Shown here: piece by piece, positions 1 to 64,000 of the stretch | Numbering within the stretch: position 1 is the stretch's first letter | How the letters are laid out: every line of letters starts with the position of its first letter | From: Pelagomonas calceolata | Lineage: Eukaryota > Sar > Pelagophyceae > Pelagomonadales > Pelagomonadaceae | Direction of reading: 5' to 3' | Assembly (NCBI GenBank): GCA_918797485.1 | Contig: CAKKNE010000001.1 | Coordinates: 6,076,001 to 6,140,000, forward strand | DNA length: 64,000 nt | The notes under the pieces: generated by a model | What the model saw: the letters and a program-made list of their open reading frames with translations, nothing else | Database searches by the model: none | Told to the model about the DNA's origin: nothing | Translations under genes and position numbers: made by a program

Positions 1-183
1 CGCGAGCTGAACGTCGACGAGATCGGCGGCATCGGCTTCGCGGACTTCTCGTCGTTCTTCGACGACCCGGCGTTCCAGACGCCTCTGTTGGAAGCTCCTG
101 GGATCGACCTCCGCGGCGTCGCCACGAAGAAGAAGAAGCGCTCGTTCTTCCACCGCAAGAAGAGCACTAAGAAGGTAGACTAA
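1..183 (+). CDS. 3' end of an unidentified protein-coding gene
   Basis: The frame is open from base 1 to TAA at 181-183 and gives the last 60 residues of a protein whose start lies outside the window. The tail has an acidic, Phe-rich stretch (ADFSSFFDDPAFQTPLLE) followed by a very basic end (TKKKKRSFFHRKKSTKKVD). A Lys/Arg-rich C-terminus like this may be a nuclear localisation or membrane-surface tail, but no family can be named. It converges with the aminotransferase on the other strand, with only 21 bp between the two stop codons. Confidence 0.7.
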   Translation, partial: RELNVDEIGGIGFADFSSFFDDPAFQTPLLEAPGIDLRGVATKKKKRSFFHRKKSTKKVD

Positions 184-204
184 TGTCGTTAGTCCTAGGC
201 CCCG

Positions 205-2441
205 TCAGTCCGTCGGCTCGCCGAGGGGTGGGAGCCGCCCCGCCTTCGCGAGGTCGATGATCTCCTTCATGCCCTTGACGGCCTGCTTCAAATTCGGCCA
301 CGCGGGCCCGTACGACATGCGGAGCCTGTACGGAAATCGAGCCTAAGTCAAGCCGTGGACGCATTATTCGAGACGCGGTGCTCCGCTTGTCAATATACGG
401 CGACTTGTGGAAGCGGCGGCGGTGGAAGGGATTCACGTCGAAGAATATGCCTGGCACGCAGATGACCTTGTGTCGGACACAATACTCGAAGAACACCACG
501 CAGTTGTTCAGCGGCGGCGGCAACGCCTGTGCGGAGAGACTCGTGTCGGCCTCCACGCCATCGAGCAGACGCAGTACGCTACCGAGACGTCCGCCCAGAT
601 GTAAAAGGTGCTCTTCGGCACGCGCGCCTTGATGCCCATCGCCTCGAGCTCCCGTACCATGTAGTCGCGCTTCTCGCGGAAGTGCGCCTGCAGCGCTAGC
701 GCGTCCTTTTCCACAAATCCAGGCTCGAGCAAGGGAACCGCGGCCTTTTGCAGCGGGTTGTTCGTGCCGCCGTCCATGAAGGAGCCGATGCTTCCCAACA
801 CATCAATGCAGTGCTTCGGTCCCACCACCCAGCAGCAACGCCAACCCCTGCGGGAAGATCGCGTCGATGGCGCGGAGCGTGCAAACGGAAAGACGGACGC
901 GGGAGGCGAGCGGCAACCGCCAATTTTTCGTGAAGCCGTTCACAATACATATAGGGTCCTTGTTGACATCTTCTACGAACTCCGCCGACGAGAGCGTGTG
1001 GAAGGGTCGGCCACTCGATGAGTCCTGCTCGTACATGTAGTGGGAATAAAATTCGTCCATGAGCATCATCGTGTTCTCCTGGCGCGCGATCTCGACGTAT
1101 TGCCGTAGAGTGTCTCCCTCAATCGGCTCGCCCGTGGGGTTCGCCGGGTTGCTCCAGAGAAACGCCCCTAATCCATGCAGTTGGATCTGGCGGCGTAAAT
1201 GCTCGGGCGACGTTCGCAAGCCGTCCTGGTCGTGGGCGATGGCGATCGGCGCCACTCCTGTGAACTCGCCGAGCAGTTGCTGGTACGCCGTGTAGTCCGG
1301 GAGAAAGTAGCCGACGTTGACGTTGTGGAGCGACGCCATCAAACGAGAGAGTCCCGCGCGGCCGCCTGGAACGATGGCCACGTTGGCCGCCGTATATTGC
1401 GACTTCTTGCCCTGGCGGAACCAGTGGTTGTAGTACTGGGCGACGGCGTCGCGGAGGTCGCGGCGCCCGTTGACGTCTCCATACTCATTCGTCTCGTCGT
1501 CGAGCTCGACGGCCAGAGAACGCTCCGGGCCGCCGATGGGCCCCGTCTCCGGCGCGCCCTGGCCGAGGTTGCCCCACGCGGGGTCGCCGGCGCCCTTGAA
1601 TCCCCAGCGCTTGGCCCGCGTCGTCGCCTGTGTGGAAATCAAAACTTCGCGGTGCGTGCTGAGTCGTCACGTCGACCTCCACGCCATTGACGCGTCGCCT
1701 GCTCGATGGCGTGGCGATGCCGGTTCCTTATTCGACGGTTTCAGAGCGGCGGCGTCATCGCCGAGAAGTGACTTAGTGAAGAATTATCGGGTGCACCCGA
1801 CACACTGGTTGATTTCCACACAGGTCGTCGCGTAGATGACGCCCGTGCGGCTCTGCATGGACATGATCTCCTCGCAGTCCGACATGGATTCCTGGACTTC
1901 CTGCCTGTGTGGACGTCGCGTCGATGGCGTCCATCTGTATTTGATTTCCGCACAGCCTCCTGCGTGGCGAGCACGGCGAGCAAGCCCTGGAGCTGATCCT
2001 GGTGGCTACCACCGTACGAGAGGATGTCCTCGGGAGCCTCGCCTGCTTACGAAACCGAGCTGTGAGTCGCGTCGATGGCGTGGAGGCGCCTCGAAATTTG
2101 ATTCACGCACACTGCTCCTTGCCGACGGCGGTTTCGCCGCCGCGCGGCGGTCCGCCCGGGAGACCGTCGGCGGGCGGAATCTCGGCGCCGCCGCCGCGGA
2201 TCCCTAACGCGCGGAAGTAGAACCGCGAGTCCTCAGGCGCCGCCGCGAAGTAGCGGTGGGCGACGCCGATGTCCTCGTCCTTGGAACGAGCCGCGACCAC
2301 GCGTTTCTTTTTGGTCGCTGCGAGTTTCTTTGCGCTGGGCCGCGCTTTCGACGTCGTCGAACCTCGCACGACCGCGCGCCGCGGCGAAATGCCCATGGAC
2401 GGCGCCAAAGCGCAGAGACCAATTGCAAGAATTAGCCTCAT
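205..2441 (-). CDS. PLP-dependent class I/II aminotransferase, seven exons
   Basis: Exons on the minus strand are 2441-2123, 2042-1964, 1904-1832, 1627-912, 847-583, 526-387 and 325-205. They join to 1713 nt (570 residues) with no stop. The protein starts with a signal-like N-terminus (MRLILAIGLCALAPSMG) and a basic linker. It then follows the aspartate-aminotransferase fold: NEYGDVNGRRDLRDAV, SNPANPTGEP, the PLP-lysine region FTKNWRLPGWR, and the substrate-carboxylate Arg in LRMSYGP near the end. Four of the six introns (2043-2122, 1905-1963, 1628-1831, 848-911) and the last one (326-386) start with GC rather than GT. The intron at 527-582 can be read as GT-AG, or as GC-AG with one extra codon. 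Splicing across each restores a conserved motif, for example RLP|GWR. Every intron looks introner-derived. The exact substrate cannot be told; transport to plastid or secretory system is inferred from the N-terminus only. Confidence 0.88.
326..386 (-). mobile_element. Degenerate introner, last intron of the aminotransferase
   Basis: A 61-nt intron that begins with GC and ends GATTTCCGTACAG on the minus strand, a decayed form of the family end TTGATTTCCACACAG. The eight bases at its start (GCGGAGCA) and just after it (GCTCCGCA) agree at six of eight positions, consistent with an old 8-bp target duplication. Splicing gives YIDK|LRMSYGP, the conserved aminotransferase motif. Confidence 0.6.
527..582 (-). 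mobile_element. Degenerate introner, fifth intron of the aminotransferase
   Basis: A 56-nt intron GTAGCG...CCGCACAG on the minus strand. It contains the family core CTCGATGGCGTGGAG. Splicing joins YIWADVS to ALPPPLNN in frame. A GC start three bases further in would also be in frame and add one Val. Confidence 0.6.
848..911 (-). mobile_element. Introner-like GC-AG intron, fourth intron of the aminotransferase
   Basis: A 64-nt intron with 5' GC and 3' CCGCAG. It contains CGCCATCGACGCGA, the family core. The GC donor is the only GT/GC site that restores the motif RLPGWRCCWVVGPK. No clear target duplication remains. Confidence 0.55.
1628..1823 (-). mobile_element. Introner element with intact inverted ends and perfect 8-bp target duplication
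   Basis: On the plus strand the element starts CTGTGTGGAAATCAA and ends TTGATTTCCACACAG, 15-bp near-perfect inverted repeats. It is flanked by identical 8-bp copies GTCGTCGC at 1620-1627 and 1824-1831. The interior holds the core CCACGCCATTGACGCG. On the coding (minus) strand the intron is one duplication copy plus the element, so the donor is the GC of the duplicated target and the acceptor is the CACACAG element end. Removing exactly 204 nt restores VIYATTRAKRWGF. At 196 bp it is the longest introner here. Confidence 0.92.
1905..1955 (-). mobile_element. Short introner, second intron of the aminotransferase
   Basis: A 51-bp element, CTGTGTGGACG to TTGATTTCCGCACAG on the plus strand, with the core CGCGTCGATGGCGTC inside. 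The flanks are CTTCCTGC (1897-1904) and CCTCCTGC (1956-1963), an 8-bp duplication with one mismatch. The intron is 1905-1963, GC-AG on the minus strand. Confidence 0.88.
2043..2122 (-). mobile_element. Degenerate introner, first intron of the aminotransferase
   Basis: An 80-nt GC-AG intron. It carries a recognisable end (GTGTGCGTGAATCAA) and the core CCACGCCATCGACGCGAC. The bases at its start (GCAAGGAG) and after its end (GCGAGGCT) agree at five of eight positions. A CACAG inside marks the old element end, and the acceptor appears to have moved 12 nt downstream to GTAAGCAG. Confidence 0.6.
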
Positions 2442-2861
2442 CGTGCCCAGTTCGCGTTGTCGGCGATTGACGGCGCAATAAAAACTAGACGAAGGCTAAT
2501 GAAAAAGCGCGAAACAGCTCGCGCGCGTACGCGCGGCGGGCGCGGTTCTGATTTAAAAACCCGTGTTTCTCACAATTGCCTCTCCGAGTCGCAAGCTGGT
2601 CGAGAGCTCTCCAGGGCAGTTCACAATGCTCCGAGGGCTAAAACGAGGCGTTGTTACCTGCTTCTAGTTTGCGCTTTAGTGTTTTTAGGCGGAGCCACCT
2701 GCGCGATATTTTGGCCTAGATCACCCCGAGTGTCAAAGTATTGTGGTTGGCGAGACGCTCACGAAACCCTCGAATCCCAAACTATTGAGCGCTGACGAAC
2801 CGAGCGCGGTTAGCGCACGGAAAAAATATAAATCTCTGCAGCAGACCATTTGCATTCTATG

Positions 2862-3140
2862 GCTGCGACCGACGCTGTCGCCGTACGAGAGGTGGAAATC
2901 TCCTTCGCCGACACAATAAGCGGCCTCCTGTGCCTCGGCGGCATCGGTTTAGACGACGCCTCGGACGGCGACGAAGAAGAGATTTTGATCGATGGGCCGC
3001 GTGGGCGCGCCGACACGGTGCGCGCGTCGAGTTTGTCAATCCCTCTCGCCAGGGGCCCCTGCGTCTACCAATCTCCCGCGTGTACCTCCCCTGTGTCCAT
3101 GACGATGGCTTCCGAGCCCTCTCACGAAACCCGGAGCTAG
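2862..3140 (+). CDS. Possible small acidic protein, doubtful
   Basis: From ATG at 2862 (an in-frame ATG at 2850 is also possible) this reads about 92 residues. There is an ordered-looking N-terminal half (REVEISFADTISGLLCLGG), an acidic patch, then a Ser/Pro-rich tail. A TATA-like sequence lies about 40 bp upstream, which is why it is listed. The tail has no family resemblance and its stop codon falls inside the promoter motif at 3136-3157, so it could as well be chance. No function can be proposed. Confidence 0.25.
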   Translation, partial: AATDAVAVREVEISFADTISGLLCLGGIGLDDASDGDEEEILIDGPRGRADTVRASSLSIPLARGPCVYQSPACTSPVSMTMASEPSHETRS

Positions 3141-3157
3141 TGTGTAAAGACACTAGC
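3136..3157 (+). promoter_or_regulatory. CTAGC inverted promoter motif, copy 1
   Basis: GCTAG, 12 nt, CTAGC, with the typical core TAAAGACACTAGCAAGC. It lies 130 bp upstream of the UDP-glycosyltransferase ATG. The first half lacks the usual CGG after GCTAG. Confidence 0.6.
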
Positions 3158-3285
3158 AAGCCCAGGTGCTCGAGACGCGGGCGGCCTGGGCCGCTGCAGG
3201 CGTGTGCCGCAGGCGTCTCCGCTTGCTCGTAACGAGTTTGATTAGCACACGAACGGCTGGGTGCTGGCAATCAGCCCTGCGAGAC

Positions 3286-5345
3286 ATGCGGTGCTGCTTA
3301 CTGCTCTGCGCGGCGCTCGCCGCGGCGCCGGACCCGGAGGCCGCAGACACGGCACCCCTCGACGTCTTGCTCGTATCGGTCGGCCTCCACGGCCACGCCG
3401 TTCCCCTCGCGCGCCTCGCCCATCAACTGACAGAGCGCGGCCACCGCGCGACGCTCGCGACGCATAGTACAAAGGAAGCGAAACGCTGGGCGAAGGACGC
3501 GGGCGCGGAGTTTGTCTCATTGGGCGTGCTGGAACCATCACCACAAAAAAAGACGACGTCCATCAACGAGCGCGCGGCGGGTTTGATGGCTGCTGCTTTG
3601 AGGGGCTTCGGCGACGCGAAGGAGGAGAAGAAGGACGCCTGGGACGCGCTCGACGACGCTGATAATGAGGAGGAGGAGGGGCCGCTCGACGCTCGTAGAC
3701 TACTACTCGCGGCGCGGCGCGCGCGCCACGAGGCCGCCGCGCGCTACCTCCACTCTCATCAGAACGACTCCGAGTATGACGCGTCACTCATACCTCCATC
3801 GAAAACATTTGCGAAAGCGTCTCGGAAGGCCACGGCCTTGGGGGCGCTCGCTTGTTTGATGAATGAGTTGTATGTGCCACTCACAAGACCCGTCTACGAC
3901 GCTTTGTATGAACATTTAGCCAATGGTGGTAAAAGACCAGACGTCATCGTGGCGGACGTGGCGACCTTGGGCGCGCGCGACGCTGCGGATGTTTTTGACA
4001 TTCCCCTCGTCATCAACGCGCCTTCATTGTTGTATGGAAGAGCGGGCGGCGCGCCCGGCGCCGCTTTATCTTCCGGATCTTCGCGCTCCGAGAAGGCCCA
4101 GGCCGCGCTCGCGCCGAAACTGCTGGCGCTGGCGTCGTCTTCCGCATTAATGACCTCGAACCACGTCCGGCGCGCCGTCGGCCTGCGAATTCATTCGGGG
4201 CCCGACGAGCTCGTGCCGCCCGCGTTGCTGCGGCGGCCCGCTTCTGTAACGGACTTCCCGTGTGCCGCGCGCGCTTCATTACCACTAGATCCGCCGCCGC
4301 CGCCGCGCAACGGGACGTGCGCGAACGACGGCATCTGCGGCGCGCGGCCGCGCGAGCTCGTGCTCGCGAACACGGCGCCGGGCTTCGACCCCTTTGCTGT
4401 GCACCCGCCGCCGCGCGTCCTCGCGACCGGTCGGTACGCGGCGTCCCATCTTTTACGCCATCGACGCGACGGCGTAGTGGTTGTTGTTCTCGCGGACGGG
4501 TCGCGTCGATGGCGTGAGGGTGGTGTAGAGTCAGATGGGGCACGCTATCGCCGCGCCACGACAAAGACGCCAACGCAGGCCCGCTCCTCCCCGTCGACAT
4601 GGCGGCCTACAACGCGACCGCGCCGCCGGCGGCGCCCGCGTTGGTACGACGCTGGCTCGAGACCGCGGCGAAGGAGGGCCCCGGCGTCGTCGTCGTCTCG
4701 TTGGGACGGATGCCGCGCGTCGAGGGCTGGCAGGCCCACGCTTTAGTCAGGGGCCTGCAGCCGGACAAGGCGGGCAACGAGAGCGCCTGGCGCGTGCTCT
4801 GGGCCCTCGACGAGGATAGAAGAGATTCGCTGCCGCGCGAGCTGCCCGACGAGTTTAGGGTAAGGGGCCGCCTGCCGCTGCTGGCGACGATCGCGCAGCC
4901 CGAGGTCAAGGTCGTCGTGAGCCACTGCGGCGCCGGCGCGGCGATGGAGGCGCTCGCCTTCGGCAAGCCTTTGCTGTGTGTTCCGTTCTTTGGCGACCAG
5001 CGGGACGTCGCGCGGCGCGTCACCGACGCCGCGGCGGGTTTGTATATCGAGCCGCGGCGGCTGACGGAAGAGCGCGTGCGCGAGGCGGTATCCACAGTCG
5101 CGGGCGAGACATATAAGCGCGCGGCGGCGGCGGCGGCGGCGCAGCTCCGGGCGCCGGGCGGCACTGAAGCGGCGGCGGCGGCGGTCCAGGCCTGGGCGGC
5201 CCACGGGACGGTCTGCGGGCCCGACGTGGACCTGCCGTGGCACCGCGAGGCTGGTTTAGATAGACTCTGCGTCGCGCTGGCGGTGGTGATTTTGGTGGGC
5301 GCGGGCGCTTCGCGGGTGCTGAAGGCGCTGTCGGCGTATGCCTAG
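3286..5345 (+). CDS. UDP-glycosyltransferase, membrane-anchored
   Basis: Exons 3286-4433 and 4535-5345 join in frame to 652 residues. I chose ATG 3286 because it opens a signal peptide (MRCCLLLCAALAAAPD); an upstream in-frame ATG at 3166 would add an unlikely basic stretch. The N-terminal half has GT-B fold features (HGHAVPLARLAHQLTERGH, RPDVIVADVATLGARDAAD). The C-terminal half carries the UDP-sugar-binding region: VVVVSLG, then HCGAGAAMEALAFGKPLLCVPFFGDQ, which matches the GT1 signature. A hydrophobic helix near the C-terminus (LCVALAVVILVGAGAS) suggests an ER-type type I topology like animal UGTs and sterol glucosyltransferases. The acceptor is unknown. Confidence 0.85.
4434..4534 (+). mobile_element. 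Introner-like intron in the UDP-glycosyltransferase
   Basis: A 101-nt GT-AG intron containing CGCCATCGACGCGA and, facing it, CGCGTCGATGGCGTGA, the introner core in both orientations. It ends GGTGGTGTAGAGTCAG; GGTGGTGTAGAGTC also occurs in the RRP5 intron. The ends differ from the CTGTGTGG family, so this may be a second introner family. Splicing restores ATGR|WGTLSP in frame. Confidence 0.6.
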
Positions 5346-5410
5346 AGGGGTGGCCGTTTTCAATTTCTAATTCTCATTTTAAGATGCTCTCCCCAGCTGC
5401 ACCGAGAAAA

Positions 5411-6289
5411 TCAAGCGTCGATTCCGAGATTAGCGCACATATGATTGTACCACATCTCGGCGGCCTCGTCGCCGGCCTCCTTGCGAACAATCTCGCGGCA
5501 CATCTGCATGTTCAGCTTCTTATTCTTGTCCGAGAACCGGTCCTGCTCCTGGAGGTGCTTGGTCTTGTCCTCAGCATAGGGAGTGCCCTCCGGGTCGAAG
5601 TCTAGCTTGAGCAGGGCCCAAACCCACGCCGTCGCCGTCGAGTAGAGGGCTTTGCCAAATGTTCCGTTGCCCGCGGAACGCATCATGCTAACGAAGAACT
5701 CCTTGTCCAAGAGCGACGCCAACGTGACTATTTCTTCGGCGAAAAGAACTTGGAGATCGACCGGCGTCTTCCCGTCGTCCTTCGGGACACCGGGTAAAGG
5801 GGGGAGGTGTTTCTCGAATAGGTTGCAAGAGGCGTTGCAAGGGTCAACGATGCTGTCGGACATACGCGAGATGGGTAGGGACTTGACGGGCAGCGCGTGG
5901 TCGATGGTTTCCACCCACTTGGTCGCGGCTTTCTCGAATTTGCATATATTGAACGACACGTCCTCCGCCGCGAGAGCTTTGCGAACTTCGACCTCGTACG
6001 CGGTGTAGGCCTCGTGGTGCTGCGCATAGGGCGACTTCACATTAACCATATAGGGCGGGAACTGGACGATGGGCATCTCCTTGAGGCTGCCACTACCGCC
6101 GCTGGCGGCGCGGGGGCGCTTCTTCGGGGGTGCGGTGGAAGCCATGAGTTTCAGATGAGGCTGGGCGGTGCTGCCGTCGCGCGGGGCAGCGGAGACTCGG
6201 GCAGCCGCGATGGCAACCAGGCACATGAGACAGACGCCGGCCAAGGCTAGTGGCCCCGCTCGCCGGCTCAAACCTCTCGCCCGGGCCAA
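5411..6289 (-). CDS. Unidentified protein with signal-like N-terminus
   Basis: A 292-residue single-exon frame. From the first ATG it has an Arg-rich start and a hydrophobic helix (LALAGVCLMCLVAIAAA), fitting a signal peptide or anchor. An alternative start at 6145 (MASTAPPKKRPRAAS) would give a soluble protein with a KKRPR nuclear-type signal. The body is globular and alpha-helical looking, with Cys in CNASCNLFEKH and a C-terminus MWYNHMCANLGIDA. It ends 66 bp from the UDP-glycosyltransferase stop, tail to tail. I recognise no family. Confidence 0.65.
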   Translation of the reverse strand: MARARGLSRRAGPLALAGVCLMCLVAIAAARVSAAPRDGSTAQPHLKLMASTAPPKKRPRAASGGSGSLKEMPIVQFPPYMVNVKSPYAQHHEAYTAYEVEVRKALAAEDVSFNICKFEKAATKWVETIDHALPVKSLPISRMSDSIVDPCNASCNLFEKHLPPLPGVPKDDGKTPVDLQVLFAEEIVTLASLLDKEFFVSMMRSAGNGTFGKALYSTATAWVWALLKLDFDPEGTPYAEDKTKHLQEQDRFSDKNKKLNMQMCREIVRKEAGDEAAEMWYNHMCANLGIDA

Positions 6290-6530
6290 GACTCGTCACC
6301 ATACCTCCTCTTGGTGTTTTTTGCGAGCGGTACGAACACCGGCTGCTCAGGTTCAGGCGATGAGAGGCTGTAAAAAACGCGTGCCTCAGCTCGACATAAC
6401 TCATCGGCACGGTCCACAAATTTGCGAGCGATCGCACTGGTGAACTGCTCGTTACATAAAAAAAATTTGAGGCGCCGCGCTGCGCCTGTCAGTAGAATCA
6501 GCTAGCCTGCAGCAGAGGTGCTACATAGCA

Positions 6531-7460
6531 ATGGCCGAGCCAGACATCGAAGAGCACGTCTCCTTGGACCTGCACCACCTGAGCGCCACGTACAAAGTGC
6601 CCGCGGAAACGGGCGAAGCGCTGACGGCGCAGGCGCGCGACGCGACGCAGCTGCTGGTCGCCGGGTTGTTTGCGCTGCCCGTCGAAAAGACGAACGAGGG
6701 CCCCGTCATCACGCTGCCCGCCGCGACGACGGCGCTGCCGCGCGAAAAGCCCGTGCCCCAGCCGCGCGCCGAGACGAAGTGGGAGAAGTTCGCCAAGGAG
6801 AAGGGCATCGCCCCCAAAAAGAAGAGGTCCCGCATGGCCTGGGACGAGGAGCGGGAGAAGTGGGCGCCGGCCTGGGGCTACGACAAGGTGGGCGGCGACG
6901 AGGCGGACGCGCCGATCATCGAGGTCTCCGAGCGCGACGCGGCCGAGGGCGTGGACCCGCGCGAGGAGGCGCGCGCCGAGAAGAAGGCGCGCGTCGCCAA
7001 GAACGCCGCGCAGCGCGACGCCAACGACGCGCGGGCCCGCAAAAAGAAAAGAGGGCCCGAGCCGGAGGGCGTGCCGTCCGGCCTGCCCGTCGACCTGCAA
7101 GGGAAAAAGAAGGGCAAGGCCGGCGTCAAGGGCGCGCTCGAGCGCGCCCAGGTCGCGACGGCGTCGCTCGGCCAGTTCGACGCCGTCGTCGCCGGCGAGG
7201 GCAAGCGGCCGTCGGGGCCCGCGCGCGGCCGCAAGCGCCAGTTCCTGAGCGTCGCGTCCGCGCGGGGCTCCGACGCGGCGCGCGCCTCGGCCATCCTCCA
7301 GGACCTCGAGCGGCCGCGCGCGAAGCGGCCCGGCAAGGGCGAGGCGGAGCGCATGGACACGCACGACGGCGAGCTGCCGAACGAGAGCGGCTTCAAGCGC
7401 AAGAAGGGGAAAGCCGCCGCGGGCAAGTCGAAGAAGATCACGAAGAAGCGTGGCATGTAA
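6531..7460 (+). CDS. RRS1: Ribosome biogenesis regulatory protein RRS1
   Basis: A 309-residue single-exon gene. The N-terminal third has the family hallmark KWEKFAKEKGI, then RMAWDEEREKWAPAWGY, where other Rrs1 proteins have KWEKFA..KGI and a WDE..W.PRWGY motif. The rest is Lys/Arg-rich (KKKRGPEPEG, GRKRQFLSV, a very basic C-terminus KSKKITKKRGM), as expected for a nucleolar protein. Rrs1 works with Rpf2 to bring 5S RNP into pre-60S particles. Length is in the normal range for plants and fungi. It shares its upstream region with the gene on the other strand ending at 5411. Confidence 0.92.
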   Translation: MAEPDIEEHVSLDLHHLSATYKVPAETGEALTAQARDATQLLVAGLFALPVEKTNEGPVITLPAATTALPREKPVPQPRAETKWEKFAKEKGIAPKKKRSRMAWDEEREKWAPAWGYDKVGGDEADAPIIEVSERDAAEGVDPREEARAEKKARVAKNAAQRDANDARARKKKRGPEPEGVPSGLPVDLQGKKKGKAGVKGALERAQVATASLGQFDAVVAGEGKRPSGPARGRKRQFLSVASARGSDAARASAILQDLERPRAKRPGKGEAERMDTHDGELPNESGFKRKKGKAAAGKSKKITKKRGM

Positions 7461-7541
7461 GAAACTGTGACACAACATTAACCATTCACTAGTAGGGCCG
7501 GGAGCAGCACGCCATCGATGCGTCGCGTCGACAGCTTCAGA

Positions 7542-8540
7542 TCACCAGCCGTGCGCGCTGTACGGCTTGATGCTGCGGAGCCTCGAGATCCGGAGCCGCT
7601 CGGCCCGGCTGTCGACGACGGCTTCGCGGATGACCGCCATTTCTCCCTCGCCGACGCCCGCGCTCCGACGGCCGACGCCTGCCCAGACGACGCTCGAAGA
7701 CCCGCGGCCCGCCGTCAGGAGGTGTGAGACTTTCGAATTGGTGCGCCCGTCCTCGAGGTACTGCTGCTCCGGGAGCATAGCCGTAGAGTTCACGATCTTG
7801 GGTTTCCCGAACGCATCCGAGTATTCCAGCACGGCACCAAACACAAGGTCGCTCTCCTCACGTCGTCGCGTCGCGCCTTTCGAGATCGGCAAGTCCTCGT
7901 ACTCCGCCACCGGCTTGAGTCGTCGAGCGTCCTCGTGGTCGGTGAGCGGCGGCGGCAGCAGCATCTCCACGAATTCGACGGCGTTTTTCTTGCGCTCTGC
8001 TATGCACTTCCCCAGTGCATCGCCCGCGACGGCGTGGTCGGTAGCACTGCCCACGGCTCGCAGCGCCGTGCCGCGCGGACCCTCGATTATCATCGGTGAG
8101 GCGTCGCTGGGCGCTTTGGACGTCGCCTGCCGCACGAGCGCCGCGACGCTCGGGCTCTGCCACGGCTGGGCAGCCAAAGCTCGGTGGGCGGTCTCCCGGG
8201 CGCGGCGCCGGCGCCGTGGTGGATCTGCAGAGGAGGGGCGGCGGCGGGGCCGGCCGCGCGCGGTCGAGGGGCCCAGCATCGATCGATGGCTCGTTCTAGG
8301 CTGCCCACTGCCTGATTTATCTCCGTGGCAGCAGCGCCTTGCAAAGCGCTCTGCCGCGCGCGCGGCTAGCGGGCTCCAAACCAGGAGTAGTCGGCGGGGA
8401 CTGATTGCTGCCGAGAGATCCGCCGGGCTCTTAGAATGGCGCGCTGCTTTCTTGCGATGGAGCCCGCGTCGGCGCGCCCCGCGGCGATGGACCGGGCCCA
8501 CACCTGTCTCCAGAGGTAGCAGGCGTACGAGGCCAGCCAC
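7542..8540 (-). CDS. Unidentified protein; first part of the model uncertain
   Basis: The frame is open for 332 codons. The C-terminal 190 residues look like true protein: MIIEGPRGTALRAVGSATD, AERKKNAVEFVEMLLPPP, SDLVFGAVLEYSDAFGKPK. The first 140 codons are Arg/Pro-rich and unlike it. In another minus frame around 8265-8355 a helix-like run, ALQGAAATEINQAVGSLERA, appears and stops being convincing at ATCGATCGATG, a sequence close to the introner core. I infer one or two introns between 8050 and 8450 that I cannot place. Start and exon count are therefore open, and no family is recognised. Confidence 0.5.
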   Translation of the reverse strand: MAGLVRLLPLETGVGPVHRRGARRRGLHRKKAARHSKSPADLSAAISPRRLLLVWSPLAARAAERFARRCCHGDKSGSGQPRTSHRSMLGPSTARGRPRRRPSSADPPRRRRRARETAHRALAAQPWQSPSVAALVRQATSKAPSDASPMIIEGPRGTALRAVGSATDHAVAGDALGKCIAERKKNAVEFVEMLLPPPLTDHEDARRLKPVAEYEDLPISKGATRRREESDLVFGAVLEYSDAFGKPKIVNSTAMLPEQQYLEDGRTNSKVSHLLTAGRGSSSVVWAGVGRRSAGVGEGEMAVIREAVVDSRAERLRISRLRSIKPYSAHGW

Positions 8541-8937
8541 CTGCCTTACTTCTGGATTTTCTTTCGAGTGCCGTTGCCATCACAATTCGCGACCTACGCT
8601 AATGTACTCGTAGTTGGTAAAGCTGCGTGTCTCAAAAGCGGCACGCAAACGCAGCCCAAAAGGTACGCGCCCACACGAGAGTGAGCGTAAAGTAGCCGAG
8701 ACGCCCTACAGAGACGCCGCGCGCAAAAAACGCGCAGCCCGGGCGCCCCGCGCACGCATTTCTACAAGCCCCAGCGAAAAGCCCCAGCTAAGGCCGGGGC
8801 GGCGCGCGGCGCCCCCGCCCGCGCAACGCCGCAGCGGCCACACCGACGCAGCTCCCGGCACATAGTCAACATTTACGGCCGCGCCCCGCAGGCACAACCA
8901 CACCGCCGGCGCCGCCGCGGATTCACCGGCATCTCCC
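8541..8937. other. Divergent intergenic region, 397 bp
   Basis: This spans from the uncertain start of the minus-strand gene to the zinc finger gene. It is GC-rich with no CTAGC promoter motif, TATA box or repeat that I can see. Confidence 0.5.
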
Positions 8938-10062
8938 ATGGACGAGACCAAGGCGGCCGACGCCGCCGCCCTCGACGCCTCGATCCTGCCCACCATGGCC
9001 GCCGCCGAGGCCACGCTCCAGGAGCTCGACGCCGTCGTCAAGCCCGAGCCCACGATAGACGCGCTCAGCATCAACACCTACGCCGGGCCGCCGCCGCGCA
9101 CGTCGGGGCGCCGCCGCAAGCCCTCGGTCCTCGTGCACCAGGTCTCCGTCGACGAGGACGACGGCGGGCTCTACGTCCAGCCCGCACCGCGGCCCGTCTA
9201 CCAGGGCGGCGTCCGCCTCAGCGCGTTACGGGTGAAACAGCTCGTCGACTCGGACCAGGCGACCCTCGACCGGGACGAGATCTGCGAGGCCATGGACGTC
9301 GACGGCAAGGTGAGCCAGACGGACTACGGGCGGTGCGGCGGCATGCTCTCCGGGCGATTGGGACCGAACAAGTTCATTGTTGATTATGCTAAGGGCCTGC
9401 GGTCGAAGTGCAAGCGCCACCGCTGCAAGCACGCCTTTAGGGACGGCGAGCTAAGGGTCGGCAAGATCCCGCCGCGCGCGCGCAAGGACGTGCCGGCGCG
9501 CCGCGTCCACTGGTACCACCCCGCCTGCATCTTCAAGTCGTTTGAGCGGGCGTCCAAGAAGACGAAGACCATCGATACTATTGAAGAGATCGAGGGTTTT
9601 GAAGAACTCCACAAGGCGGACCAGCGCGACCTCGCGAAGCGCGTCGACGAGTGGGCCGCGCGCAAGGCCGAATCCCTAGCTATGTACAAGCCCAAGAAGA
9701 AGAAGGCGCGCCGCGAGTCGCCGTCGGCCGTGGCCCTGGCGCTCGCCGTCGCGGAAGCCGCGGCCGCGCCCAAGAAGCTGAGGATGGACCCGGGCGGCTC
9801 CGAGTTCGTCACGCCGCCGTCGTCGCCGAAACCCAAGGTGCGCACGGTCACGCCCTGCGACGGGCCGTCCAGCGACGAGGACGTTTCGTTAGATGGCTCG
9901 TCCCATTGTATGTTCTTACCGGAGCCCGTCATCAGTGTCGAGGAGTCCATGGAGATGCCTCTGATGGAGATGCCGCTCGACTCCCTGGCCTACGTGGACG
10001 CGAACGACACGTTGGATTTTGGCGCGCTGCTCCCGAGCATCTTCGATGAAGTGGAGGGCTGA
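8938..10062 (+). CDS. PARP-type zinc finger protein with activation-like tail
   Basis: A 374-residue single-exon gene. Around residues 145-210 it has a PARP-type zinc finger: FIVDYAKGLRSKCKRHRCKH, then VHWYHPACIFKSF, with the Cys pair and the H-x3-C pair of the family. The first pair is spaced C-x4-C instead of the usual C-x2-C. Such fingers bind DNA breaks in PARP1 and DNA ligase III, but no catalytic domain follows here. After a KPKKKKARRE nuclear signal comes a Ser/Pro region and then an acidic, hydrophobic C-terminus with MEMPL twice in a row and DTLDFGALLPSIFDEVEG, resembling a transcriptional activation domain. A DNA-binding regulator is inferred. Confidence 0.75.
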   Translation: MDETKAADAAALDASILPTMAAAEATLQELDAVVKPEPTIDALSINTYAGPPPRTSGRRRKPSVLVHQVSVDEDDGGLYVQPAPRPVYQGGVRLSALRVKQLVDSDQATLDRDEICEAMDVDGKVSQTDYGRCGGMLSGRLGPNKFIVDYAKGLRSKCKRHRCKHAFRDGELRVGKIPPRARKDVPARRVHWYHPACIFKSFERASKKTKTIDTIEEIEGFEELHKADQRDLAKRVDEWAARKAESLAMYKPKKKKARRESPSAVALALAVAEAAAAPKKLRMDPGGSEFVTPPSSPKPKVRTVTPCDGPSSDEDVSLDGSSHCMFLPEPVISVEESMEMPLMEMPLDSLAYVDANDTLDFGALLPSIFDEVEG

Positions 10063-10334
10063 GCGGGACTTCTTCTGATTGCGGAAGAAGTCTAACCCCG
10101 CCGCCCTGTTCTGTCGAAGCCCCTACCCCCTACCCCCTTACGGCGACCGCGCCTGCACGAGGCGCCGCCACCGCCGACGGCACCTGTCAAAAAGTCAACA
10201 ACTGTACGCCGCCGGCGACGACCCCCTGTACCCCGGTTATCTCCTGTCCACTGTCCCAAATGTAAGAAGTAGGCATGTATTTATCATCTCCTGGTGGCGC
10301 GAGGCGCGGGCCGGCGGTCGCTGTTTTTCTTCCG

Positions 10335-10600
10335 TGTTCCAAGTGTCCGGATGGGTCTGTTTATAGGTGCGCCGCGTCGAAGGCGTGCGCGGCGCCGTCG
10401 TCTTCGGTGGTCATGGCTCTCCAGCATCGGCGCGGCCGCCGGCCGGTGCGGCTTGTTGTTGTTTGCCTCCGGTCCCAAGTGTCCAAGTCATCAGTCCAAA
10501 GGTGCTTTGCGCCGGCAGGCGTGCGCTCGTCGTCTTCGAGATTGGCTCTCCAACAATCGAGCTGGCCGCGAGGCGCCGTCTCCGCACGCCTGTACGACGC
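10335..10600. repeat. Degenerate tandem duplication, unit about 135 bp
   Basis: Two diverged copies share CCAAGTGTCC near their starts, then AGGCGTGCGC, GTCGTCTTCG, TGGCTCTCCA and a GGCCGC block, in the same order. The copies begin near 10337 and 10475. The duplication is non-coding and lies upstream of the prenyl synthase paralogue. Confidence 0.55.
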
Positions 10601-10721
10601 CATTTGTGGTGATACCGAGCTATAAGTCAAGCGAGTGCTACATAAATCTGCGGGCATCAGTTCTTGACGAAGCAATCGCGGTGCCAGCGCATTTTGCAGA
10701 AACTGAGAGGCAGGGCAGTGG

Positions 10722-10783
10722 CCAGCATCAGCGCTCAAATCCAGCGCTACGGACAGCACCAGCGCTCGAATCCAGCGCTACGG
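10722..10783. repeat. Direct repeat, two copies of about 30 bp
   Basis: CAGCATCAGCGCTCAAATCC and CAGCACCAGCGCTCGAATCC, each followed by AGCGCTACGGA, stand head to tail just before the ATG of the prenyl synthase paralogue at 10794. Confidence 0.7.
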
Positions 10784-10793
10784 ACGCCAGCGG

Positions 10794-12011
10794 ATGCGTG
10801 GCGTCCTCATCATGCTCGCGGTCGCGAGAACCGCGGTCCGCGCGCTGCGCGGTCCGGTGACTTGCGCGGCGCGGCCCAGGCCGAGGTTCGCCGCGGCGGT
10901 CGCCGAGGTCCAGGCCGAGGCGAACCCCTTTTCCATTGTCAGGGACGACCTGAAGCTGATGAAGCTGCGGATCAAGGCCTTGGTCGAGAACACGCTCGAC
11001 GAGCCCGGGAGGGGAGGCGGCGCGAGGAGCTCGGGCCGGTCTCATCCCTTGTTGCAGGAGGCAGCTAGAGAGTTCTTTGAGCGAAGGGAACGCGCCTTCC
11101 GACCCGCTGTGGTTCTCTTAGTAGCAAGGGCCGTCGAGTCCACCGAGAAGGGCAAGCCGGTAAGTGCAAGGCAATGTCTCCTCGCGGAGATCGTCGAGAT
11201 GATGTGCACCGCTACGATTGTTCACGATTCGGTCCTGGAGGACGACGAGGAGTCCATGCTGGGCAACGTGGCTCATAGAACTTACAGTCAAAACGCTGGG
11301 AACAAGGTATCTGTCTTGGCCGGTGATTTCTTGTTAGCTAGGTGTAGCGTAGCTCTATCACAGTTAGGAGACCTGACGGTCGTCGAGCTCATGGCTACTG
11401 CTTTAGAGTCCATCGTGCAAGGTGGCGTTTTAAAGGCGCAAGCGCGGCAGGCCGGCGTCGCGCCCAGTCTGGATGACTACGAAGGTCGGGTGCGGCTGAA
11501 GACCGCGTCACTCATCGCGGACGCGTGTCGTTCAGCAGCGATCCTCGCGGGCGAAGCCCATGATAGTGAGGTCGCGAACGCCGTCTATGACTACGCGACG
11601 GCGCTGGGTCTGTCGTACCAGGTCATGTTCGACACGATAAGGTATCATCAGATATTGGAACTAGCGCATGTGGCCGAGTCGGACGTGGCCATTTCCGAGA
11701 GGATCCTCCAGGAGTTTATTTCGTCGCCGCCCGTGATCCTGTCGGAAATCGCCGACGTCAACGCGGCGACGACGTCGCGGGCGTCTCTTAAAAAGCTGTC
11801 GGGGGACGTCGAGGCGGCTTCCGGGTTAAATCACGCGGTCGCGCTGTCGAAGGAGCACGCCGAGCGTGCGAAGAACGCGTTGGGGTTGCTGCCGGAGTCG
11901 CGCGAGAAGCAGGCGCTCCTCATGATGGCGGACTTCGTCTCGCAGGAGGACCAGGTCGGCCTGCAGCGGGAGAAGTACGTGCAGTCGCGCGCGGACGCCG
12001 CGCCGGTGTAA
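10794..12011 (+). CDS. Long-chain prenyl diphosphate synthase paralogue lacking both aspartate motifs
   Basis: A 405-residue single-exon gene. It follows solanesyl-type trans-prenyltransferases: NPFSIVRDDLKLMKLRIKAL, FRPAVVLLVARAVE, NKVSVLAGDFLLARCSVAL, and a KTASLIADACRSAAILAG region. The first aspartate-rich motif, normally LLHDDVLDDAD, is here IVHDSVLEDDEE, and the following RRG is missing. The second, normally FQLIDDVLDF, is YQVMFDTIRY. Both Mg-diphosphate sites are therefore altered and catalysis is unlikely. Known relatives with the same loss (PDSS2/Dlp1) act as partner subunits of an active long-chain synthase, which is my inferred role. The N-terminus (MRGVLIMLAVARTAVRALRG) could be an organelle-targeting sequence. 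Confidence 0.85.
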   Translation: MRGVLIMLAVARTAVRALRGPVTCAARPRPRFAAAVAEVQAEANPFSIVRDDLKLMKLRIKALVENTLDEPGRGGGARSSGRSHPLLQEAAREFFERRERAFRPAVVLLVARAVESTEKGKPVSARQCLLAEIVEMMCTATIVHDSVLEDDEESMLGNVAHRTYSQNAGNKVSVLAGDFLLARCSVALSQLGDLTVVELMATALESIVQGGVLKAQARQAGVAPSLDDYEGRVRLKTASLIADACRSAAILAGEAHDSEVANAVYDYATALGLSYQVMFDTIRYHQILELAHVAESDVAISERILQEFISSPPVILSEIADVNAATTSRASLKKLSGDVEAASGLNHAVALSKEHAERAKNALGLLPESREKQALLMMADFVSQEDQVGLQREKYVQSRADAAPV

Positions 12012-12396
12012 GGTTTCGAGTGTAGTCCGTCTCGCCTGGCGCGTCGATGGCGTGCGCGTTCACGGCGACGACTTCCGAGGCCGCGCGTCGGCGGGAGGAG
12101 TCGCCTAGCGAGATAGCCCCTCTAGCAGGCGAGTGCAAGCCTGCACCAGCGCCAAACTCGGTGAGCAGTGCATATCACAAGCTTAGAGCCGCTGTGCACA
12201 GACCTTTTGATTGACACCTTCAGTCCCTGCCGCGAACACTGCAACAGATAGGCTCTCTGGCAAGTTGCAGACTGCCCACACAAAGCACCGAGTTGCATAC
12301 AGCTGCGCATCGATACGCCGAGGTGCAAACAGCAGCGCATCGATACGCCATCGCCGCGATAGCACCTCAGGGGACACCGCAAGGCTACAACAGAAA
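12012..12396. other. Intergenic region with introner-core sequences, 385 bp
   Basis: It contains GGCGCGTCGATGGCGTGCG at about 12038, the core of the introner family, outside any coding sequence. It also has CATCGATACGCC twice near 12308 and 12337. The variant TAGCCCCTCTAGCA occurs at about 12114. No gene is seen. Confidence 0.55.
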
Positions 12397-13383
12397 ATGG
12401 TCGCCACGCGCTCCGGCCGCTCGAAGACGTCGGCCGACGCGGCCGAGTCGACGTTAGTGCCCCTCGCCCTCAATTTGCTGGGTTGGTACGGCTGCAACGC
12501 CTTCTTCAACGTCCTGAACAAGGAAGCACTCAATAGGTGGCCTTACCCCTGGGCCGTCGCGTGGCTGCAACTCGTGGCCGGTGTCGCGATAGTAATACCG
12601 CTCTGGGCGTCGGGGCTGCGAGCGCCGCCAAAAGCTGACCTACAATTCGTGGCGCGGACCTTCGGGCCCATCGGCGCGCTGCACGCGGGCGGCCACGGCG
12701 CCCAGGTCGTGTCGTTCGGCGCGGGAAGCGTCTTCATGGCCCACGTCGTCAAAGCATTGGAGCCCATCGTCGGTACTGTGATAGGCTACCTCTTCCTCGG
12801 TTCAACGCCGTCGCTGATGACGAACTTGAGTTTGGTGCCCATCGTCTGCGGCGTCGTCTATGCGGCGTCGAAGCCCGGTGGCGTTGACTTCGGGGGATTG
12901 ACGTCGCTCCCGGCGCGCACGGCGTTGGTGTCCACGGTCGCCTTCGCCTTCGCCAAGGTCCTCGCGAAGCGCCAGATGTCGCCCAAGGTCAAGAAGGCGC
13001 GGAACCTGGACGGCGCCAACGTTTATGGGTTGCTGACGCTGTGCTCGTGCGTTTGTTTAGCCGTGCCGGCGTTTCTGTTGGAGGGGGCCGCGGCCTACGA
13101 CGCCTTGCAGAGTACGGATTCTATGATTGTGCTGTCGCTCGTCGCTAGAAGCGGTGCATTGTACTACCTCTCGAACGAGTTCTCGTTCCGCGTGCTCGGC
13201 ATGTTGGATCCAGTGAGCCAGGCCGTGGCGAACGCGGCGAAGCGCGTCTTCGTGCTCGCGGCGGCGGCCGTGTTCCTGGGCGAGGTGCCCTCAACGCGAA
13301 AGATCGTCGGGTCCTGCGTCGCTTTGCTGGGAGTCCTCGGCTACGGCCTCTCGAAGCGGGACGCGGCGAAGAAGAATCGTTGA
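12397..13383 (+). CDS. Triose-phosphate/nucleotide-sugar transporter family (TPT/DMT) protein
   Basis: A 328-residue membrane protein with about nine to ten hydrophobic helices. The TPT-family core is clear: LLGWYGCNAFFNVLNKEALN (plastid TPTs have W.Y..N..FN..NK), WPYPWAVAWLQL, FMAHVVKALEPI, and near the end SNEFSFRVLGMLDPVSQAVA followed by a VFVLAAAAVFLGE helix. This group exchanges phosphorylated C3-C6 sugars or nucleotide sugars across plastid envelope or Golgi membranes. The substrate cannot be told from sequence. I chose ATG 12397; the frame is open upstream to 12211 but that part reads as non-coding. No obvious plastid leader is present. Confidence 0.87.
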   Translation: MVATRSGRSKTSADAAESTLVPLALNLLGWYGCNAFFNVLNKEALNRWPYPWAVAWLQLVAGVAIVIPLWASGLRAPPKADLQFVARTFGPIGALHAGGHGAQVVSFGAGSVFMAHVVKALEPIVGTVIGYLFLGSTPSLMTNLSLVPIVCGVVYAASKPGGVDFGGLTSLPARTALVSTVAFAFAKVLAKRQMSPKVKKARNLDGANVYGLLTLCSCVCLAVPAFLLEGAAAYDALQSTDSMIVLSLVARSGALYYLSNEFSFRVLGMLDPVSQAVANAAKRVFVLAAAAVFLGEVPSTRKIVGSCVALLGVLGYGLSKRDAAKKNR

Positions 13384-13559
13384 TTTCTCCCCTTCCTTCT
13401 CTCTCGCTCTAAGTTTCGCCGAGTCTACTTCGTTTTGTCTGGGTTGGCCCGGAAAGCTGCGCAGTAGTCGCAGTACCTGCGCAGTGCCTGCGCAGTACTG
13501 CGCCAGTAGACTGCGCCAGACGAGGGGCCACAGGCGCGCTGCAAGATAGGAACAATCTC

Positions 13560-14138
13560 TTACGTATACAGCCGGTCGTCGCGCGCGTACTCCTCGATGC
13601 GCTCCTGGAGCGTCGCGGCTCGACAGACGCAGTACCTTCCGAGGCAAGTGCCGCCGTGCCAGGACAGGTCGACGAGGAGCGGGATCGCGCCCAAGCGCCT
13701 ATTTTTCTTCTGCACATACGAAACCAATGACGCGCGATTCGTGATCGGCCGGTCCGCGACGTTGATAAATTTGAGGATGTGCGAGTAGCAGTCGGCGGGG
13801 AGCTGGGGGTGCTGCGGCAGCGGCGGCGTCGCGTGCGACCGCCGTCGCTCCTTCCACGCGTTGACGATGGCCTCGCCGCTGATCATCGGCGGGCCCGCGT
13901 TGACGAGCTCGCAGACGCGGCCGGCGGCGGGGCCGGCGCCGGGCTCATCGTCTGCCCGCGGCGACAATAACGGCCCGGGCCCGGCGAACGCGAGCGGCTC
14001 CGGCTTGGTCCCCATGCCCGCCGCGGGCGCCGGCGGGAGGGCCTGCTGGAGGTTGCCTTTGGGGCCTTGAATTTGAACAGCGCGGTGTGGTGCGCACGGC
14101 CGGCAGAATCGAGGTACCGGCTTCATGGTCCGCATCAA
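13560..14138 (-). CDS. Unidentified 192-residue protein
   Basis: A single-exon frame whose first half is Pro/Gly/Ala-rich and probably disordered. The second half looks folded: PADCYSHILKFINVADRPIT, then SLVSYVQKKNRRLGAIPLLV. A similar stretch, ELIVYVKYRNRRLGAPAMIP, occurs in the tail of the cyclin gene at 17838-19100, so the two may share an undescribed short module. Four Cys near the C-terminus (GGTCLGRYCVCRA) could bind metal. It converges with the transporter 177 bp away. Confidence 0.55.
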   Translation of the reverse strand: MMRTMKPVPRFCRPCAPHRAVQIQGPKGNLQQALPPAPAAGMGTKPEPLAFAGPGPLLSPRADDEPGAGPAAGRVCELVNAGPPMISGEAIVNAWKERRRSHATPPLPQHPQLPADCYSHILKFINVADRPITNRASLVSYVQKKNRRLGAIPLLVDLSWHGGTCLGRYCVCRAATLQERIEEYARDDRLYT

Positions 14139-14479
14139 CCGGCTGTTCTAACCAGCGTTTGTCCCAAAATATGATCGTGCACCGCGACGAACGTGCTGTT
14201 TGAGCAACAATGCTCTGCGATGCCAGTCAGCCTGGGCCGGCCCTGCAGCCGCAGGGCGCCCAGGCACCAGGACGACTCCCGGAGACGCGTTTAGAACTGC
14301 TTTGAACTCTGCTCCGCGTAATGAGCTAGCGGCGTGAAGTCACTAGCAAAAGCAAAGCAGCAAGCGCGTGCGCCAAACTGGTCGCGATTGCAAGCATTCC
14401 TACAAACTTGGGTGCCGCTGGGCTCCTATTTGCAGTGAGAACGCAACGCACACGAGAACGCCATCGCTGCGGCTCCACA
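14139..14479. other. Divergent promoter region, 341 bp
   Basis: It holds one copy of the CTAGC promoter motif at 14325-14347, about 130 bp before the GPI8 ATG. Nothing else is recognisable. Confidence 0.6.
14325..14347 (+). promoter_or_regulatory. CTAGC inverted promoter motif, copy 2
   Basis: GCTAGCGGCGTGAAGTCAC followed by TAGCAAAAGC. The arms GCTAG and CTAGC are 13 nt apart. The central TAAGACA is changed to GAAGTCA. Confidence 0.65.
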
Positions 14480-15436
14480 ATGCGGCTGTCAGCAGCCCTG
14501 TGGTGCCTCGCCACCGCGACCGCGACAGGAGCGACCGCGACAGCCGCGACCGCGACAGACCAATATTATGGTGAAGACACCTGGGTCGTCGTCGTCGGCG
14601 CTTCTAGATATTTTGCAAACTACCGCCACGCCGGGAACGCGTTGGCCGTAAGGAAAGCAGCTAGGAGGTTTGGCGTGCCGCGCGATCGCATCTTGGTATT
14701 ACTCGCGGAGGATCCGACATTGGACGCGCGGAACCCGATGCGGGGCGAGGTCTACCTGCACGCCAATCAGAAATTTACGGACAATCTAGCGGTAGATGAC
14801 GACGGCAGTTATGCGGATGTGGACTACGCGAACGAAGAGGTGACGCCCGAGCTCGTACGGAACTTGTTGACAGGAAGGTACGACGCGACGACGCCAAAAT
14901 CCAAAAGATTGGACTCGAACGAGCACTCGAATCTATTTGTGTACTTCACGGGTCATGGGGGAGACGAGTTCCTCAAGTTCCACGACGCCGACGAATTGAG
15001 TGCGAAGGAGCTCGCGTTGACGTTCGCCGAGATGCGGGCCAAACGGCGATTTAAAAGATGCATCCTCGTCGTGGACACGTGCCAGGCCGGCAGTCTCTTT
15101 AAATACCTGGACAATTCGACGTCTGGCATACTCGCGATGGCCTCGGCGAAGCTCGGCGAGAACGCCTATGCCTCGCCGGCGGATGCGACGACGGGCGTCG
15201 CGCTCGCGGATCGCTTCACCGAGCAAGCGATCCGGTGGCTCTCTTCCACAGGATCGGAGCCGGGGGCGACGTGGGGCCACTTCGTGCACCAGATGACGCG
15301 CGCGCGGACGGGGTCGACGCTGGAGGTCTACGAGAAGGCCTGGGGCTCGGGGTTGGACTGGCGGTCGGCGCCGATCCGCGCCTTCCTTGGGGACCCGCCG
15401 GGCGAGGAGCACTCGCTGACGTTCGCGGAATTGTAG
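14480..15436 (+). CDS. GPI8: GPI transamidase catalytic subunit (PIG-K/GPI8), C13 cysteine peptidase
   Basis: A 318-residue single-exon gene. An N-terminal signal peptide (MRLSAALWCLATATATGA) runs into a long Ala-Thr repeat before the catalytic domain. Family motifs are complete: WVVVVGASRYFANYRH, ILVLLAEDP, YFTGHGGDEFLKFHD (catalytic His at about residue 159) and LVVDTCQAGSL (catalytic Cys at about 201). The enzyme sits in the ER lumen, cuts the C-terminal signal of GPI-anchored precursors and joins the new end to GPI. Unlike yeast and human GPI8, no C-terminal membrane helix is visible; the protein ends EEHSLTFAEL. An in-frame ATG at 14408 lies upstream but would spoil the signal peptide. 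Confidence 0.93.
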   Translation: MRLSAALWCLATATATGATATAATATDQYYGEDTWVVVVGASRYFANYRHAGNALAVRKAARRFGVPRDRILVLLAEDPTLDARNPMRGEVYLHANQKFTDNLAVDDDGSYADVDYANEEVTPELVRNLLTGRYDATTPKSKRLDSNEHSNLFVYFTGHGGDEFLKFHDADELSAKELALTFAEMRAKRRFKRCILVVDTCQAGSLFKYLDNSTSGILAMASAKLGENAYASPADATTGVALADRFTEQAIRWLSSTGSEPGATWGHFVHQMTRARTGSTLEVYEKAWGSGLDWRSAPIRAFLGDPPGEEHSLTFAEL

Positions 15437-15495
15437 TTTTGTTGTTTTAAAAGAAAGTCTTAAATTTGGGGGGGGGGACGAGGTTCGAGATCGCT

Positions 15496-17234
15496 CTACT
15501 CTTCGAGGTCCTGGTCCTCGAGCGGAGCTTGACTTTTGCGAAAGAGGGACGAGAAGAGGCCTTGGCGTGGGGCCGGCGCCGGCGGAGGGAAAGATGTCGG
15601 GGTTGCACCTGCGATGGGGTTCGCGGGTCGACGGCGTTCTCCAGAGGGCTCAGCCCGGAATCGAACCGAAGCCAGGATGTCCCTAACATCCCGTGCTACC
15701 ATTACACCACCAAGCCCAGTAGAGTGAAAGACGCCGGCGCCCGACTTGTAGGTTGAGGTGCAGAAGGCCTCCTGGCTGACATCCCACGCATCATAGCAGC
15801 CTTGGACGACTTCTTTGACGTGTTGCGGTAGACGTTGCGCGCACGGCCCACGCTGCCCATAAGACGCGGCATGGTTTCTTCTTCGTCCGAGTCCGAGTCT
15901 TCCATGCACCGCTGCATTTGATGCCCCATCATCTTGCTTGTCATCCACTGGCGGCCGCGCGCCCGATACGCATCCTCGTTGGCGAGGCCCTCGAGGACGA
16001 CGGCCAGGTCGTGCGCGAGCCGCTCGACGAGACTCCCCGTCACGGCCGCGACCTTGAGGGCCGCGATCTTCGCCTTCTGCGACTCGAGCACGCGTCTCGC
16101 GCCCGCGATATCTCTTCGGTCCGCGCATTCCCGCGCCGAGAGTAATGCGTCGGCCGTGTCGAGGCGCGCGCGCTGCTCCGTGACGTGGTTGTCGGGCACC
16201 GCCGTCTGGGCTTTCGCCGCGTCGACGGCGACCGACGCCGTCGCCGTCGCGTGCGAGACCCGGCCGTTGGCGGCGTCGACGTAGCGCAGGGCGAACGAGA
16301 CTTCGACGCTAGCGCTGCCCAATAGCTCGACCTCGACGAGAACGTCGCGCTGCTCTTCCTCGAAGACGTCGCCCAAGGGTACCGTCCACGTCCGGTCGTC
16401 TACGCGCGTCGCGCCCTCGCGGCGGACCCGCGCGATTCTTCCCGCCGAGGCCTTGACTTCGACGACGACGTTTTGCGCCGCGACGGAGAGCAAGCCACCC
16501 AAACAATCAGCGAAGGCCCCCACGACCTTCTCGGCCGTCTCGATGAAGTAGTACGAGCCCTTGCCGTCGCCCGCGGCGCCGGCGATCGACTGCAATAGGG
16601 ACGCGTTGTGGTCGGAACCGTAGCCAAACGTGTAGAGACCCGTCGAAGTTCCGTCCAGCAGGCTCTTCGTCGCCGCAATGAGCGGTTGCTCCTCCGTGAT
16701 GCCGGCGTTGGCCAGGCCGTCCGTGAGGAGCAGGACGGCTCGGATGCGCTCGGCCGCCGGCGCTGCGGACAACAGCCCCAGACCGGCGAACAGGCCGCCC
16801 GAGAGATTCGTGGTCCCGCCCGGCCGCAGGCTTTTTACGGCCCTCGCAACGTCCGACGACGCGCTGACCAGGGCCGTGTTCGTCTTGACGCGGTGGTCGA
16901 AGGACACGAGGCCGAAGCGGTCCGACGGGCGGAGTTGTTCTATCAGGAGCTCGGTCGTCTCCTTGCAGAGTTCCAATTTGCGTTCGGCCTCCATCGACCC
17001 GCTGCGGTCCATGACGACGACGACGTCGACGTCCGGGCGGCGTTTGCCCTCGGACGCGGCGGCCGTGATGTTGCAGGCCATCGTCGCGCGCGCGCAGGCG
17101 GGGGCGACGTGGCTCAGCTCGGCGGCTGCTGTGAGTGTGAGGGTGTCCTTGGTGTTGCTGGTACCATTTGCGTCAGGAACCATTTCAAAGTCTTCGTCGG
17201 AGCTGGCGTAGGGGCGCGGTGTGCGGTCGTCCAT
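15496..17234 (-). CDS. VWA-domain protein, two exons with a tRNA in the intron
   Basis: Exons 17234-15746 and 15608-15496 join in frame (533 residues). The start MDDRTPRPYASSDEDFEMV is preferred over an upstream in-frame ATG. A VWA domain occupies roughly residues 75-260, with an intact metal site: VVVMDRSGSM, then TNLSGGL and LLLTDGLANAG. A beta-rich region and a helical region follow (ECADRRDIAGARRVLESQK), like the inter-alpha-inhibitor/VWA proteins of plants and protists. The tail has acidic EDSDSDEEE and basic patches and ends SSLFRKSQAPLEDQDLEE. Without splicing the frame would run into the tRNA gene and stop at 15702. Role unknown; protein-protein binding is inferred. Confidence 0.82.
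15646..15716 (-). tRNA. tRNA-Pro (anticodon AGG), inside an intron
   Basis: The 71-nt cloverleaf folds as follows: acceptor GGCTTGG with CTGAGCC (two G-T pairs), D stem GTG/CAC, anticodon stem GGATG/CATCC with loop TTAGGGA, and T arm TTCGG-TTCGATT-CCGGG. The anticodon AGG (15682-15684 on the plus strand) reads Pro CCU. The discriminator base is C, usual for eukaryotic tRNA-Pro. The A box TGGTGTAATGG and B box GGTTCGATTCC are intact. CCA is not encoded. It lies on the same strand as the VWA gene, between splice sites at 15745 and 15609. No run of four or more T follows before the acceptor site. Confidence 0.9.
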
Positions 17235-17837
17235 TGTGTTTTTGCTGTGTTTTTGTTGTCCGTGCTGGCTTTTGGTGCGCGCGGTTGCTGTGAATAGCTC
17301 GTGGCTTCGAATGTGCTGCCTTGCGCGTGAAATTGTGTTCGTTGGCAATCCGCGGGCTGCCTTGCGATGTGTTGCTTTGCTTTGTGCTTCAGAGAGTGTT
17401 CCGCACGGTCAGGAATTGTCGCCGTCAGTTCGGCGTCGCCAGAGTGATCGTGATGTCTAGCACGTCCTAGCAGGGGGTATTGGCTCGGTGATACGGCGTG
17501 TTTGGACTTTTACCTGCGGTAACCGCGCGCGAGCGGCGAGGCTGAGCATAAGCACAGCAGCAGGAACGAAACCCCCTCAAGTGCACAAGACGAATCGTGT
17601 TCGTCGAGCGGCGGGGCTGAGCGACAATCCGTACGGGTAACCTTCCCTAGAGCCCATCATCTAGCTCGACATTATTATGCCAGCATCGAAAGCCATTCAG
17701 TACGGCTGCTGCAGCGGCATCGATAGTGATCAGCAGCGGTGCCGATTATACTTGCAACGAACTCAGTTATCCAGTTGAGCGAACTCTGCTTGACGCGCAC
17801 TGCTAGCAAAAAAAAAGCACAAGACACAGCAGCAACC
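17235..17837. other. Divergent promoter region, 603 bp
   Basis: It lies between the VWA gene and the cyclin gene. It contains TCTAGCACGTCCTAGCAGG at about 17456 and CATCTAGCTC near 17660, which recall the CTAGC motif without matching it. A GAGCGGCG(A/G)GGCTGAGC block occurs twice (17531 and 17609). No gene or full motif is present. Confidence 0.55.
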
Positions 17838-19100
17838 ATGCAGCACGCCGCAGTGGCTCAAAACCTGGCAGAGGAAGTCGCAAAGGTCGCCGACCAACTC
17901 AAAGACTTCGAGCTGCGCGCCATCTCCGCTGCCGGGCGCGGCCTTACCGCTCGTGCCGATGCTGCTTTGGAATCGAGGCGCGAGTGGCCGCCGGCGCGGG
18001 TCCAGCCGGAGCTCATCCTGCAGTTTCTGACGTCGCCAGACGTCGCGTCCGGGCTGCGGGTCTGCGTCCGCTGGAGCGAGTCAGCTGAGGCCGCCTGCCG
18101 TTTAGTTGCTCTGCGATCCCGGGCGCAAGAGCTCGCGGCGGCCATAGATCCAGACTACATGCAGCGGCACCCCGCCCTCACTTGGGAGATGCGCAAGAGT
18201 CTGGTAGACTGGATTGCGGCGGTCCATCACAGTCGCAGATTTTCTCCTGAGGTGCTGTTTCTCGCAGTGCGCATTATCGATGAATACCTTGCTGTCGCAG
18301 AACCTGTTTTGCAGCCTAATTTGCAGCTCGTGGGTGTGGCGGCGCTCGCCCTCGCGTGCTTCCGCGAGAGTGATTCCCATATTGTGCTCCACGCGCTGCA
18401 CCTCCACGAAATCGCACTTAGCGCCGACAACGCCTACGACGGACCCACCATCCTTGCAATGGAAAAGACGATATCCCAAGCACTCGCGGACGGAAATGCA
18501 ACGTATGCATCTTCTTCGGTTCGTACCGTCATGATGTCGTACCTCAAGGCGGAGAGCTCCGACGACGACTGTTACATGGTGTGGATCGCCTCGTGCGTCG
18601 CCGAGCGGATGCTCCTGGAGCACAAGATGCTCAAATACTTGCCGTCGATGGTCGCTGCATGTGCGGTCTACGTCGCGCGCGGCAGCCTCGACAAGACTGC
18701 CTGGACGAAAACTCTCGAGCGCTGCTCGCAGTACTCCGCGGACGACCTGCGAGCTTGCCTCGAGGACGTGAAACATTTCATGGTTGTACACAGGCGTTCG
18801 ACAGAAACTGTCAATGAATTAATTGTATACGTTAAGTACAGGAACAGGCGGCTTGGCGCGCCTGCGATGATTCCGCTCAGGATCGGCGAATGGTCATATA
18901 ACCGCCAATTGGACCTCGAAGTTCCACCCGATTACGACAAATCGCCCTTGCTTTACCCGGTTTCGGCGAATAGGGCGGAACTGGAGATGTATTCGCGTCT
19001 ACCAGTGCCCCGCATGCGGCCTCGGCCCGGACGACGCGGGGTGACCCCGACGGCACCGAGGGAACCCCAGGAGGACTCCGGCTCGTGTGTCACTATGTAG
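17838..19100 (+). CDS. Mitotic (A/B-type) cyclin with C-terminal CaaX box
   Basis: A 420-residue single-exon gene. The cyclin box begins at about residue 115: EMRKSLVDWIAAVHHSRRFS then EVLFLAVRIIDEYLA, matching the MR.ILVDW..EVH...L and LF..V..IDRYL pattern of A/B cyclins. A second cyclin fold follows (SYLKAESSDDDCYMVWIASC to LPSMVAACAVYVARG). No clear destruction box is seen in the first 100 residues. The protein ends GSCVTM, a textbook CaaX prenylation signal. Membrane attachment by farnesyl is inferred and would be unusual for a mitotic cyclin. A stretch near 325-350 (VYVKYRNRRLGAPAM) resembles the unknown protein at 13560-14138. ATG 17838 is chosen because an upstream ATG at 17739 precedes a poly-A tract. 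Confidence 0.83.
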   Translation: MQHAAVAQNLAEEVAKVADQLKDFELRAISAAGRGLTARADAALESRREWPPARVQPELILQFLTSPDVASGLRVCVRWSESAEAACRLVALRSRAQELAAAIDPDYMQRHPALTWEMRKSLVDWIAAVHHSRRFSPEVLFLAVRIIDEYLAVAEPVLQPNLQLVGVAALALACFRESDSHIVLHALHLHEIALSADNAYDGPTILAMEKTISQALADGNATYASSSVRTVMMSYLKAESSDDDCYMVWIASCVAERMLLEHKMLKYLPSMVAACAVYVARGSLDKTAWTKTLERCSQYSADDLRACLEDVKHFMVVHRRSTETVNELIVYVKYRNRRLGAPAMIPLRIGEWSYNRQLDLEVPPDYDKSPLLYPVSANRAELEMYSRLPVPRMRPRPGRRGVTPTAPREPQEDSGSCVTM

Positions 19101-19149
19101 TGTAAGAAAGCAATAACAATGAGGACCACCCAAAGGTTACACACAAAGT

Positions 19150-20284
19150 CTAGTCGTCCTCGTCGTCCATGGCGTCCTTCCGCCGCGCGACGTACGCCCT
19201 CGCCAAGTCCTTGACCGCGGCGGCCGACGCCGCGTCGCCGTGCTCGCTCTCGAAGGCGGCAAACCGTTTTAAAGCAGCGTTCATCATTTTCGGAGGGAGG
19301 TCCGCGGCGGCCAGCCGCGTTTGTATATGACGCGCGTGTTGCACGTCGCCGGCTTTCAAGGTCTTCGCCACATATAACTGCCACAGGTCCGCTCTCCTAG
19401 GAAAGCGCTCCAGCAACTTGTCGAAGACCGTCCTTCCTCGATCCCGGCTCCCGTCCTCTAATTCCAAACAGGCGTATCTAGATAAGAGCGAAGCCTCCTC
19501 CTTCGGAGCACCGTCGCAGGCCTGGACGCCTCTCTTCACAACGGCATCCGCACCCTTGGCGTCGCCCGCCAATAACCGAGACCGGGCGTGGCGCAGCCAG
19601 ACCTCTTCTGTAGTTTTGGCTTGATGTTTGGCTCGTTTCTCACATTTACGATACACCGCATCGCTTCGCTTGAAATCTTGCGCCGCATCCAACAAAGCGC
19701 CCAACCTTAACAGTACTTTGGTAGGGTCACAATTCGCCACGGCTCGCTTCGTCGTCGCATCTAATGACGTGGAGTCGCCGTGCTTCCGTTCTAGTTCCAA
19801 CAAACAGGCCCAGACATCCAAGCGAGCATCTTCGCGCCGGTAGTGGATCGTCTTCAGGCCTCTCTCTAAAACTTTCCGCGCGCCGGGCGCGTCGTCCTCG
19901 CGCTCCAGTAGGAAAGTAGCATACGTCGTATAAGCCGCGGCCTCGTCCTGATGAGCGACCAAATGACGTTCGTAATCATCGCTGGAACGCATCTCGTCGT
20001 TGAGCAGCGCCTCCTCCGAGGCCATCGTTTGTAGTTCGGCCGCGCCCTCGTCCGCGGGCTCCGTTTTACGTCTTTTCGTCTGCTTGGGCCGCTCCTCGTC
20101 CCAGCGTAAAGCTTGGGCCTCTTCATCGTCGTCGTCGTCGCTCTCGTCGTCGCTGTCTTCGTCCTCCTCCTCGTCTTCGGACGAGTCGGCGGCCTCGTCC
20201 TCTTCTACTGCATCGTCGTCGCTCTCGTCGTCGGAGTCGTTCGCTAATAACGCGTCGGCTCTAGCTAAAGCCTCGTCATCATCA

Positions 20285-20316
<32 letters not shown>

Positions 20317-23300
20317 TTCCATCGCTGCCGTGAAGTACGACGGCTTCAGGCCTAAGGATACCTTCCTCCGTGTGTCACCCTGCTCGATCTTCAGCACCTT
20401 GGCCACGACCCGATCACCCTTGGCGAACCGCGATGACACATCTTTCACGAAGTCGTCGGCCAGCTCGGACTTGTGGGCCAATCCGCTGGGCGCGTCGGAC
20501 GGCGCGTCGTCAATACGCACGAACACGCCGTACGCCTCGACCCTCGTAATCGTGCCCTTCACCACATCATTCTCCTTCATGATCTTCGGGATTGACGACT
20601 CGCGCTTGATCGCCGACGGTCTTAACGATAACTCAACCTTCGGTGTGACTTGCGTGACCACCGGCGCGACCAACCGCCCGAGGGGAAACTCCCGCACCAC
20701 ATCCTTGACGTAGCCGTCGGCCAAATCTTTCAATAAAACCCTACCCACGACATTGCGCGCCAGCTCCACGAACACGCCGGCCTTCGCGTCGGCGCCGACG
20801 ACAAAGCCCGGCCGCACGCGCCCCACCTCCAGCGCCTCGTCCGGTTTTATATTGCGAGATGCGATGCGACTCGGCCTCAAGGAAATGCGGGCCGGCGGCC
20901 CCGCCTCCAATACAATACACAAACTCATCGACGAATCATTGGTACAGTCGGTCCACGCGTCTCTGTCACTAAACTCCGAAGCACTACAGAAAGCTTCTAA
21001 ACCGGTGGGCAGCACGTACCTTCGATCCATGGCCCCGCAGCGCGCGGCGCCCCGTCGCTTCTCTTCCGGTTTTCTGGACGGCACGCACGGGACTATATCT
21101 CCAGCCCTTATAGGTCTTATGTTGTCCTTATCTAAGCGGCACGTCGCGCCATTTTTAGTCTTCACCACCCTTAATCGTGTCGAGGCGGCGCACGCGTCCG
21201 TCGCACTCGTTATGGCCGCGTCCAGATCACTGTTCGATAGGAACGATTCCACAACGTCGGCGAAGGCCACCTTTGCTCTGACAGACGGCGCCGCACATAC
21301 AGTAACGAAGCCGAAGTCGTCCTTATTGGAAATGATGGACGCGCTGGTGACCGTAGAGCCCCACTCCGCCTTCCGCCCCACATGCGTCGTGCCGACGCCG
21401 ACGTCGACGCGCGTTACTTCCCCATCAATCGTCCTCTGCAGCAACACGCCGTCAAAGGCCGAGCCGCACCTTATCCCGTGAAACGGGTGCCGCTCCGGCA
21501 GGTCCGGCACGGCTATATCGGTAGACGCCTCGGGCGTTCTACATGAAGGTTTAGTGAGAGCATCAGAAACGTGCAACCGACATCTGACACGCCCCTCGCC
21601 GCCCCGTATAGTTAACAGTAGTGCCTCTCTGGTGGAACCGCGCGCCGCAACCCTACAAGTCAGGGCGTCGCCCGGGTCCAACGCACTGAGGTCGGTCTTC
21701 GGCAGCTTGCGTTTCCGCGCGACCTCGGCCTTGGCGTCGGTCGCGACGGAGCCGCGGCGGTGTCGCACCTGTTCGTTGCTTCTAGGGTCTTCTCGTGGTA
21801 AGGCTATGGCCAACCCGTAGAGCTCATCTGTTGCACATGATACCACTACAAGGTCCTCCTCGACTTGCGGTCGCATATCTTCATCTCTCCTGTGAAAGTC
21901 GCCCCGTTGCACGCATATCAATTGCCCTGTGCCTCTATCAATATATATGCCGACGCCCTTTATTGTAGGTTGAGAAAAAGCCTTGTCCAGCAAATCGCAT
22001 GCTTCGATGGACGCGCCCTCGGTCAGGACTTGCGAAGCTTTCGCTCGACGTTTGGTACGCCCCGGCCTCACGACGTCGGGCACCATGCTGCACAATGTTT
22101 GGTCTTTGCGGAAGCCCATGAGTCGAATCTTGACGACGTCGCCCTCGCTACACGTCAGCGAGTGTTTGAGAGGGGCTAAACCTCTACATTCGATACCGTT
22201 GATCTGGGAGAAGCGGACGCCGTCGTCATTCGAAGCGACGAGAGCGTCGTACGCAAAGCCCACGCGCAACGCATCGTTACCGGATAAGCTCCGCAGTACT
22301 GAACGTCCGAAGGCGCCGGTCTCGTCTCGAGGGACACCTCGCGTCCGCAGCACCACCCTATCACCTTCGATGGAATCGACGGCGCATCGTACAATGTCTC
22401 CGACTCTAAAACAGTCCTCCAGATCCCCAATATACCGATCCGCGACCAACGCCCGCGGGATCAATCCTCGCTCCTGCCCGCCGAAGGACACGAAGGCACC
22501 GTAGGGCTTGAGCTGCACTACAACTCCAGTTCGGATAGCATCCAGCTCCAACTTTCCCGTAGTAGCATTAATCATGGACGGCGCCGCGCTGATCTTGGCC
22601 GGCGCGCCGTCAGACGAACCTTCGAGCACCCGGCACTCGAACGATTCTCCAGTGGAAGCCAACCGTCTCAAAGTTGATTCCGCGTCGAGACCGTGGTCGC
22701 AGGCGTGCGCTACCGGTAGCTTCGCGAGGCATTCGCCCTTCGACGACGTCACGCGACACAGGCACGCGACCGCTTTTCTAGGTGCTCGTTTCGACGCTCC
22801 TTTGGCGCGCGCCTCGACCAACTCGACGGCGACGGCTTTTAACACAGAATCAACCTCCACTTTACAACCGTCCACGTCATCGAGTGTCAGCGCGATCCTG
22901 GGTTTTCTCGACGTGCCGTCCTGCCGCGTTTTGGGGGTTGTGACGCCCTTGACGCAACAGGTGACCACGGTACCCAGGGCAAAGGACTGGGACGGATCGA
23001 CAATACCTCGCGCTCGCAGCGACGCCGGGTCCACGCGACCCTGGACGTTCCCGAAGAACGTCACTACGAGACCTCGGGCCGCGTCGGCGCCCGTCACAAA
23101 GCCCGCAAAAGACTTGCCGCAGTTCTCCGAGGCGTCTTCATAAGTCGTGAGGACGCGCGCCGCTTTTACGAGTGATTTTTTGCTCGTGAGCTCGATGCGC
23201 CGCGCTTCGACGCGCAACACGCGGCACTTGATTTCGTCGCCCACCTTTCTGTGTTTGCGCGGATCAACGGAACCACCGGACTCGGTCACATGTAAATTCG

Positions 23301-24815
23301 TGATCTGGCCCGTCAATGTCTCTGATAATCTCACTTCGAGGCCCCAGGCCTGGGTCGAGAGGACCGTCGCACTTATGATCGTCCCGGGCTCGAGTTCATT
23401 TTTTGAGACCGGCACCGCGGGATTTAATGACGAGGGCGTCATCGACGCGAGGGCCCAGCCCTCCAGCGGCGCGACGCCCACGACGCGACAGTCTACGACA
23501 GTGGCTTCCAGGTCTTCTTCCGGCAAGCGCGACTTGTGCACGAAGATGCCCTGATCACCTTTGCGCAACACGAGACCTACCTTCGGGTCCTTGCGGACGA
23601 CGGAGCAGCCCTTCAGGAAGGCTCCCGGCGCCGGTAACGCCGCTCCTGTTAACTCTAGCAAGTGTTCAGCACAAGTCAGCCGCGCGACCTTCGCGGCCCG
23701 ATCAATCAACAACACGCGCGCATCTAGGAACTGGCCGACACTAAACTCGTCCAAATTCATAAACGCCTCGTCGTCCACTAAGGAACCCTGCCTTCCCAGG
23801 TGGTCCCGTTCGATGACGCCGGCTAGAGCGCCATCCGCGAACGTAACAACTAATCCAGTAGCGACGCGGCGGTGGACGCACGCTCGGACTCGTTGTCCTA
23901 CACATAGAGCGCGGAAGCTCCAGCCCGTTTTCTCGGGCGCGTTTTTTGCGGAGGCGACGTCCCGCGTCGTCAGCGCGCCTGCGTGGGGGTCGACGCTCTA
24001 CGACGGCTCCGAATGACGCCATCGCCGCGACTCTCTACACCACCGCGACTCTACACCACCGGCACGCCATCGCCGCGCCACGAAGTCGAAGACAGACACC
24101 GGCACGCGCAGACGCCCGAGTCCGGGTCGAGCCTGAGCACGCGGCACTCGACGGGCGCGCCCACCCTTATATCCTCCTGACAATGCTTGAAGGCCAGGAA
24201 GCCCGTCGCGCCGCCTACTCCTACATCTACCACATAACCTCTAGCTTCTCTCGATGCCACGAGCCCGAAGAGCGTCGTCACTCTAGAAGAAGCGATATCT
24301 TCCAGCCTTAATCCTTTCTGGACGCCCCTGGCATCAATCGCTAGCTCGACGCGCTTCGGGCCCTTCTTTGAGCCAGGGGCTGCCCCTGCTCTAGAAGTCG
24401 AAAGCACCGCGCACCTTACAACAGTATTCGGCGTGAGCTGTAGAGCTCCGGAGACATCCACATGACCCACCAGGTTCCCCGGTAATGAGACGAGGGCGTG
24501 CTTGGTTGACGTGGACCGCACGACGCCGAGCACGGTGGTCTCCGCATGATATGAAGCGAAGCGGACGGGTCTTAGTTTGGCGGGCTTGCCCCTTGCGGCT
24601 TTCACGATTGTTGTTGTTGTGAGGACGTCGAGCGGCGTCGACTGCTGCTGCTGCTCCGGCTCGGCTGCGGGCGCCTTGTCGACGCGCTTCGCGGGCTTGC
24701 GCGTCGCTAGTAAGTCCGCGTCGTTCTCCTTGCGCTTGCGCTTCTCTTTTTTCTCTTGCTTCGGGTCTTTCGGTTCATCGCTTAAGCCGCCGCGCGGGAA
24801 GGCGGCGGACGACAT
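19150..24815 (-). CDS. RRP5: rRNA biogenesis protein RRP5 (PDCD11 family)
   Basis: Exons 24815-24110 and 23978-19150 join in frame to 1844 residues, close to human PDCD11. A Lys-rich N-terminus is followed by many S1 RNA-binding repeats, for example LGVVRSTSTKHALVSLPGNL, GTIISATVLSTQAWGLEVRL, GVVVQLKPYGAFVSFGGQE and GTITRVEAYGVFVRIDDAPS. Then comes a very acidic, low-complexity stretch at about 1400-1475 coded by long GAG/GAC runs. The C-terminus has HAT/TPR repeats (ERHLVAHQDEAAAYTTYATF, ERFPRRADLWQLYVAKTLKA). In yeast, Rrp5 binds pre-rRNA near cleavage sites and is needed for both 18S and 5.8S formation. The gene's one intron (23979-24109) is introner-like. Confidence 0.93.
23979..24109 (-). 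mobile_element. Introner-like GC-AG intron in RRP5
   Basis: A 131-nt intron starting GCGCGTGCC and ending CCCACGCAG. The core GGCGATGGCGT appears twice, and GGTGGTGTAGAG twice, shared with the intron of the UDP-glycosyltransferase. The flanks GCGCGTGC and GCGCGCTG agree at six of eight bases, hinting at an old target duplication. Frame and family alignment require removal. Confidence 0.65.
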
Positions 24816-25408
24816 TGTGCTGCAGTGTTGTGCTGCTCAGCAGCGATCGCGACGACTAGCGCCGAGCAGGCCTGCCGTTGCAGCAGTGCTTGGCGCTAGA
24901 ATGCCAGCGCTCAGTGGCCTGTGCAACCTCGTTTCTCGGTCAGAGACGGTGCTCTTTCATCGCCGCCCTTGTTGTCTCTCACAGGCAAGGCTTTACCAAC
25001 CTCGATCCATCCTTCCCTAGTGCTACTGCGGCGTTATGTACTGCAAGCGAGGCCCTCCTAACGAAAAAAAAAAATTGAAGACACTCTCCGTTAATTGAGA
25101 GCATTTCAGGTTGCCAACAGTATAATCGCGTCTGTGAGCCTGAGGGAAATAAGGTCTAGGCCCGCCGCGCGGTTTCGGCCCCCACTGACCGAGTCTCGCC
25201 ACAGCGACAACCCTTGCGGTGGGCGAAACGGCAGTAAAAATCGCCCCAGCAGCGCCGCGGCAGCGCTGCAGCGAAGATCGACCTTAACACGTGCGCTTCT
25301 GGCTGGAAAGCTAGTCGCCTGCCTCATCCCCCCTCCTAAAATCACCCCAGGGCGCAGCCCCAGCGACCACAGTTGAACCACAGCGACCAGCTGCCACCGC
25401 GGAAGACC
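24816..25408. other. Divergent intergenic region, 593 bp
   Basis: It lies between RRP5 and the basic protein gene. It has an A9-10 tract at about 25063 and an AT-richer stretch around 25080-25150. No CTAGC motif, RNA gene or repeat is recognised. Confidence 0.5.
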
Positions 25409-25900
25409 ATGCACGCCTACCGCCGCCGGTCGTGCTCGACCAGCACGGGCGCCTGGTCCGACGACGACGAGCTCGTGAGCATCAATAGCGGCGGCGCCCT
25501 CGAGAAGTTCGAGTCGAGCTTCGTCTTCGAGGCCGAGGCCTCGACGCCCGGCGGCCTGCCGCTCCGCCGGAGCCCGCGGAAGCTCAAGCGGCCGGCGAAC
25601 CCCGTGGCGCGCGCGCTCCTGCGCGTCGACGACGACGACGACGACCGCAGCTTCGCGCCCATCGAGGACCCGGCCCCCGACGCGCTCACGAAGAAGCGCA
25701 AGTCCGCCGCGACGCCCGCGCGCAAGCCCAGCCGCCGCGTCAAGGAGAAGGCCGTGCCGCCGCCCGCGCCCTCGACGCTCTCGACGCAAGTCGCCGACCT
25801 GGCCATCGACGACGACCGCCCGCTGGCGCTCCGCCGGCCGCCGCGCCTCTCCGCGCTCCCGGCGCCGCCGTCGCCGAACGCGAACCCGCTCGGGGTCTAA
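25409..25900 (+). CDS. Small basic, largely disordered protein
   Basis: 163 residues from ATG 25409. Low complexity dominates: RRSPRKLKRPANP, a run of five Asp at about residue 75, KKRKSAATPARKPSRRVKEK (nuclear-type signals) and a Pro-rich tail. No folded domain or known family is visible. A nuclear role is inferred only from composition. Codon use matches its neighbours and the frame is intact, which supports a real gene. Confidence 0.55.
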   Translation: MHAYRRRSCSTSTGAWSDDDELVSINSGGALEKFESSFVFEAEASTPGGLPLRRSPRKLKRPANPVARALLRVDDDDDDRSFAPIEDPAPDALTKKRKSAATPARKPSRRVKEKAVPPPAPSTLSTQVADLAIDDDRPLALRRPPRLSALPAPPSPNANPLGV

Positions 25901-25909
25901 TTATCATCT

Positions 25910-26032
25910 CTGTGAACTCGCGTCGACGGCGTGGCGGGGAGCGTTCGACGACCACGCTCGCGAGTCGCCGTGGCAGTCCATTTCATTCAGGAGATAAATT
26001 ACGCGTCGAGCGGACGATCATTAAATTCACAG
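25910..26032. repeat. Possible intergenic introner-like element
   Basis: The segment starts CTGTGAACTCGCGTCGACGG and ends ATTAAATTCACAG, giving a 7-bp inverted terminal match (CTGTGAA/TTCACAG). The introner core GCGTCGACGGCGTGG lies next to the left end. No convincing 8-bp target duplication flanks it. It lies between convergent stop codons, where splicing would not be needed. Confidence 0.35.
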
Positions 26033-26038
26033 AGACAC

Positions 26039-26803
26039 CTAGAACGCCGCCGGGTCGAGCGCGCACGGCTCATCAGTTTTTTCAAGGACAAACACTGACC
26101 CTTTGTTACCGCGCCCGCAGCGCATCGTCGGCGACAGGTAGGTCGTCTCGAGCCACGCCTCGCCGCCCTCGCCGCGCAGGTCGGGCTTCACCGCGTTGAT
26201 GAGCGAAAAGACCCAACCCGCCGAGAAGAGCCGCTTGTCGCCCGACCCGAAGACCTCCAAATTGTCGAAGAGCACGTCGGCGCGCCGCCCGTTCGCGCCC
26301 CGCCGAAACCCGCCGGAGACGCGCACCGTACAGCCCCCAAACGCGTCGAAGCCGATCTCATTCGCTACCCTTGATCGCGCAACATCGAAGGCCTGGATCG
26401 GCAGCTTCTCCGACGTGTCAAGCACGAGGCCCGACGCGTTGACGGCGTTCGCGCGACCCATATTCTCAAGATCGTCGCCCGGCTTCCGGCCCGCGACGGT
26501 GGCGAGCAGGCGCCAGCGGCCGTCGAGGCGCGCCGCGTCCGTGTCGAGGAAGTCGTCGGCCACGCAGACGGCCTCGAGGTCGTCGACCGCTTTCAAGATC
26601 GCGGCCCGATCGCCGCTTGCGCAGGCCGTCTTCGCCGCGGCCTCGGTCCGGGCGTTCGCGCCGGGCATAAATAGTGCCTTTTCCTGGTAGAGGAAGGCCG
26701 AGTCGCGCTTCAGGAGCAGCTTCCGGACGCCGTCGAGCATGTTGAGGCCGCCGGCCGGCGCGGCGACGAGCAGGACTAGGAGAGCACCAAGCTGGCGCGT
26801 CAT
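26039..26803 (-). CDS. Plastid lipid-associated protein (PAP/fibrillin)
   Basis: 254 residues. A signal peptide (MTRQLGALLVLLVAAPAGG) opens the protein, as expected for targeting to a secondary plastid, although the Phe at the cleavage point typical of heterokonts is not seen. The PAP fold starts at LDGRWRLLATVAG and ends with LETTYLSPTMRCGRGNKGSV, matching the family end T.YL...LR..RG..G..FVL. Fibrillins bind lipids and quinones at plastoglobules and thylakoids. A TATA-like TTTATATACC lies about 57 bp upstream on this strand. It converges with the small basic protein gene 138 bp away. Confidence 0.82.
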   Translation of the reverse strand: MTRQLGALLVLLVAAPAGGLNMLDGVRKLLLKRDSAFLYQEKALFMPGANARTEAAAKTACASGDRAAILKAVDDLEAVCVADDFLDTDAARLDGRWRLLATVAGRKPGDDLENMGRANAVNASGLVLDTSEKLPIQAFDVARSRVANEIGFDAFGGCTVRVSGGFRRGANGRRADVLFDNLEVFGSGDKRLFSAGWVFSLINAVKPDLRGEGGEAWLETTYLSPTMRCGRGNKGSVFVLEKTDEPCALDPAAF

Positions 26804-26933
26804 TTTGAGCGCTTATTTGTTGATTTGGTTGCACGAAATCGCTGTGCAGCAGCCAGAGGTATATAAATGAGCAATGCCACAATTTGCGCACAGCGGATAA
26901 CGGTGAAATGGCCAGTACAGCCGAGGATGCGGG

Positions 26934-26958
26934 GCTAGCGGCAGTAAGACACACTAGC
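26934..26958 (+). promoter_or_regulatory. CTAGC inverted promoter motif, copy 3
   Basis: GCTAGCGGCAGTAAGACAC, then ACTAGCAAGC. It lies in the 285-bp region between the divergent fibrillin and secreted-protein genes, about 130 bp from each start codon. An introner-core sequence (CGCCATCGACGCGTGCG) sits at about 26993. Confidence 0.75.
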
Positions 26959-27088
26959 AAGCGGTGGGCTCGAGGCGCAAAGCTGCCCCAAACGCCATCG
27001 ACGCGTGCGCTGGTCCGCATCGATGGACGAGAAGCTGCCCTGAGCCAATAGATGCCAATGCGAACACACATGAGGTGATCTGAATACT

Positions 27089-28332
27089 ATGCTGCTGCTG
27101 CTGGCACTGGCAGCGGTACGCGCCCACGCGAAGGTTGTTGACAACGCCGACTTCTGGACGCAATCGCTGGACTGCCCGAGGCCTCCGACTCGAACGGCCA
27201 CGTTCCTCACGCCCGACGGGTCTAACGCGGCCGACGTCCTTGGTAGCACGACGGGAGCGTTCCTAACAATCCTCCACGAGCATCTCGATCGCACGCCGTG
27301 CATCTTCGCGCGCCTCGCGAACACCGTCAAACCGTTCCGCTTCAAGCGGTTCGTGATCGTCGTCGATAGTGCCGAGAAGACCGCGGCCGGCACGGCGCGC
27401 GCGACGGAGCGTCTGGACGCCTTTGACGGAGCCTGGCTCAACACGACATGTGCCTTCGCGGACGAGGTGCGCGTCGCCGTGCTGGATCACGGTCCGACTC
27501 CGAATGCCCTAGCGCGTGCGACGCTGGCACGAGTCACGACAAACGTGACGGGGGTCTGGGGTCGCCGTGACGAACTCTACAAGAACGGGCTTCAGTACCT
27601 GGCGCTGGTCTCGGGCTGTGTGGAAATCAACCAGTGAGTTAGATTTGGGGCGCCCGAAATTTGATTTCCACACAGGTCTCGGGCGTCCTCCTGCCGCTGC
27701 GCTACGTCTTCAACGTCGACGAGGAACTGTCGCTGGGCTGGCTTGAGACCGGGTCTCCAAGGACGGTGGAGGCGCCGTTTTCGGCGTTCCTGGCGGCGGC
27801 TGTCCGAGACTTCGCGCGCTCGTCCTGGTTCGCGGGGTATTCAGTCCAAGAATGTGTGCGCGCCTGCGACGATTCCCGATGTAGCTTTGTGCCACATCAC
27901 GGCCGCTGGGTCTTCGAGGCCGCCTTATTCCACGTCGAGCGCTTGTCGAGTTTTCTTCAGAAGCGACCGCTCTCGCATGATGATCTTTTTATGCACCCGG
28001 AGGCGATGCTCAACCGCTGGTCGCACGCCCAGCACGGCGCCATGCTGAATGCCAAGTTGGGGGAAGTGTCTCGGGCTGTGTGGAAATCAACCAGTGAGTT
28101 AGGTTGGTCGCGTCGATGGCGTGGGGCGCCTGAAGTTTGATTCCCACACAGGTGTCGGGTTGCGCGGTCGCTGCGGGGAGAATGTAAAGTGGCCGTCCTC
28201 TCAGGGCGGCGCGGCCGATGCGTTCGGAAGGACGGGCGCCGCCTCGTGCTCCACTGGGAGACCAAGGGCGAGTACGCATGTGTGTTGGAGGCACCATACA
28301 ACGTGCCGCAGTGCCACCGGGGGGAATGTTAG
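27089..28332 (+). CDS. Unidentified secreted protein, three exons with two introners
   Basis: Exons 27089-27607, 27676-28067 and 28152-28332 join in frame to 363 residues. It begins with a signal peptide (MLLLLALAAVRAHA). Possible N-glycosylation sites (NTT, NVT) and several Cys (PCIF, RACDDSRC, GECKV, RGRC, PQCHRGEC at the end) suggest a secreted or luminal disulfide-bonded protein. The body (PLRYVFNVDEELSLGW, RKDGRRLVLHWETKGEYACV) gives no family match. Unspliced, the frame would stop soon after 28180; removal of the second intron restores a Cys-rich C-terminus, which supports the model. Its stop is 16 bp from that of the glycosyltransferase fragment. Confidence 0.75.
27616..27675 (+). mobile_element. 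Introner element, 60 bp, perfect 8-bp target duplication
   Basis: CTGTGTGGAAATCAA to TTGATTTCCACACAG, perfect 15-bp inverted ends. Flanks are GTCTCGGG at 27608-27615 and 27676-27683. The intron runs 27608-27675: donor GT from the target duplication, acceptor from the element end. It lacks the usual GTCGATGGCG core and looks like a shortened copy. Confidence 0.93.
28076..28151 (+). mobile_element. Introner element, 76 bp, 8-bp target duplication with one change
   Basis: CTGTGTGGAAATCAA to TTGATTCCCACACAG with the core CGCGTCGATGGCGTGG. Flanks are GTCTCGGG (28068-28075) and GTGTCGGG (28152-28159). The intron is 28068-28151. The left 26 bp, CCAGTGAGTTAG included, are the same as in the copy at 27616. 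Confidence 0.92.
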
Positions 28333-28348
28333 TTTTTGTGTGCTAGTG

Positions 28349-28867
28349 TTACGAATACGCGCGTTCGAGCAGCGCGCGCGGCAGCGGTGTTTGGAGCACC
28401 GGGATCGCGACGAGCGACACCGCGTGGCAAAGGACCTTGAACGGTGGCAGGGCCCAAGGATGCCGGAGCAAGAGGTTTAACAGCGCGACTCGGTACGAGC
28501 CCAGGAACGAGAGCCCCGCGAAGTGAATGATCGCGTCGCCGTACTGATAAGAGAACATGTACGCGTTCCAGGGCCGTTGGGCGATCCGAGCCGTCTCGGG
28601 CGCGAAGCGCGTCGCCGTCGGGAGCATAGCGTTCGTACGTCTCGTACACGTGTCGACGTCTGGCTCGTCGCACATGTATTTGAGCAAGGCCGTCTGCTCA
28701 CCCTTGACGAAGCCGCCCTCGCCGTCGCGCCGGGGCCGCGCACCGCGCGCTACTACGTCGTCGAGCAGCTTCAGCGCGAACGCATCGTTGCGAAACAGCA
28801 TGATCCCGGCATTTAAGTTATACTGCCAGTCGCCCGAGAAGACCACGCTGTAGGAGTGGCGCGCCAT
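28349..28867 (-). pseudogene. C-terminal half of a GT34-like glycosyltransferase, truncated
   Basis: 172 residues from the only ATG. The segment matches the second half of galactosyl/xylosyltransferases of the GMA12/MNN10 type: YNLNAGIMLFRNDAFALKLL, then GEQTALLKYMC and DAIIHFAGLS. The first half, with the DxD metal site, is absent. The minus strand upstream is occupied by the pyroglutamyl peptidase gene on the other strand, 83 bp away, and contains no matching exon. It therefore looks like a gene cut off at its 5' side, perhaps by rearrangement. The frame itself is open and ends with a possible membrane helix. Whether it is still expressed cannot be told. Confidence 0.6.
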
Positions 28868-28950
28868 CGTTGCCTGACGAGTTTTGGGCTCAGTGCATGC
28901 GACTGGCCACGTACATTCGTGTTTTGGAGCGAGCGCTACGCAAGGGAAAG

Positions 28951-29806
28951 ATGGCGAGCGTTGCGGAGGACGGGTCCAACTATCGAGTCCTCGTGACTGG
29001 CTTCGGACCGTACGGAAACACCCAAATAAATCCGTCTCTGGCGGTCGTCAACGCGCTGAAGTCAAACCGAGACGGGAGCCGCGGCTACGAGGTAGTCGCG
29101 CGCCAGGTTTCGTGCGAGTTCAACAAATGCATCGAAGAGGCGGCCGCGTTCATCGACGAGCTCGCGCCTAACGCGGTTGTGATGCTCGGCGAATATCCAG
29201 GACGCGCGATGGTGACCGTCGAGCGTGTCGCGATCAATTATAATGATTCGACGCGCTATGGCGTCTGTGACGAAGCGGGATACGCGCCGCAGGGTACCAA
29301 AGTCGTCGAAGACGGCCCGGCCGCGTACCTGTCGACGCCTGTGTGGAAACCAAGTCTAGGCGCCCCACGCCATCGACGTGATGTTGTCCCCGTCCACACA
29401 GGTCAACGCTTCCCCTCCGCCGCATCGTGCGCGACCTGCGCGCCGCCGGAATTCCGGCCGACATCTCGGGCGACGCCGGGACGCTGATGTGCAACCACCT
29501 CATGTACGGCGTCCTGGACGCGTGCTCCGGCCGGGACATCGTCGCCGGGTGGGTCCACCTCCCGGCGCTGCCGGTTCGACTCGGCGTCCTCATTTTGGGG
29601 TCGCGTCGATGGCGTCGAGCTCCACGCCGCCGATGCGATGTGTTGGTCACACACAGGAAATGGCGGCAAAAGATGAGAACCTCGGGATGCCGTCGATGAC
29701 GGCGGAGCTCTCGACGCGAGCCGTCCTGAGCGTCGTCGCGTCCGTCGTCGAAGGCTCCAAGCAGGGCGACATCCCGGACGCCGTCAAGAGCCGGCTGTTA
29801 GTCTAA
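28951..29806 (+). CDS. Pyroglutamyl-peptidase I (C15 cysteine peptidase), three exons
   Basis: Exons 28951-29330, 29402-29573 and 29657-29806 join in frame to 233 residues, the usual length for this family. It starts with VLVTGFGPYGNTQINPS, the family's GF.PF....NPS motif. The catalytic triad is visible: Glu in VTVERVAIN, Cys in DAGTLMCNHLMYG, and His in AGWVHLPALP, the last two brought together by splicing. The enzyme removes N-terminal pyroglutamate from peptides in the cytosol. Exon 3 (ELSTRAVLSVVASVVEGSKQ) supplies the C-terminal helix. Both introns are introner-like. ATG 28951 is chosen; an upstream frame from 28870 lacks similarity. Confidence 0.9.
29339..29401 (+). mobile_element. Introner element, 63 bp, in the pyroglutamyl peptidase
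   Basis: CTGTGTGGAAACCAAG to CCGTCCACACAG, with the core CCACGCCATCGACGTG in reverse orientation. Flanks are GTCGACGC (29331-29338) and GTCAACGC (29402-29409), one mismatch. The intron is 29331-29401, GT-AG, and its removal gives AAYLSTLPLRRIVRDL. Confidence 0.9.
29574..29656 (+). mobile_element. Degenerate introner, second intron of the pyroglutamyl peptidase
   Basis: An 83-nt GT-AG intron with the core CGCGTCGATGGCGTCGAG and its facing copy CCACGCCGCCGATGCG. It ends GGTCACACACAG, close to the family end. Inverted ends and target duplication are no longer clear. Splicing is in frame (LPALP|EMAAK). Confidence 0.65.
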
Positions 29807-29831
29807 TACTCTTCTTAAAGCAAGGACTACC

Positions 29832-30569
29832 TCACGCCCCCGGCCACTTCATCATGACGTGCTGGCTGTCCACGAGGACGTACTCCTCGTCCTCGATGTC
29901 GCATTCCGTCACGTCGAGGTCCTGGAAGCGGACCGTGTCGCCGACGGCGCAGGGCTGCGGCGCGCGCGAGCCGTCGCGCAGGACCCTGCCGGGCCCGACC
30001 TGGACCACCTCGCCGACGACCGACGCCTTGTCCGCCGCCTCGAGGCCCAGGAACAAGCCCGACGTCGTCTGGCCCTTCTCCTCGCGGACCTTGATCAGGA
30101 TGTTGCCGCCGATCGGCCGCGCGTTCCCCGACGTCAGCTCGCCGTTCCAGCTCATCTGCACGTCCCGGTCCTTCAACAGCGTGTGGGACTCGCGCTGGTA
30201 CTTGACGTTCGCGCCCGCGTAGCGGCCCCACATGACGTTGTCGCCCGCCTTGCAGTCGATGGGTAGCACCGTGCCGCTCTCGGGGTGCAGCGCGCCCGGG
30301 CCGACCGTCTGGACGACGCCCGTCGGCGGCGGCTCCTTGGCTTTGTCGGAGATCATGATGCCGCCGCTCGTCTTCTCGGCCGTCTCGTCGACCTTGACCA
30401 GCAGGTAGTCGCTGAGCGGCTCGAGCGGCCCGCCGACGTCCTCGTTGTCGATGAGGTAGGCGTCGCGGAGCCGCGTCGTCACCCGCATTGGTCTGCTGTA
30501 GGTGAACGTCGCGGCGTGCCTCAAGAGGAGCGCTGCGGCGACGGCGCGTCGTCGTGCGTGCGGCGCCAT
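29832..30569 (-). CDS. Plastid co-chaperonin Cpn20 (tandem Cpn10 domains)
   Basis: 245 residues. After a signal-type leader ending HAATFTYS comes a double Cpn10 protein. Domain 1 is at about residues 50-140 (LEPLSDYLLVKVDETAEKTS, GGIMISDKAKE, GVVQTVGPG, NVMWGRYAG). Domain 2 is at about 150-245 (ARPIGGNILIKVREEKGQTT, SGLFLGLEAADK, GEVVQVGPG, YVLVDSQHVMMKW). The paired GroES-like domains with mobile loops (TSGGIMI and TTSGLFL) identify the chloroplast Cpn20/21 type, which caps the Cpn60 folding chamber, for example for Rubisco. It ends 25 bp from the pyroglutamyl peptidase stop. Confidence 0.92.
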   Translation of the reverse strand: MAPHARRRAVAAALLLRHAATFTYSRPMRVTTRLRDAYLIDNEDVGGPLEPLSDYLLVKVDETAEKTSGGIMISDKAKEPPPTGVVQTVGPGALHPESGTVLPIDCKAGDNVMWGRYAGANVKYQRESHTLLKDRDVQMSWNGELTSGNARPIGGNILIKVREEKGQTTSGLFLGLEAADKASVVGEVVQVGPGRVLRDGSRAPQPCAVGDTVRFQDLDVTECDIEDEEYVLVDSQHVMMKWPGA

Positions 30570-31031
30570 GGCTCTGCTAGGGCTGCACTCTGTGTTGAGG
30601 TCGCTCTGTGACCAGTTTCGAGCTCGTGACGCTTCAGCTGCGTGTGCGAAGATGTTCTAATACAGTGATGCAGTCAGAGGGACCTCGTTGCAACCGTACA
30701 GCGTCCTGCAACCTTGGCAGTCGCTCTGCAGTCGAGCTATGCAAGCAGCCCTCGACCGCGCGGTTTTAGAAGCCTCGCGCGCCGGTACCCCTGAATCGCC
30801 ACGCGGCGAGATCTATCGGCAGTTTGGTACTGCGGGCTAGCGGTAAGACACTAGCCAGGCAAAAAAAAATCTCCGCAGACGCTCAGGACGCTCCTGTGCC
30901 GCACCGTTCGACGTGACACAACGTCAGAAATCTCGCAGGACAGCCCTGCTAAGGCCGAGACCAGGAATACGCAGCAGTTCCGCCCGCAATAGACTCCACA
31001 GGGCCACAAGCTCCAGCAGACCAGGAACAGT
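30570..31031. other. Divergent promoter region, 462 bp
   Basis: It lies between Cpn20 and CHMP5 and carries one full CTAGC motif at 30836-30855. An A8 tract at about 30862 follows it. Nothing else is recognised. Confidence 0.6.
30836..30855 (+). promoter_or_regulatory. CTAGC inverted promoter motif, copy 4
   Basis: GCTAGCGGTAAGACACTAGC, the tightest form, with arms only 10 nt apart. It lies 177 bp before the CHMP5 ATG and 266 bp before the Cpn20 ATG. Confidence 0.75.
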
Positions 31032-31694
31032 ATGCGCCGCATCTTCGGCGCCAGAAAAGCGAAAGCCCCCGCGCCGTCATTGGGAGACGCGAGCCAAAGA
31101 CTAGACGAGCGCACGACCGCGTTAGATGAAAAGATCCGCAAGCTCGACATTGAATTAGCCGGGTATAAAGAAAAACTAAAAAAAGCGCGAGGGGCTGCGC
31201 AACAAACCCTCAAACGACGAGCCATGGGCGTACTGCGGAGGAAGCGCATGTACGAGCAGCAGCGCGACCAGCTGGCGGGGCAAGCCTTTAACGTGGAACA
31301 GACGAACTTTGCTATTGATTCTGTCAAAGATACATTAACGACGGTCCAGGCCATGAAGACCGCCTCGAAGACCCTCAAGAAGGAGGTGAAGAAGGTCGAC
31401 CTGTCGCAGATCGAAGACCTGCAGGACGATTTGGCCGATATGATGGAAGATGTTAATGACGTGCAGGATGTCCTGGGTCAATCGTATGGGATTGGCGACG
31501 ACATCGACGACGCGGATCTGGACGCGGAGCTCGACGCGCTGGGCGACGACTTCGACGACGTGGCCGACGCCGACGCGACGCCCGCGTATTTGCAGCCGGC
31601 GGACCCGTCGTTGATGCCGGACCAGCCGACGGACGCGCCGGTGCAGGCCGACGACGTCGACGAGTTCGGGCTGCCCGTCGCGGCGGCTTCGTAA
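31032..31694 (+). CDS. VPS60: ESCRT-III subunit CHMP5/VPS60
   Basis: 220 residues, single exon. The start MRRIFGARKAKAPAPSLGDA is nearly the same as human CHMP5 (MNRLFGKAKPKAPPPSL). Conserved blocks follow: MYEQQRDQLAGQAFNVEQ, IEDLQDDLADMMEDVNDVQ, DADLDAELDALGDDFDD, and the C-terminus VDEFGLPVAAAS, where human ends VDEFGLPQIPAS. A basic helical core and an acidic tail are typical of Snf7-fold proteins. CHMP5 joins late ESCRT-III and recruits LIP5/Vta1 to regulate Vps4 in multivesicular body sorting. Confidence 0.96.
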   Translation: MRRIFGARKAKAPAPSLGDASQRLDERTTALDEKIRKLDIELAGYKEKLKKARGAAQQTLKRRAMGVLRRKRMYEQQRDQLAGQAFNVEQTNFAIDSVKDTLTTVQAMKTASKTLKKEVKKVDLSQIEDLQDDLADMMEDVNDVQDVLGQSYGIGDDIDDADLDAELDALGDDFDDVADADATPAYLQPADPSLMPDQPTDAPVQADDVDEFGLPVAAAS

Positions 31695-31789
31695 GTGGCA
31701 TTTTGTAGTGATATATCATTGCCTGCTCGATTGCGTGGAGGAGACTAGTAGTGATATCTCGGACGAAGTTATCTCCCCTAGTAGAACGC

Positions 31790-32779
31790 TCAGTTCTGGC
31801 GCGGCTCGCTCACGTTCACGCGCAGCTGCCTCCCATCATGGTCCGTGCCGTCCAAGGCCTGGATCGCGGCCTGGGCCTCGTTCGACGACGAGAACGTGAC
31901 GAACCCGAAGCCGCGCGGGCGGCCCGAGTCGCGCTCGACGGGCAGGTACGTGTCCTGGACGCGGCCGAAGGGTGCAAATAAAGACTGGAGGTCCGCCTGC
32001 GTCATCTGGAAGGAGATGTTGCCCACATAAAGCTTGCAGCCCGCGCCGGCCTGGCGCCGCGACCGCCCGCCCCCGAAGGCCGAGAAGTCGACGCCCGACT
32101 GGTCGTAGCCGCCGTCGCGTGATCCCTGGCGGCGGCGGCCCCCAGAATTGTTGGTGAAGGACCCGTAGGCCGCGTCGTCCTGGCGGTAGCCGCCCCGCGA
32201 CCCGCCAGAACCGCGCTGGTTGAACGAGGAGAAGGCCGCGTCGCGGTCGTTGTCCATAGGTTGTCCATTGGCCGCGGCCTCCTCGCGCATGCGCCTCCTC
32301 TCGCTAGGCCGGATGAACTGGGGCCGCGCCTTGGGTTCCGTGCCGCCCTCCTTTTCGGCGGCGCGTTCCGCGTTCTTCTTGCGCTCGTACGCTAAGTTTT
32401 GGGCCTTGAACTTCTCGGCCAAGGCCTCGACCTCCTTCGTCTTCTCCTTAACTTTCGACTGCGCCACAGCCTTCTCGCCGGGCGTCGTCGCGTTCGCGAG
32501 CTTGTCCTGTTCGAACTTGATCTCGGCCTCGGCGGCGGCGAGCTCCTCGGCCTGCTGCTTCGTGAGGCGCTTCGGGCGCGCCTTCGCGTCGAGCTCGGCC
32601 TCCTTCTTCTTGACGTCGACGCCCTTGGCCGCGAGGATCTCTTCTCGGGTGCGCGCACCGCCGAAGATCGAGGACTTGGCGGGGCCGGACGAGGCCGCGG
32701 CGGCAGATCTGGGCGCCAGCTTCAGCCGAGGGCGCTCGCTGGGCGCTTCGCTGGAGACGGCGGCGTCAAGAGCAGACAT
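31790..32779 (-). CDS. eIF4B/eIF4H-like RNA-binding protein
   Basis: 329 residues from MSALDAAVSSEAPSE (ATG 32779). An in-frame extension to 32929 includes promoter-like sequence and is rejected. The motif SSIFGGARTREEILAAKGVD near residue 40 is a signature of plant and algal eIF4B. A long charged helix (KKEAELDAKARPKRLTKQQA onward) and a Gly/Arg/Ser-rich middle follow. The C-terminus is an RRM with KLYVGNISF (RNP2) and RGFGFVTF (RNP1). eIF4B stimulates the helicase eIF4A during scanning. Here the RRM lies at the C-terminus rather than the N-terminus as in human eIF4B and 4H, so domain order differs. Confidence 0.82.
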   Translation of the reverse strand: MSALDAAVSSEAPSERPRLKLAPRSAAAASSGPAKSSIFGGARTREEILAAKGVDVKKKEAELDAKARPKRLTKQQAEELAAAEAEIKFEQDKLANATTPGEKAVAQSKVKEKTKEVEALAEKFKAQNLAYERKKNAERAAEKEGGTEPKARPQFIRPSERRRMREEAAANGQPMDNDRDAAFSSFNQRGSGGSRGGYRQDDAAYGSFTNNSGGRRRQGSRDGGYDQSGVDFSAFGGGRSRRQAGAGCKLYVGNISFQMTQADLQSLFAPFGRVQDTYLPVERDSGRPRGFGFVTFSSSNEAQAAIQALDGTDHDGRQLRVNVSEPRQN

Positions 32780-32873
32780 GCTGGCTAGGCTGTCGTCTGA
32801 GTATATATCTGTCGGGCCGCTGCAATGCAGGGGTCCTAATAACTCGATCTTCGCAGCGAATTTTGGAGATTGT

Positions 32874-32896
32874 GCTAGTGTCTTACAGCCGCTAGC
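32874..32896 (-). promoter_or_regulatory. CTAGC inverted promoter motif, copy 5
   Basis: On the minus strand it reads GCTAGCGGCTGTAAGACAC and then TAGCAC. It lies 95 bp upstream of the eIF4B-like ATG and in the same orientation as that gene, the only full copy at a non-divergent promoter. Confidence 0.7.
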
Positions 32897-32917
32897 TAAT
32901 CGACGCGGCGCGAATGA

Positions 32918-33046
32918 TAGTCCTAGCACCGTAACATCGACGACGCGAATGAAAGAAGCGGCCCGCGCCCGCCGCCGATGAATCGGCGACGCGCGGTGTC
33001 TCCCCCCCAGGGGCTCCGCCCACTAGTCCTAGCACCGTAACATCGA
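32918..33046. repeat. 23-bp direct repeat, two copies
   Basis: Identical 23-bp copies at 32918-32940 and 33024-33046, 106 bp apart start to start, contain CCTAGCACCG. They lie just upstream of the CTAGC motif copy 5. Confidence 0.75.
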
Positions 33047-33093
33047 CCATCAAGCTCAGACTTGTACATTATTACTCGAAGAACAACAAGAAG

Positions 33094-35661
33094 TCAATAC
33101 CAATCCGGCGCCTCGCGACAGGCCTCGTGAAACCACCCCGCGACGGCGACGCGTCGCCCCTCCAGCGTAGGCAGGACCTCGTGCACCGACGCGGCGCTGT
33201 CGAACAGGACAAGCGTGCCGAGCGTCGGTGCGACGTCGATGATCCTCGACCCGTCCCTATCCTCCACACTTGTATACGCGGACCGAAGCTCCGCATCGAC
33301 CATGCGCCCCAGCGCCCCATGGAACGCGTCGGCGTCCAAATCCTCGCGGTCGCCGCGGGCCGCGCGCCAGGACGCCGAGTCGGCGCCGAAGGGCTCGGAC
33401 ACATAACGTCGGGCGCCGTCGCGGATGTATAGTCCGTAGAGCGCCTCGTCGTCGGCGCCGCGGACGTAGGCGTCCAGGAACACGGGTTCCGCACCCAACC
33501 AGCCCACTTGTAGGTTTCCTTCGTCCGCGCCGCAGGCGCCAGCGCTCTCGCGGCAATACGAACGAAGCTCGCCACCAACAGGCTTTTCGTTCAGGTACAC
33601 GAGCCAGCTCACCGACCGCCTCGACGTCTCGGCGAAGCCCTCGGCCTTGAACGCTTCGTGCCGTTCGTCCATGTGCAAACCGAGATAAGCCCCGGGCCCG
33701 TGCACGGAGTAGTACTGCTCGTCGGCCGAGAGGCGGCGCCCCAACTCCTCACCGAGCGCGACACGCAGGACGTCGAGGCGCCGGTCGAGCTCTGCGCGGG
33801 CCGCGCGATCGCCACCGACGCGCTTCGTGAGCGTCAGTGTCTCGCGGTCCTCGTCTCCAAAGAGCTTCGGCCTTGCCGCCTCATTCGTCACGCCAGAGCG
33901 CTCAAACAGTTCGCGCAGCGCCAGCGCGTCAGTACGCAAAGCTAGCGCGAGGTCGCGGGGCAGCCAGGACTCCTCGACGTAGACGCCGCCGCTTCGGATC
34001 ACGTCAGCAGCATTGTCATCGAGCTCGAGCGGGTCGCCGGCGTCGGCCGCCACGCCGTCGACGAGGTCGAGGCGCCGCGCGTGCAGCATTAGTCGCGGGG
34101 CGGTCGACCCTCCATACGTCGCGTCGCCAAAAATCGGATGGCCCGCGTGCTTCAGGTGCGCGCGGATCTGGTGGCGCCGGCCCGTCAGTAGGTCGACCTC
34201 GACCTTCGTCGCCGGCTTGCCATGTAAGTGCCCCGTCGCGAAGACGCGGAAAACCGACACTGCTCGTTTTCCTGTCCCGACGCCGACCACAAACCGCTCC
34301 GGATCATCAGTCAGCGGGACGTCGACGACCAACTCGGCGCCGCGGCGATATATCCCCAAGGACGCGGCAACGCGTTGCTCTTCGTGGAGCTCCCGCGCGC
34401 GCGCCGCGGCCTCCGCCGCTTGTGCATCAAAAGGCGCCCGGAGCGTCGCGTTGCGCTTGGCCACACTCCAGGGCGTCGCGAGCAGGAACTCATCTGGCGG
34501 TGTTGCGGCGCCGTACGTACGAACCCGCTTCTGTTCGCCCTCGTAGAAAGCATAAGCCGGCAGGGAAACAGGTGCGGGCGGCTCCAAGAGGCAAGGGGCG
34601 GCATCTCGGGCCGGAAACGCGTCCAGATCGATTACGCCGTCGACAATAGCCACGTACGTTTTTCGCACGTTTCTCGCGCGGAAGGCGTCGTGCGCGCGCC
34701 GCGCGGCGGGCCGCGACAGCGCCAGGGCGAGGCAACCGCTCGTCGCCGCGTCGAGCTGGTGGCAGAACTTTGCCTCTGGGTACAGCGCCTGGACGCCGTC
34801 CATCGACAGCGACGGCGGCTTATCGATGACCACATAGCTATCGCACCGGTGCAGCTCTCTCGGCCGCACCACGAGTCGCGTCGGCCCGCGCGGCGGCGCC
34901 CGAGCGGTTGGAGCGAGGGCGTGCGCCAGCCCAGCCATGGCGGCGGCGAGGCGCGGCGACCGCCGCGGCGCGCGCTTTGGCCGTTTCGGCGCCGGCGCGT
35001 CCTCGGGCACCACAATAACGTACGTCGCCGCGACGACGGCCCAGTAGGCCACGAGAAACGGAAAGCGACTCCAGGCGTCAATGGCGTCGAGGCCCGGGTC
35101 GGCGTAGAGGATGGCGTTCGCCACGTTGCCCACGAGGTGGATGCCCGAGTGCCAGCGCGCCGAGGCGTCGAGCGATCCGGCGGCGCCGAGGCGCCGCGCG
35201 CGCGCGTAGCAGCCCAGCGTGATCAGGGCGAGCGCCCAGTAGGTGGCGAGGCGCCCCGCGCCGAGCTCGCGGCACGCGCTGCGGCCCTGGTAGAGGAAGC
35301 TCAGCAGCACCCAGAGGCGGTCGAACTGGCGCTCGACGCTGCCGCGCCGCGGCTTGCGCCAATATAAAATCGACGTCGACAGCGTGCCCACGGAGATGAC
35401 GGCGTAGTCGCGCCGGGCGCACACCAATGCGACGCTCGAGCAGAGCACCGTCGTGAAGGCCCGGCGCAGGATCACGGCGCTGCAGCGCGGTGGCAGCACC
35501 AGGCCGTCCACGTCGTCGAGCCATTGCTGCAAATTGCGCCGGAGCTGCGCCGTCGACGTCTTGGTCGTGGTGCTGATGCCGCATCGATCGCTGCTCGCGC
35601 GCAGCTTCAGGCGGTCGGTGCTGCGCAATGCGGCTTTTACCTCGTCTTGGAGGCTGTCCAT
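33094..35661 (-). CDS. Fusion protein: membrane module, RluA-type pseudouridine synthase and 2OG-Fe(II) oxygenase
   Basis: 855 residues in one frame. About residues 55-215 contain five or six hydrophobic helices (RRAFTTVLCSSVALVC, LATYWALALITLGCY, FPFLVAYWAVVAATYVIVV). About 250-540 is an RluA-family pseudouridine synthase: YVVIDKPPSLSMDG, the catalytic Asp in FCHQLDAATSGCLALAL, and LLTGRRHQIRAHLKHAGHPI. About 545-855 resembles the 2OG-Fe(II)/prolyl-4-hydroxylase fold, with HMDERHE (HxD) and HEVLPTLEGRRVAVAGWF (second His and the Arg for 2-oxoglutarate). Each enzyme domain keeps its active-site residues. An RNA-modifying bifunctional enzyme at a membrane is inferred. Its upstream region is shared with the BspA-like gene. 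Confidence 0.82.
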   Translation of the reverse strand: MDSLQDEVKAALRSTDRLKLRASSDRCGISTTTKTSTAQLRRNLQQWLDDVDGLVLPPRCSAVILRRAFTTVLCSSVALVCARRDYAVISVGTLSTSILYWRKPRRGSVERQFDRLWVLLSFLYQGRSACRELGAGRLATYWALALITLGCYARARRLGAAGSLDASARWHSGIHLVGNVANAILYADPGLDAIDAWSRFPFLVAYWAVVAATYVIVVPEDAPAPKRPKRAPRRSPRLAAAMAGLAHALAPTARAPPRGPTRLVVRPRELHRCDSYVVIDKPPSLSMDGVQALYPEAKFCHQLDAATSGCLALALSRPAARRAHDAFRARNVRKTYVAIVDGVIDLDAFPARDAAPCLLEPPAPVSLPAYAFYEGEQKRVRTYGAATPPDEFLLATPWSVAKRNATLRAPFDAQAAEAAARARELHEEQRVAASLGIYRRGAELVVDVPLTDDPERFVVGVGTGKRAVSVFRVFATGHLHGKPATKVEVDLLTGRRHQIRAHLKHAGHPIFGDATYGGSTAPRLMLHARRLDLVDGVAADAGDPLELDDNAADVIRSGGVYVEESWLPRDLALALRTDALALRELFERSGVTNEAARPKLFGDEDRETLTLTKRVGGDRAARAELDRRLDVLRVALGEELGRRLSADEQYYSVHGPGAYLGLHMDERHEAFKAEGFAETSRRSVSWLVYLNEKPVGGELRSYCRESAGACGADEGNLQVGWLGAEPVFLDAYVRGADDEALYGLYIRDGARRYVSEPFGADSASWRAARGDREDLDADAFHGALGRMVDAELRSAYTSVEDRDGSRIIDVAPTLGTLVLFDSAASVHEVLPTLEGRRVAVAGWFHEACREAPDWY

Positions 35662-35777
35662 TTGTTTAGTTATTGCATAGTTTTTACGTGTGCAGCCAGT
35701 GCACTGGTTGGCAGAGCGTTGCCGCAGCTCTTGACCCCCGCTTGCGGCTGCTTCACCTCCACTTCGATTATGAAATC

Positions 35778-35801
35778 GCTAGCGGCATGTAAGGCACTAG
35801 C
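35778..35801 (+). promoter_or_regulatory. CTAGC inverted promoter motif, copy 6
   Basis: GCTAGCGGCATGTAAGGCAC then TAGCATCAAGC. It lies in the 197-bp gap between divergent genes, 58 bp before the BspA-like ATG and 117 bp before the fusion-protein ATG. Confidence 0.72.
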
Positions 35802-35858
35802 ATCAAGCTCAACTTTTGCCAAGATCGCAGAGCGTAGGCTGCCCAAAGTTGCAGCACG

Positions 35859-38192
35859 ATGATGAGACTCACCTTCTTGATGGGCGTTGTCGCTTTTAGC
35901 AGCCCCCGGGCCGCGCGCGCGGGCTTCGTGATTGAGGACAGCAGCAGGGGCACCGACAACAGCAACAATTTGAGCATGGCGACCGGGGTGGCATCGCAAG
36001 GACGGCGCCAGCTCACGGGCTACGTGATGACCGACAGCAACATCTACACGGCCCGCGATGCATGGCTTGCGAACCCGACAGCCGCCGAGGCGACGTACGG
36101 CCACATCTCGACGTGGGAGACTGGGGGGGTGACGGACATGTCGTATTTGTTTTGTGCGAGTTCGAGCACTTCGGGGCTTTCTCAGGGATGCAAGACTGCC
36201 GCGGCGTCCTTCAACGAGGACATCGGCGCGTGGGACACCTCGGGCGTCACAACAATGGACTACATGTTCTACAAAGCCTCGGCCTTCGACCAGGACCTCA
36301 GCGACTGGAGGGTCGACAAGGTCACAAGCATGACATACACGTTCGCGTATTCGGCCTTTGACCAGGACCTCGGCTGGTGCTTGGACGGCGTGTACCTGTG
36401 GGGCGAGTTCTTTGGCACCCCGTGCGCGTCGACGTCGTGCGGCACTGGTGCTAACATGGCTACGCTGGTGTGTGGCGGCGAGCCGCACGACGACAGCACC
36501 ATACAAACCGCCGTAGCCACGTGGCTCGCGGACGCGACGGGCGCCGAGGCGACGTACGGCCACATTTCGACGTGGGAGACTTCCAGGGTGACGGACATGT
36601 CGTATTTGTTTCGAGGTGCATCGTCCTTCGACGAGGACATTGGCGCGTGGGACACCTCTGGCGTCATCACGATGTCCTCCATGTTCTACGAAGCCTCGTC
36701 GTTTAACCAAGACATTAGTGGTTGGGCGGTTGACAGCGTTACGAGAATGTACGAGATGTTCAAGGGCGCCTACGCCTTCGACCAGGACCTCGGCTGGTGC
36801 GTGGACTACGGCGTCAGCCTGTACGATGCGTTCGAGTACACCCCATGCGAGTCGACGTCGTGCGGTGTCACACTTGGCTGCCCGGCGCCGACGCCCGCGC
36901 CGACTATCACGCATCCTCCGACATATACAGTTGCGCCCACAGCTTCACCTCTCGTCGCCGTCGATGGCTATGGCGATAATGGCATCCGCACGGCGGTGGC
37001 AAGCTGGTCAGTATCGAACCCCGCCGCCGCCATCCGAAAGTACGGCCACATCTCGACGTGGCAGACAGGGGGCGTGACGGACATGTCGGAATTGTTTTGT
37101 ACGAATTGCGGCCTTTGGATTGCTTCGAACTTCAACGAGGACATCAGCGCGTGGGATACCTCCGGCGTCACGGATATGAAGGAGATGTTCTACAAACAAT
37201 CATCGTTTAACCAACCGATCGGCAAATGAAAAACCAGCGCTGTGAAAGACATGGATGATATGTTGAGCGACGCATCGTCGTTTAACCAGGACCTCAGCGG
37301 CTGGGACGTTGTTGCCGTGACGCGAATGGGCGACATGTTCAAGGACGCAAAGGACTTCGACCAGGACCTAGGCTGGTGCCTGGACAACGACGTGGGCCTG
37401 AAAGAGGCATTTAAAGGAACAAAGTGCGAGTCGACGTCGTGTGGTGTCGCGCAAAAGGACGTCATTGGAATTTGCGACCCAGTCGCTCGTCCGTGTCTCA
37501 TTCCCAGTGTTAGTGAGCAATGCATAATGAACTCACCAACAATAGCCATCGCCCTGGTTGTCCTTCTTGCTGGCTTCGGCGCATGCGTCTACTGGAGGAA
37601 GAAGAAGGACGAAACTTACGTCGCCGCCGCCCGCCGCCTCCTCTACAGCTGCCTCTGCTGCTGCTGTCTCTGCTGCAGGAAAAAGAAGGAACCGAGTGGC
37701 ATCAACTCCCAACCGGATTCCCCGGCGGAGTCGCCACCGGAACTTGGCCCGGAAGAGCCCGACGAGGAAGAGACACGCACCGCCGCAGAGGAAACCACGG
37801 TCGAGGAGTCCGTCGAGCCTTCGTCCCTCTCGAAGCTTACCTCGTTCCTGTTCGGGGAGCGGGAAGAGGCCCCCACGGAAGAGGCCCCCAAGGAAGAAGA
37901 AGAGGCCGCCACCCTCCCCGTCTTTGCGGAAGCCGAGGAGGAAGCAACCGAGCAACCGCCGCCTCCGCCAGCAGGGCGCTGGTTCTCGCGCGCCGAGCCT
38001 GAGCCTGCTGCGCCGAAATCCGAGGAGATGCACCAGCGGATGGCCGGTTGGTATAACAACGCGCCGGAAGCTGCCGCGCTGCGCGCGACTTGGGGCGCAT
38101 TTCCGGAACCCGACGAATTCCAGACGTGGCCCGGCTTCGTCGCCGTGACCAACGCGTTCCTCGACGCCAGCACCAGTGAGCCCGAAGCGTGA
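35859..38192 (+). CDS. BspA-like (DUF285) surface protein interrupted by one in-frame TGA
   Basis: The frame runs 35859-38192 with one internal stop, TGA at 37227-37229. It starts with a signal peptide and contains repeated DUF285 units such as GHISTWETGGVTDMSYLF, FNEDIGAWDTSGVTTMDYMF and FNQDLSGWDVVAVTRMGDMF. Then come a membrane helix (PTIAIALVVLLAGFGACVYW), a Cys cluster (SCLCCCCLCC, probably palmitoylated) and an acidic cytoplasmic tail. The TGA stands exactly where every repeat has Trp (IGAW, ISAW, LSGW), so it looks like TGG changed to TGA. Without read-through, the product would lose its membrane anchor and be secreted. BspA-like repeats occur in protist surface proteins used in adhesion; the role here is inferred. 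Confidence 0.78.
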
Positions 38193-38242
38193 GTCGCGCG
38201 TGTAGTTAAGACTCTTCCCTAATTTCTAAACTAGACCTTACA

Positions 38243-39244
38243 CTACGCGACCTTCTTCTTCTTCAGGTCGAACCCCTTGTGCACCGCCTTGATGGACTCG
38301 GGCCGCACGAAGTCCACCGACCCGCGCTCGAGGACGCACGCCACGACGCCGCCGTTCGCGACCTTGAAGCGCTTCCCGTCGTGCTCCGCCTCGGCGGGCA
38401 GGTACTCGCGGAAGAACGACTGGAACCAGAGCGAGTGGCCGGCGACGACGACCGTCGCCTCGGGCCGCGCCATGGCCCAATCACAAAAAGCTTTGAGCCG
38501 CTCGCCGCCGTGGCCCCGCAGCGGCTTCGTGCCCGCGTTCCGCGACGCGTCGAAGCGCTTCGGGAAGCTCAGGTCCGGCGGCACGCGCGGGAGTAGAGGC
38601 GCCTCGCCGGGCGCCGCGAGCGCGACGGTGTCCACGTTCGTCGAGATCTCCTGGAGGCAGCTTAGTATATGAATGCGCGGCGGCGGCTGCGGCCGCTGGA
38701 AGGCCACGGCCGCCGTCTGGAGCGCTCTTCTCATATTTGAGGAACATATGACCGCGGACCCGCCGCCCCGCAACGCCTCCGCGTCGGCCGCGTCGCCGCC
38801 GTCCAAGGGCCCGTCGCCCTTCAAGGCTCGTGCCAACTCCTGCGCCTGCTCCAGGCCTTCCATATTAAGGGGAGAGTCGAAAAGCACCGACCCCGGGTCG
38901 AGCGCGACCAGCATCCTTAGCTCCCGCAACAACGCGGCGACGAGCTTGAAGGGGATGAGGGGCTTGGGCCCCTTGTTGAAGACGAGGTTCCACTCGCTTT
39001 CGCCGTGTCTCAAGAACAGGAGTTTCTTGCTCTTCGTCGCGGTCTGGGCCTGCACGTCGCTTTGGGAGGGCGGTTTCCTCCGCCAGCGCTTGTCTCTGCC
39101 AACAAACATGAGGAGGAAGCCGGACGCGTAGAGGCGCGCCTTGCCGAGCAGCACGTGGATCGACGCCGCATCCAACAAAATCCACGAGCAGCACGACGCG
39201 CAGAGGAGCGCCGTCGCCACGGCCTCGTAGAGGGTGAGGGGCAT
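38243..39244 (-). CDS. Membrane-anchored histidine phosphatase (phosphoglycerate mutase-like)
   Basis: 333 residues from MPLTLYEAVATALLC (ATG 39244). A further in-frame ATG lies at 39361 but that part is low-complexity. An N-terminal hydrophobic segment (ALLCASCCSWILLDAASIHVLL) probably anchors it. The catalytic core has LLFLRHGESEWN with the phospho-accepting His, an SSNMRRALQTA block, and VVVAGHSLWFQSFFREYLP with the second His. This superfamily hydrolyses or transfers phosphate on sugars, phosphoproteins or inositol phosphates. The C-terminus is Lys-rich (GFDLKKKKVA). It converges with the BspA-like gene 50 bp away. Confidence 0.85.
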   Translation of the reverse strand: MPLTLYEAVATALLCASCCSWILLDAASIHVLLGKARLYASGFLLMFVGRDKRWRRKPPSQSDVQAQTATKSKKLLFLRHGESEWNLVFNKGPKPLIPFKLVAALLRELRMLVALDPGSVLFDSPLNMEGLEQAQELARALKGDGPLDGGDAADAEALRGGGSAVICSSNMRRALQTAAVAFQRPQPPPRIHILSCLQEISTNVDTVALAAPGEAPLLPRVPPDLSFPKRFDASRNAGTKPLRGHGGERLKAFCDWAMARPEATVVVAGHSLWFQSFFREYLPAEAEHDGKRFKVANGGVVACVLERGSVDFVRPESIKAVHKGFDLKKKKVA

Positions 39245-39432
39245 CTTGGTGCAGCTGTTGCGGCGTGCGCGTGTGCTGCACGGCTGTGAAGGCGGCGGCT
39301 TTGTGTGCGGTCCCTCAGGAGCTCCTCTGCCACAGCTCTCGGTCTGCAACGGTTCAGGCACGGCGCCAGTCGTCCGCCACCAGCGCTGCGATGTGAATGC
39401 TGCGTTTTTGGCCCGGAGTCGCGCGCGGCTGG

Positions 39433-39457
39433 GCTAGCGGCCGTAAGACACTCTAGC
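39433..39457 (+). promoter_or_regulatory. CTAGC inverted promoter motif, copy 7
   Basis: GCTAGCGGCCGTAAGACAC, then TCTAGCAAGC, followed by a further AAGCTAGGC. It lies in the 330-bp gap between divergent genes (39244 and 39575), 118 bp before the plus-strand ATG. The rest of the gap shows only a TATA-like CATATATCG at about 39489. Confidence 0.75.
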
Positions 39458-39574
39458 AAGCAAGCTAGGCGATTCGCGGCCCTCAGCCCATATATCGTTC
39501 GATACACGGCATCATAGCCTCACCGAGCTATTTCCGTCGCTACTCGCATCGCTGCGCACAGCTGCGCCCCCAGG

Positions 39575-40864
39575 ATGGCCCCCACCACTCGATCACTGCT
39601 GGCGGCTTTGGTCGTGCTACGCGCGGCCGACGCGGCAGCGGTTGACCTAAAATCTAGAGCGGGCACGGCCGCCGCGTCGCCGGCGGCCGACGAGTGCTCC
39701 CTGAGAAACTGGCCCGGCGTCCAGCCCTCCTGGCGCCACGGCGGCGCCTCCGAGCTCTGCTTCTGCGCCTACGCCGGCGGCGCGCCCCTCGACGAGTCGT
39801 GTCCCCGCTGGAAGGACTACGTGTCCGCGGACGGCACACACGCGGACAAGCTCTCGACGCACGGCCGCGCGACGGTTCAAGGCAGACGCGCCGGCAACGC
39901 GACGACCAGCAAGTACGGCTCGATGACGGACTGGGCGCTGGACCTCGGGAGCGGCTTTGGTTCAGACTGCGACGTCGCGAGGTCCCCGGGCTGTGATTCC
40001 GTCGGCGCACATGCGCTATCAATCCCTAGAAACGGCTACGCCTCGCAGTGCTGCGACGCGGATGATCCCAACTCGTTTGCGAGCTGGCTGACGTCGCGGC
40101 CGCGGGAGCTCGCGAGCACGCTCGAGGACATGATCGTGGGCGGCCTGCGGGCCGTCGGTGATGTGGACGTGCCGTCGTGCGCCGCCACCGGCAAGGAACC
40201 CACGAAATCCAACGATTGCCTGGCGCAGTGCTTCCACGTCACGCCGGACGTGTTCTATGCACATCTTCATACTACCGTCTCAGTAGCAGCAATTCGGGAG
40301 GCTCCGGTCGACTCGGGTCTCGGCCCGGCTTACAACGCCTCCGAGAGTGACAGGCGTGACAAGGGGTACTACAACGTCTGTGCTTGTGAACCCTCGGAGT
40401 GGCCTGGCCGGCGGGGCAACTGCCCGGCGGTCGCGCCGGCGGATCGATCGTATCCGCGCCTCGCGGCAATGGCGCTCTGCCTGAATCTCGCCGCGGCGGC
40501 GGGCGTCGGCGGGAGCGCTTGCGTGCTGGCCCTGGCGACAGGCACCGCAGCGTTTCACGTGCCTCGGCGGCGGCCGGTGGCACCGCGCGTCGCACCGCTC
40601 GCGGCCCTGCCCTGCCCGGCCCTGGCCCTTGGCACTGGTGAAGGCGTGCTGGACGGCACTGGCGTGGGAGTGACGGGCGTCGCCTGGGTCGACGTTTTAT
40701 ACGTCTTCTTCATCCTGGGCATTTGTGGGCTGGTGTACACCACGACGATCGATGATTTTGGATCAAATGTCGACCGAACTTCGGTGCGAATAAATGATGA
40801 GTGGGCGAAGGCGCTCGACGAACGCGAAGACGAGGACGAGCCTGAGGATCCGTTCTCGTCGTGA
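39575..40864 (+). CDS. Unidentified Cys-rich membrane protein
   Basis: 429 residues, single exon. A signal peptide (MAPTTRSLLAALVVLRAADA) is followed by a luminal or extracellular domain with about 14 Cys (ASELCFCAYAGGAPLDESC, SQCCDADD, YYNVCACEPSEWPGRRGNC). Two hydrophobic segments follow (ALCLNLAAAAGVGGSACVLA and WVDVLYVFFILGICGLVY). The C-terminus is acidic (DEREDEDEPEDPFSS), presumably cytoplasmic. The disulfide-rich ectodomain suggests a surface or secretory-pathway receptor-like protein, but no family is recognised. It converges with eIF3k, 24 bp between stops. Confidence 0.7.
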   Translation: MAPTTRSLLAALVVLRAADAAAVDLKSRAGTAAASPAADECSLRNWPGVQPSWRHGGASELCFCAYAGGAPLDESCPRWKDYVSADGTHADKLSTHGRATVQGRRAGNATTSKYGSMTDWALDLGSGFGSDCDVARSPGCDSVGAHALSIPRNGYASQCCDADDPNSFASWLTSRPRELASTLEDMIVGGLRAVGDVDVPSCAATGKEPTKSNDCLAQCFHVTPDVFYAHLHTTVSVAAIREAPVDSGLGPAYNASESDRRDKGYYNVCACEPSEWPGRRGNCPAVAPADRSYPRLAAMALCLNLAAAAGVGGSACVLALATGTAAFHVPRRRPVAPRVAPLAALPCPALALGTGEGVLDGTGVGVTGVAWVDVLYVFFILGICGLVYTTTIDDFGSNVDRTSVRINDEWAKALDEREDEDEPEDPFSS

Positions 40865-40888
40865 GTAATCTATTTGTATGTGACCTAC

Positions 40889-41602
40889 TTACTCCGCCGT
40901 CGCGGGCGCCGCCTCGAAGATCTGCTCTTCCGGGTCGTAGAGCTTCAGCAGCGACGTCAGCGCGACCGTCTTCTCGACGACCTCCTTGCGCTGCTGGTTC
41001 TGCGCGTTCGGCTTAAATGAGGCCGACGCGCCGCTCGACGGCGCGAGGGGCCCGCCGCCCGCTTTGGCCAGCGCCGCGGCCTGCGCCGCGTCGCAGCCGA
41101 GCACCGTGCTCAGCAGGTCCAGCGGCACGGCCTGGAACGTCTCGCTCAACAAATCCAGCAGTCCTCGCCGCATCTGGCCCTCGAAGCCGGGGCACGTGCT
41201 CTCGAAGCTCGGCTCGGCCCGCGCGGATTTCCAGAACTCGTCGAACTTCGAGGCCTCCAACAACGCGTCGGCCTCCGCCAGCCGCTTGCAGAGCGGGCTC
41301 CGCTCGATGAGCGCCTCGGGCACGATATACAACAAATTGTAGCCGTCGCCCGCCGGCCGGGCGCACAGCGCCTTCGCGAGCACCTGGGCGAGGACGGCGT
41401 CCTGGCACCGCGACGGCGTGAACTGGTAGAGTTTGGCCAGCGCCTTGTTGGCCGCGGCGTCGTACTGCTTATTTTGAACTTGCGCCGCGACGTAGGCCTC
41501 CAGGGGCGCGATGGCCTCGGGCGTGTATTGGTCCGGCGAGCTCAGCAGCGTGTCCAGTTCCGCGGGCCGCGCCTGGCTCGGCGGCGAGGCTGCTATGTCC
41601 AT
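40889..41602 (-). CDS. EIF3K: Translation initiation factor eIF3 subunit k
   Basis: 237 residues, single exon. The conserved start of the HAM/WHD fold is visible: YTPEAIAPLEAYVAAQVQNK, then YDAAANKALAKLYQFTPSRC, where human eIF3k reads Y.PE....LE.YV..Q and YD..ANLA.LKLYQFNP. The C-terminus (EVVEKTVALTSLLKLY) is the expected helix. The length (human 218) fits. eIF3k is a peripheral subunit of the eIF3 complex next to eIF3l. It shares its promoter region with the DEAH helicase. Confidence 0.9.
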   Translation of the reverse strand: MDIAASPPSQARPAELDTLLSSPDQYTPEAIAPLEAYVAAQVQNKQYDAAANKALAKLYQFTPSRCQDAVLAQVLAKALCARPAGDGYNLLYIVPEALIERSPLCKRLAEADALLEASKFDEFWKSARAEPSFESTCPGFEGQMRRGLLDLLSETFQAVPLDLLSTVLGCDAAQAAALAKAGGGPLAPSSGASASFKPNAQNQQRKEVVEKTVALTSLLKLYDPEEQIFEAAPATAE

Positions 41603-42001
41603 GGCCGGCGATTTGGCGGCGATAGACGCAGTGAGCTCTGATCAACCAGCGCGGGGCACTGATGAGATGAATATATGAGCCCGAGATGCGCAGCTGTGCA
41701 AACAGGGCGGCACCAGGGGTACTTTGGCAAATCGTCGCCGTCCAAGTTAGCCAGCGTGCTGTAAGCCCACTAGCAAACCTAGTATGTTTAACGCTAGTCA
41801 CTGCGACGCGAAGAGAGCATTTTTGCAGCGTGCGAGGCCGCTCAGTGGTTGGCATATCTTCAACGTATCGCATTTGAGGTCTGCATAGAGTGCTGGCATC
41901 AATCATACTTCGTGCTAGCTCACAAGGCAAGTACAGTGCAGCATCGCAACACAGCAGCGATCAGCGCAAAGCAAGCAGCGAGCAGCGCAAAGCAAGCAGC
42001 G
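41603..42001. other. Divergent promoter region, 399 bp
   Basis: It contains a TATA-like ATATATGAG about 65 bp before the eIF3k ATG and a weak CTAGC motif at 41746-41774. Near the helicase start a short repeat, AGCGCAAAGCAAGCAGCG, occurs twice in a row. No gene is seen. Confidence 0.6.
41746..41774 (+). promoter_or_regulatory. CTAGC promoter motif, weak copy
   Basis: GTTAGCCAGCGTGCTGTAAG, then CCCACTAGCAAACC. Only the right half (GTAAG, CACTAGCAA) is well kept; the left arm is TTAGC instead of GCTAG. Confidence 0.45.
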
Positions 42002-43972
42002 ATGGAAATCACCGCCGCCTCCTTCACGAACGAGGCCTTCGCCAACCTCCAGCCGCGGCGGCCGCGCGTGGCGAAGGACCCGTCGCTGCCGGTCTTAGCG
42101 GCGAGAGACGAGGTCCTCGCCGCGGTGCGCGGCCACAGCACAGTCCTAGTGGTGGGAGAAACGGGCAGCGGCAAGTCGACGCAGGTGCCGCAGTTCCTCC
42201 TCGACGCCAAACTGTGCGCGCCGCAGGACGGCCGGCGCCTCTGCGTCACGCAGCCCCGACGAGTAGCCGTCCTCACGGTGAGCGAGCGCGTCGCCGCGGA
42301 GCGCGGCGTGGAAATTGGCGGCGAGGTGGGCTACGCCATGCGCTTCGAGCGCAAGGCGTCGAAGAAGACTGCTGCGGTCTTCGCGACCGACGGACTTGTT
42401 GTCAGAGAGATGCTCGGCGACGAGCAGCTCCAGAGGTATGGTGTGCTGATCGTGGACGAGGCCCACGAGCGGAGCGTCCACACGGACGTGCTGCTCGGCC
42501 TCGCGAAGCGGACGCAGGCGAAGCGACCGCTGAAATTGATCCTCATGTCGGCCACACTCGACATCTCTTCACTCCAAAACTACTTCGACGACTGCGCCGT
42601 CGTCAAGGTGCCGGGGCGCCTCCACGCCGTCGACGTGTTCTACACTGTCGACGCATTGGACGACTACCACGAGGCCTGCGCGACGTGCTGCGCGCAGCTC
42701 CACGCGGACAAAACGTGCAAGGGCGACGTCCTCGTCTTCATGCCCGGCCAGGAGGAGATCGCGAGCTGCGTGGCCATGCTCGAGGAGCGGCTCTCTGGCG
42801 TTGTGGTGGTGCCGTTGTACGCGGCGCTATCCAAGGAAAAGCAGCTCGAGGCCTTCGCGCCGGCCCCAAGCGGCAAGCGCAAGTTCATCGTTTCGACGAC
42901 GATCGCCGAGACGTCCGTGACGGTCCAGGGCGTCCGGCACGTCGTCGACCCGGGCTGGGCGAAAAACCGGGGCTGCGACGCGCGGGGCTTCGAGGCTTTA
43001 AGAGTAGAAGCGACGTCGAAGGCGCAGGCTCGGCAACGCGCGGGCCGCGCGGGCCGCGAGGCGCCCGGCCGGTGCTACCGCTTGTATCCCGAGGCCGCCT
43101 GGGACTCGCTGCCCGACGCGACCGCGCCCGAGATTCTGAGATGTGATTTGGCCGGCGTCGTGCTCTCCTTGAAAGCGCTGGGCGTCGCGCGGCCGGAGAC
43201 CTTCGACTTCGTGACGAAGCCGCCGCGGCACGCGTTGCTCCGAGCCCTGGAGACGTTGTATGCGTGCGAAGCTTTAGATGACCGGGGCGCGCTGACGGCG
43301 CTCGGGCGGCGCCTCGCGTCGTTGCCCCTGCCGCCTTTATTAGCATCGGCCGTCGACCTCGCGTCTACGCAATTTAGGGACGGCGCGCCGGACGTGCTGT
43401 GGGTCGTCGCGGCGGTCGTCTCCTCCGAGCACGGGCTCTTCGTCCAGCCGCGGGGCGGCGAAGCGAGGGACAACGCCATCCGAGCCCGAGACGCCTTCGA
43501 GGACCGCAGCGGCGACCTGTGGACGTCGCGGAACGCGTTGAAGGCCGCCGCGAACGAACGGAACCGCCAGCAGTGGTGCCGGAAGCGGTTCCTCAGCGCC
43601 TCGGCGGTCGAGTCCGCGCTCCGCGTCCGGAAGCAGCTGCTCGACGTGCTCTCCAAAGAAATCTTCGCGCCCACCGAGGCCATTCCCCTCGACACGGCGC
43701 GGACGGCGGCGCTCGACTGCGTCGCGAAGGCTTTGTGTGTGCAGAACGCCGCGGTCCGCGACCCGGCGAAGCGGTGCTTTCGGGCCCTGCGCAACGACGC
43801 GGCGGTGTCCGTGCACCCCGGGTCGATTCTGCACGGCCGGAACCCGCCGCCCGAGGCTTTAGTGTTTGCCTCGTCCGTGCAAACGACGAAGCTCTTCCTG
43901 CGCGGCGTATCGGCCGTCGACGCGTCGACGCTCGCGCGGCTGGCGCCGCGCCTCTTTTCTACTGGTCTGTGA
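42002..43972 (+). CDS. DEAH-box RNA helicase (DHX33/Dhr2-like)
   Basis: 656 residues from MEITAASFTNEAFANLQPRR. All DEAH motifs are present: VGETGSGKSTQVPQFLL (I), TQPRRVAVLTVSERVA (Ia), IVDEAHERSVHTDVLLG (II), LMSATLD (III), IVSTTIAETSVTV (V) and QRAGRAGREAPGRCYRLY (VI). The winged-helix, ratchet and OB regions follow (the OB start is near AVSVHPGSILHGRNPPPEAL). The short N-terminus, with no RS or zinc extension, fits the DHX33/Dhr2 group active in rRNA processing, or a short spliceosomal type; the exact orthologue is unclear. An in-frame ATG at 41849 is rejected because it lies in promoter sequence. Confidence 0.93.
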   Translation: MEITAASFTNEAFANLQPRRPRVAKDPSLPVLAARDEVLAAVRGHSTVLVVGETGSGKSTQVPQFLLDAKLCAPQDGRRLCVTQPRRVAVLTVSERVAAERGVEIGGEVGYAMRFERKASKKTAAVFATDGLVVREMLGDEQLQRYGVLIVDEAHERSVHTDVLLGLAKRTQAKRPLKLILMSATLDISSLQNYFDDCAVVKVPGRLHAVDVFYTVDALDDYHEACATCCAQLHADKTCKGDVLVFMPGQEEIASCVAMLEERLSGVVVVPLYAALSKEKQLEAFAPAPSGKRKFIVSTTIAETSVTVQGVRHVVDPGWAKNRGCDARGFEALRVEATSKAQARQRAGRAGREAPGRCYRLYPEAAWDSLPDATAPEILRCDLAGVVLSLKALGVARPETFDFVTKPPRHALLRALETLYACEALDDRGALTALGRRLASLPLPPLLASAVDLASTQFRDGAPDVLWVVAAVVSSEHGLFVQPRGGEARDNAIRARDAFEDRSGDLWTSRNALKAAANERNRQQWCRKRFLSASAVESALRVRKQLLDVLSKEIFAPTEAIPLDTARTAALDCVAKALCVQNAAVRDPAKRCFRALRNDAAVSVHPGSILHGRNPPPEALVFASSVQTTKLFLRGVSAVDASTLARLAPRLFSTGL

Positions 43973-43994
43973 AACTTTAATACAACTGTTTTGT

Positions 43995-45539
43995 TTACAC
44001 ACAAATCTTCGTCGCCCAGTCGTCGACCGACGCCTCGGCGGCGACCATGCGAGCGAGGTGTCGCTGCGCGGCCGTTGAGACGCGCGTGTCGCGCTCGGGC
44101 TTCCCCAGGTTGTTCTTGCTCTCGAAGTTCGTCATCACCGGTCCCGCGAGAACGACGAATTGTTGCGGCAGCGGCGTCAGGTTCGGCAGGTTAGAGCCTT
44201 CAAACACCGCATCGAGGGCGGCGCCGTCCAAGACGCCTCGCGCGTGCGCGACGAGCGCCGCGACCAACGTATTGACGAAGAGCGGCTCCGGCTGGCGCAT
44301 CGAGATGGACACGCGGCACCACGCGGCCCGCGGCGCGTCCTGCGCCGAGCAGCGCACGCGGCCTAATTTTGCGGTCTTGAGCCAGCCCGCGTCTTTGAGC
44401 TCGACGGCGCGGCGCGCGGCGTGGGCCATGCGCCGCAACGTCGCTTCGTCTACATATCGCGCTGCCTCGAGCGACGCAAACGGCGTGGGACAGCCGACGT
44501 GTTCCGCGGACGCCGTCGGCGCGGGAGCCGCCGACGAGGCCACGGGCGACGCGCCGCAGCACTTCCAAGGCACGAGCGCGATATACCGCTCAGCCTGGCG
44601 CCGCTCCGCCGCGAAGGGCCGGTCGGCAACGTCGGCGCCCTGGACGTCGACGTCCGGCAGTCTCTCCCGCAACCGGCGCACGAGAGACGGCAGATCCGCG
44701 AGCATTCGCTTGGGCACGTTGATCGCGACGCGGTTGCAGATCGCCGCGGGGGCGACGCGGAGGGGCACGGCCCAATTCAGGTGGCCGTGCTGGCCGACGA
44801 CGTGGTGCAGCACCTCTTGTAAACGAGGCGGTTCGTCGTAGCTGACCGTGAAGCACAGCGCGGCCGTCGGCTCCACCGCCGGGCGCGAGACGACGCCCTC
44901 GCCGCACGGCGTCGCCCGCAGGTGCGCGAAGAGCTTCGACCGCGAGGCGAAGGGCGCCTGACATTTGTCGCACGTCGCCGCGACGGCGGACTCCTTGAAG
45001 CGCTTGCGGATGCGCGCCGCGAGCTCGTCCTCCGAGGCATCTAAAGGCGGCCAGCGCGCGCCCGGCCCCGACACGGACTGGCCGTATTCTTCGAGGTAGC
45101 AGATCTGCTCTCCCCTGAACTCGAGCCGCGCGACTTGACAAAAACGCACGAGCTTCTCTGCCTTGTCGGCGCGCTTCTCCCGAAAATTGTCAAACTCCGC
45201 GAGCCATTTGACCACTGCTACCGGTCTCGTCGCATCGATGGCCAAGTCCCGTTCGACGTGGCGGAACCGAATACTCGTTTGTTTGCCGCAGATCTGCCGC
45301 AGCCAGTACTCTCGGATCTGCTCTCGTCCCACGAAGGTGCCGTTGCGGTCGAAGGCGCGCTCGATGTAGACTGCATCCTCGGTAAATAAAGCAGCGATGC
45401 GGTCCGCGTCTTGCGTGGTCCATGCTTCGCCGTATTCGCTGACTGCATGAATTACAGTGGTGCGGGCGAGCATGCTGCGTGCTTGCAGTGGTGCTGCTGC
45501 AGGAGTGCTTGCTTCTAGCGGCCGTAGGTGTGCGCACAA
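43995..45539 (-). CDS. NTF2-like domain / zinc finger / degenerate TruA-type pseudouridine synthase fusion
   Basis: 514 residues in one frame; an alternative start is the second Met (45473). About residues 25-160 form an NTF2/SnoaL-like fold (WTTQDADRIAALFTEDAVYI, REQIREYWLRQI). A single zinc finger follows, CDKCQAPFASRSKLFAHLRA with a Cys ending (C2HC). The rest aligns with eukaryotic PUS1/TruA: DLPSLVRRLRERLPDVDVQG and PLFVNTLVAALVAHARGVLD match conserved TruA blocks. At the position of the catalytic RTD motif the sequence reads LRVAPAAICNRVAINV, so the Asp appears to be lost. I infer a non-catalytic RNA-binding role. The combination is not one I recognise. Confidence 0.65.
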   Translation of the reverse strand: MCAHLRPLEASTPAAAPLQARSMLARTTVIHAVSEYGEAWTTQDADRIAALFTEDAVYIERAFDRNGTFVGREQIREYWLRQICGKQTSIRFRHVERDLAIDATRPVAVVKWLAEFDNFREKRADKAEKLVRFCQVARLEFRGEQICYLEEYGQSVSGPGARWPPLDASEDELAARIRKRFKESAVAATCDKCQAPFASRSKLFAHLRATPCGEGVVSRPAVEPTAALCFTVSYDEPPRLQEVLHHVVGQHGHLNWAVPLRVAPAAICNRVAINVPKRMLADLPSLVRRLRERLPDVDVQGADVADRPFAAERRQAERYIALVPWKCCGASPVASSAAPAPTASAEHVGCPTPFASLEAARYVDEATLRRMAHAARRAVELKDAGWLKTAKLGRVRCSAQDAPRAAWCRVSISMRQPEPLFVNTLVAALVAHARGVLDGAALDAVFEGSNLPNLTPLPQQFVVLAGPVMTNFESKNNLGKPERDTRVSTAAQRHLARMVAAEASVDDWATKICV

Positions 45540-45900
45540 TTCTCGGACGCGGCGTAAGTATGAGCACGAATGCCAGTGAAGCGCTTGCAGTTTTCTGCAC
45601 GGCTACGCGCGCTCACGTAGCTAGCGGACTTTAAGACACTAGCGTTCCCCTGGGTCTCTGTTCGGCGGCAAGCGCTACGGCCGCTAACCCCTTCATCTGA
45701 GGTGCTGGTAGTTCATAGGATTTGTTCGCAGACCCACCGAAACGATCCGCGTTATAGCGCGGTCGCACCAGGAGACCTGTGCCTCCAATCCAGGCAAGAG
45801 GCTCCTTGTGGCGCGTCGCGCGGGGACGCTACGAGGCGCAGCCGCGCCGTCGCGCTGTCGCCGCGGACACGAGATAGCAGCGCTCGTGAATTCGTGAAAT
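45540..45900. other. Divergent promoter region, 361 bp
   Basis: It lies between the NTF2/TruA fusion and the SAM/U-box gene. It holds a full CTAGC motif at 45620-45643. Nothing else is recognised. Confidence 0.6.
45620..45643 (+). promoter_or_regulatory. CTAGC inverted promoter motif, copy 8
   Basis: GCTAGCGGACTTTAAGACAC then TAGCG. It lies 81 bp from the fusion-gene start on one side and 258 bp from the U-box gene on the other. Confidence 0.72.
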
Positions 45901-48645
45901 ATGCGGGCGTTTCTCGCCGTCGCGGTGCTCGCCGTGGCGCAATCGCTCTCTGAAGAAACACTCGCTGCTTTTGAAGCGCTAGGGGAAAGATACGGCAACT
46001 TTTATAATATAGATAATGAGCGATGGAGCGACGACGACAAACTCGCGCTGCTACATCTGAGATTAAAAGTGGACACTGGCGAGGGTCGGCACGTGCTGAG
46101 CGAAGGTGATATCGACCTGATCATCAAGGGGCTGGATGAGTTACCCGTCGTGCGCGGCGACATCCTCGAAATGATAGGTATGCATATTGGAGCATACAAA
46201 ACCTTAATCGAAGAGAATCACGCGGCCAACCCTCAGCCGGCTAGACAAGCCATGTACGACGACCCATTGATGTCCAGACTTCGGGGAAAGAAGACGTTCG
46301 AATGGTTGCTCGACTTTGCCGCACGCGAACGCGACCGGTGCGCGGTCACGCGGGTACAGAAAACTACGCGAATGTGTGAGTTCGTTCTAGACCAGTTGGC
46401 CAAGCTTTTCCTACTATTACTCACGCAAACAGGGTTTGATCCCGCCAGGCATCAGCTGCCAGCTCATCTGGCCTTCGATTCGCTAGTTGATTCGCATGCT
46501 GCCGAAATCATGGAGGCGTTCCAATTCGCGTCCGCTCATGAAGCGAACATGGCCCGTTCGCTGCTCTTCGAGAAGTCGGATGTTGTCAATGAGGTAGCGT
46601 GGACGAATCTGAAGGATAGGGTGTCGTCGGGCGAAAAAATGGCCACAAGCGACGTCGAGATGCTACTCCATCAGCTCGAGGTTCCGGCCGAACGGAAGGA
46701 CGCCTCCCTCCTTATAGCCAGTTACCTTTCCAGGCCTGTATTTCGCCGACGGCCTGCACGTTCAGACCCCTTGCATTCTCGTCTTTGGGAGACGGATACA
46801 ATCGATTACCTGCTCGACCTGGCCATGACCGAGCACAAGGAATGCGATCGGGCGGGGGGTTGTGGTGATGATGACAACGACTTTTTGGGGGGCATTACTG
46901 ATACCTTGATACTCTTGGCCTCGGACGCCGATGTGCATGTGGACAAGGGTGACGCAACACTGGCAGAGATAAACTTGCTCGGATACCTAGCTGCCCGAGG
47001 AGATGACCTCCTGGTGCTTGGCCAGCACAGGATTGACGCTGTGAAGGCGCGAGGCCACCTCGAAGGAGTGGAGATGGCGATCAGCCAAGTAGAGATACTG
47101 CAATCAATACTCCGCGGGCGTTTCGGTGTTCGACAAGTCGTACAAGATCTGCTGGAGCTTGTCTCGATGGCCACCGTCGTCGTACTAGCCTCGCTCTACG
47201 TCTGGAAGCGCCGCGCACCCGCCCATGAGCGCGCCGCGCGCGAGCTCCAGGACGATTTGGCGCCGTCTGCGCGGACGCGTCGCGGGCGCGTGACGGATGC
47301 CAGGGTCGCGTCGGTTCCCGTGTGGGCCACACTTTTCCGCGCTGCGGTCTGTTGCGTCGCTCTTCTCCACTCTGTTATAGTTCTTAACATGGAGCAAAAT
47401 AAGAAAGGCACGGCCTTGATAGTGGTGGTCGTGCCTTTCCTCTCTTGGAACGGAATTTGGACGGTCTTTGAGCGGTTTGCTCCAGAAGGCAGCATTTGGG
47501 GTCGCGTCGGCGCTGATGCCCTGATGCTATTGGAAATGATTGCTGGTTACGTGCCAGGTAGAGATTCTTCCAACTCAATTCGTACCGGGGGGGGCTTTTT
47601 CATCCTGCTCGGCACGGGCAGGCTCGTCTACGACAGCGTCGGCTGGCTGAGGCGCTTTGTGCAAAAGTCGGGCCCTGGCGCCGGTCGGGCGCCCCAAGCG
47701 GACGAGCGCCCGAGCACCGGCGCGCGGGCGTCGCAGCAGCGCGGCGCCCGCCCGGGCCTCCGGAAACGGGCGAATCGCGGGCGGCGACGCGACGCAACGC
47801 CCCGCGCACCTGAGCCCGACCCACCGGAGACTCAATCGGAGAATGCTGCGCCGAAACCAAAAACGTCAGAGCCCGAGCCGGAGCCGGAACCAACGCGCGC
47901 GACCGACGTGCAGGAGACCGTCCCGGAACCCACGGCACCGGAGCCGAAAGTGCCAGAACCCGAGCCCGAGCCGGCGCCCGTCGCCGAGTCGCGCGCGCCA
48001 TCAGCCGCACCGGTGCCCGAGGCGAAGGTAGAGGAGCCAGTCGTCGCGCCGACGGCCGCGCCCCTCGAGGCAAAATTGGAAGAGCCCCTCCTGGCAACTG
48101 AGGAGCCCGCCGCCGCGCCCGAGGGCTTCGAGATCGTGGCGCGCGTTTTAGAACACCTCAACGAGCCTCATCTCTTGCCTATCTTTGTCGCCGAGGAAAT
48201 TAATGATAACGTGCTGCCGTGTCTGGACCCGTCAGATTTGATTGGCCTGGGCGTGTCCCAGATGACATGCTTGACCATACTGGGCGCCGCGCACTCGGCC
48301 GCCAAGAACAAAAAGCTAGAGACGGAGGACGTGCTCGACAACGTCGCGAAGCATCAGAGCGTGCTCGAGGAAGCGCTCCGAGAGCATCGCGAAGAGATCA
48401 AGCGGCTTCGGATTCGTGAATTGCCCGAGGATCTCATGTGTCCCATCACGTGTGAAATTATGAAAGACCCCGTTCTCTGCGTCGAAGATGGCCATACGTA
48501 TGAGCGAGTCGCTGTGGAGCAGTGGTTCGCCACCGGCGCGCGCACGTCGCCGGCGACCTCACAGCACCTCGAGTCGACGGCACTCGCTCCGAATCATGTA
48601 GTTCGGAAGCTCATCGCCGCGCTGCTGGAGCAGCACCGGGGCTAG
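45901..48645 (+). CDS. Membrane protein with SAM domain and U-box, probable E3 ubiquitin ligase
   Basis: 914 residues, single exon. A signal peptide (MRAFLAVAVLAVAQSLSEET) leads a large helical N-terminal part that seems internally duplicated: DDPLMSRLRGKKTFEWLLDF near residue 120 and SDPLHSRLWETDTIDYLLDL near 287 stand at matching places. Hydrophobic helices follow (LVSMATVVVLASLYVW, AAVCCVALLHSVIVL, ALIVVVVPFLSW). Then come a Pro/Glu-rich linker (EPEPEPEP), a SAM domain (LIGLGVSQMTCLTILGA) and at the C-terminus a U-box: LPEDLMCPITCEIMKDPVLC, then HTYERVAVEQWF. U-box proteins recruit E2 enzymes. With a signal peptide and membrane spans, the U-box would face the cytosol, as in ER quality-control ligases (inference). 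Confidence 0.82.
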   Translation: MRAFLAVAVLAVAQSLSEETLAAFEALGERYGNFYNIDNERWSDDDKLALLHLRLKVDTGEGRHVLSEGDIDLIIKGLDELPVVRGDILEMIGMHIGAYKTLIEENHAANPQPARQAMYDDPLMSRLRGKKTFEWLLDFAARERDRCAVTRVQKTTRMCEFVLDQLAKLFLLLLTQTGFDPARHQLPAHLAFDSLVDSHAAEIMEAFQFASAHEANMARSLLFEKSDVVNEVAWTNLKDRVSSGEKMATSDVEMLLHQLEVPAERKDASLLIASYLSRPVFRRRPARSDPLHSRLWETDTIDYLLDLAMTEHKECDRAGGCGDDDNDFLGGITDTLILLASDADVHVDKGDATLAEINLLGYLAARGDDLLVLGQHRIDAVKARGHLEGVEMAISQVEILQSILRGRFGVRQVVQDLLELVSMATVVVLASLYVWKRRAPAHERAARELQDDLAPSARTRRGRVTDARVASVPVWATLFRAAVCCVALLHSVIVLNMEQNKKGTALIVVVVPFLSWNGIWTVFERFAPEGSIWGRVGADALMLLEMIAGYVPGRDSSNSIRTGGGFFILLGTGRLVYDSVGWLRRFVQKSGPGAGRAPQADERPSTGARASQQRGARPGLRKRANRGRRRDATPRAPEPDPPETQSENAAPKPKTSEPEPEPEPTRATDVQETVPEPTAPEPKVPEPEPEPAPVAESRAPSAAPVPEAKVEEPVVAPTAAPLEAKLEEPLLATEEPAAAPEGFEIVARVLEHLNEPHLLPIFVAEEINDNVLPCLDPSDLIGLGVSQMTCLTILGAAHSAAKNKKLETEDVLDNVAKHQSVLEEALREHREEIKRLRIRELPEDLMCPITCEIMKDPVLCVEDGHTYERVAVEQWFATGARTSPATSQHLESTALAPNHVVRKLIAALLEQHRG

Positions 48646-48685
48646 TAGTAATGTTGTATTCCTGTCTTACCCAACCTCTCTTCTC

Positions 48686-49738
48686 TCAAAACATCCCCCC
48701 CTCGAACTGTTCCGACGCCTTCATGAGCGCGTGCTTGTGCTCCTCGACGTCGCCGAGGTAGTCGTGGAGCGAGTGGCCCAGGTACAATAATAACTGGGCC
48801 TCCTCCGGCGAGCACGCCTCGTCGTCGACCTCGTCCTCGTCGTCGTCGGAATCGCACGCGTACAGGTGCCCCCAGAAGTGGGCCGCCTCGTCCGTCTCCT
48901 CGTCCATGACCTCCAACTCGTCGCGCGCGTCCTCCAGCGCGCGCTCCCGCGCCTCCAGCGCCTCGAGCATGCACGTCTGGGGCCCTTTGGCGGGCGCCTC
49001 CCCAAACACCTGGGTCGAGGAGCCCTCCATCCTATGCATCACCTTCTCGATCTCCATGAAGTCGGCCTTGAGTTTCGACTGGAGGTCGCCGAAGGGGTCC
49101 TTCCCCGGGTCCTTGCAGGCCTGGATCCACTCGAGGATCCGCTCGACCTGCTTGTCGCACTCCTTCTCGGCCGCGGCCTCCTCGGCCTCCGTCCCCAGCT
49201 CGAAGTGGTCGTCCAAGGGGTGGGCGCCGGGCTTTGACGGGACGGGCTCCTCCTCTTGTGGGACGGGCTCCTCCTTCTTGACGGTCGTGCTGAACTCGTC
49301 GATGCCGTCGAGCGGGTGCGCCATCTTCTTCTTCGCCTTCTTCGCTTTGTCGCGCTTCTTCTTGCGCCGGCGCTTCTCGCGCTGCGACTTGCGCGCGGCC
49401 TTCTTGACCGTCTTGCTCATCTCCTCCTTACCTTCCGTCATGTTCTTGTACCGCGATTGGAGCTTGGCCATCCGCTCCAGCAACGCCTCGATGTCGGCCT
49501 TCTTGTTGGCGATCTTCATCGTCAGGCTGCCCACGTCGCGCCGCGTGTTCTCAAACCCTTGCGGCATACCACCCGTCAGCATCGCTTCGGGCAGGTCCCA
49601 CGCCGCCGGCGCGTCGTCTCCATTAAAATCCTGCTGCGCGTCCGCATACAGCTTCTGGGCCTCTCCATATAAGGCCGCTACATCGTCGTGGAGGCAGGAC
49701 GGCGAGTCCGGCGCCAGGGGCGAGGCGACGCAAGCCAT
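48686..49738 (-). CDS. Unidentified coiled-coil protein with Lys-rich centre
   Basis: 350 residues from MACVASPLAPDSPSCLHDDV (ATG 49738); an in-frame extension to 49999 is Arg/Pro-rich and promoter-like. Helical segments predominate: DVAALYGEAQKLYADAQQDF, then IANKKADIEALLERMAKLQS, and a basic stretch KKAARKSQREKRRRKKKRDK. HPLDGIDEF and HPLDDHFEL form a short repeat. The C-terminal half is acidic (DSDDDEDEVDDEA) and ends with helices (AQLLLYLGHSLHDYLGDVEE). No known family; a structural or regulatory nuclear protein is possible. It converges with the U-box gene, 40 bp apart. Confidence 0.62.
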   Translation of the reverse strand: MACVASPLAPDSPSCLHDDVAALYGEAQKLYADAQQDFNGDDAPAAWDLPEAMLTGGMPQGFENTRRDVGSLTMKIANKKADIEALLERMAKLQSRYKNMTEGKEEMSKTVKKAARKSQREKRRRKKKRDKAKKAKKKMAHPLDGIDEFSTTVKKEEPVPQEEEPVPSKPGAHPLDDHFELGTEAEEAAAEKECDKQVERILEWIQACKDPGKDPFGDLQSKLKADFMEIEKVMHRMEGSSTQVFGEAPAKGPQTCMLEALEARERALEDARDELEVMDEETDEAAHFWGHLYACDSDDDEDEVDDEACSPEEAQLLLYLGHSLHDYLGDVEEHKHALMKASEQFEGGMF

Positions 49739-50132
49739 GGGGTTTACGTGTCTGGCGCGACCGAGCGTGCTGTAGGGGCTGCGTCGGCGGCGTGCGCGCG
49801 GTGGCAGGTGCTGCGGGGCAGCCGCTTTTGCGAGTGCCGCGCTGAGGCAAAATCCAACAGTGTTCGGGGCGCGCCGCGCAGGAACTCTACGAGAGACACG
49901 AACGAGGCCTGAGAGAGGTACACGAGTCCTCCGGGCCAGGTCACGCTTATCTTTGGCACGCCTCGCCGTCCAGCGGCGCCGCGGGGTCCGAGGGCGCACT
50001 GAAAGAGAGAGAGAGTCGCTTCTAAGAGTCGCTTATTGTGGCTAGCCCCTCTAGCACGGACCCCGAGGGCGCCGCCGCACAGTTGATGGGCTAGAAAAAG
50101 GGACACTCCTCCTAAAAAGGGACAACTCCTCC
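49739..50132. other. Intergenic region between same-strand genes, 394 bp
   Basis: It holds a short GAGAGAGAGA tract with GTCGCTT twice at about 50010-50035. GCTAGCCCCTCTAGC, an inverted variant of the CTAGC motif, is at 50041-50055; a related TAGCCCCTCTAGCA lies at about 12114. Confidence 0.55.
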
Positions 50133-53100
50133 TTAGAACCCGAAGACGTTCGCGCTCTTGAAGGGCGAGCGGTCGTTCGCCGCGGCGCGCCGTTTGCGCG
50201 CCGTGCGCCGCTCCGGGACGTCGTTCTCCTCGTCGGCGTAGGTGACGACCTTCGTTCGCGTCCGGCCCGACCGCCGCGGCGCGACCTCGGGCTCGTCGTC
50301 GTCGTCGAGGCGCCACGCGTGGACGGACTTCTTGGGCCTTGGTTTGGGCTTCGCCCGCGCCGCGTTCCGGAGCCGCGCCGCCGCGGGGCACGTGTGCTTG
50401 CGCCGGCGGTCGCCGGTCGCGCAGGCCTTGCAGTCGACCGGCCCGGCCGGGCTCGACAGGCTCGGCGGCGGCACGCAGCTCGGCCGGTCGAGCGGCGTCA
50501 GCGGGCGGAAGGCCTCGGCGTCGGCGGCCGAGGCGGGCGACGGCTCCGCCGACTCGTCGGCCTCGGACGGCTCGTCGACCGCGACCGGCGGCGCCGCGGC
50601 GGCGGCCCGCGGCCGGCGGCAGGACCGCGGCGGGAGCGCGCCGATCGCCGTGACGTCCGCGATCAAAACCTCGACCTGGTCGCCCGTGCTCTGCCACTTG
50701 ACCAGGACGCTCGCGGCACCCGCGGGGCAGTCCGCGACGACGGTCGCCGGGTGGTCCTCGCGGCCGTCGCGCGCGAAGACGGCGTCGTCGGCGCGGAAGA
50801 GCAGCTCGACGGGCGCCTCGTCGACCGCGTCATCGTCATCGGCGTGCGGGACGACGTAGGGCGTCGGTGGCGGCGCGGCGGCCTTGCGGCCGCGTCGGTC
50901 GTTGACGTAGGCCTCGGCCTCTGAATCGACGTCCGTCGAGGCCTCGTCGTCGACCGATTGGGCGCCGATGACTAGGAGCGAGGCCTCCCGCGGCTTCGCG
51001 CCGTCGACGGCCTCGGGCGTCGGCGGCGCGGCGCAGACCTCGACCTCGGAGTCCGTCGAGGCCTCGGCGGCGTCGGCCGCGTCGACGGTGTCGGCCGAGG
51101 CCGCAATGCTCCACGCGTCCTCATCTGCCACCGGCGCGGCCTCGGCGGGCGCTGCCGCGACGGGCGCGGCCACAGAGGGCGCGGCGACTAGCGCAGCCGC
51201 CTCCGCCGCCGCGAGCCGCGCGGCCAGATCCGCTGAAGTAGCCTCGAGCGCCCGGAGCCGCGGCCGCGACTCCCGCAGCTCCGCCGCGGAGGCCTCGGAC
51301 ACCGCCGCGAGCCGCGCGATCTCCGCCTCCTTGCGCGCGCTCGACGACCGCGCGCGCACGTCGCGCGACCGCGCCTCGCCCACGACCGCCTCCAAGTTCT
51401 TCCGCAGCTCCAGGATCGTCGCGTCCGCGCTCTCGACCTCCGCCGCGGCCCGGGCGCCCTCGGCGACGACGGCGGCGATCTTTTCCCGTAAACGCTCGGC
51501 CTCGCCGGCGGCGGCGTCGCGCGCCCGGACGAGCTCGTTCGTGTCCGCATCGCGCTGGCCCTCGCTATCGCGGAGGCGCGCCCGCGCCGCGGCGAGCTCG
51601 GTCGTGAGCGTCGCGACCTCCGCGCGCGCCGCGTCTGCACTTTGAGCCGCGTCGGCGCGCGCCTGGGACAGGGCCTTGCGCAGGCCCGCCGCGGCGTCGC
51701 GCGCGCCGGCGGCCTCGGCGCGCGCGCGCGCCACCTCGCCGTTCCGCGCGTCGGCCTCGTCGGCGCGTCGCGACGATAAAAGCGCCGTCGCCTCGGCGGC
51801 CTCGCGCCGCGCCTGCAGCACCTCGGCGCGCCACTCGCGCGCATTGCGCGAGAGTTCGGCCTCGACGTCGCGGGCGTCGTCGCGCGCGCGCGCCGTCGCC
51901 TCGTCGAGGCGCGCCTGGGCGCCCGCCGCGTCGGCGCGCGCGTCCGCGGCGTCGTTCCGCGCCTCGACGAGGGCGTCCGCCAGCTCCGCCGTCGTCGCCT
52001 CGGCCGCCGTTGCCTCGCTCTTCAGCCGGTCGGCCTCGGCCTCGGCCGCTCGGAGGGCGTCGCCGTGGAAGGCCGCCGCGCAGCGCAGCTCCTCGAGCTC
52101 CTCCTTCACATCCCGCGCCGCGGCCTTCGCCGCGGCCGCGTCGGCCTCGGCCGCGCGGAGGGCCTCGCCCTCGGTCTTTGACGTCGTCAGCGTGCGCTCC
52201 AGGGCCGCTTCAGCCGCGTTCGCCGCCGTCACATGGGTGTCGATCTCGGCCCGCGCCGCGGCGGCGTCGGCGCGCGCCTCGTCGGCGGCCGCCTCGGCCG
52301 CGCGGCGGGCCTCGCCTTCCGTTTGCGCCGTCGTGCGCATCCGCTCGAGCTCGGCTTCTGCGGCCCGCGCCGCCGCCTCGTGCGTCTCGAGCTCGGCCCC
52401 GACGCCCTCGAGCAGCCGCCGCGCCCGGTCCGCGTCGGCGCGCGCCTCCTCGGCCGCCGCCTCGGCCGCTCGCAACGCTTCGCCGTCGGTCTGCGCCGCG
52501 GCTCGCACGCGCTCGAGCTCCTGTTCGACGGCCCGCGCGGCGGCCGCGGCCGTCTGCGCCTCGGCCCGCGCCGCCGCCGCGTCGTCGCTCGCTTTCGAAG
52601 CGCGGTCGTTCGCCTCGACGATCGCCTTCGAGGCGTCCTCGTGGGCGCGCGCGAGGTCGGCCGCGGCCAACTTGCGCGCGGACTCGAGCGCGGCGAGGTC
52701 CGCCGCGGCCTTGGTCCGCGCGGCCTCCAATGCAGACGCCGCCGCCGCGTCGCGGTCCGCCGTCGACTGGCGCTGCGCCGCCTCGTGCGCCGCCCGCTCG
52801 TCCAGCAACGCCGCCTCAGCTTTCTTAGCGTCCTCCGCCGCGCGCCGCACCGCGAGCTCGTGGAGGTTCCTCGCCGCGCCGAGCTCGGATCGGACGTCGG
52901 CGAGCGCTTGAAGAGCCCGCGCCGCGTCGGCGCCCGCGCGGTGGCGCGTCGCCTCGAGCTCGGCTTTCACCGCGTGGAGCTCGGCCGTGACGGCGCCGAC
53001 GTCCGCCGCGTGCGCGGTCGTCGCGGCGTCGAGCGCCTCCTGCAACCGGCCCACGTCCGCCGCGTGCTGTGTTTGCGCGGCCGCGAGCTCCTCGGCCAGC

Positions 53101-54914
53101 GCGGACCGCACGCCGCGCGCGTGCGCCGCGGCCTCCTTCCGGCGGTCGCTCGACTGCTTCTGCGCGCGCGCGTCGGCGAGCGCGCGCTCCGCGGCGAACG
53201 CCGCTCGTAGTGAATCGAGCTCGGCGTCCGCCGCCTCGGCGAGCGTCGCGTGCCCCGCCTCCGTCGCCGCGAGCGCTGTTGTGTACTCGGCCCGCACCTT
53301 ATCGAGCGCGGCGGCGTGCGCGTCTTCCATGGACTTCTTTTGCCCGTGGAGCGCCGCGGCCTGACCCCGCTCGCGCGCCGCCGCGTCTGCGCCGCAGCGC
53401 TGGGCCCAGGCCGCGGACCGCGCCTGCTCCTCCCGGAGCTCGTTCTTCATCGTCCGCGCGGCGTCGATCGCCTCGCTCAAGCCCTCCTCGAGGAGCTTGT
53501 TCTCCGCCTCCTTCTCCGACGCGTCCCTCGTCAAACTCTTGAGCTCGCCCGCGAGGTGGCGCGCCGCGTCGCGCGCCCGCTTCACGTCCTTCTGGGCTCT
53601 CCCTGCATCATTCGTGGCCTTGGCAAGCGCCGCTCGACACTCTTCGAGCGCATGCGCCGCGTCACTCGAATTCGCGGCGTCGACCGTCGCCGCCGCGTGA
53701 GCGGCATGCGCGGCATGAGCGGCATCAACGAGGCGCGCCCTTAACGCGCAGAAGCACTTGAGGTGCGCCGTCGCGTCGGGCCCGCCCTGGGCCAGGAAGG
53801 CGTTCTTCCTTTTCGCTTCGTCCAGGGCCCGCTCCAGCGCCGCCAAATCTTCGGCCGTCGGCGCGCGCGGCGGCGCGACGTGGACGCGGTCGACGCCCGC
53901 GACGCGCGACGCGCGGTCCGCGTACCTTAATGTCGAGAGCGTCTCTTCGCGCGACGCTAACGTCGGCGCCACGCAGGCGATTAGGACCGTCGCCGCCGTG
54001 CCTCCCAAACTATCTTGTAGTAACCGTGTCAACTTCGAGTCCCTATAAGGCACGTGGTCGGCCTTTTTCTGCTCCGACAGCGCCGAGATGACCTGGCCGA
54101 GGGCCAGCAAAGACTGGTTGATCGTCCTAGCTTCTCTCCTCCGGGCGTTGCCGCTCTCGTTCGTCCGGCCCGCGCTCTCCGACCCGGCCAAGTCAGCTAA
54201 TAAAAAGCGGCCGCGCCGCGTTGCCGCGTCGCCGCGCCTTCGCGTTTCCACTCTTACTTCAAATACAGCGTGCGACCGCGACGAGCGGTCGTTCATCGCC
54301 GTGGCTGCGGCAGCTCTACGCTCGCCGCCCTCCTTCAGGACCCGCTTCGCCTCCAGGGCATTGCGCGGCTTCCTTTCACTTAAACCGACGACGGTCACGC
54401 CGCCCTGGAGCCGATTCTGCAGGTTCAACGCCTTGGGCTGGGGCGGCGGCCGGTCGGGGTCCGTCTGCACCGGCGCCGGCACCAGCAGGTCCCGCACCTG
54501 CTCGTTATAAATTTCGAGGTAACTCACCGACACCTCACTGGTCTCGAAGTCGCCTTCATTCGTAGCCTTGAAGATGCGGTCGATGACCGTCGGGAGTAAG
54601 CCGTCGATCGTGTGCGTCTTGCCCGCCGCCGTCTGGCCGTAGGCTAATACTGTGGCGTTCCTTCCATCCACGACGCGCTGCACGAGCTGCTGCGCGTTCG
54701 CGGCCTTGGCCACGTCGCACTCGTTGGCGGTTTCGCTCAGCGATGTCGCGTACTCGAAGGTCTCTTCTCTCTGTCCATCGACAATAACGCGGTTCTGCCG
54801 CCCGTCGTCGCCGGCGTACGCGCGGACGATGGGCGTGTCGCCGTCGCGCTGCTCGTAGGCGTTGAGCGGACGGATTCTTACCACCACTTTTACGGCGGCT
54901 GCTGGGGTCGTCAT
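50133..54914 (-). CDS. Large kinesin with long coiled coil and Tudor-like tail
   Basis: 1593 residues from MTTPAAAVKVVVRIRPLNAY (ATG 54914). The N-terminal motor (about 1-350) has P-loop YGQTAAGKTHT at about 92-102 (the usual G-S is A-A), NDRSSRSHAVF (switch I), LLADLAGSE (switch II) and YRDSKLTRLLQDSLGG. It is followed by about 900 residues of Ala/Glu/Arg-rich coiled coil with many imperfect repeats (AAEAAADEARADA type). Near 1440-1500 a Tudor-like segment appears (FARDGREDHPATVVADC, LVKWQSTGDQVEVLIADV). The tail has a small Cys cluster (CKACATGDRRRKHTC), basic patches RRSGRTRTK, and ends SANVFGF. A chromosome-bound or mitotic kinesin is inferred; the subfamily is uncertain. Confidence 0.87.
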   Translation of the reverse strand: MTTPAAAVKVVVRIRPLNAYEQRDGDTPIVRAYAGDDGRQNRVIVDGQREETFEYATSLSETANECDVAKAANAQQLVQRVVDGRNATVLAYGQTAAGKTHTIDGLLPTVIDRIFKATNEGDFETSEVSVSYLEIYNEQVRDLLVPAPVQTDPDRPPPQPKALNLQNRLQGGVTVVGLSERKPRNALEAKRVLKEGGERRAAAATAMNDRSSRSHAVFEVRVETRRRGDAATRRGRFLLADLAGSESAGRTNESGNARRREARTINQSLLALGQVISALSEQKKADHVPYRDSKLTRLLQDSLGGTAATVLIACVAPTLASREETLSTLRYADRASRVAGVDRVHVAPPRAPTAEDLAALERALDEAKRKNAFLAQGGPDATAHLKCFCALRARLVDAAHAAHAAHAAATVDAANSSDAAHALEECRAALAKATNDAGRAQKDVKRARDAARHLAGELKSLTRDASEKEAENKLLEEGLSEAIDAARTMKNELREEQARSAAWAQRCGADAAARERGQAAALHGQKKSMEDAHAAALDKVRAEYTTALAATEAGHATLAEAADAELDSLRAAFAAERALADARAQKQSSDRRKEAAAHARGVRSALAEELAAAQTQHAADVGRLQEALDAATTAHAADVGAVTAELHAVKAELEATRHRAGADAARALQALADVRSELGAARNLHELAVRRAAEDAKKAEAALLDERAAHEAAQRQSTADRDAAAASALEAARTKAAADLAALESARKLAAADLARAHEDASKAIVEANDRASKASDDAAAARAEAQTAAAAARAVEQELERVRAAAQTDGEALRAAEAAAEEARADADRARRLLEGVGAELETHEAAARAAEAELERMRTTAQTEGEARRAAEAAADEARADAAAARAEIDTHVTAANAAEAALERTLTTSKTEGEALRAAEADAAAAKAAARDVKEELEELRCAAAFHGDALRAAEAEADRLKSEATAAEATTAELADALVEARNDAADARADAAGAQARLDEATARARDDARDVEAELSRNAREWRAEVLQARREAAEATALLSSRRADEADARNGEVARARAEAAGARDAAAGLRKALSQARADAAQSADAARAEVATLTTELAAARARLRDSEGQRDADTNELVRARDAAAGEAERLREKIAAVVAEGARAAAEVESADATILELRKNLEAVVGEARSRDVRARSSSARKEAEIARLAAVSEASAAELRESRPRLRALEATSADLAARLAAAEAAALVAAPSVAAPVAAAPAEAAPVADEDAWSIAASADTVDAADAAEASTDSEVEVCAAPPTPEAVDGAKPREASLLVIGAQSVDDEASTDVDSEAEAYVNDRRGRKAAAPPPTPYVVPHADDDDAVDEAPVELLFRADDAVFARDGREDHPATVVADCPAGAASVLVKWQSTGDQVEVLIADVTAIGALPPRSCRRPRAAAAAPPVAVDEPSEADESAEPSPASAADAEAFRPLTPLDRPSCVPPPSLSSPAGPVDCKACATGDRRRKHTCPAAARLRNAARAKPKPRPKKSVHAWRLDDDDEPEVAPRRSGRTRTKVVTYADEENDVPERRTARKRRAAANDRSPFKSANVFGF

Positions 54915-55220
54915 CTTTCCAGCGCGGCGCCGGCGGCGCTCGGTTTTGTTGGTCGGCACTGTTGGGGGTGAAACGGCCCCAAGTACGCAGCGCGCGAAGC
55001 TGCTGAAGCGTACAGCGCGACGCAGCGCCTGGCGGTCTTCTGAAGCCGCTACAGCGCTGTCCAAGTCGCCGCGAAGCACACAAAAAAGCGACCTGCGCCG
55101 CAACAAACGAGTTTTTGTCGAGGGCCGAGCGGGTCGCGTCCGGTGCTCACGCACCCGTCCAGCCGCCTTAGAGACTTCTCCTGGAGCTGCTCTGGGGTTT
55201 GGAAGGGAATCCGATTTGTT

Positions 55221-55245
55221 GCTAGTGTCTTACAAGGCCGCTAGC
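55221..55245 (-). promoter_or_regulatory. CTAGC inverted promoter motif, copy 9
   Basis: On the minus strand it reads GCTAGCGGCCTTGTAAGAC, then ACTAGCAAC. It is oriented toward the kinesin gene, 307 bp before its ATG. Confidence 0.75.
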
Positions 55246-55363
55246 TAATAACAGCACTGCAAGCGGGCACTTTTTACAGCCTGCTAGCACGTACAAGCGC
55301 GTTTCGCACGTTTCTCACTCATTTGTGATCGTGCCGCAATTGCAATCCCACTCGTGCGCCTGA

Positions 55364-55471
55364 AGAGCGTCCCAGAGCCCTGCTGCATAGAGGCTGCACT
55401 CAGCTGCACACGGCGAGCAAGCGGACAGCAGCACTCCAGTCGGCGCTTGAAAGAGCGTCCCAGAGCCCTGC
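55364..55471. repeat. 20-bp direct repeat upstream of the plastid-protein gene
   Basis: AGAGCGTCCCAGAGCCCTGC at 55364-55383 and 55452-55471, 88 bp apart, preceded in both by GA or GAA. They are probably leftovers of a local duplication or paired regulatory sites. Confidence 0.7.
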
Positions 55472-55501
55472 ACTGAAGGCTGAACACTTGACAAGCCAAT
55501 T

Positions 55502-56146
55502 ATGACGCGCATCATCGTAGTCCTGGCCTGCGCGGCCTCTGCCTTCACGCCGCCAACCCAACCGCGCCCTCGGACACAACTCGCGGCAGGCTTCGGCAAG
55601 ACGACAAAGAGCAAGGACAAGGCCGTCCAGATCAAGGGCGCGCCGAAGCCGATGGACAAGCAGTGGGACAACTACTTCGCCCTGAAGGACGCGGACGGTG
55701 AGATCCGGGAAGTTTGGTTGACGACCCCGGGCGGCGATAAGCCTTTACCCTTAGGCTTCGTGGCCGCAAAAAAAGACGGGAGCCCGAAGGAGGCCGTCGC
55801 GTTGCAGAAGAAGTTGATTATGTGGTGCGCCGAGGGGCTGCATCCGCGCCTCTCGCCCTTCCTGCGGGGCAAGATGAAGGACGGTCAGGCGAAACTGGAG
55901 CTCAACCTGTGCAAAGTCCGGGAGCTGAGCGAGGAGGAGGCCAAGAAGGAGGAGGAGGCCGGCGACCCGCTCGCCGGGGGCATCGGCCCCGGCGGCCCGC
56001 TGGACCCGCTCGGCCCGGTCCGCGCGCCGCCGTCGCTGAAGGCTGCGGACGTGGGATTCATGCCCTTCAAGTCGCCTATTGATGGGGAGCAGGCGGCCCT
56101 GCGGAAGCCGTCGAAGCGCGAGATGAGCAACGGCGTCGTCCGATAG
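55502..56146 (+). CDS. Unidentified plastid-targeted protein
   Basis: 214 residues. The N-terminus MTRIIVVLACAASAFTPPTQ is a classic heterokont bipartite leader: signal peptide, then the ASAFxP junction. The mature part has a folded core (WDNYFALKDADGEIREVWLT, PLPLGFVAAKKDGSPKEAVA, then LQKKLIMWCAEGLHPRLSPF). An acidic helix (RELSEEEAKKEEEAG) and a Gly/Pro-rich C-terminal region follow. The last codons are in a stretch that is copied again at 56334-56362. A stromal or thylakoid-linked protein is inferred; the family is not recognised. Confidence 0.75.
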   Translation: MTRIIVVLACAASAFTPPTQPRPRTQLAAGFGKTTKSKDKAVQIKGAPKPMDKQWDNYFALKDADGEIREVWLTTPGGDKPLPLGFVAAKKDGSPKEAVALQKKLIMWCAEGLHPRLSPFLRGKMKDGQAKLELNLCKVRELSEEEAKKEEEAGDPLAGGIGPGGPLDPLGPVRAPPSLKAADVGFMPFKSPIDGEQAALRKPSKREMSNGVVR

Positions 56147-56362
56147 GTCAGACGCGCCAGTAATACGCCGTTCACGCCGTCGTCGCGCGCGCGCGCGCGT
56201 CGTCACGTCACGTCGCCGTCCGTCCGTCCGTCACGTCACGTGCTGGGCATGCGCCGCCGCATCGCGCGCATCGCGCATCGAACGCCGCGCCGTCCACGCC
56301 GTCGCATGCGCAGCTCAGGCTCGCGAATGGCTCGCGCGAGATGAGCAACGGCGTCGTCCGAT
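56118..56362. repeat. Duplicated gene tail, two copies of about 28 bp
   Basis: CGCGAGATGAGCAACGGCGT followed by CGTCCGATAG occurs at the end of the plastid-protein gene (56117-56145) and again at 56334-56362. Between them lie GC and CGTC/CACGT simple repeats (CGTCCGTCCGTC, GTCACGTCACGTC). The second copy would supply the same last residues and stop codon. Confidence 0.8.
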
Positions 56363-56389
56363 AGACATACCGAGTAATCTCCTTACTTA

Positions 56390-57478
56390 CTACTGCGGCC
56401 GTGTGCGGAGCTCGGCCCGCCGCGACGCGATCTTCGAGCGCCCCTCGTCGCACGCCGAGCGTAACTCGGCGACCCAGGCCGTCCGCGGCGTCACGGGCCG
56501 CGTCGGACCGTCGTCGTCGTCGTCGTCAACCGCCGTCAAGAACGGGCCCGGCGACGCTTTCCGCCGCGCCTTGGCCGCGTTCTCGGCGCGCGCGCGCGCC
56601 GCTTTGCTACGCGCACGGCATGAATTGGCCATGTCGTCGAGTCGATTCTCGACCGACCGCGCCAGGTGCCTATCCAGTTTCCGCTCGAGGGCAGCTGCCG
56701 CGGCGTCGTCGTCGTCCTCGTCGTCGTCGAGGACGCCGTCGACCTCGACGCCGGCCGCGCGCGCGGCCTCCTCATCCAACGCGCGCTCCGCGGCCTCGAT
56801 AGCCGCCTTGTCCGGCATCCTATCCGTTGAAAGTGCGCCGTCCTCCTTCTCGAAGGCGGCCCAGGCCTCGGCGATGCGCGGGTCCCGCGACGGCTGGTCG
56901 TCGATGACGTCCTGCAGCCACTGCATGATGTCGCCCGGCGACGACACCTCCTCCTCGTCCTCGTCGTCAGAGCCGTACTCCGCCCGCAGCCGCTCGTTCT
57001 CCGCCAAAGCTTCGGCGGCCTCGCGGTCGAGGGCCTCCTCGTCTAGCTCTGCGACGGCCGCCGCCGTGCCCGTGATAAGCTCCGTGAGCCGTAACGCGTC
57101 GAGCGCCGCGCGGTCGAGCGCGTCGTCCGCGGTCGGCGCCACGGCGGCCGCCTCGAGCTCGGCCGCCGTGCCGGCGAGTTGCTCCGGCAATGGATCGGCG
57201 ACCGGCTCCGGCGCCGCGCTGGACCGCGGCGTGAGGCGCGGCAGCGTTGACGCGTCCGTCTCCCGCCGCGCCGGCTTCTGCAAAGCCGCGTCGAGCCGCG
57301 CGGCGAAGTCCTCCTTCGTCCGTGCCGGCGCCCGCGCCGGGGCTGCAGGCGCCTCCTTCTTCGCGCGTTCCGCCGCGCGCTTCTTGGCGCGGGCAGCCTT
57401 GCGGTCCTGGTCTTGCTTTTCCTGGGCCTCGACGCGGGCCTTGGCCGCGGCCAGCCAGGCCGGCGGGGCCTTGGTCAT
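56390..57478 (-). CDS. Unidentified acidic, Ala-rich helical protein
   Basis: 362 residues from MTKAPPAWLAAAKARVEAQE. The N-terminal 50 residues are a basic helix (KKRAAERAKKEAPAAPARAP). The middle is Ala/Glu/Asp-rich and probably coiled (LDEEALDREAAEALAENERL). A more specific block, DIMQWLQDVIDDQPSRDPRI, looks conserved-like but matches nothing I know. Asp-rich runs (DDDEDDDDAAAAALERKLD) and a basic Ala-rich stretch follow. Composition resembles nucleolar or RNA-binding proteins. Function unknown. Confidence 0.58.
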   Translation of the reverse strand: MTKAPPAWLAAAKARVEAQEKQDQDRKAARAKKRAAERAKKEAPAAPARAPARTKEDFAARLDAALQKPARRETDASTLPRLTPRSSAAPEPVADPLPEQLAGTAAELEAAAVAPTADDALDRAALDALRLTELITGTAAAVAELDEEALDREAAEALAENERLRAEYGSDDEDEEEVSSPGDIMQWLQDVIDDQPSRDPRIAEAWAAFEKEDGALSTDRMPDKAAIEAAERALDEEAARAAGVEVDGVLDDDEDDDDAAAAALERKLDRHLARSVENRLDDMANSCRARSKAARARAENAAKARRKASPGPFLTAVDDDDDDGPTRPVTPRTAWVAELRSACDEGRSKIASRRAELRTRPQ

Positions 57479-58212
57479 GGGATCGGCTGCCCGGAGCGCG
57501 TACGCGGCGTTAACAGCCCTAATTAAGCCCCCAAACCGCCCAAAACGCGGCGCAAAACCCGATCTTTAGGCAGGGAGGCCTAGGGGTGGAGGCCTAAATC
57601 GGTGTTCCCATGCCCTGGATGGGAGCTTGGTCATTCGAGCTTGACGTCTGGTTGTTCGACATTTGCGGGCTCATGGTGATGGTGTTGTTGCTGAAAGTCA
57701 CACTGGGGCTGATCATCGGGTTGCTCGCAGCAGCCTCAGGCTGAGCTGGTTCCTCGTTGTTGGACTCCGTGATCTTTCTCTTTTTGTCCATGACTGATCC
57801 GATGTTGTCCGGTGGAGGTTCTGGGGGGTACCAGAGGCAAATGGGTGGTGGGTGGATGAGAGCCCGAGTGGGGCCCGGGCCAAAAAAACGAGTTTGGGGC
57901 TCACCCTCTTGACGCTCAGGGGGGTAAATTTAAACCGCGCGGTTTTTTTTTTGCCCCCAAAAACGCCGCCACCTCGTAGCAGGCGTCGCTGGCTACCCAA
58001 GCAAGATTGCAGGACCAACCTCCCAGCCCAATCGATGACACTAGCAAGCTCGTTCGCGCCGCATCGCGCGGCGCGACATCAGGCGGGGCAGCAATCGAAG
58101 AACGCAAACTGCTTCTTTTGGGCTGCCGGCGCGCGCGTGCGAAGGATATCTACTGGAAACATTTACTACTGGGCGGGCTGCCGGCTGCCCATCGATGCGA
58201 TAGATCTAAAAT
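57479..58212. other. Divergent intergenic region with a compositional island, 734 bp
   Basis: From about 57590 to 57960 the base composition is clearly less GC-rich than the surroundings. The minus strand has a 65-codon Asn/Ser/Gln-rich frame (57594-57791, starting MDKKRKITESNNEEPAQPEA), unlike local proteins. A T10 tract is at about 57943. A half CTAGC motif is at 58037. The island may be a fragment of a mobile element or foreign DNA. Confidence 0.55.
58037..58049 (+). promoter_or_regulatory. CTAGC promoter motif, right half only
   Basis: GACACTAGCAAGC with no left arm upstream (the preceding bases are CAATCGAT). It lies 164 bp before the GT61-like ATG. Confidence 0.5.
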
Positions 58213-59544
58213 ATGTGGCGCCGCTGGCTCATCGCCGCGGCGCTGGCCGCCGCCAGCGACGACCTGCCGTCGAACATGTTGACGCTACGCAACGTCTGCG
58301 TTCAAGAGACAACAATCACGCTGCACGCGTCGACGGCCGACGCCAAGGGCCAGCTCTGCGGCCTGACGGCCTGCCACGCGCCGCAGGCGCGCGAGCGGTG
58401 CCGCGAGAACGACGACGACGCGTTCGTGGCCGGGGTCCTGGCCGAGGCGCTGCCGCGCTTCCGGGTGCGGCGGTCGATGGAGGCCTACCCCGTCGCGACG
58501 GCGCGACGATACGAGCGAGTGGCGCTCTTCACGCTCACGGGCAACATCGGCCACGACCTCTACAACGGGTTGCTGGATGTTTTTTCGTCATCGCTGTCGC
58601 GGCGCTTCGACGCGCTGTTCGCGAACGTCATGTGGTTCACGGGCCGGCAGAGCTGGGACGCCGCCGTCGCCCGGCCGGACACGTCCTGGTCGTTGACGGT
58701 CGTGGACGCCTTATTTAACGAAACGCAAACACCGCTCTACTGGGCGAGCGACGCGCACATGGTGGGGAGCCGCTTCGAGCACCTCCCTTCGATAGGTCTC
58801 TGCGCCGACGAGTTGGTCGTGAGGGCCCAGGGGCGCCTGGCGGAGAACGTGGGCTGGGACGCCCTCCCTGCCTTGCCGCGGCTGCGGGACAAGGTGCTCG
58901 CGCGCGTCCTCACCGATACATCAAAGCGGGAAAAGCTCACGCTGTACACGCGCGGCGACGCGCGACGGCGGCGCTTCCAGGGCAACGTCCAGAACTTCGC
59001 GACGCGACTCGGCGCGACGAAGGTGCTAGCTAGAATGCCGCGGGGCGACCCGCGCCAGCAGATCGCGCTCTACGCGTCGTCGGACGTCGTCGTGGCGCCC
59101 TTCGGCTCGAACACGGCGAACAGCGTCTTCATGCGGCCGGGATCTACCTTCGTCGAGGTCACGCCGCTCTGCGCGTCGACCTGCGAGGAGGGCTGCCACC
59201 CCTACTCGAAGACCCTGAGCGGGAACATGGCCGACAACTACAACATTTCACGGGCAAACGCGTGTCTGAACTTGATGGCCGACGGGCCGCCGCTCCATCG
59301 CTACTCGGGCGTGAACTATCACATCGTGCCGACGTGCTCGGGGACGCTGCGGTGCGCCTCTGGTAAAATGGTCGAGCCGTCCGGGCGGCCCGTCGAGATG
59401 CGGAAGGCCTGGAAGGCGAACTTCAACGACGACTTAGATGTGGACGCGGCCCTGCCCCGCGTGCTCGAGATCCTGCGGGGGCGGTCTCCGCAAACGCGCG
59501 TCGCGCCGTTCACGGTGGCGTGCCCCCGAGTTAGTCAAAATTAA
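58213..59544 (+). CDS. GT61-family glycosyltransferase (EOGT/xylosyltransferase type)
   Basis: 443 residues. It opens with a signal peptide or anchor (MWRRWLIAAALAAASDD). The GT61 catalytic region is clear: ALFTLTGNIGHDLYNGLLDV (family N.GH...D), then ASSDVVVAPFGSNTANSVFM and RPGSTFVEVTP, matching the H/P.G......FM..G....E..P signature. Disulfide-type Cys (CASTCEEGC) fit a luminal domain. GT61 enzymes add xylose, arabinose or GlcNAc to glycans or proteins in ER/Golgi. The stop codon TAA overlaps the stop of the K+ channel gene on the other strand within TTAA at 59541-59544. Confidence 0.87.
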   Translation: MWRRWLIAAALAAASDDLPSNMLTLRNVCVQETTITLHASTADAKGQLCGLTACHAPQARERCRENDDDAFVAGVLAEALPRFRVRRSMEAYPVATARRYERVALFTLTGNIGHDLYNGLLDVFSSSLSRRFDALFANVMWFTGRQSWDAAVARPDTSWSLTVVDALFNETQTPLYWASDAHMVGSRFEHLPSIGLCADELVVRAQGRLAENVGWDALPALPRLRDKVLARVLTDTSKREKLTLYTRGDARRRRFQGNVQNFATRLGATKVLARMPRGDPRQQIALYASSDVVVAPFGSNTANSVFMRPGSTFVEVTPLCASTCEEGCHPYSKTLSGNMADNYNISRANACLNLMADGPPLHRYSGVNYHIVPTCSGTLRCASGKMVEPSGRPVEMRKAWKANFNDDLDVDAALPRVLEILRGRSPQTRVAPFTVACPRVSQN

Positions 59545-60827
59545 TTTTTAGGCCTCCGAAACCTATCCAGCAGCTTCCTCGACCGCGTCGACGGCTCCTT
59601 TTTGATGATCCCCGGAGTGTCGTAGAACTCCTTCATCGCCGCCATGCGGATGTCCGCCTCGTCGAGCGTGCCGCTCCGGCACACGTCCAACTCATCAAAA
59701 CGCGCCAGGATCGCGTCGACGTCCGTCCGCTCGACGGTGCCGGCCTCGACGAGCACGGAGGACAGGTACTCGACGCGCGTGATTTCCGACCCCGCGCCCT
59801 CGATGGTCGACATCTCCCGGATCATTTCTGGAGAAAGTTCCCTGGCTAGGACCTTTTCCTTCTTTGCGGCGACGGCGCGCGCGGCGACGTGGCCGATGCA
59901 GTCCGTTAAGAGCGTCGTGGAAATGAGGAGATACACGACGGAAAAGTGCCTCGACCGGGCGTGGTTCAGCGGCAGGTCGCCGTAACCGACCGTGGTGGCC
60001 GTGACCACCGACCAGTATAACGCGTCCACGATGGGGTGCTCCCAGCCGCCTTTCCCGCCCCAGTAGCCCTCGGAGAACGCCATGTACGTCGCGCCCACCA
60101 CAATGTTCAGAAGCAATAGCGCAAAGGACGCCAGTTCCTTCCAGGGCTTCGTCGTCTTGTCTCCGGAAGTTTCGGCCTGCTCCTTCAGGCGCTGGGCCAG
60201 CCGCTCTTCCGCCGCGCTCAGGTTCTTCGCGACGGCTCCTACTAAAATGGAGGCCACTAATGTAACACCAATACCAATATAGGCCGTCGCGAACAGCTTG
60301 CCGGACCGCGTCTTCGCGCAGTAGTCGCCGTACCCCACCGTCGTTAAGGTAACGACGCCGTAGTACAAACTTTCTAGAATGGACCAGCCCTGCGTCCGGT
60401 GCCAGAAGGCCCAGGCTCCTAGGAAATAGGCGGCCAACGCCATGAGCTGCCACCCTATTTTATCTGTGAGCGGTTCGAGCAGCTTGCCGAGCGGCCGCAG
60501 GATCTCGCCCATCTTGCTCAGTTGCGGCCGGATCGACCACTTCTTGCCCACTCGATTCAACACGCGCGTCGCCGACTTCATCGTCCGCGAGTTGGCCGAG
60601 CTCTTGACCAGGCGAGACCCCGCCTTCACGAGGTTCTTACCCTGGAAGGTCAGCAGCTTGCCGACGCGTCGCCCAACGACGCCGGCGCCGCGCCGCGGCA
60701 CCGGGAAGCCCATTGGCAGCGGTGCGAGGAGTGGTGCTCGCTTGGTGTGGGGTGCTATGAAGGCTGCTGCTCTCCATGTCGTGATTGCGAGCGCCACAGT
60801 CAGTCGCATGCATCCAGCGCTCTTCAT
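59541..60827 (-). CDS. Two-pore K+ channel (TPK), probably plastid/thylakoid
   Basis: 428 residues. Two P-loops have complete selectivity filters: VVTLTTVGYGDYCA at about 165 and VVTATTVGYGDLPL at about 280, each flanked by hydrophobic helices (LMALAAYFLGAWAFW, GIGVTLVASILVGAVA, ASFALLLLNIVVGATY). An EF-hand-like loop lies near the C-terminus (FDELDVCRSGTLDEADIRMA), as in plant TPKs regulated by Ca2+. The N-terminus MRLTVALAITTWRAAAFIAP has a signal peptide and the AFxAP junction, so plastid import is likely. In plants TPK3 balances thylakoid voltage. It may start at 60827 or at the second Met, 60809. Confidence 0.92.
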   Translation of the reverse strand: MKSAGCMRLTVALAITTWRAAAFIAPHTKRAPLLAPLPMGFPVPRRGAGVVGRRVGKLLTFQGKNLVKAGSRLVKSSANSRTMKSATRVLNRVGKKWSIRPQLSKMGEILRPLGKLLEPLTDKIGWQLMALAAYFLGAWAFWHRTQGWSILESLYYGVVTLTTVGYGDYCAKTRSGKLFATAYIGIGVTLVASILVGAVAKNLSAAEERLAQRLKEQAETSGDKTTKPWKELASFALLLLNIVVGATYMAFSEGYWGGKGGWEHPIVDALYWSVVTATTVGYGDLPLNHARSRHFSVVYLLISTTLLTDCIGHVAARAVAAKKEKVLARELSPEMIREMSTIEGAGSEITRVEYLSSVLVEAGTVERTDVDAILARFDELDVCRSGTLDEADIRMAAMKEFYDTPGIIKKEPSTRSRKLLDRFRRPKN

Positions 60828-60937
60828 GGCTTTTGCAATAATGTGGAGGCAGTGACGGACACCTCGAAGTCTCCGACGAGTCGTCGCAGTCGAATGTTGC
60901 TGCTCTTTGCCTCCGAGTTATGTAGCGTAGTAACATA

Positions 60938-60942
60938 CTAGC
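60938..60942 (+). promoter_or_regulatory. CTAGC site in a divergent promoter, doubtful relative of the motif
   Basis: AGCGTAGTAACATACTAGCT (60924-60943) has a TAACATACTAGC core that only loosely fits GTAAGACACTAGC. It lies in the 225-bp gap between the K+ channel and FUT-like genes. Confidence 0.3.
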
Positions 60943-61052
60943 TTCACGCAAAAAAAGTGGCACTCAAGTCCATTGACGCAGTGCGCATCGACGCGAGAGG
61001 CGGCTGCCCTTGGTATCGCCACGCGACGTCGCGGTGGCACCGCTGTCGAAGC

Positions 61053-62522
61053 ATGCGGCTGTCCGCCGTGACGCTATGCATCGTGGGCGTGGCTGCCCGC
61101 GGCCGCCGCCGCCGCATCCCGTACGAGAAGAAGGTGCACGTCCAGCCGCCGCCGCTACCGCATGACGACGGTACGCCGTGGGGCTGCGGACCGATGCCCA
61201 GCAACAGCACGTCATATTACCTGCGCGACTTACTGCAGAACTGGATCGCGAAGCAACAATTTCAGCGGAGGCACACGGTGTACCAAGGTGGAGGTAGGTC
61301 TGTGGTGGTGATGGCGAAGCGGCACGGTCTAGGGAACCGACTGAACAATGTGATCGGGGGCTTCATGCTCGCGCTGGCGACAGGACGAGCATTGGTCATA
61401 AACTGGCCGCCGTCCGCGTGTCGGAACAAGCGGAACTGCGACCCTACGTCCATCGATGATTTATTCGACCCGCCCGTCGGCGTGAAGTGGGGGAGGATGC
61501 AAGGCTGGAACAAGGACCTGGACGCAATGTGCGCGAACGGGCCCTTCGTGATCAGTCAAAACGGCCACGACGCCGTCCAGCAGGTGTTGGATATGGACCT
61601 GGGGAATTATCACGAGCAACCGAAGATGGTCTGCGCGGTCTGTGATCGGAGCTGGTCCTACGGCGTGAGTTGCAACCCTTTATTGCGGTGCGCGATGCCG
61701 ACGCCGTGGTACGTCTACGGGCTCCTGCAGCGGTGGCTCTTACGACCGAAGCGGGCCGTCGTCAACAGGGTGCGACAGACGCTCGCGAACCACACGTGCG
61801 CCGTGGGCGTCCACCTCCGCAAGGCGGACAACAGTAAGACGAAGTGGGCCACGGAGGAGTTGTTACGGGAGACCTACGCTTCCGCCCTAAAACGGCGGCC
61901 CGAGTTTAAGAACGGAGACCTGCGCTACGGCATCTACGTGGCGGCCGACGGCGAGTCGACGCAGACGAAGAAGCGTATTGAAGCGTTCGCGCGGTCCGTC
62001 GGCGCGCCTTTGTTGGAGCGCGCGGCGCGCTTCAAGGCCTCCCGAGATTCCGTGCGCGCCATGCAGGACGCGCTGGCCGAAAACTACGTCTTGTCGTCGT
62101 GCGTCGAGATCCTGCCGCGCGGCTCGGGCGCGTCGACGTTCCACGATCTGGCCGTGGCACGGGCGGCCTTCGAGCAGGGCTGGGAACAAACTCGCGTCGA
62201 CGCCTTCGTGCACAAGTCGGAGCCCTCGGACCACGCCTTGGTGCCGGCGCGCTGCCCGCCGCGGACGGGCGAGACGGCCGACGCCGTCACGCGGTGCCCC
62301 TGTTTGTCGAACGAGACGAGCTACCGGGACCGCGTCGCGCCGTGGCCCGGGCCCGATCTGGTCTGGGCCCACCCCTGGCGCGACCCCTACGAGAACAGCA
62401 CGCGGTCGGCGCGCATGCGCCTCGTCAAGGAGCGGATCCGGGCGCGCCGCGAGGCGCGGGACGCGGCGCGCATGTCGAGCATCGCGGGGGCGGGCGTCGC
62501 GGGGACGCACGGGACGTTTTGA
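61053..62522 (+). CDS. Fucosyltransferase-like enzyme (GT-B fold, NodZ/FUT type)
   Basis: 489 residues from MRLSAVTLCIVGVAARGRRR (ATG 61053), a type II anchor or signal sequence. An in-frame upstream ATG at 60957 would hide it. The N-terminal motif KRHGLGNRLNNVIGGFMLAL resembles the G.GN.......A..LA..TGR region of alpha-1,6/alpha-1,2 fucosyltransferases and O-fucosyltransferases. VGVHLRKADNSKTKW corresponds to the GDP-binding HxRxxD motif with a Lys. Later RGSGASTFHDLAVARA fits the acceptor/donor loop (S..S.F...A). Several Cys (SACRNKRNC, CPCLSNETS) suggest a luminal enzyme. Donor GDP-fucose is inferred. Confidence 0.8.
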   Translation: MRLSAVTLCIVGVAARGRRRRIPYEKKVHVQPPPLPHDDGTPWGCGPMPSNSTSYYLRDLLQNWIAKQQFQRRHTVYQGGGRSVVVMAKRHGLGNRLNNVIGGFMLALATGRALVINWPPSACRNKRNCDPTSIDDLFDPPVGVKWGRMQGWNKDLDAMCANGPFVISQNGHDAVQQVLDMDLGNYHEQPKMVCAVCDRSWSYGVSCNPLLRCAMPTPWYVYGLLQRWLLRPKRAVVNRVRQTLANHTCAVGVHLRKADNSKTKWATEELLRETYASALKRRPEFKNGDLRYGIYVAADGESTQTKKRIEAFARSVGAPLLERAARFKASRDSVRAMQDALAENYVLSSCVEILPRGSGASTFHDLAVARAAFEQGWEQTRVDAFVHKSEPSDHALVPARCPPRTGETADAVTRCPCLSNETSYRDRVAPWPGPDLVWAHPWRDPYENSTRSARMRLVKERIRARREARDAARMSSIAGAGVAGTHGTF

Positions 62523-62539
62523 GTTTTTAAGTTTCTGTA

Positions 62540-63598
62540 CTACTTCCAGTCCCCGACGCAGTCGAGGTAGTGGAGGAGATCCGCGAGGTTTTTGGTAGCG
62601 ATGCCTGCGAAGCTCAACTTCACGGCGTCGCCGCGGATGCCGAAATGCGTCGGGCAAACGCGGCCGTCCCCATCTTGATAAGAACCAGGCAGGGGAATAG
62701 GCGCTGACTTTGTTATAATCTCGGCTTCGCAAACTGGCGTCGCCATGGAACGCATGTTCACCAACCGTCGGGCCTCCAGGCACATCGCAAATTCGTGTTC
62801 AGGGGTGTCATAATAACCCTCGAGATTTATATGGTCCTTAGACAGTTGCTCCTTGTGAGGGTGTTGAAAATTGAGCCGCAGTCTATCCTCAAACACTAAA
62901 AGACTCTTCCCGTCCTCGCGCACGAGAAAGACCCTGGCGCTGCCAACAAGTCTTTCCAACAAGTCTTCCCACTCATCTAAGACCGTCCATACCCCACCAG
63001 CAGCTCGTTCAGCCTCCTCCGTCCACTCTTCGGTGGGCCTGGCGGCAAGGAAATGAGCCTCTTCAGGGCGGAGCGCTTGATTGAACATCCATCCTTCCGA
63101 CAGTTCGTAATAGTTTATCCCCGTCCTGCTTATTACCCTGTCGTGGTTCGCGCCGGTGAGTTCGAGTTTCGCACAAGTATGGGCGTCCTCGACACCATAA
63201 TCCCATGCTTCGACATCAGTAAGCTGCCCGCGCTGCACGAGGCGTCCGCCGCAGTCCAGCTTAATTTCGCAGACGACTTCACATGTGCGCGTCACGACGG
63301 TGTCACGAGGGCGCTGCCTCGACTGCTGTGCGAGGCTCGTCAGGACGCGCAGCGGGTGCGTGGCCGCGAGGCGTCTCTTGACGAACTCGCTGCCCAGCAC
63401 GGGTAGCTGTTCCTCGAGCGCCTTGAGCACCGTGGGATCCGTCACCGTCGCGGTGCGCTTCGACGTCGCGCACAGCGCTATGAAATCGATAGCAGGCGTG
63501 GCCTCGACCAGGGCAGCCCCACAGGCAGCCAAGACATCAGCTATTGATGGATGTGGCCTCTCATCATGACTAATGGACGTCATACCCTTTTTTCGCAC
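62540..63598 (-). CDS. Unidentified 352-residue protein
   Basis: Single exon; start at 63598 (MRKKGMTSISH) or 63583 (MTSISHDERPHPSIADVLAA). No signal peptide. The sequence looks globular: VLAACGAALVEATPAIDFIA, then CATSKRTATV, which recalls the helix-turn of F-box or BTB-linked proteins without a clear match. Beta-rich parts follow (VVCEIKLDCGGRLVQRGQLT, ARVFLVREDGKSLLVFEDRL). It ends YLDCVGDWK. No catalytic motif is evident. It converges with the FUT-like gene, 17 bp between stop codons. Confidence 0.65.
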   Translation of the reverse strand: MRKKGMTSISHDERPHPSIADVLAACGAALVEATPAIDFIALCATSKRTATVTDPTVLKALEEQLPVLGSEFVKRRLAATHPLRVLTSLAQQSRQRPRDTVVTRTCEVVCEIKLDCGGRLVQRGQLTDVEAWDYGVEDAHTCAKLELTGANHDRVISRTGINYYELSEGWMFNQALRPEEAHFLAARPTEEWTEEAERAAGGVWTVLDEWEDLLERLVGSARVFLVREDGKSLLVFEDRLRLNFQHPHKEQLSKDHINLEGYYDTPEHEFAMCLEARRLVNMRSMATPVCEAEIITKSAPIPLPGSYQDGDGRVCPTHFGIRGDAVKLSFAGIATKNLADLLHYLDCVGDWK

Positions 63599-63633
63599 TC
63601 GTTGTGATTAAAATCTCGAACCGTCGGAAGCTT

Positions 63634-63656
63634 GCTAGTGTCTTACTAATGCTAGC
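63634..63656 (-). promoter_or_regulatory. CTAGC inverted promoter motif, copy 10
   Basis: On the minus strand it reads GCTAGCATTAGTAAGACAC, then TAGCAAGC. It lies in a 107-bp gap between divergent start codons (63598 and 63706), so one motif must serve both genes if it is a promoter element. Confidence 0.75.
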
Positions 63657-63705
63657 AACCTGGGAAAGCACCGACCGAGGATTTCATTGTACACGGCCGC
63701 AAACG

Positions 63706-64000
63706 ATGCATGCGTTGCTTCTTGGATCGCTTTTGGTCATATCCAGACGATGCACAGCGATCACGACCATCGCTAAGGACGACGCCGTCCGACGAGACAC
63801 AGCACTGACCCGAAGCGCCGGCGGCGCGGCCGCGGACGCCAGCGCCGCGGACGCAGCACTGACCCGCAGCACCGGCGGCGCGGTCGCGGACGCCAGCGCC
63901 GCGGACGCAGCACTGACCCGCAGCACCGGCGGCGCGGTCGCGTGGCGACCCGTTCCGTCGTTTGCGATCAATTTGGACCTCGCGCCCGAGCAACGCTACG
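63706..64000 (+). CDS. 5' end of an acid ceramidase/NAAA-like amidase gene
   Basis: The frame is open from ATG 63706 to the window end (98 codons plus one base). It starts with a hydrophobic leader (MHALLLGSLLVISRRCTAIT). It then has an Ala-rich region made of an 18-residue tandem repeat (AALTRSTGGAVADASAAD). It enters WRPVPSFAINLDLAPEQRY, which matches the start of the acid ceramidase / N-acylethanolamine acid amidase fold (P.Y.INLDLPP..RW). These lysosomal Ntn-hydrolases cut fatty-acid amides after self-processing at a Cys further downstream, outside the window. The repeat region would lie between signal peptide and mature chain, where the family has none. Confidence 0.7.
   Translation, partial: MHALLLGSLLVISRRCTAITTIAKDDAVRRDTALTRSAGGAAADASAADAALTRSTGGAVADASAADAALTRSTGGAVAWRPVPSFAINLDLAPEQRY
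63800..63951. repeat. 54-bp tandem repeat, 2.8 copies, coding
   Basis: The unit begins CAGCACTGACCCG at 63800, 63854 and 63908, a period of 54 bp or 18 codons. Copies two and three are identical where they overlap; copy one has a few changes. It is in frame with the NAAA-like gene. Confidence 0.9.

Follow-up and report, generated by a model that had tools for sequence, protein, structure and literature searches.

Pelagomonas calceolata is a very common ocean alga, and the 64,000-nt stretch of its genome analyzed here (the window) harbors ten copies of a recurrent motif beside genes of mixed families, namely, Cpn10, Snf7, kinesin, U-box, eIF-4B-like, and Peptidase_C13 (Pfam) (Table 1). Gene calls were models made in this analysis and covered 314 kb, including the window, yielding 68 divergent, 47 head-to-tail (tandem), and 68 convergent spacers in addition to 252,377 coding bases. 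The consensus of the motif is GCTAGCGKYMTGTAAGACACTAGC, often followed by A, and its length is 24 nt in most copies and 23, 22, or 20 nt in the others. Copies were scored against the pattern GCTAGCGG-N0..5-TAAGACACTAGC, out of 20 positions, with a strict threshold of 17/20. By this measure, the motif is present at all ten positions listed in an earlier note on this DNA (17 to 20 of 20, compared with 0 matches for the decoys described below), although the string which was there said to occur in full copies is nowhere matched exactly in the window. Eight of the ten sites, rather than the nine previously counted, lie between divergent starts according to the gene models, the site at 32874 being head-to-tail; the ninth may be that at 63634, because the ATG at 63706 is in a frame which stays open to the window end.

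Table 1. Copies of the motif in the window, with their strand, score, internal spacer, and surrounding genes
Feature	Position	Strand	Score	Internal spacer (nt)	Form	Location	Adjacent genes
Motif	3136..3157	+	17/20	2		Divergent spacer 2397-3285	Right-hand frame without Pfam domain
Motif	14325..14347	+	18/20	3		Divergent spacer 14136-14479	Right, Peptidase_C13
Motif	26934..26958	+	17/20	5	Extra AC in right half	Divergent spacer 26804-27088	Left, PAP_fibrillin
Motif	30836..30855	+	20/20	0	Short form	Divergent spacer 30489-31031	Left, Cpn10; right, Snf7
Motif	32874..32896	-	20/20	3		Head-to-tail spacer 32780-33093	Upstream of minus-strand RRM/eIF-4B-like gene
Motif	35778..35801	+	19/20	4		Divergent spacer 35662-35858	Left, PseudoU_synth_2; right, DUF285
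Motif	39433..39455	+	17/20	3	Disrupted right end (CACTCTAGC)	Divergent spacer 39245-39574	Left, His_Phos_1
Motif	45620..45643	+	20/20	4		Divergent spacer 45474-45900	Left, SnoaL-like; right, U-box
Motif	55221..55245	-	20/20	5		Divergent spacer 54915-55501	Left, kinesin
Motif	63634..63656	-	18/20	3		Upstream of minus-strand gene 62540-63583	No right-hand gene called
Possible weak right-half copy	60930..60942	+			2 mismatches; below counting threshold	Divergent spacer 60828-61052	

The motif is a genuine, sequence-specific element. Fifty copies within the 314 kb score at least 17/20, whereas 20 column-permuted decoys of the motif, scored over the same 314 kb as a specificity control, gave no match at that threshold and an average of 0.7 matches per 314 kb at 16/20. 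An exact-word search of the 32.4-Mb P. calceolata genome returned 1,741 occurrences of GTAAGACACTAGC and 0 of the reversed control, and scaling by proportion from 50 copies per 314 kb yields an estimate of about 5,170 copies genome-wide, or roughly 1 per 6.3 kb; the genome thus probably holds thousands of copies of the motif. Its right part holds approximately 25 bits over 16 columns, a summed value from copies preselected for matching. The base following the motif is A in 36 of the 50 copies, with a complete AAGC next in 15, and none of the flank columns beside the motif is conserved across the 50. A scan of viral contigs for CTAGCGGN{0,5}TAAGACACTAG returned 0 matches.

With respect to gene location, 34 of the 50 strict copies lie in divergent and 12 in head-to-tail spacers, while predicted introns and sequence ends account for 2 each. 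None occurs in the 252,377 coding bases or in the 68 convergent spacers of the 314 kb; the absence from coding sequence noted earlier holds for the window and for this larger set alike, and the comparison of coding and convergent with promoter DNA which had been proposed as a possible refutation places strict copies upstream of starts. When the motifs were scrambled and the gene model was retrained, the distribution remained similar, with 34 divergent, 11 tandem, 2 intronic, 2 at ends, 0 convergent, and 1 coding. A strict copy is present in 33 of the 68 divergent and 12 of the 47 tandem spacers (45/115 together). The motif is, therefore, not universal, as about half of the divergent spacers are without a strict copy, although a matrix of the right half matched 41 of the 68 at 11 bits; even at 18 bits, this matrix gave 1 coding and 1 convergent match. 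The link to promoters is strongly supported, while its earlier restriction to divergent promoters is too narrow because head-to-tail spacers also hold the motif; it marks promoters generally, and divergent ones most. Within divergent spacers, 24 of the 34 copies fall in the middle third (binomial P = 1e-5; KS versus uniform, P = 0.01). The motif-to-ATG distance in the divergent spacers of the 314 kb has a median of 176 bp, a 10th to 90th percentile of 110 to 290 bp, and a full range of 57 to 739 bp, the maximum of which belongs to the 3136 site; roughly 60 to 310 bp had been given previously.

The polarity ascribed to the motif is real, the two arms not being interchangeable, but it is irrelevant to gene direction: it is the same as that of the gene in 6 tandem spacers and opposite in 6, the copies in divergent spacers divide into 17 on the plus and 17 on the minus strand, and the distances to the ATG from the two faces do not differ significantly (P = 0.13). 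A hairpin acting at the RNA level is disfavored, since polarity is independent of gene direction. Rfam gave 0 matches for the window when gathering thresholds were applied, and 0 for L038:240-520 of the sister DNA considered below with the cutoff relaxed to E = 1. Inverted-repeat ends do exist, as formerly described, yet to call the motif an inverted repeat is misleading, as symmetric forms total 9 loci genome-wide (right-right at 3, backwards control 0; left-left at 6, backwards control 2) versus roughly 2,000 asymmetric ones, an estimate scaled (to about 1,960) from 19 occurrences of the normal asymmetric form in 314 kb. A palindromic or symmetric homodimer site is ruled out by the noninterchangeable half-sites and the near-absence of symmetric versions, which contradicts the former suggestion of a dimeric factor site in that symmetric sense.

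A comparison with related DNA had also been proposed; when motif sites in Pelagomonas-like sister DNA were set against Pelagomonas, the motif recurred in the matching Pelagomonas stretch at all seven sites tested, flipped at one of them and in register in only three pairs (L038:4289, L042, and L039). This conservation is suggestive but not decisive, because about half of divergent spacers carry the motif anyway (7/7 by chance being roughly 0.5^7), only three of the seven pairs are in register, all three with partial or good conservation of one flank or more, and 2 of the 14 compared copies score only 16/20. The gene model placed five of the seven sister sites in introns; in four of the five, a frame stop lies right at the predicted donor, and those sites therefore look like miscalled spacers. 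Of seven stretches considered, three (L036, L037, and L040; GC content, 0.40 to 0.45) were excluded since each had a single, probably chance, motif match, as was L035, in which 949 of 3,000 bases align to G000 at 96% identity and which is probably of the same species. Sister spacer L034 3844-4429 is without the motif (best, 13/20), and L038 267-615 holds a weak copy (best, 15/20). That the site recurs in sister DNA yet can be flipped or shifted would bear on the turnover of promoter systems.

The earlier note had offered a core promoter or initiator, which would be positioned at the transcription start, as one explanation, and both the promoter location and the strict sequence polarity of the motif accord with it. 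It is nevertheless very unlikely, because the distance to the ATG varies widely, the orientation is not fixed relative to the gene (6 same, 6 opposite), a single copy stands between two genes, and the copy at one sister site is flipped. It is instead probable, in our assessment, that an abundant and sequence-specific “general regulatory factor” recognizes the motif in Pelagomonas, as an asymmetric site usable either way. The motif occurs upstream of a large and mixed set of genes (45/115 spacers; mixed Pfam families), and such a mixture of neighboring functions is as expected of a general element; the equal occurrence of both polarities and the sister flip would fit use in either orientation. 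The putative protein would bind the asymmetric motif as a single long footprint and keep the spacer nucleosome-free, such that two separate core promoters, one per side, could be used, while in head-to-tail spacers the motif would serve one gene. The confidence attached to this and the competing readings derives mainly from the location and orientation of the motif.

Candidate directional core signals flank the motif in the form of outward-pointing CATCG-type elements (e.g., ACGCCATCGC), which may be core promoter or 5′-leader signals. On 78 motif-to-ATG stretches, outward CATCG outnumbers inward CATCG by 44 to 6, this word having been picked afterwards among the most strand-biased 5-mers, beside CGCCG (91 versus 31) and ACGCC (50 versus 10); the bias is also found without the motif (46 versus 18). 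The element lies 0 to 278 bp away from the motif, with no fixed motif-to-core spacing seen. GC content is only slightly lower near the motif (0.57 at 3 to 25 bp, compared with 0.63 at 150 to 200 bp), and a strong nucleosome-excluding tract is, therefore, not visible.

The incomplete coverage of both divergent and tandem spacers would also suit the site of a regulator dedicated to a large but specific program, e.g., growth, light, or day-night, as would the recurrence of other words such as GGCTGCCC in spacers without the motif, although GGCTGCCC recurs in motif spacers too. We consider this rather unlikely given the estimated genome-wide copy number and the mixed housekeeping types beside the window sites. 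An insulator or boundary between two neighboring promoters, to which the indifference to polarity and the placement midway between divergent starts might point, appears improbable in view of the 12 tandem spacers in which the motif lies upstream of single genes and of the 68 convergent spacers, which likewise separate genes and hold 0 strict copies. Replication origins are often situated in open promoter DNA, and a long, information-rich, and dispersed site could be an origin or other chromosomal mark which happens to lie in promoters; this would be most surprising, however, as about 1 per 6.3 kb is denser than would be expected of origins and the motif is associated with start codons and with CATCG elements pointing outward.

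Extended variants of the motif raise the matter of its spread. The word GTAAGACACTAGGCATCCC has 34 exact copies; among 20 that were read, 10 go on as GGCATCCCTAG and 6 as GGCATCCCTAGCAAG, a continuation interpretable as the insertion of 10 nt into CTAGCAAGC, and fixed central insertions are found in 4 copies with CCTGTACAGG and 3 with CCTGTACTTACAGG. Identical rare variants at unlinked loci, together with the flip in sister DNA, are possible traces of copying; alternatively, the 10-nt insertions may reflect other modes of binding in which the site is lengthened by one helical turn. These variants, the flip, and the shifts relative to sister DNA are what a short mobile repeat or remnant, gathering in open promoter DNA without function for the gene, might produce. 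Such a repeat is highly improbable: target-site duplication is not above a shuffled null for the 50 copies and 19 extended ones, the outer flanks of the 19 are unrelated (mean identity, 0.28 and 0.27), the motif is in the matching stretch at 7/7 sister sites, and its position is central rather than random. A transposable element or MITE was rejected on the lack of target-site duplication above the null, of shared flanks, and of a homologous body. A further scenario, in our opinion doubtful, is that a 20- to 40-bp asymmetric element multiplies, flips, and shifts in open promoter DNA while being required there, copied promoter sites having let a lineage-specific factor take over much of the divergent promoter complement of the genome.

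Should the general regulatory factor reading be correct, an information-rich element in about half of the divergent promoters would provide a direct handle on transcription layout in a compact stramenopile genome, and might point to suitable places for engineering two-way promoters in these organisms. In keeping with the earlier statement that no described element like it was known, the literature searches made turned up no account of such an element, the motif-string matches listed concerning other subjects. The sites of the general regulatory factors Reb1, Abf1, and Rap1 in budding yeast are short and specific, precede many unrelated genes, frequently within divergent promoters that two genes share, and act in either orientation, the core promoters being separate and adjacent. 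The Pelagomonas motif resembles them in its occurrence upstream of unrelated genes, in its occurrence in both polarities, and in its presence in divergent promoters, but is unlike them in sequence and is longer (20 to 24 bp), and its factor is only putative. In vertebrates, multi-zinc-finger proteins such as ZNF143, as well as YY1, read long and asymmetric sites for which promoters, bidirectional ones among them, are enriched, a general resemblance which the motif shares, and the oriented CCATCG word of Pelagomonas is reminiscent of the CCAT core of the YY1 site. Recurrent promoter words are also known from another stramenopile group, the oomycetes, where the Phytophthora infestans core promoter elements INR, FPR, and DPEP are situated at the transcription start or close to it, with the forward orientation commoner (PMC3599244). 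Unlike these elements, the Pelagomonas motif shows no preference for either orientation and is more distant from the ATG, whereas the CATCG element behaves more like them.

Copies of the motif, an asymmetric word of 20 to 24 nt composed of a left half, a short spacer and a right half, were scored against the pattern GCTAGCGG-N0..5-TAAGACACTAGC (20 positions) in a 314-kb sample comprising the window, C1:1,000,001-1,200,000 and C3:1,000,001-1,050,000 (C1 and C3 being contigs), which represents approximately 1% of the genome under study (G000; 32,445,274 bases, 8 contigs). We infer that this is the published P. calceolata RCC100 genome, which PMC9481584 describes as having 32.4 Mb of nuclear sequence in six contigs alongside the plastid and mitochondrial ones, a GC content of 63.6%, 16,667 genes and, for each gene, 0.45 introns. 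The nearest named proteins listed for a DEAH helicase encoded in the window belonged to two pelagophytes, Pelagophyceae sp. CCMP2097 (51%) and Chrysophaeum taylorii (49%), with one 99% match also among the matches listed.

The sample contained 50 copies at ≥17/20, compared to none for 20 permuted decoys, and 55 at ≥16/20 (decoy mean, 0.7); by proportion, the 50 copies correspond to an estimated ~5,170 genome-wide, given that ~1% was sampled. Across the whole genome, GTAAGACACTAGC occurred 872 + 869 times versus 0 for a backwards control, and GCTAGCGG-N0..6-TAAGACACTAGC 506 + 449 times versus 0 for its control. The ten full copies claimed for the window in the earlier note were recovered as degenerate copies (17 to 20 of 20) at each position, while the exact string had no match there. 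A 409-kb stretch of C1 (~2.52-2.93 Mb) contained none of the first 100 strict copies listed (of 955) and one plus-strand 13-mer match, at 2,695,656; it might correspond to the low-GC region that has been described as this genome's centromere.

Aligned copies yielded the consensus GCTAGCGKYMTGTAAGACACTAGC, in which most information resides in the right part, TAA and CACTAG are nearly invariant, and the flanks carry almost none past the next few bases. Total length, tallied for the first 100 of the 955 strict copies (every one on C1), was 24 nt in 63, 23 nt in 27, 22 nt in 5, 20 nt in 4 and 25 nt in 1, with none of 21 nt. Wider separations of the halves (N7..30) were rare, with 13 matches genome-wide, among which CCTGTACAGG was directly followed by TAAGACAC in four and CCTGTACTTACAGG was present in three. 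The extended right end GTAAGACACTAGGCATCCC was found at 34 loci, and 20 of these (19 of 20 retrieved stretches plus stretch L053) were inspected, continuing as GGCATCCCTAG in 10 and as GGCATCCCTAGCAAG in 6. Right-right and left-left arrangements were present at only three (control, 0) and six (control, 2) loci genome-wide, respectively, versus 19 copies of the normal left-right form at similar strictness in 314 kb; because symmetric arrangements are almost absent, the arms are not interchangeable.

Gene models were obtained with a purpose-written finder (order-5 coding model, GT-AG introns, training on long open frames), which predicted 189 genes. A Pfam domain was present in at least one neighbor at 8 of the 10 window sites, and none was found beside sites 3136 (one neighbor examined) and 63634. 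The 50 copies were distributed over divergent spacers (34), tandem spacers (12), predicted introns (2) and sequence ends (2); strict copies occupied 33/68 divergent, 12/47 tandem and none of 68 convergent spacers in the 314 kb. None lay within 252,377 coding bases, in agreement with the earlier note, whose description of the motif as marking divergent promoters accounts for most copies but omits the tandem spacers. The two copy-bearing introns (425 and 486 bp) are probably miscalled spacers, as both are long and one holds a second element, TGTTACGGTGCTAGGACTAGTGGGCGG, typical of tandem spacers. When all motif sites were scrambled and the model was retrained, the assignment was nearly unchanged (34 copies in divergent and 11 in tandem spacers, 2 in introns, 1 in coding sequence and 2 at sequence ends); the location pattern does not, therefore, derive from the gene model having learned the motif. 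A right-half matrix at 11 bits matched in 41/68 divergent and 15/47 tandem spacers (decoy means, 0.9 and 0.23), with two coding, three intron and one convergent match elsewhere; one coding and one convergent match were still left at 18 bits.

Within divergent spacers, 24/34 copies were located in the central third (p 1e-5, binomial; p 0.01, KS versus uniform), and the median distance to the ATG was 176 bp. Polarity was evenly split, both in divergent spacers (17 + versus 17 -) and relative to the genes in tandem spacers (6 same, 6 opposite). The word CATCG, chosen post hoc from among the most strand-biased words, was oriented gene-ward on motif-to-ATG stretches (44 versus 6 reverse; 31 versus 4 of 78 stretches) and, in upstream regions without the motif, numbered 46 versus 18 (33 versus 14 of 102); CGCCG (91 versus 31) and ACGCC (50 versus 10) were likewise biased. 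Gene-ward CATCG (e.g., ACGCCATCGC) may act as a core promoter or as a leader element. GGCTGCCC was enriched in the 35 motif-free divergent spacers of the 314 kb (22 found versus 1.6 expected, in 15/35) and also in motif-bearing spacers (14 versus 1.2, in 8/33), and may be recognized by a further promoter factor.

The TGTTACGGTGCTAGGACTAGTGGGCGG element, which heads a ~155-bp dispersed repeat in some of its copies, occurred eight times at ≥21/27 in 314 kb (0 for 10 shuffled decoys), in tandem spacers in 7/8 cases (two sharing one spacer) and a predicted intron in 1/8. All eight were collinear with the flanking genes and 6/8 lay within 160 bp of the upstream coding end; the element is a candidate terminator or read-through barrier. 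Two further copies were present in stretch L038, discussed below, one not seen in its Pelagomonas counterpart.

Locations of the second element in Pelagomonas and sister DNA
Feature	Location	Strand
TGTTACGGTGCTAGGACTAGTGGGCGG element	window 33016-33042	-
TGTTACGGTGCTAGGACTAGTGGGCGG element, partial	window 32910-32936	-
TGTTACGGTGCTAGGACTAGTGGGCGG element	C1:1,004,896	
TGTTACGGTGCTAGGACTAGTGGGCGG element	C1:1,077,491	
TGTTACGGTGCTAGGACTAGTGGGCGG element	C1:1,082,878	
TGTTACGGTGCTAGGACTAGTGGGCGG element	C1:1,126,260	
TGTTACGGTGCTAGGACTAGTGGGCGG element	C1:1,142,269	
TGTTACGGTGCTAGGACTAGTGGGCGG element	C3:1,047,371	
TGTTACGGTGCTAGGACTAGTGGGCGG element	sister L038:299	
TGTTACGGTGCTAGGACTAGTGGGCGG element	sister L038:2050	

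Seven stretches were retrieved when GTDB genomes were scanned for the motif; three of them (L036, L037 and L040) were excluded as likely chance matches, and L035 as probably conspecific. A MAG bearing the name Spirochaeta sp. MED672 (G001) is the source of L034 and L038, and L042 was also found in it; these three, together with the final 339 bases of L039 (labelled proteobacterium), could be aligned to G000, mostly at 82-94% identity (one L042 piece, 70%). Judged by this similarity, they are DNA of at least one Pelagomonas-like lineage binned into bacterial MAGs, a contamination that merits a warning for users of the reference set. They carry seven motif copies (≥16/20), and at 7/7 of these sites the matching part of the Pelagomonas genome likewise has a copy (16 to 20 of 20), a finding which is not decisive because a motif is present in approximately half of divergent spacers anyway. 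Three of the seven pairs (L038:4289, L042 and L039) are in register, at least one flank being partly or well conserved in every case; the counterpart of L038:5352 has opposite polarity, copies at L038:7634 and L034 are displaced in the alignment, and at L038:2197 a repeat adjoins the motif in the sister only, CTAGGCATCCC being common to both copies. Although the gene model placed 5/7 sister sites in introns, these are read as spacers, since the frame ends at the predicted donor in 4/5 and three L038 pieces match different families (4HBT, PseudoU_synth_2 and EamA).

The element is not described in the portions consulted of the literature found on Pelagomonas genomes and introners, pelagophyte and stramenopile promoters, bidirectional promoters and general regulatory factors, algal divergent pairs and Aureococcus cis-regulation, and the words "promoter" and "motif" are absent from the main text of three Pelagomonas papers, including PMC9481584. 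The arrangement supports a promoter-region element that is central, polarity-free in its placement, strictly asymmetric and recurrent in sister DNA. A shared promoter is proposed mainly because one such polarity-free element is flanked on each side by a set of oriented words that point outward; one abundant protein would bind the motif and open the spacer for two core promoters.
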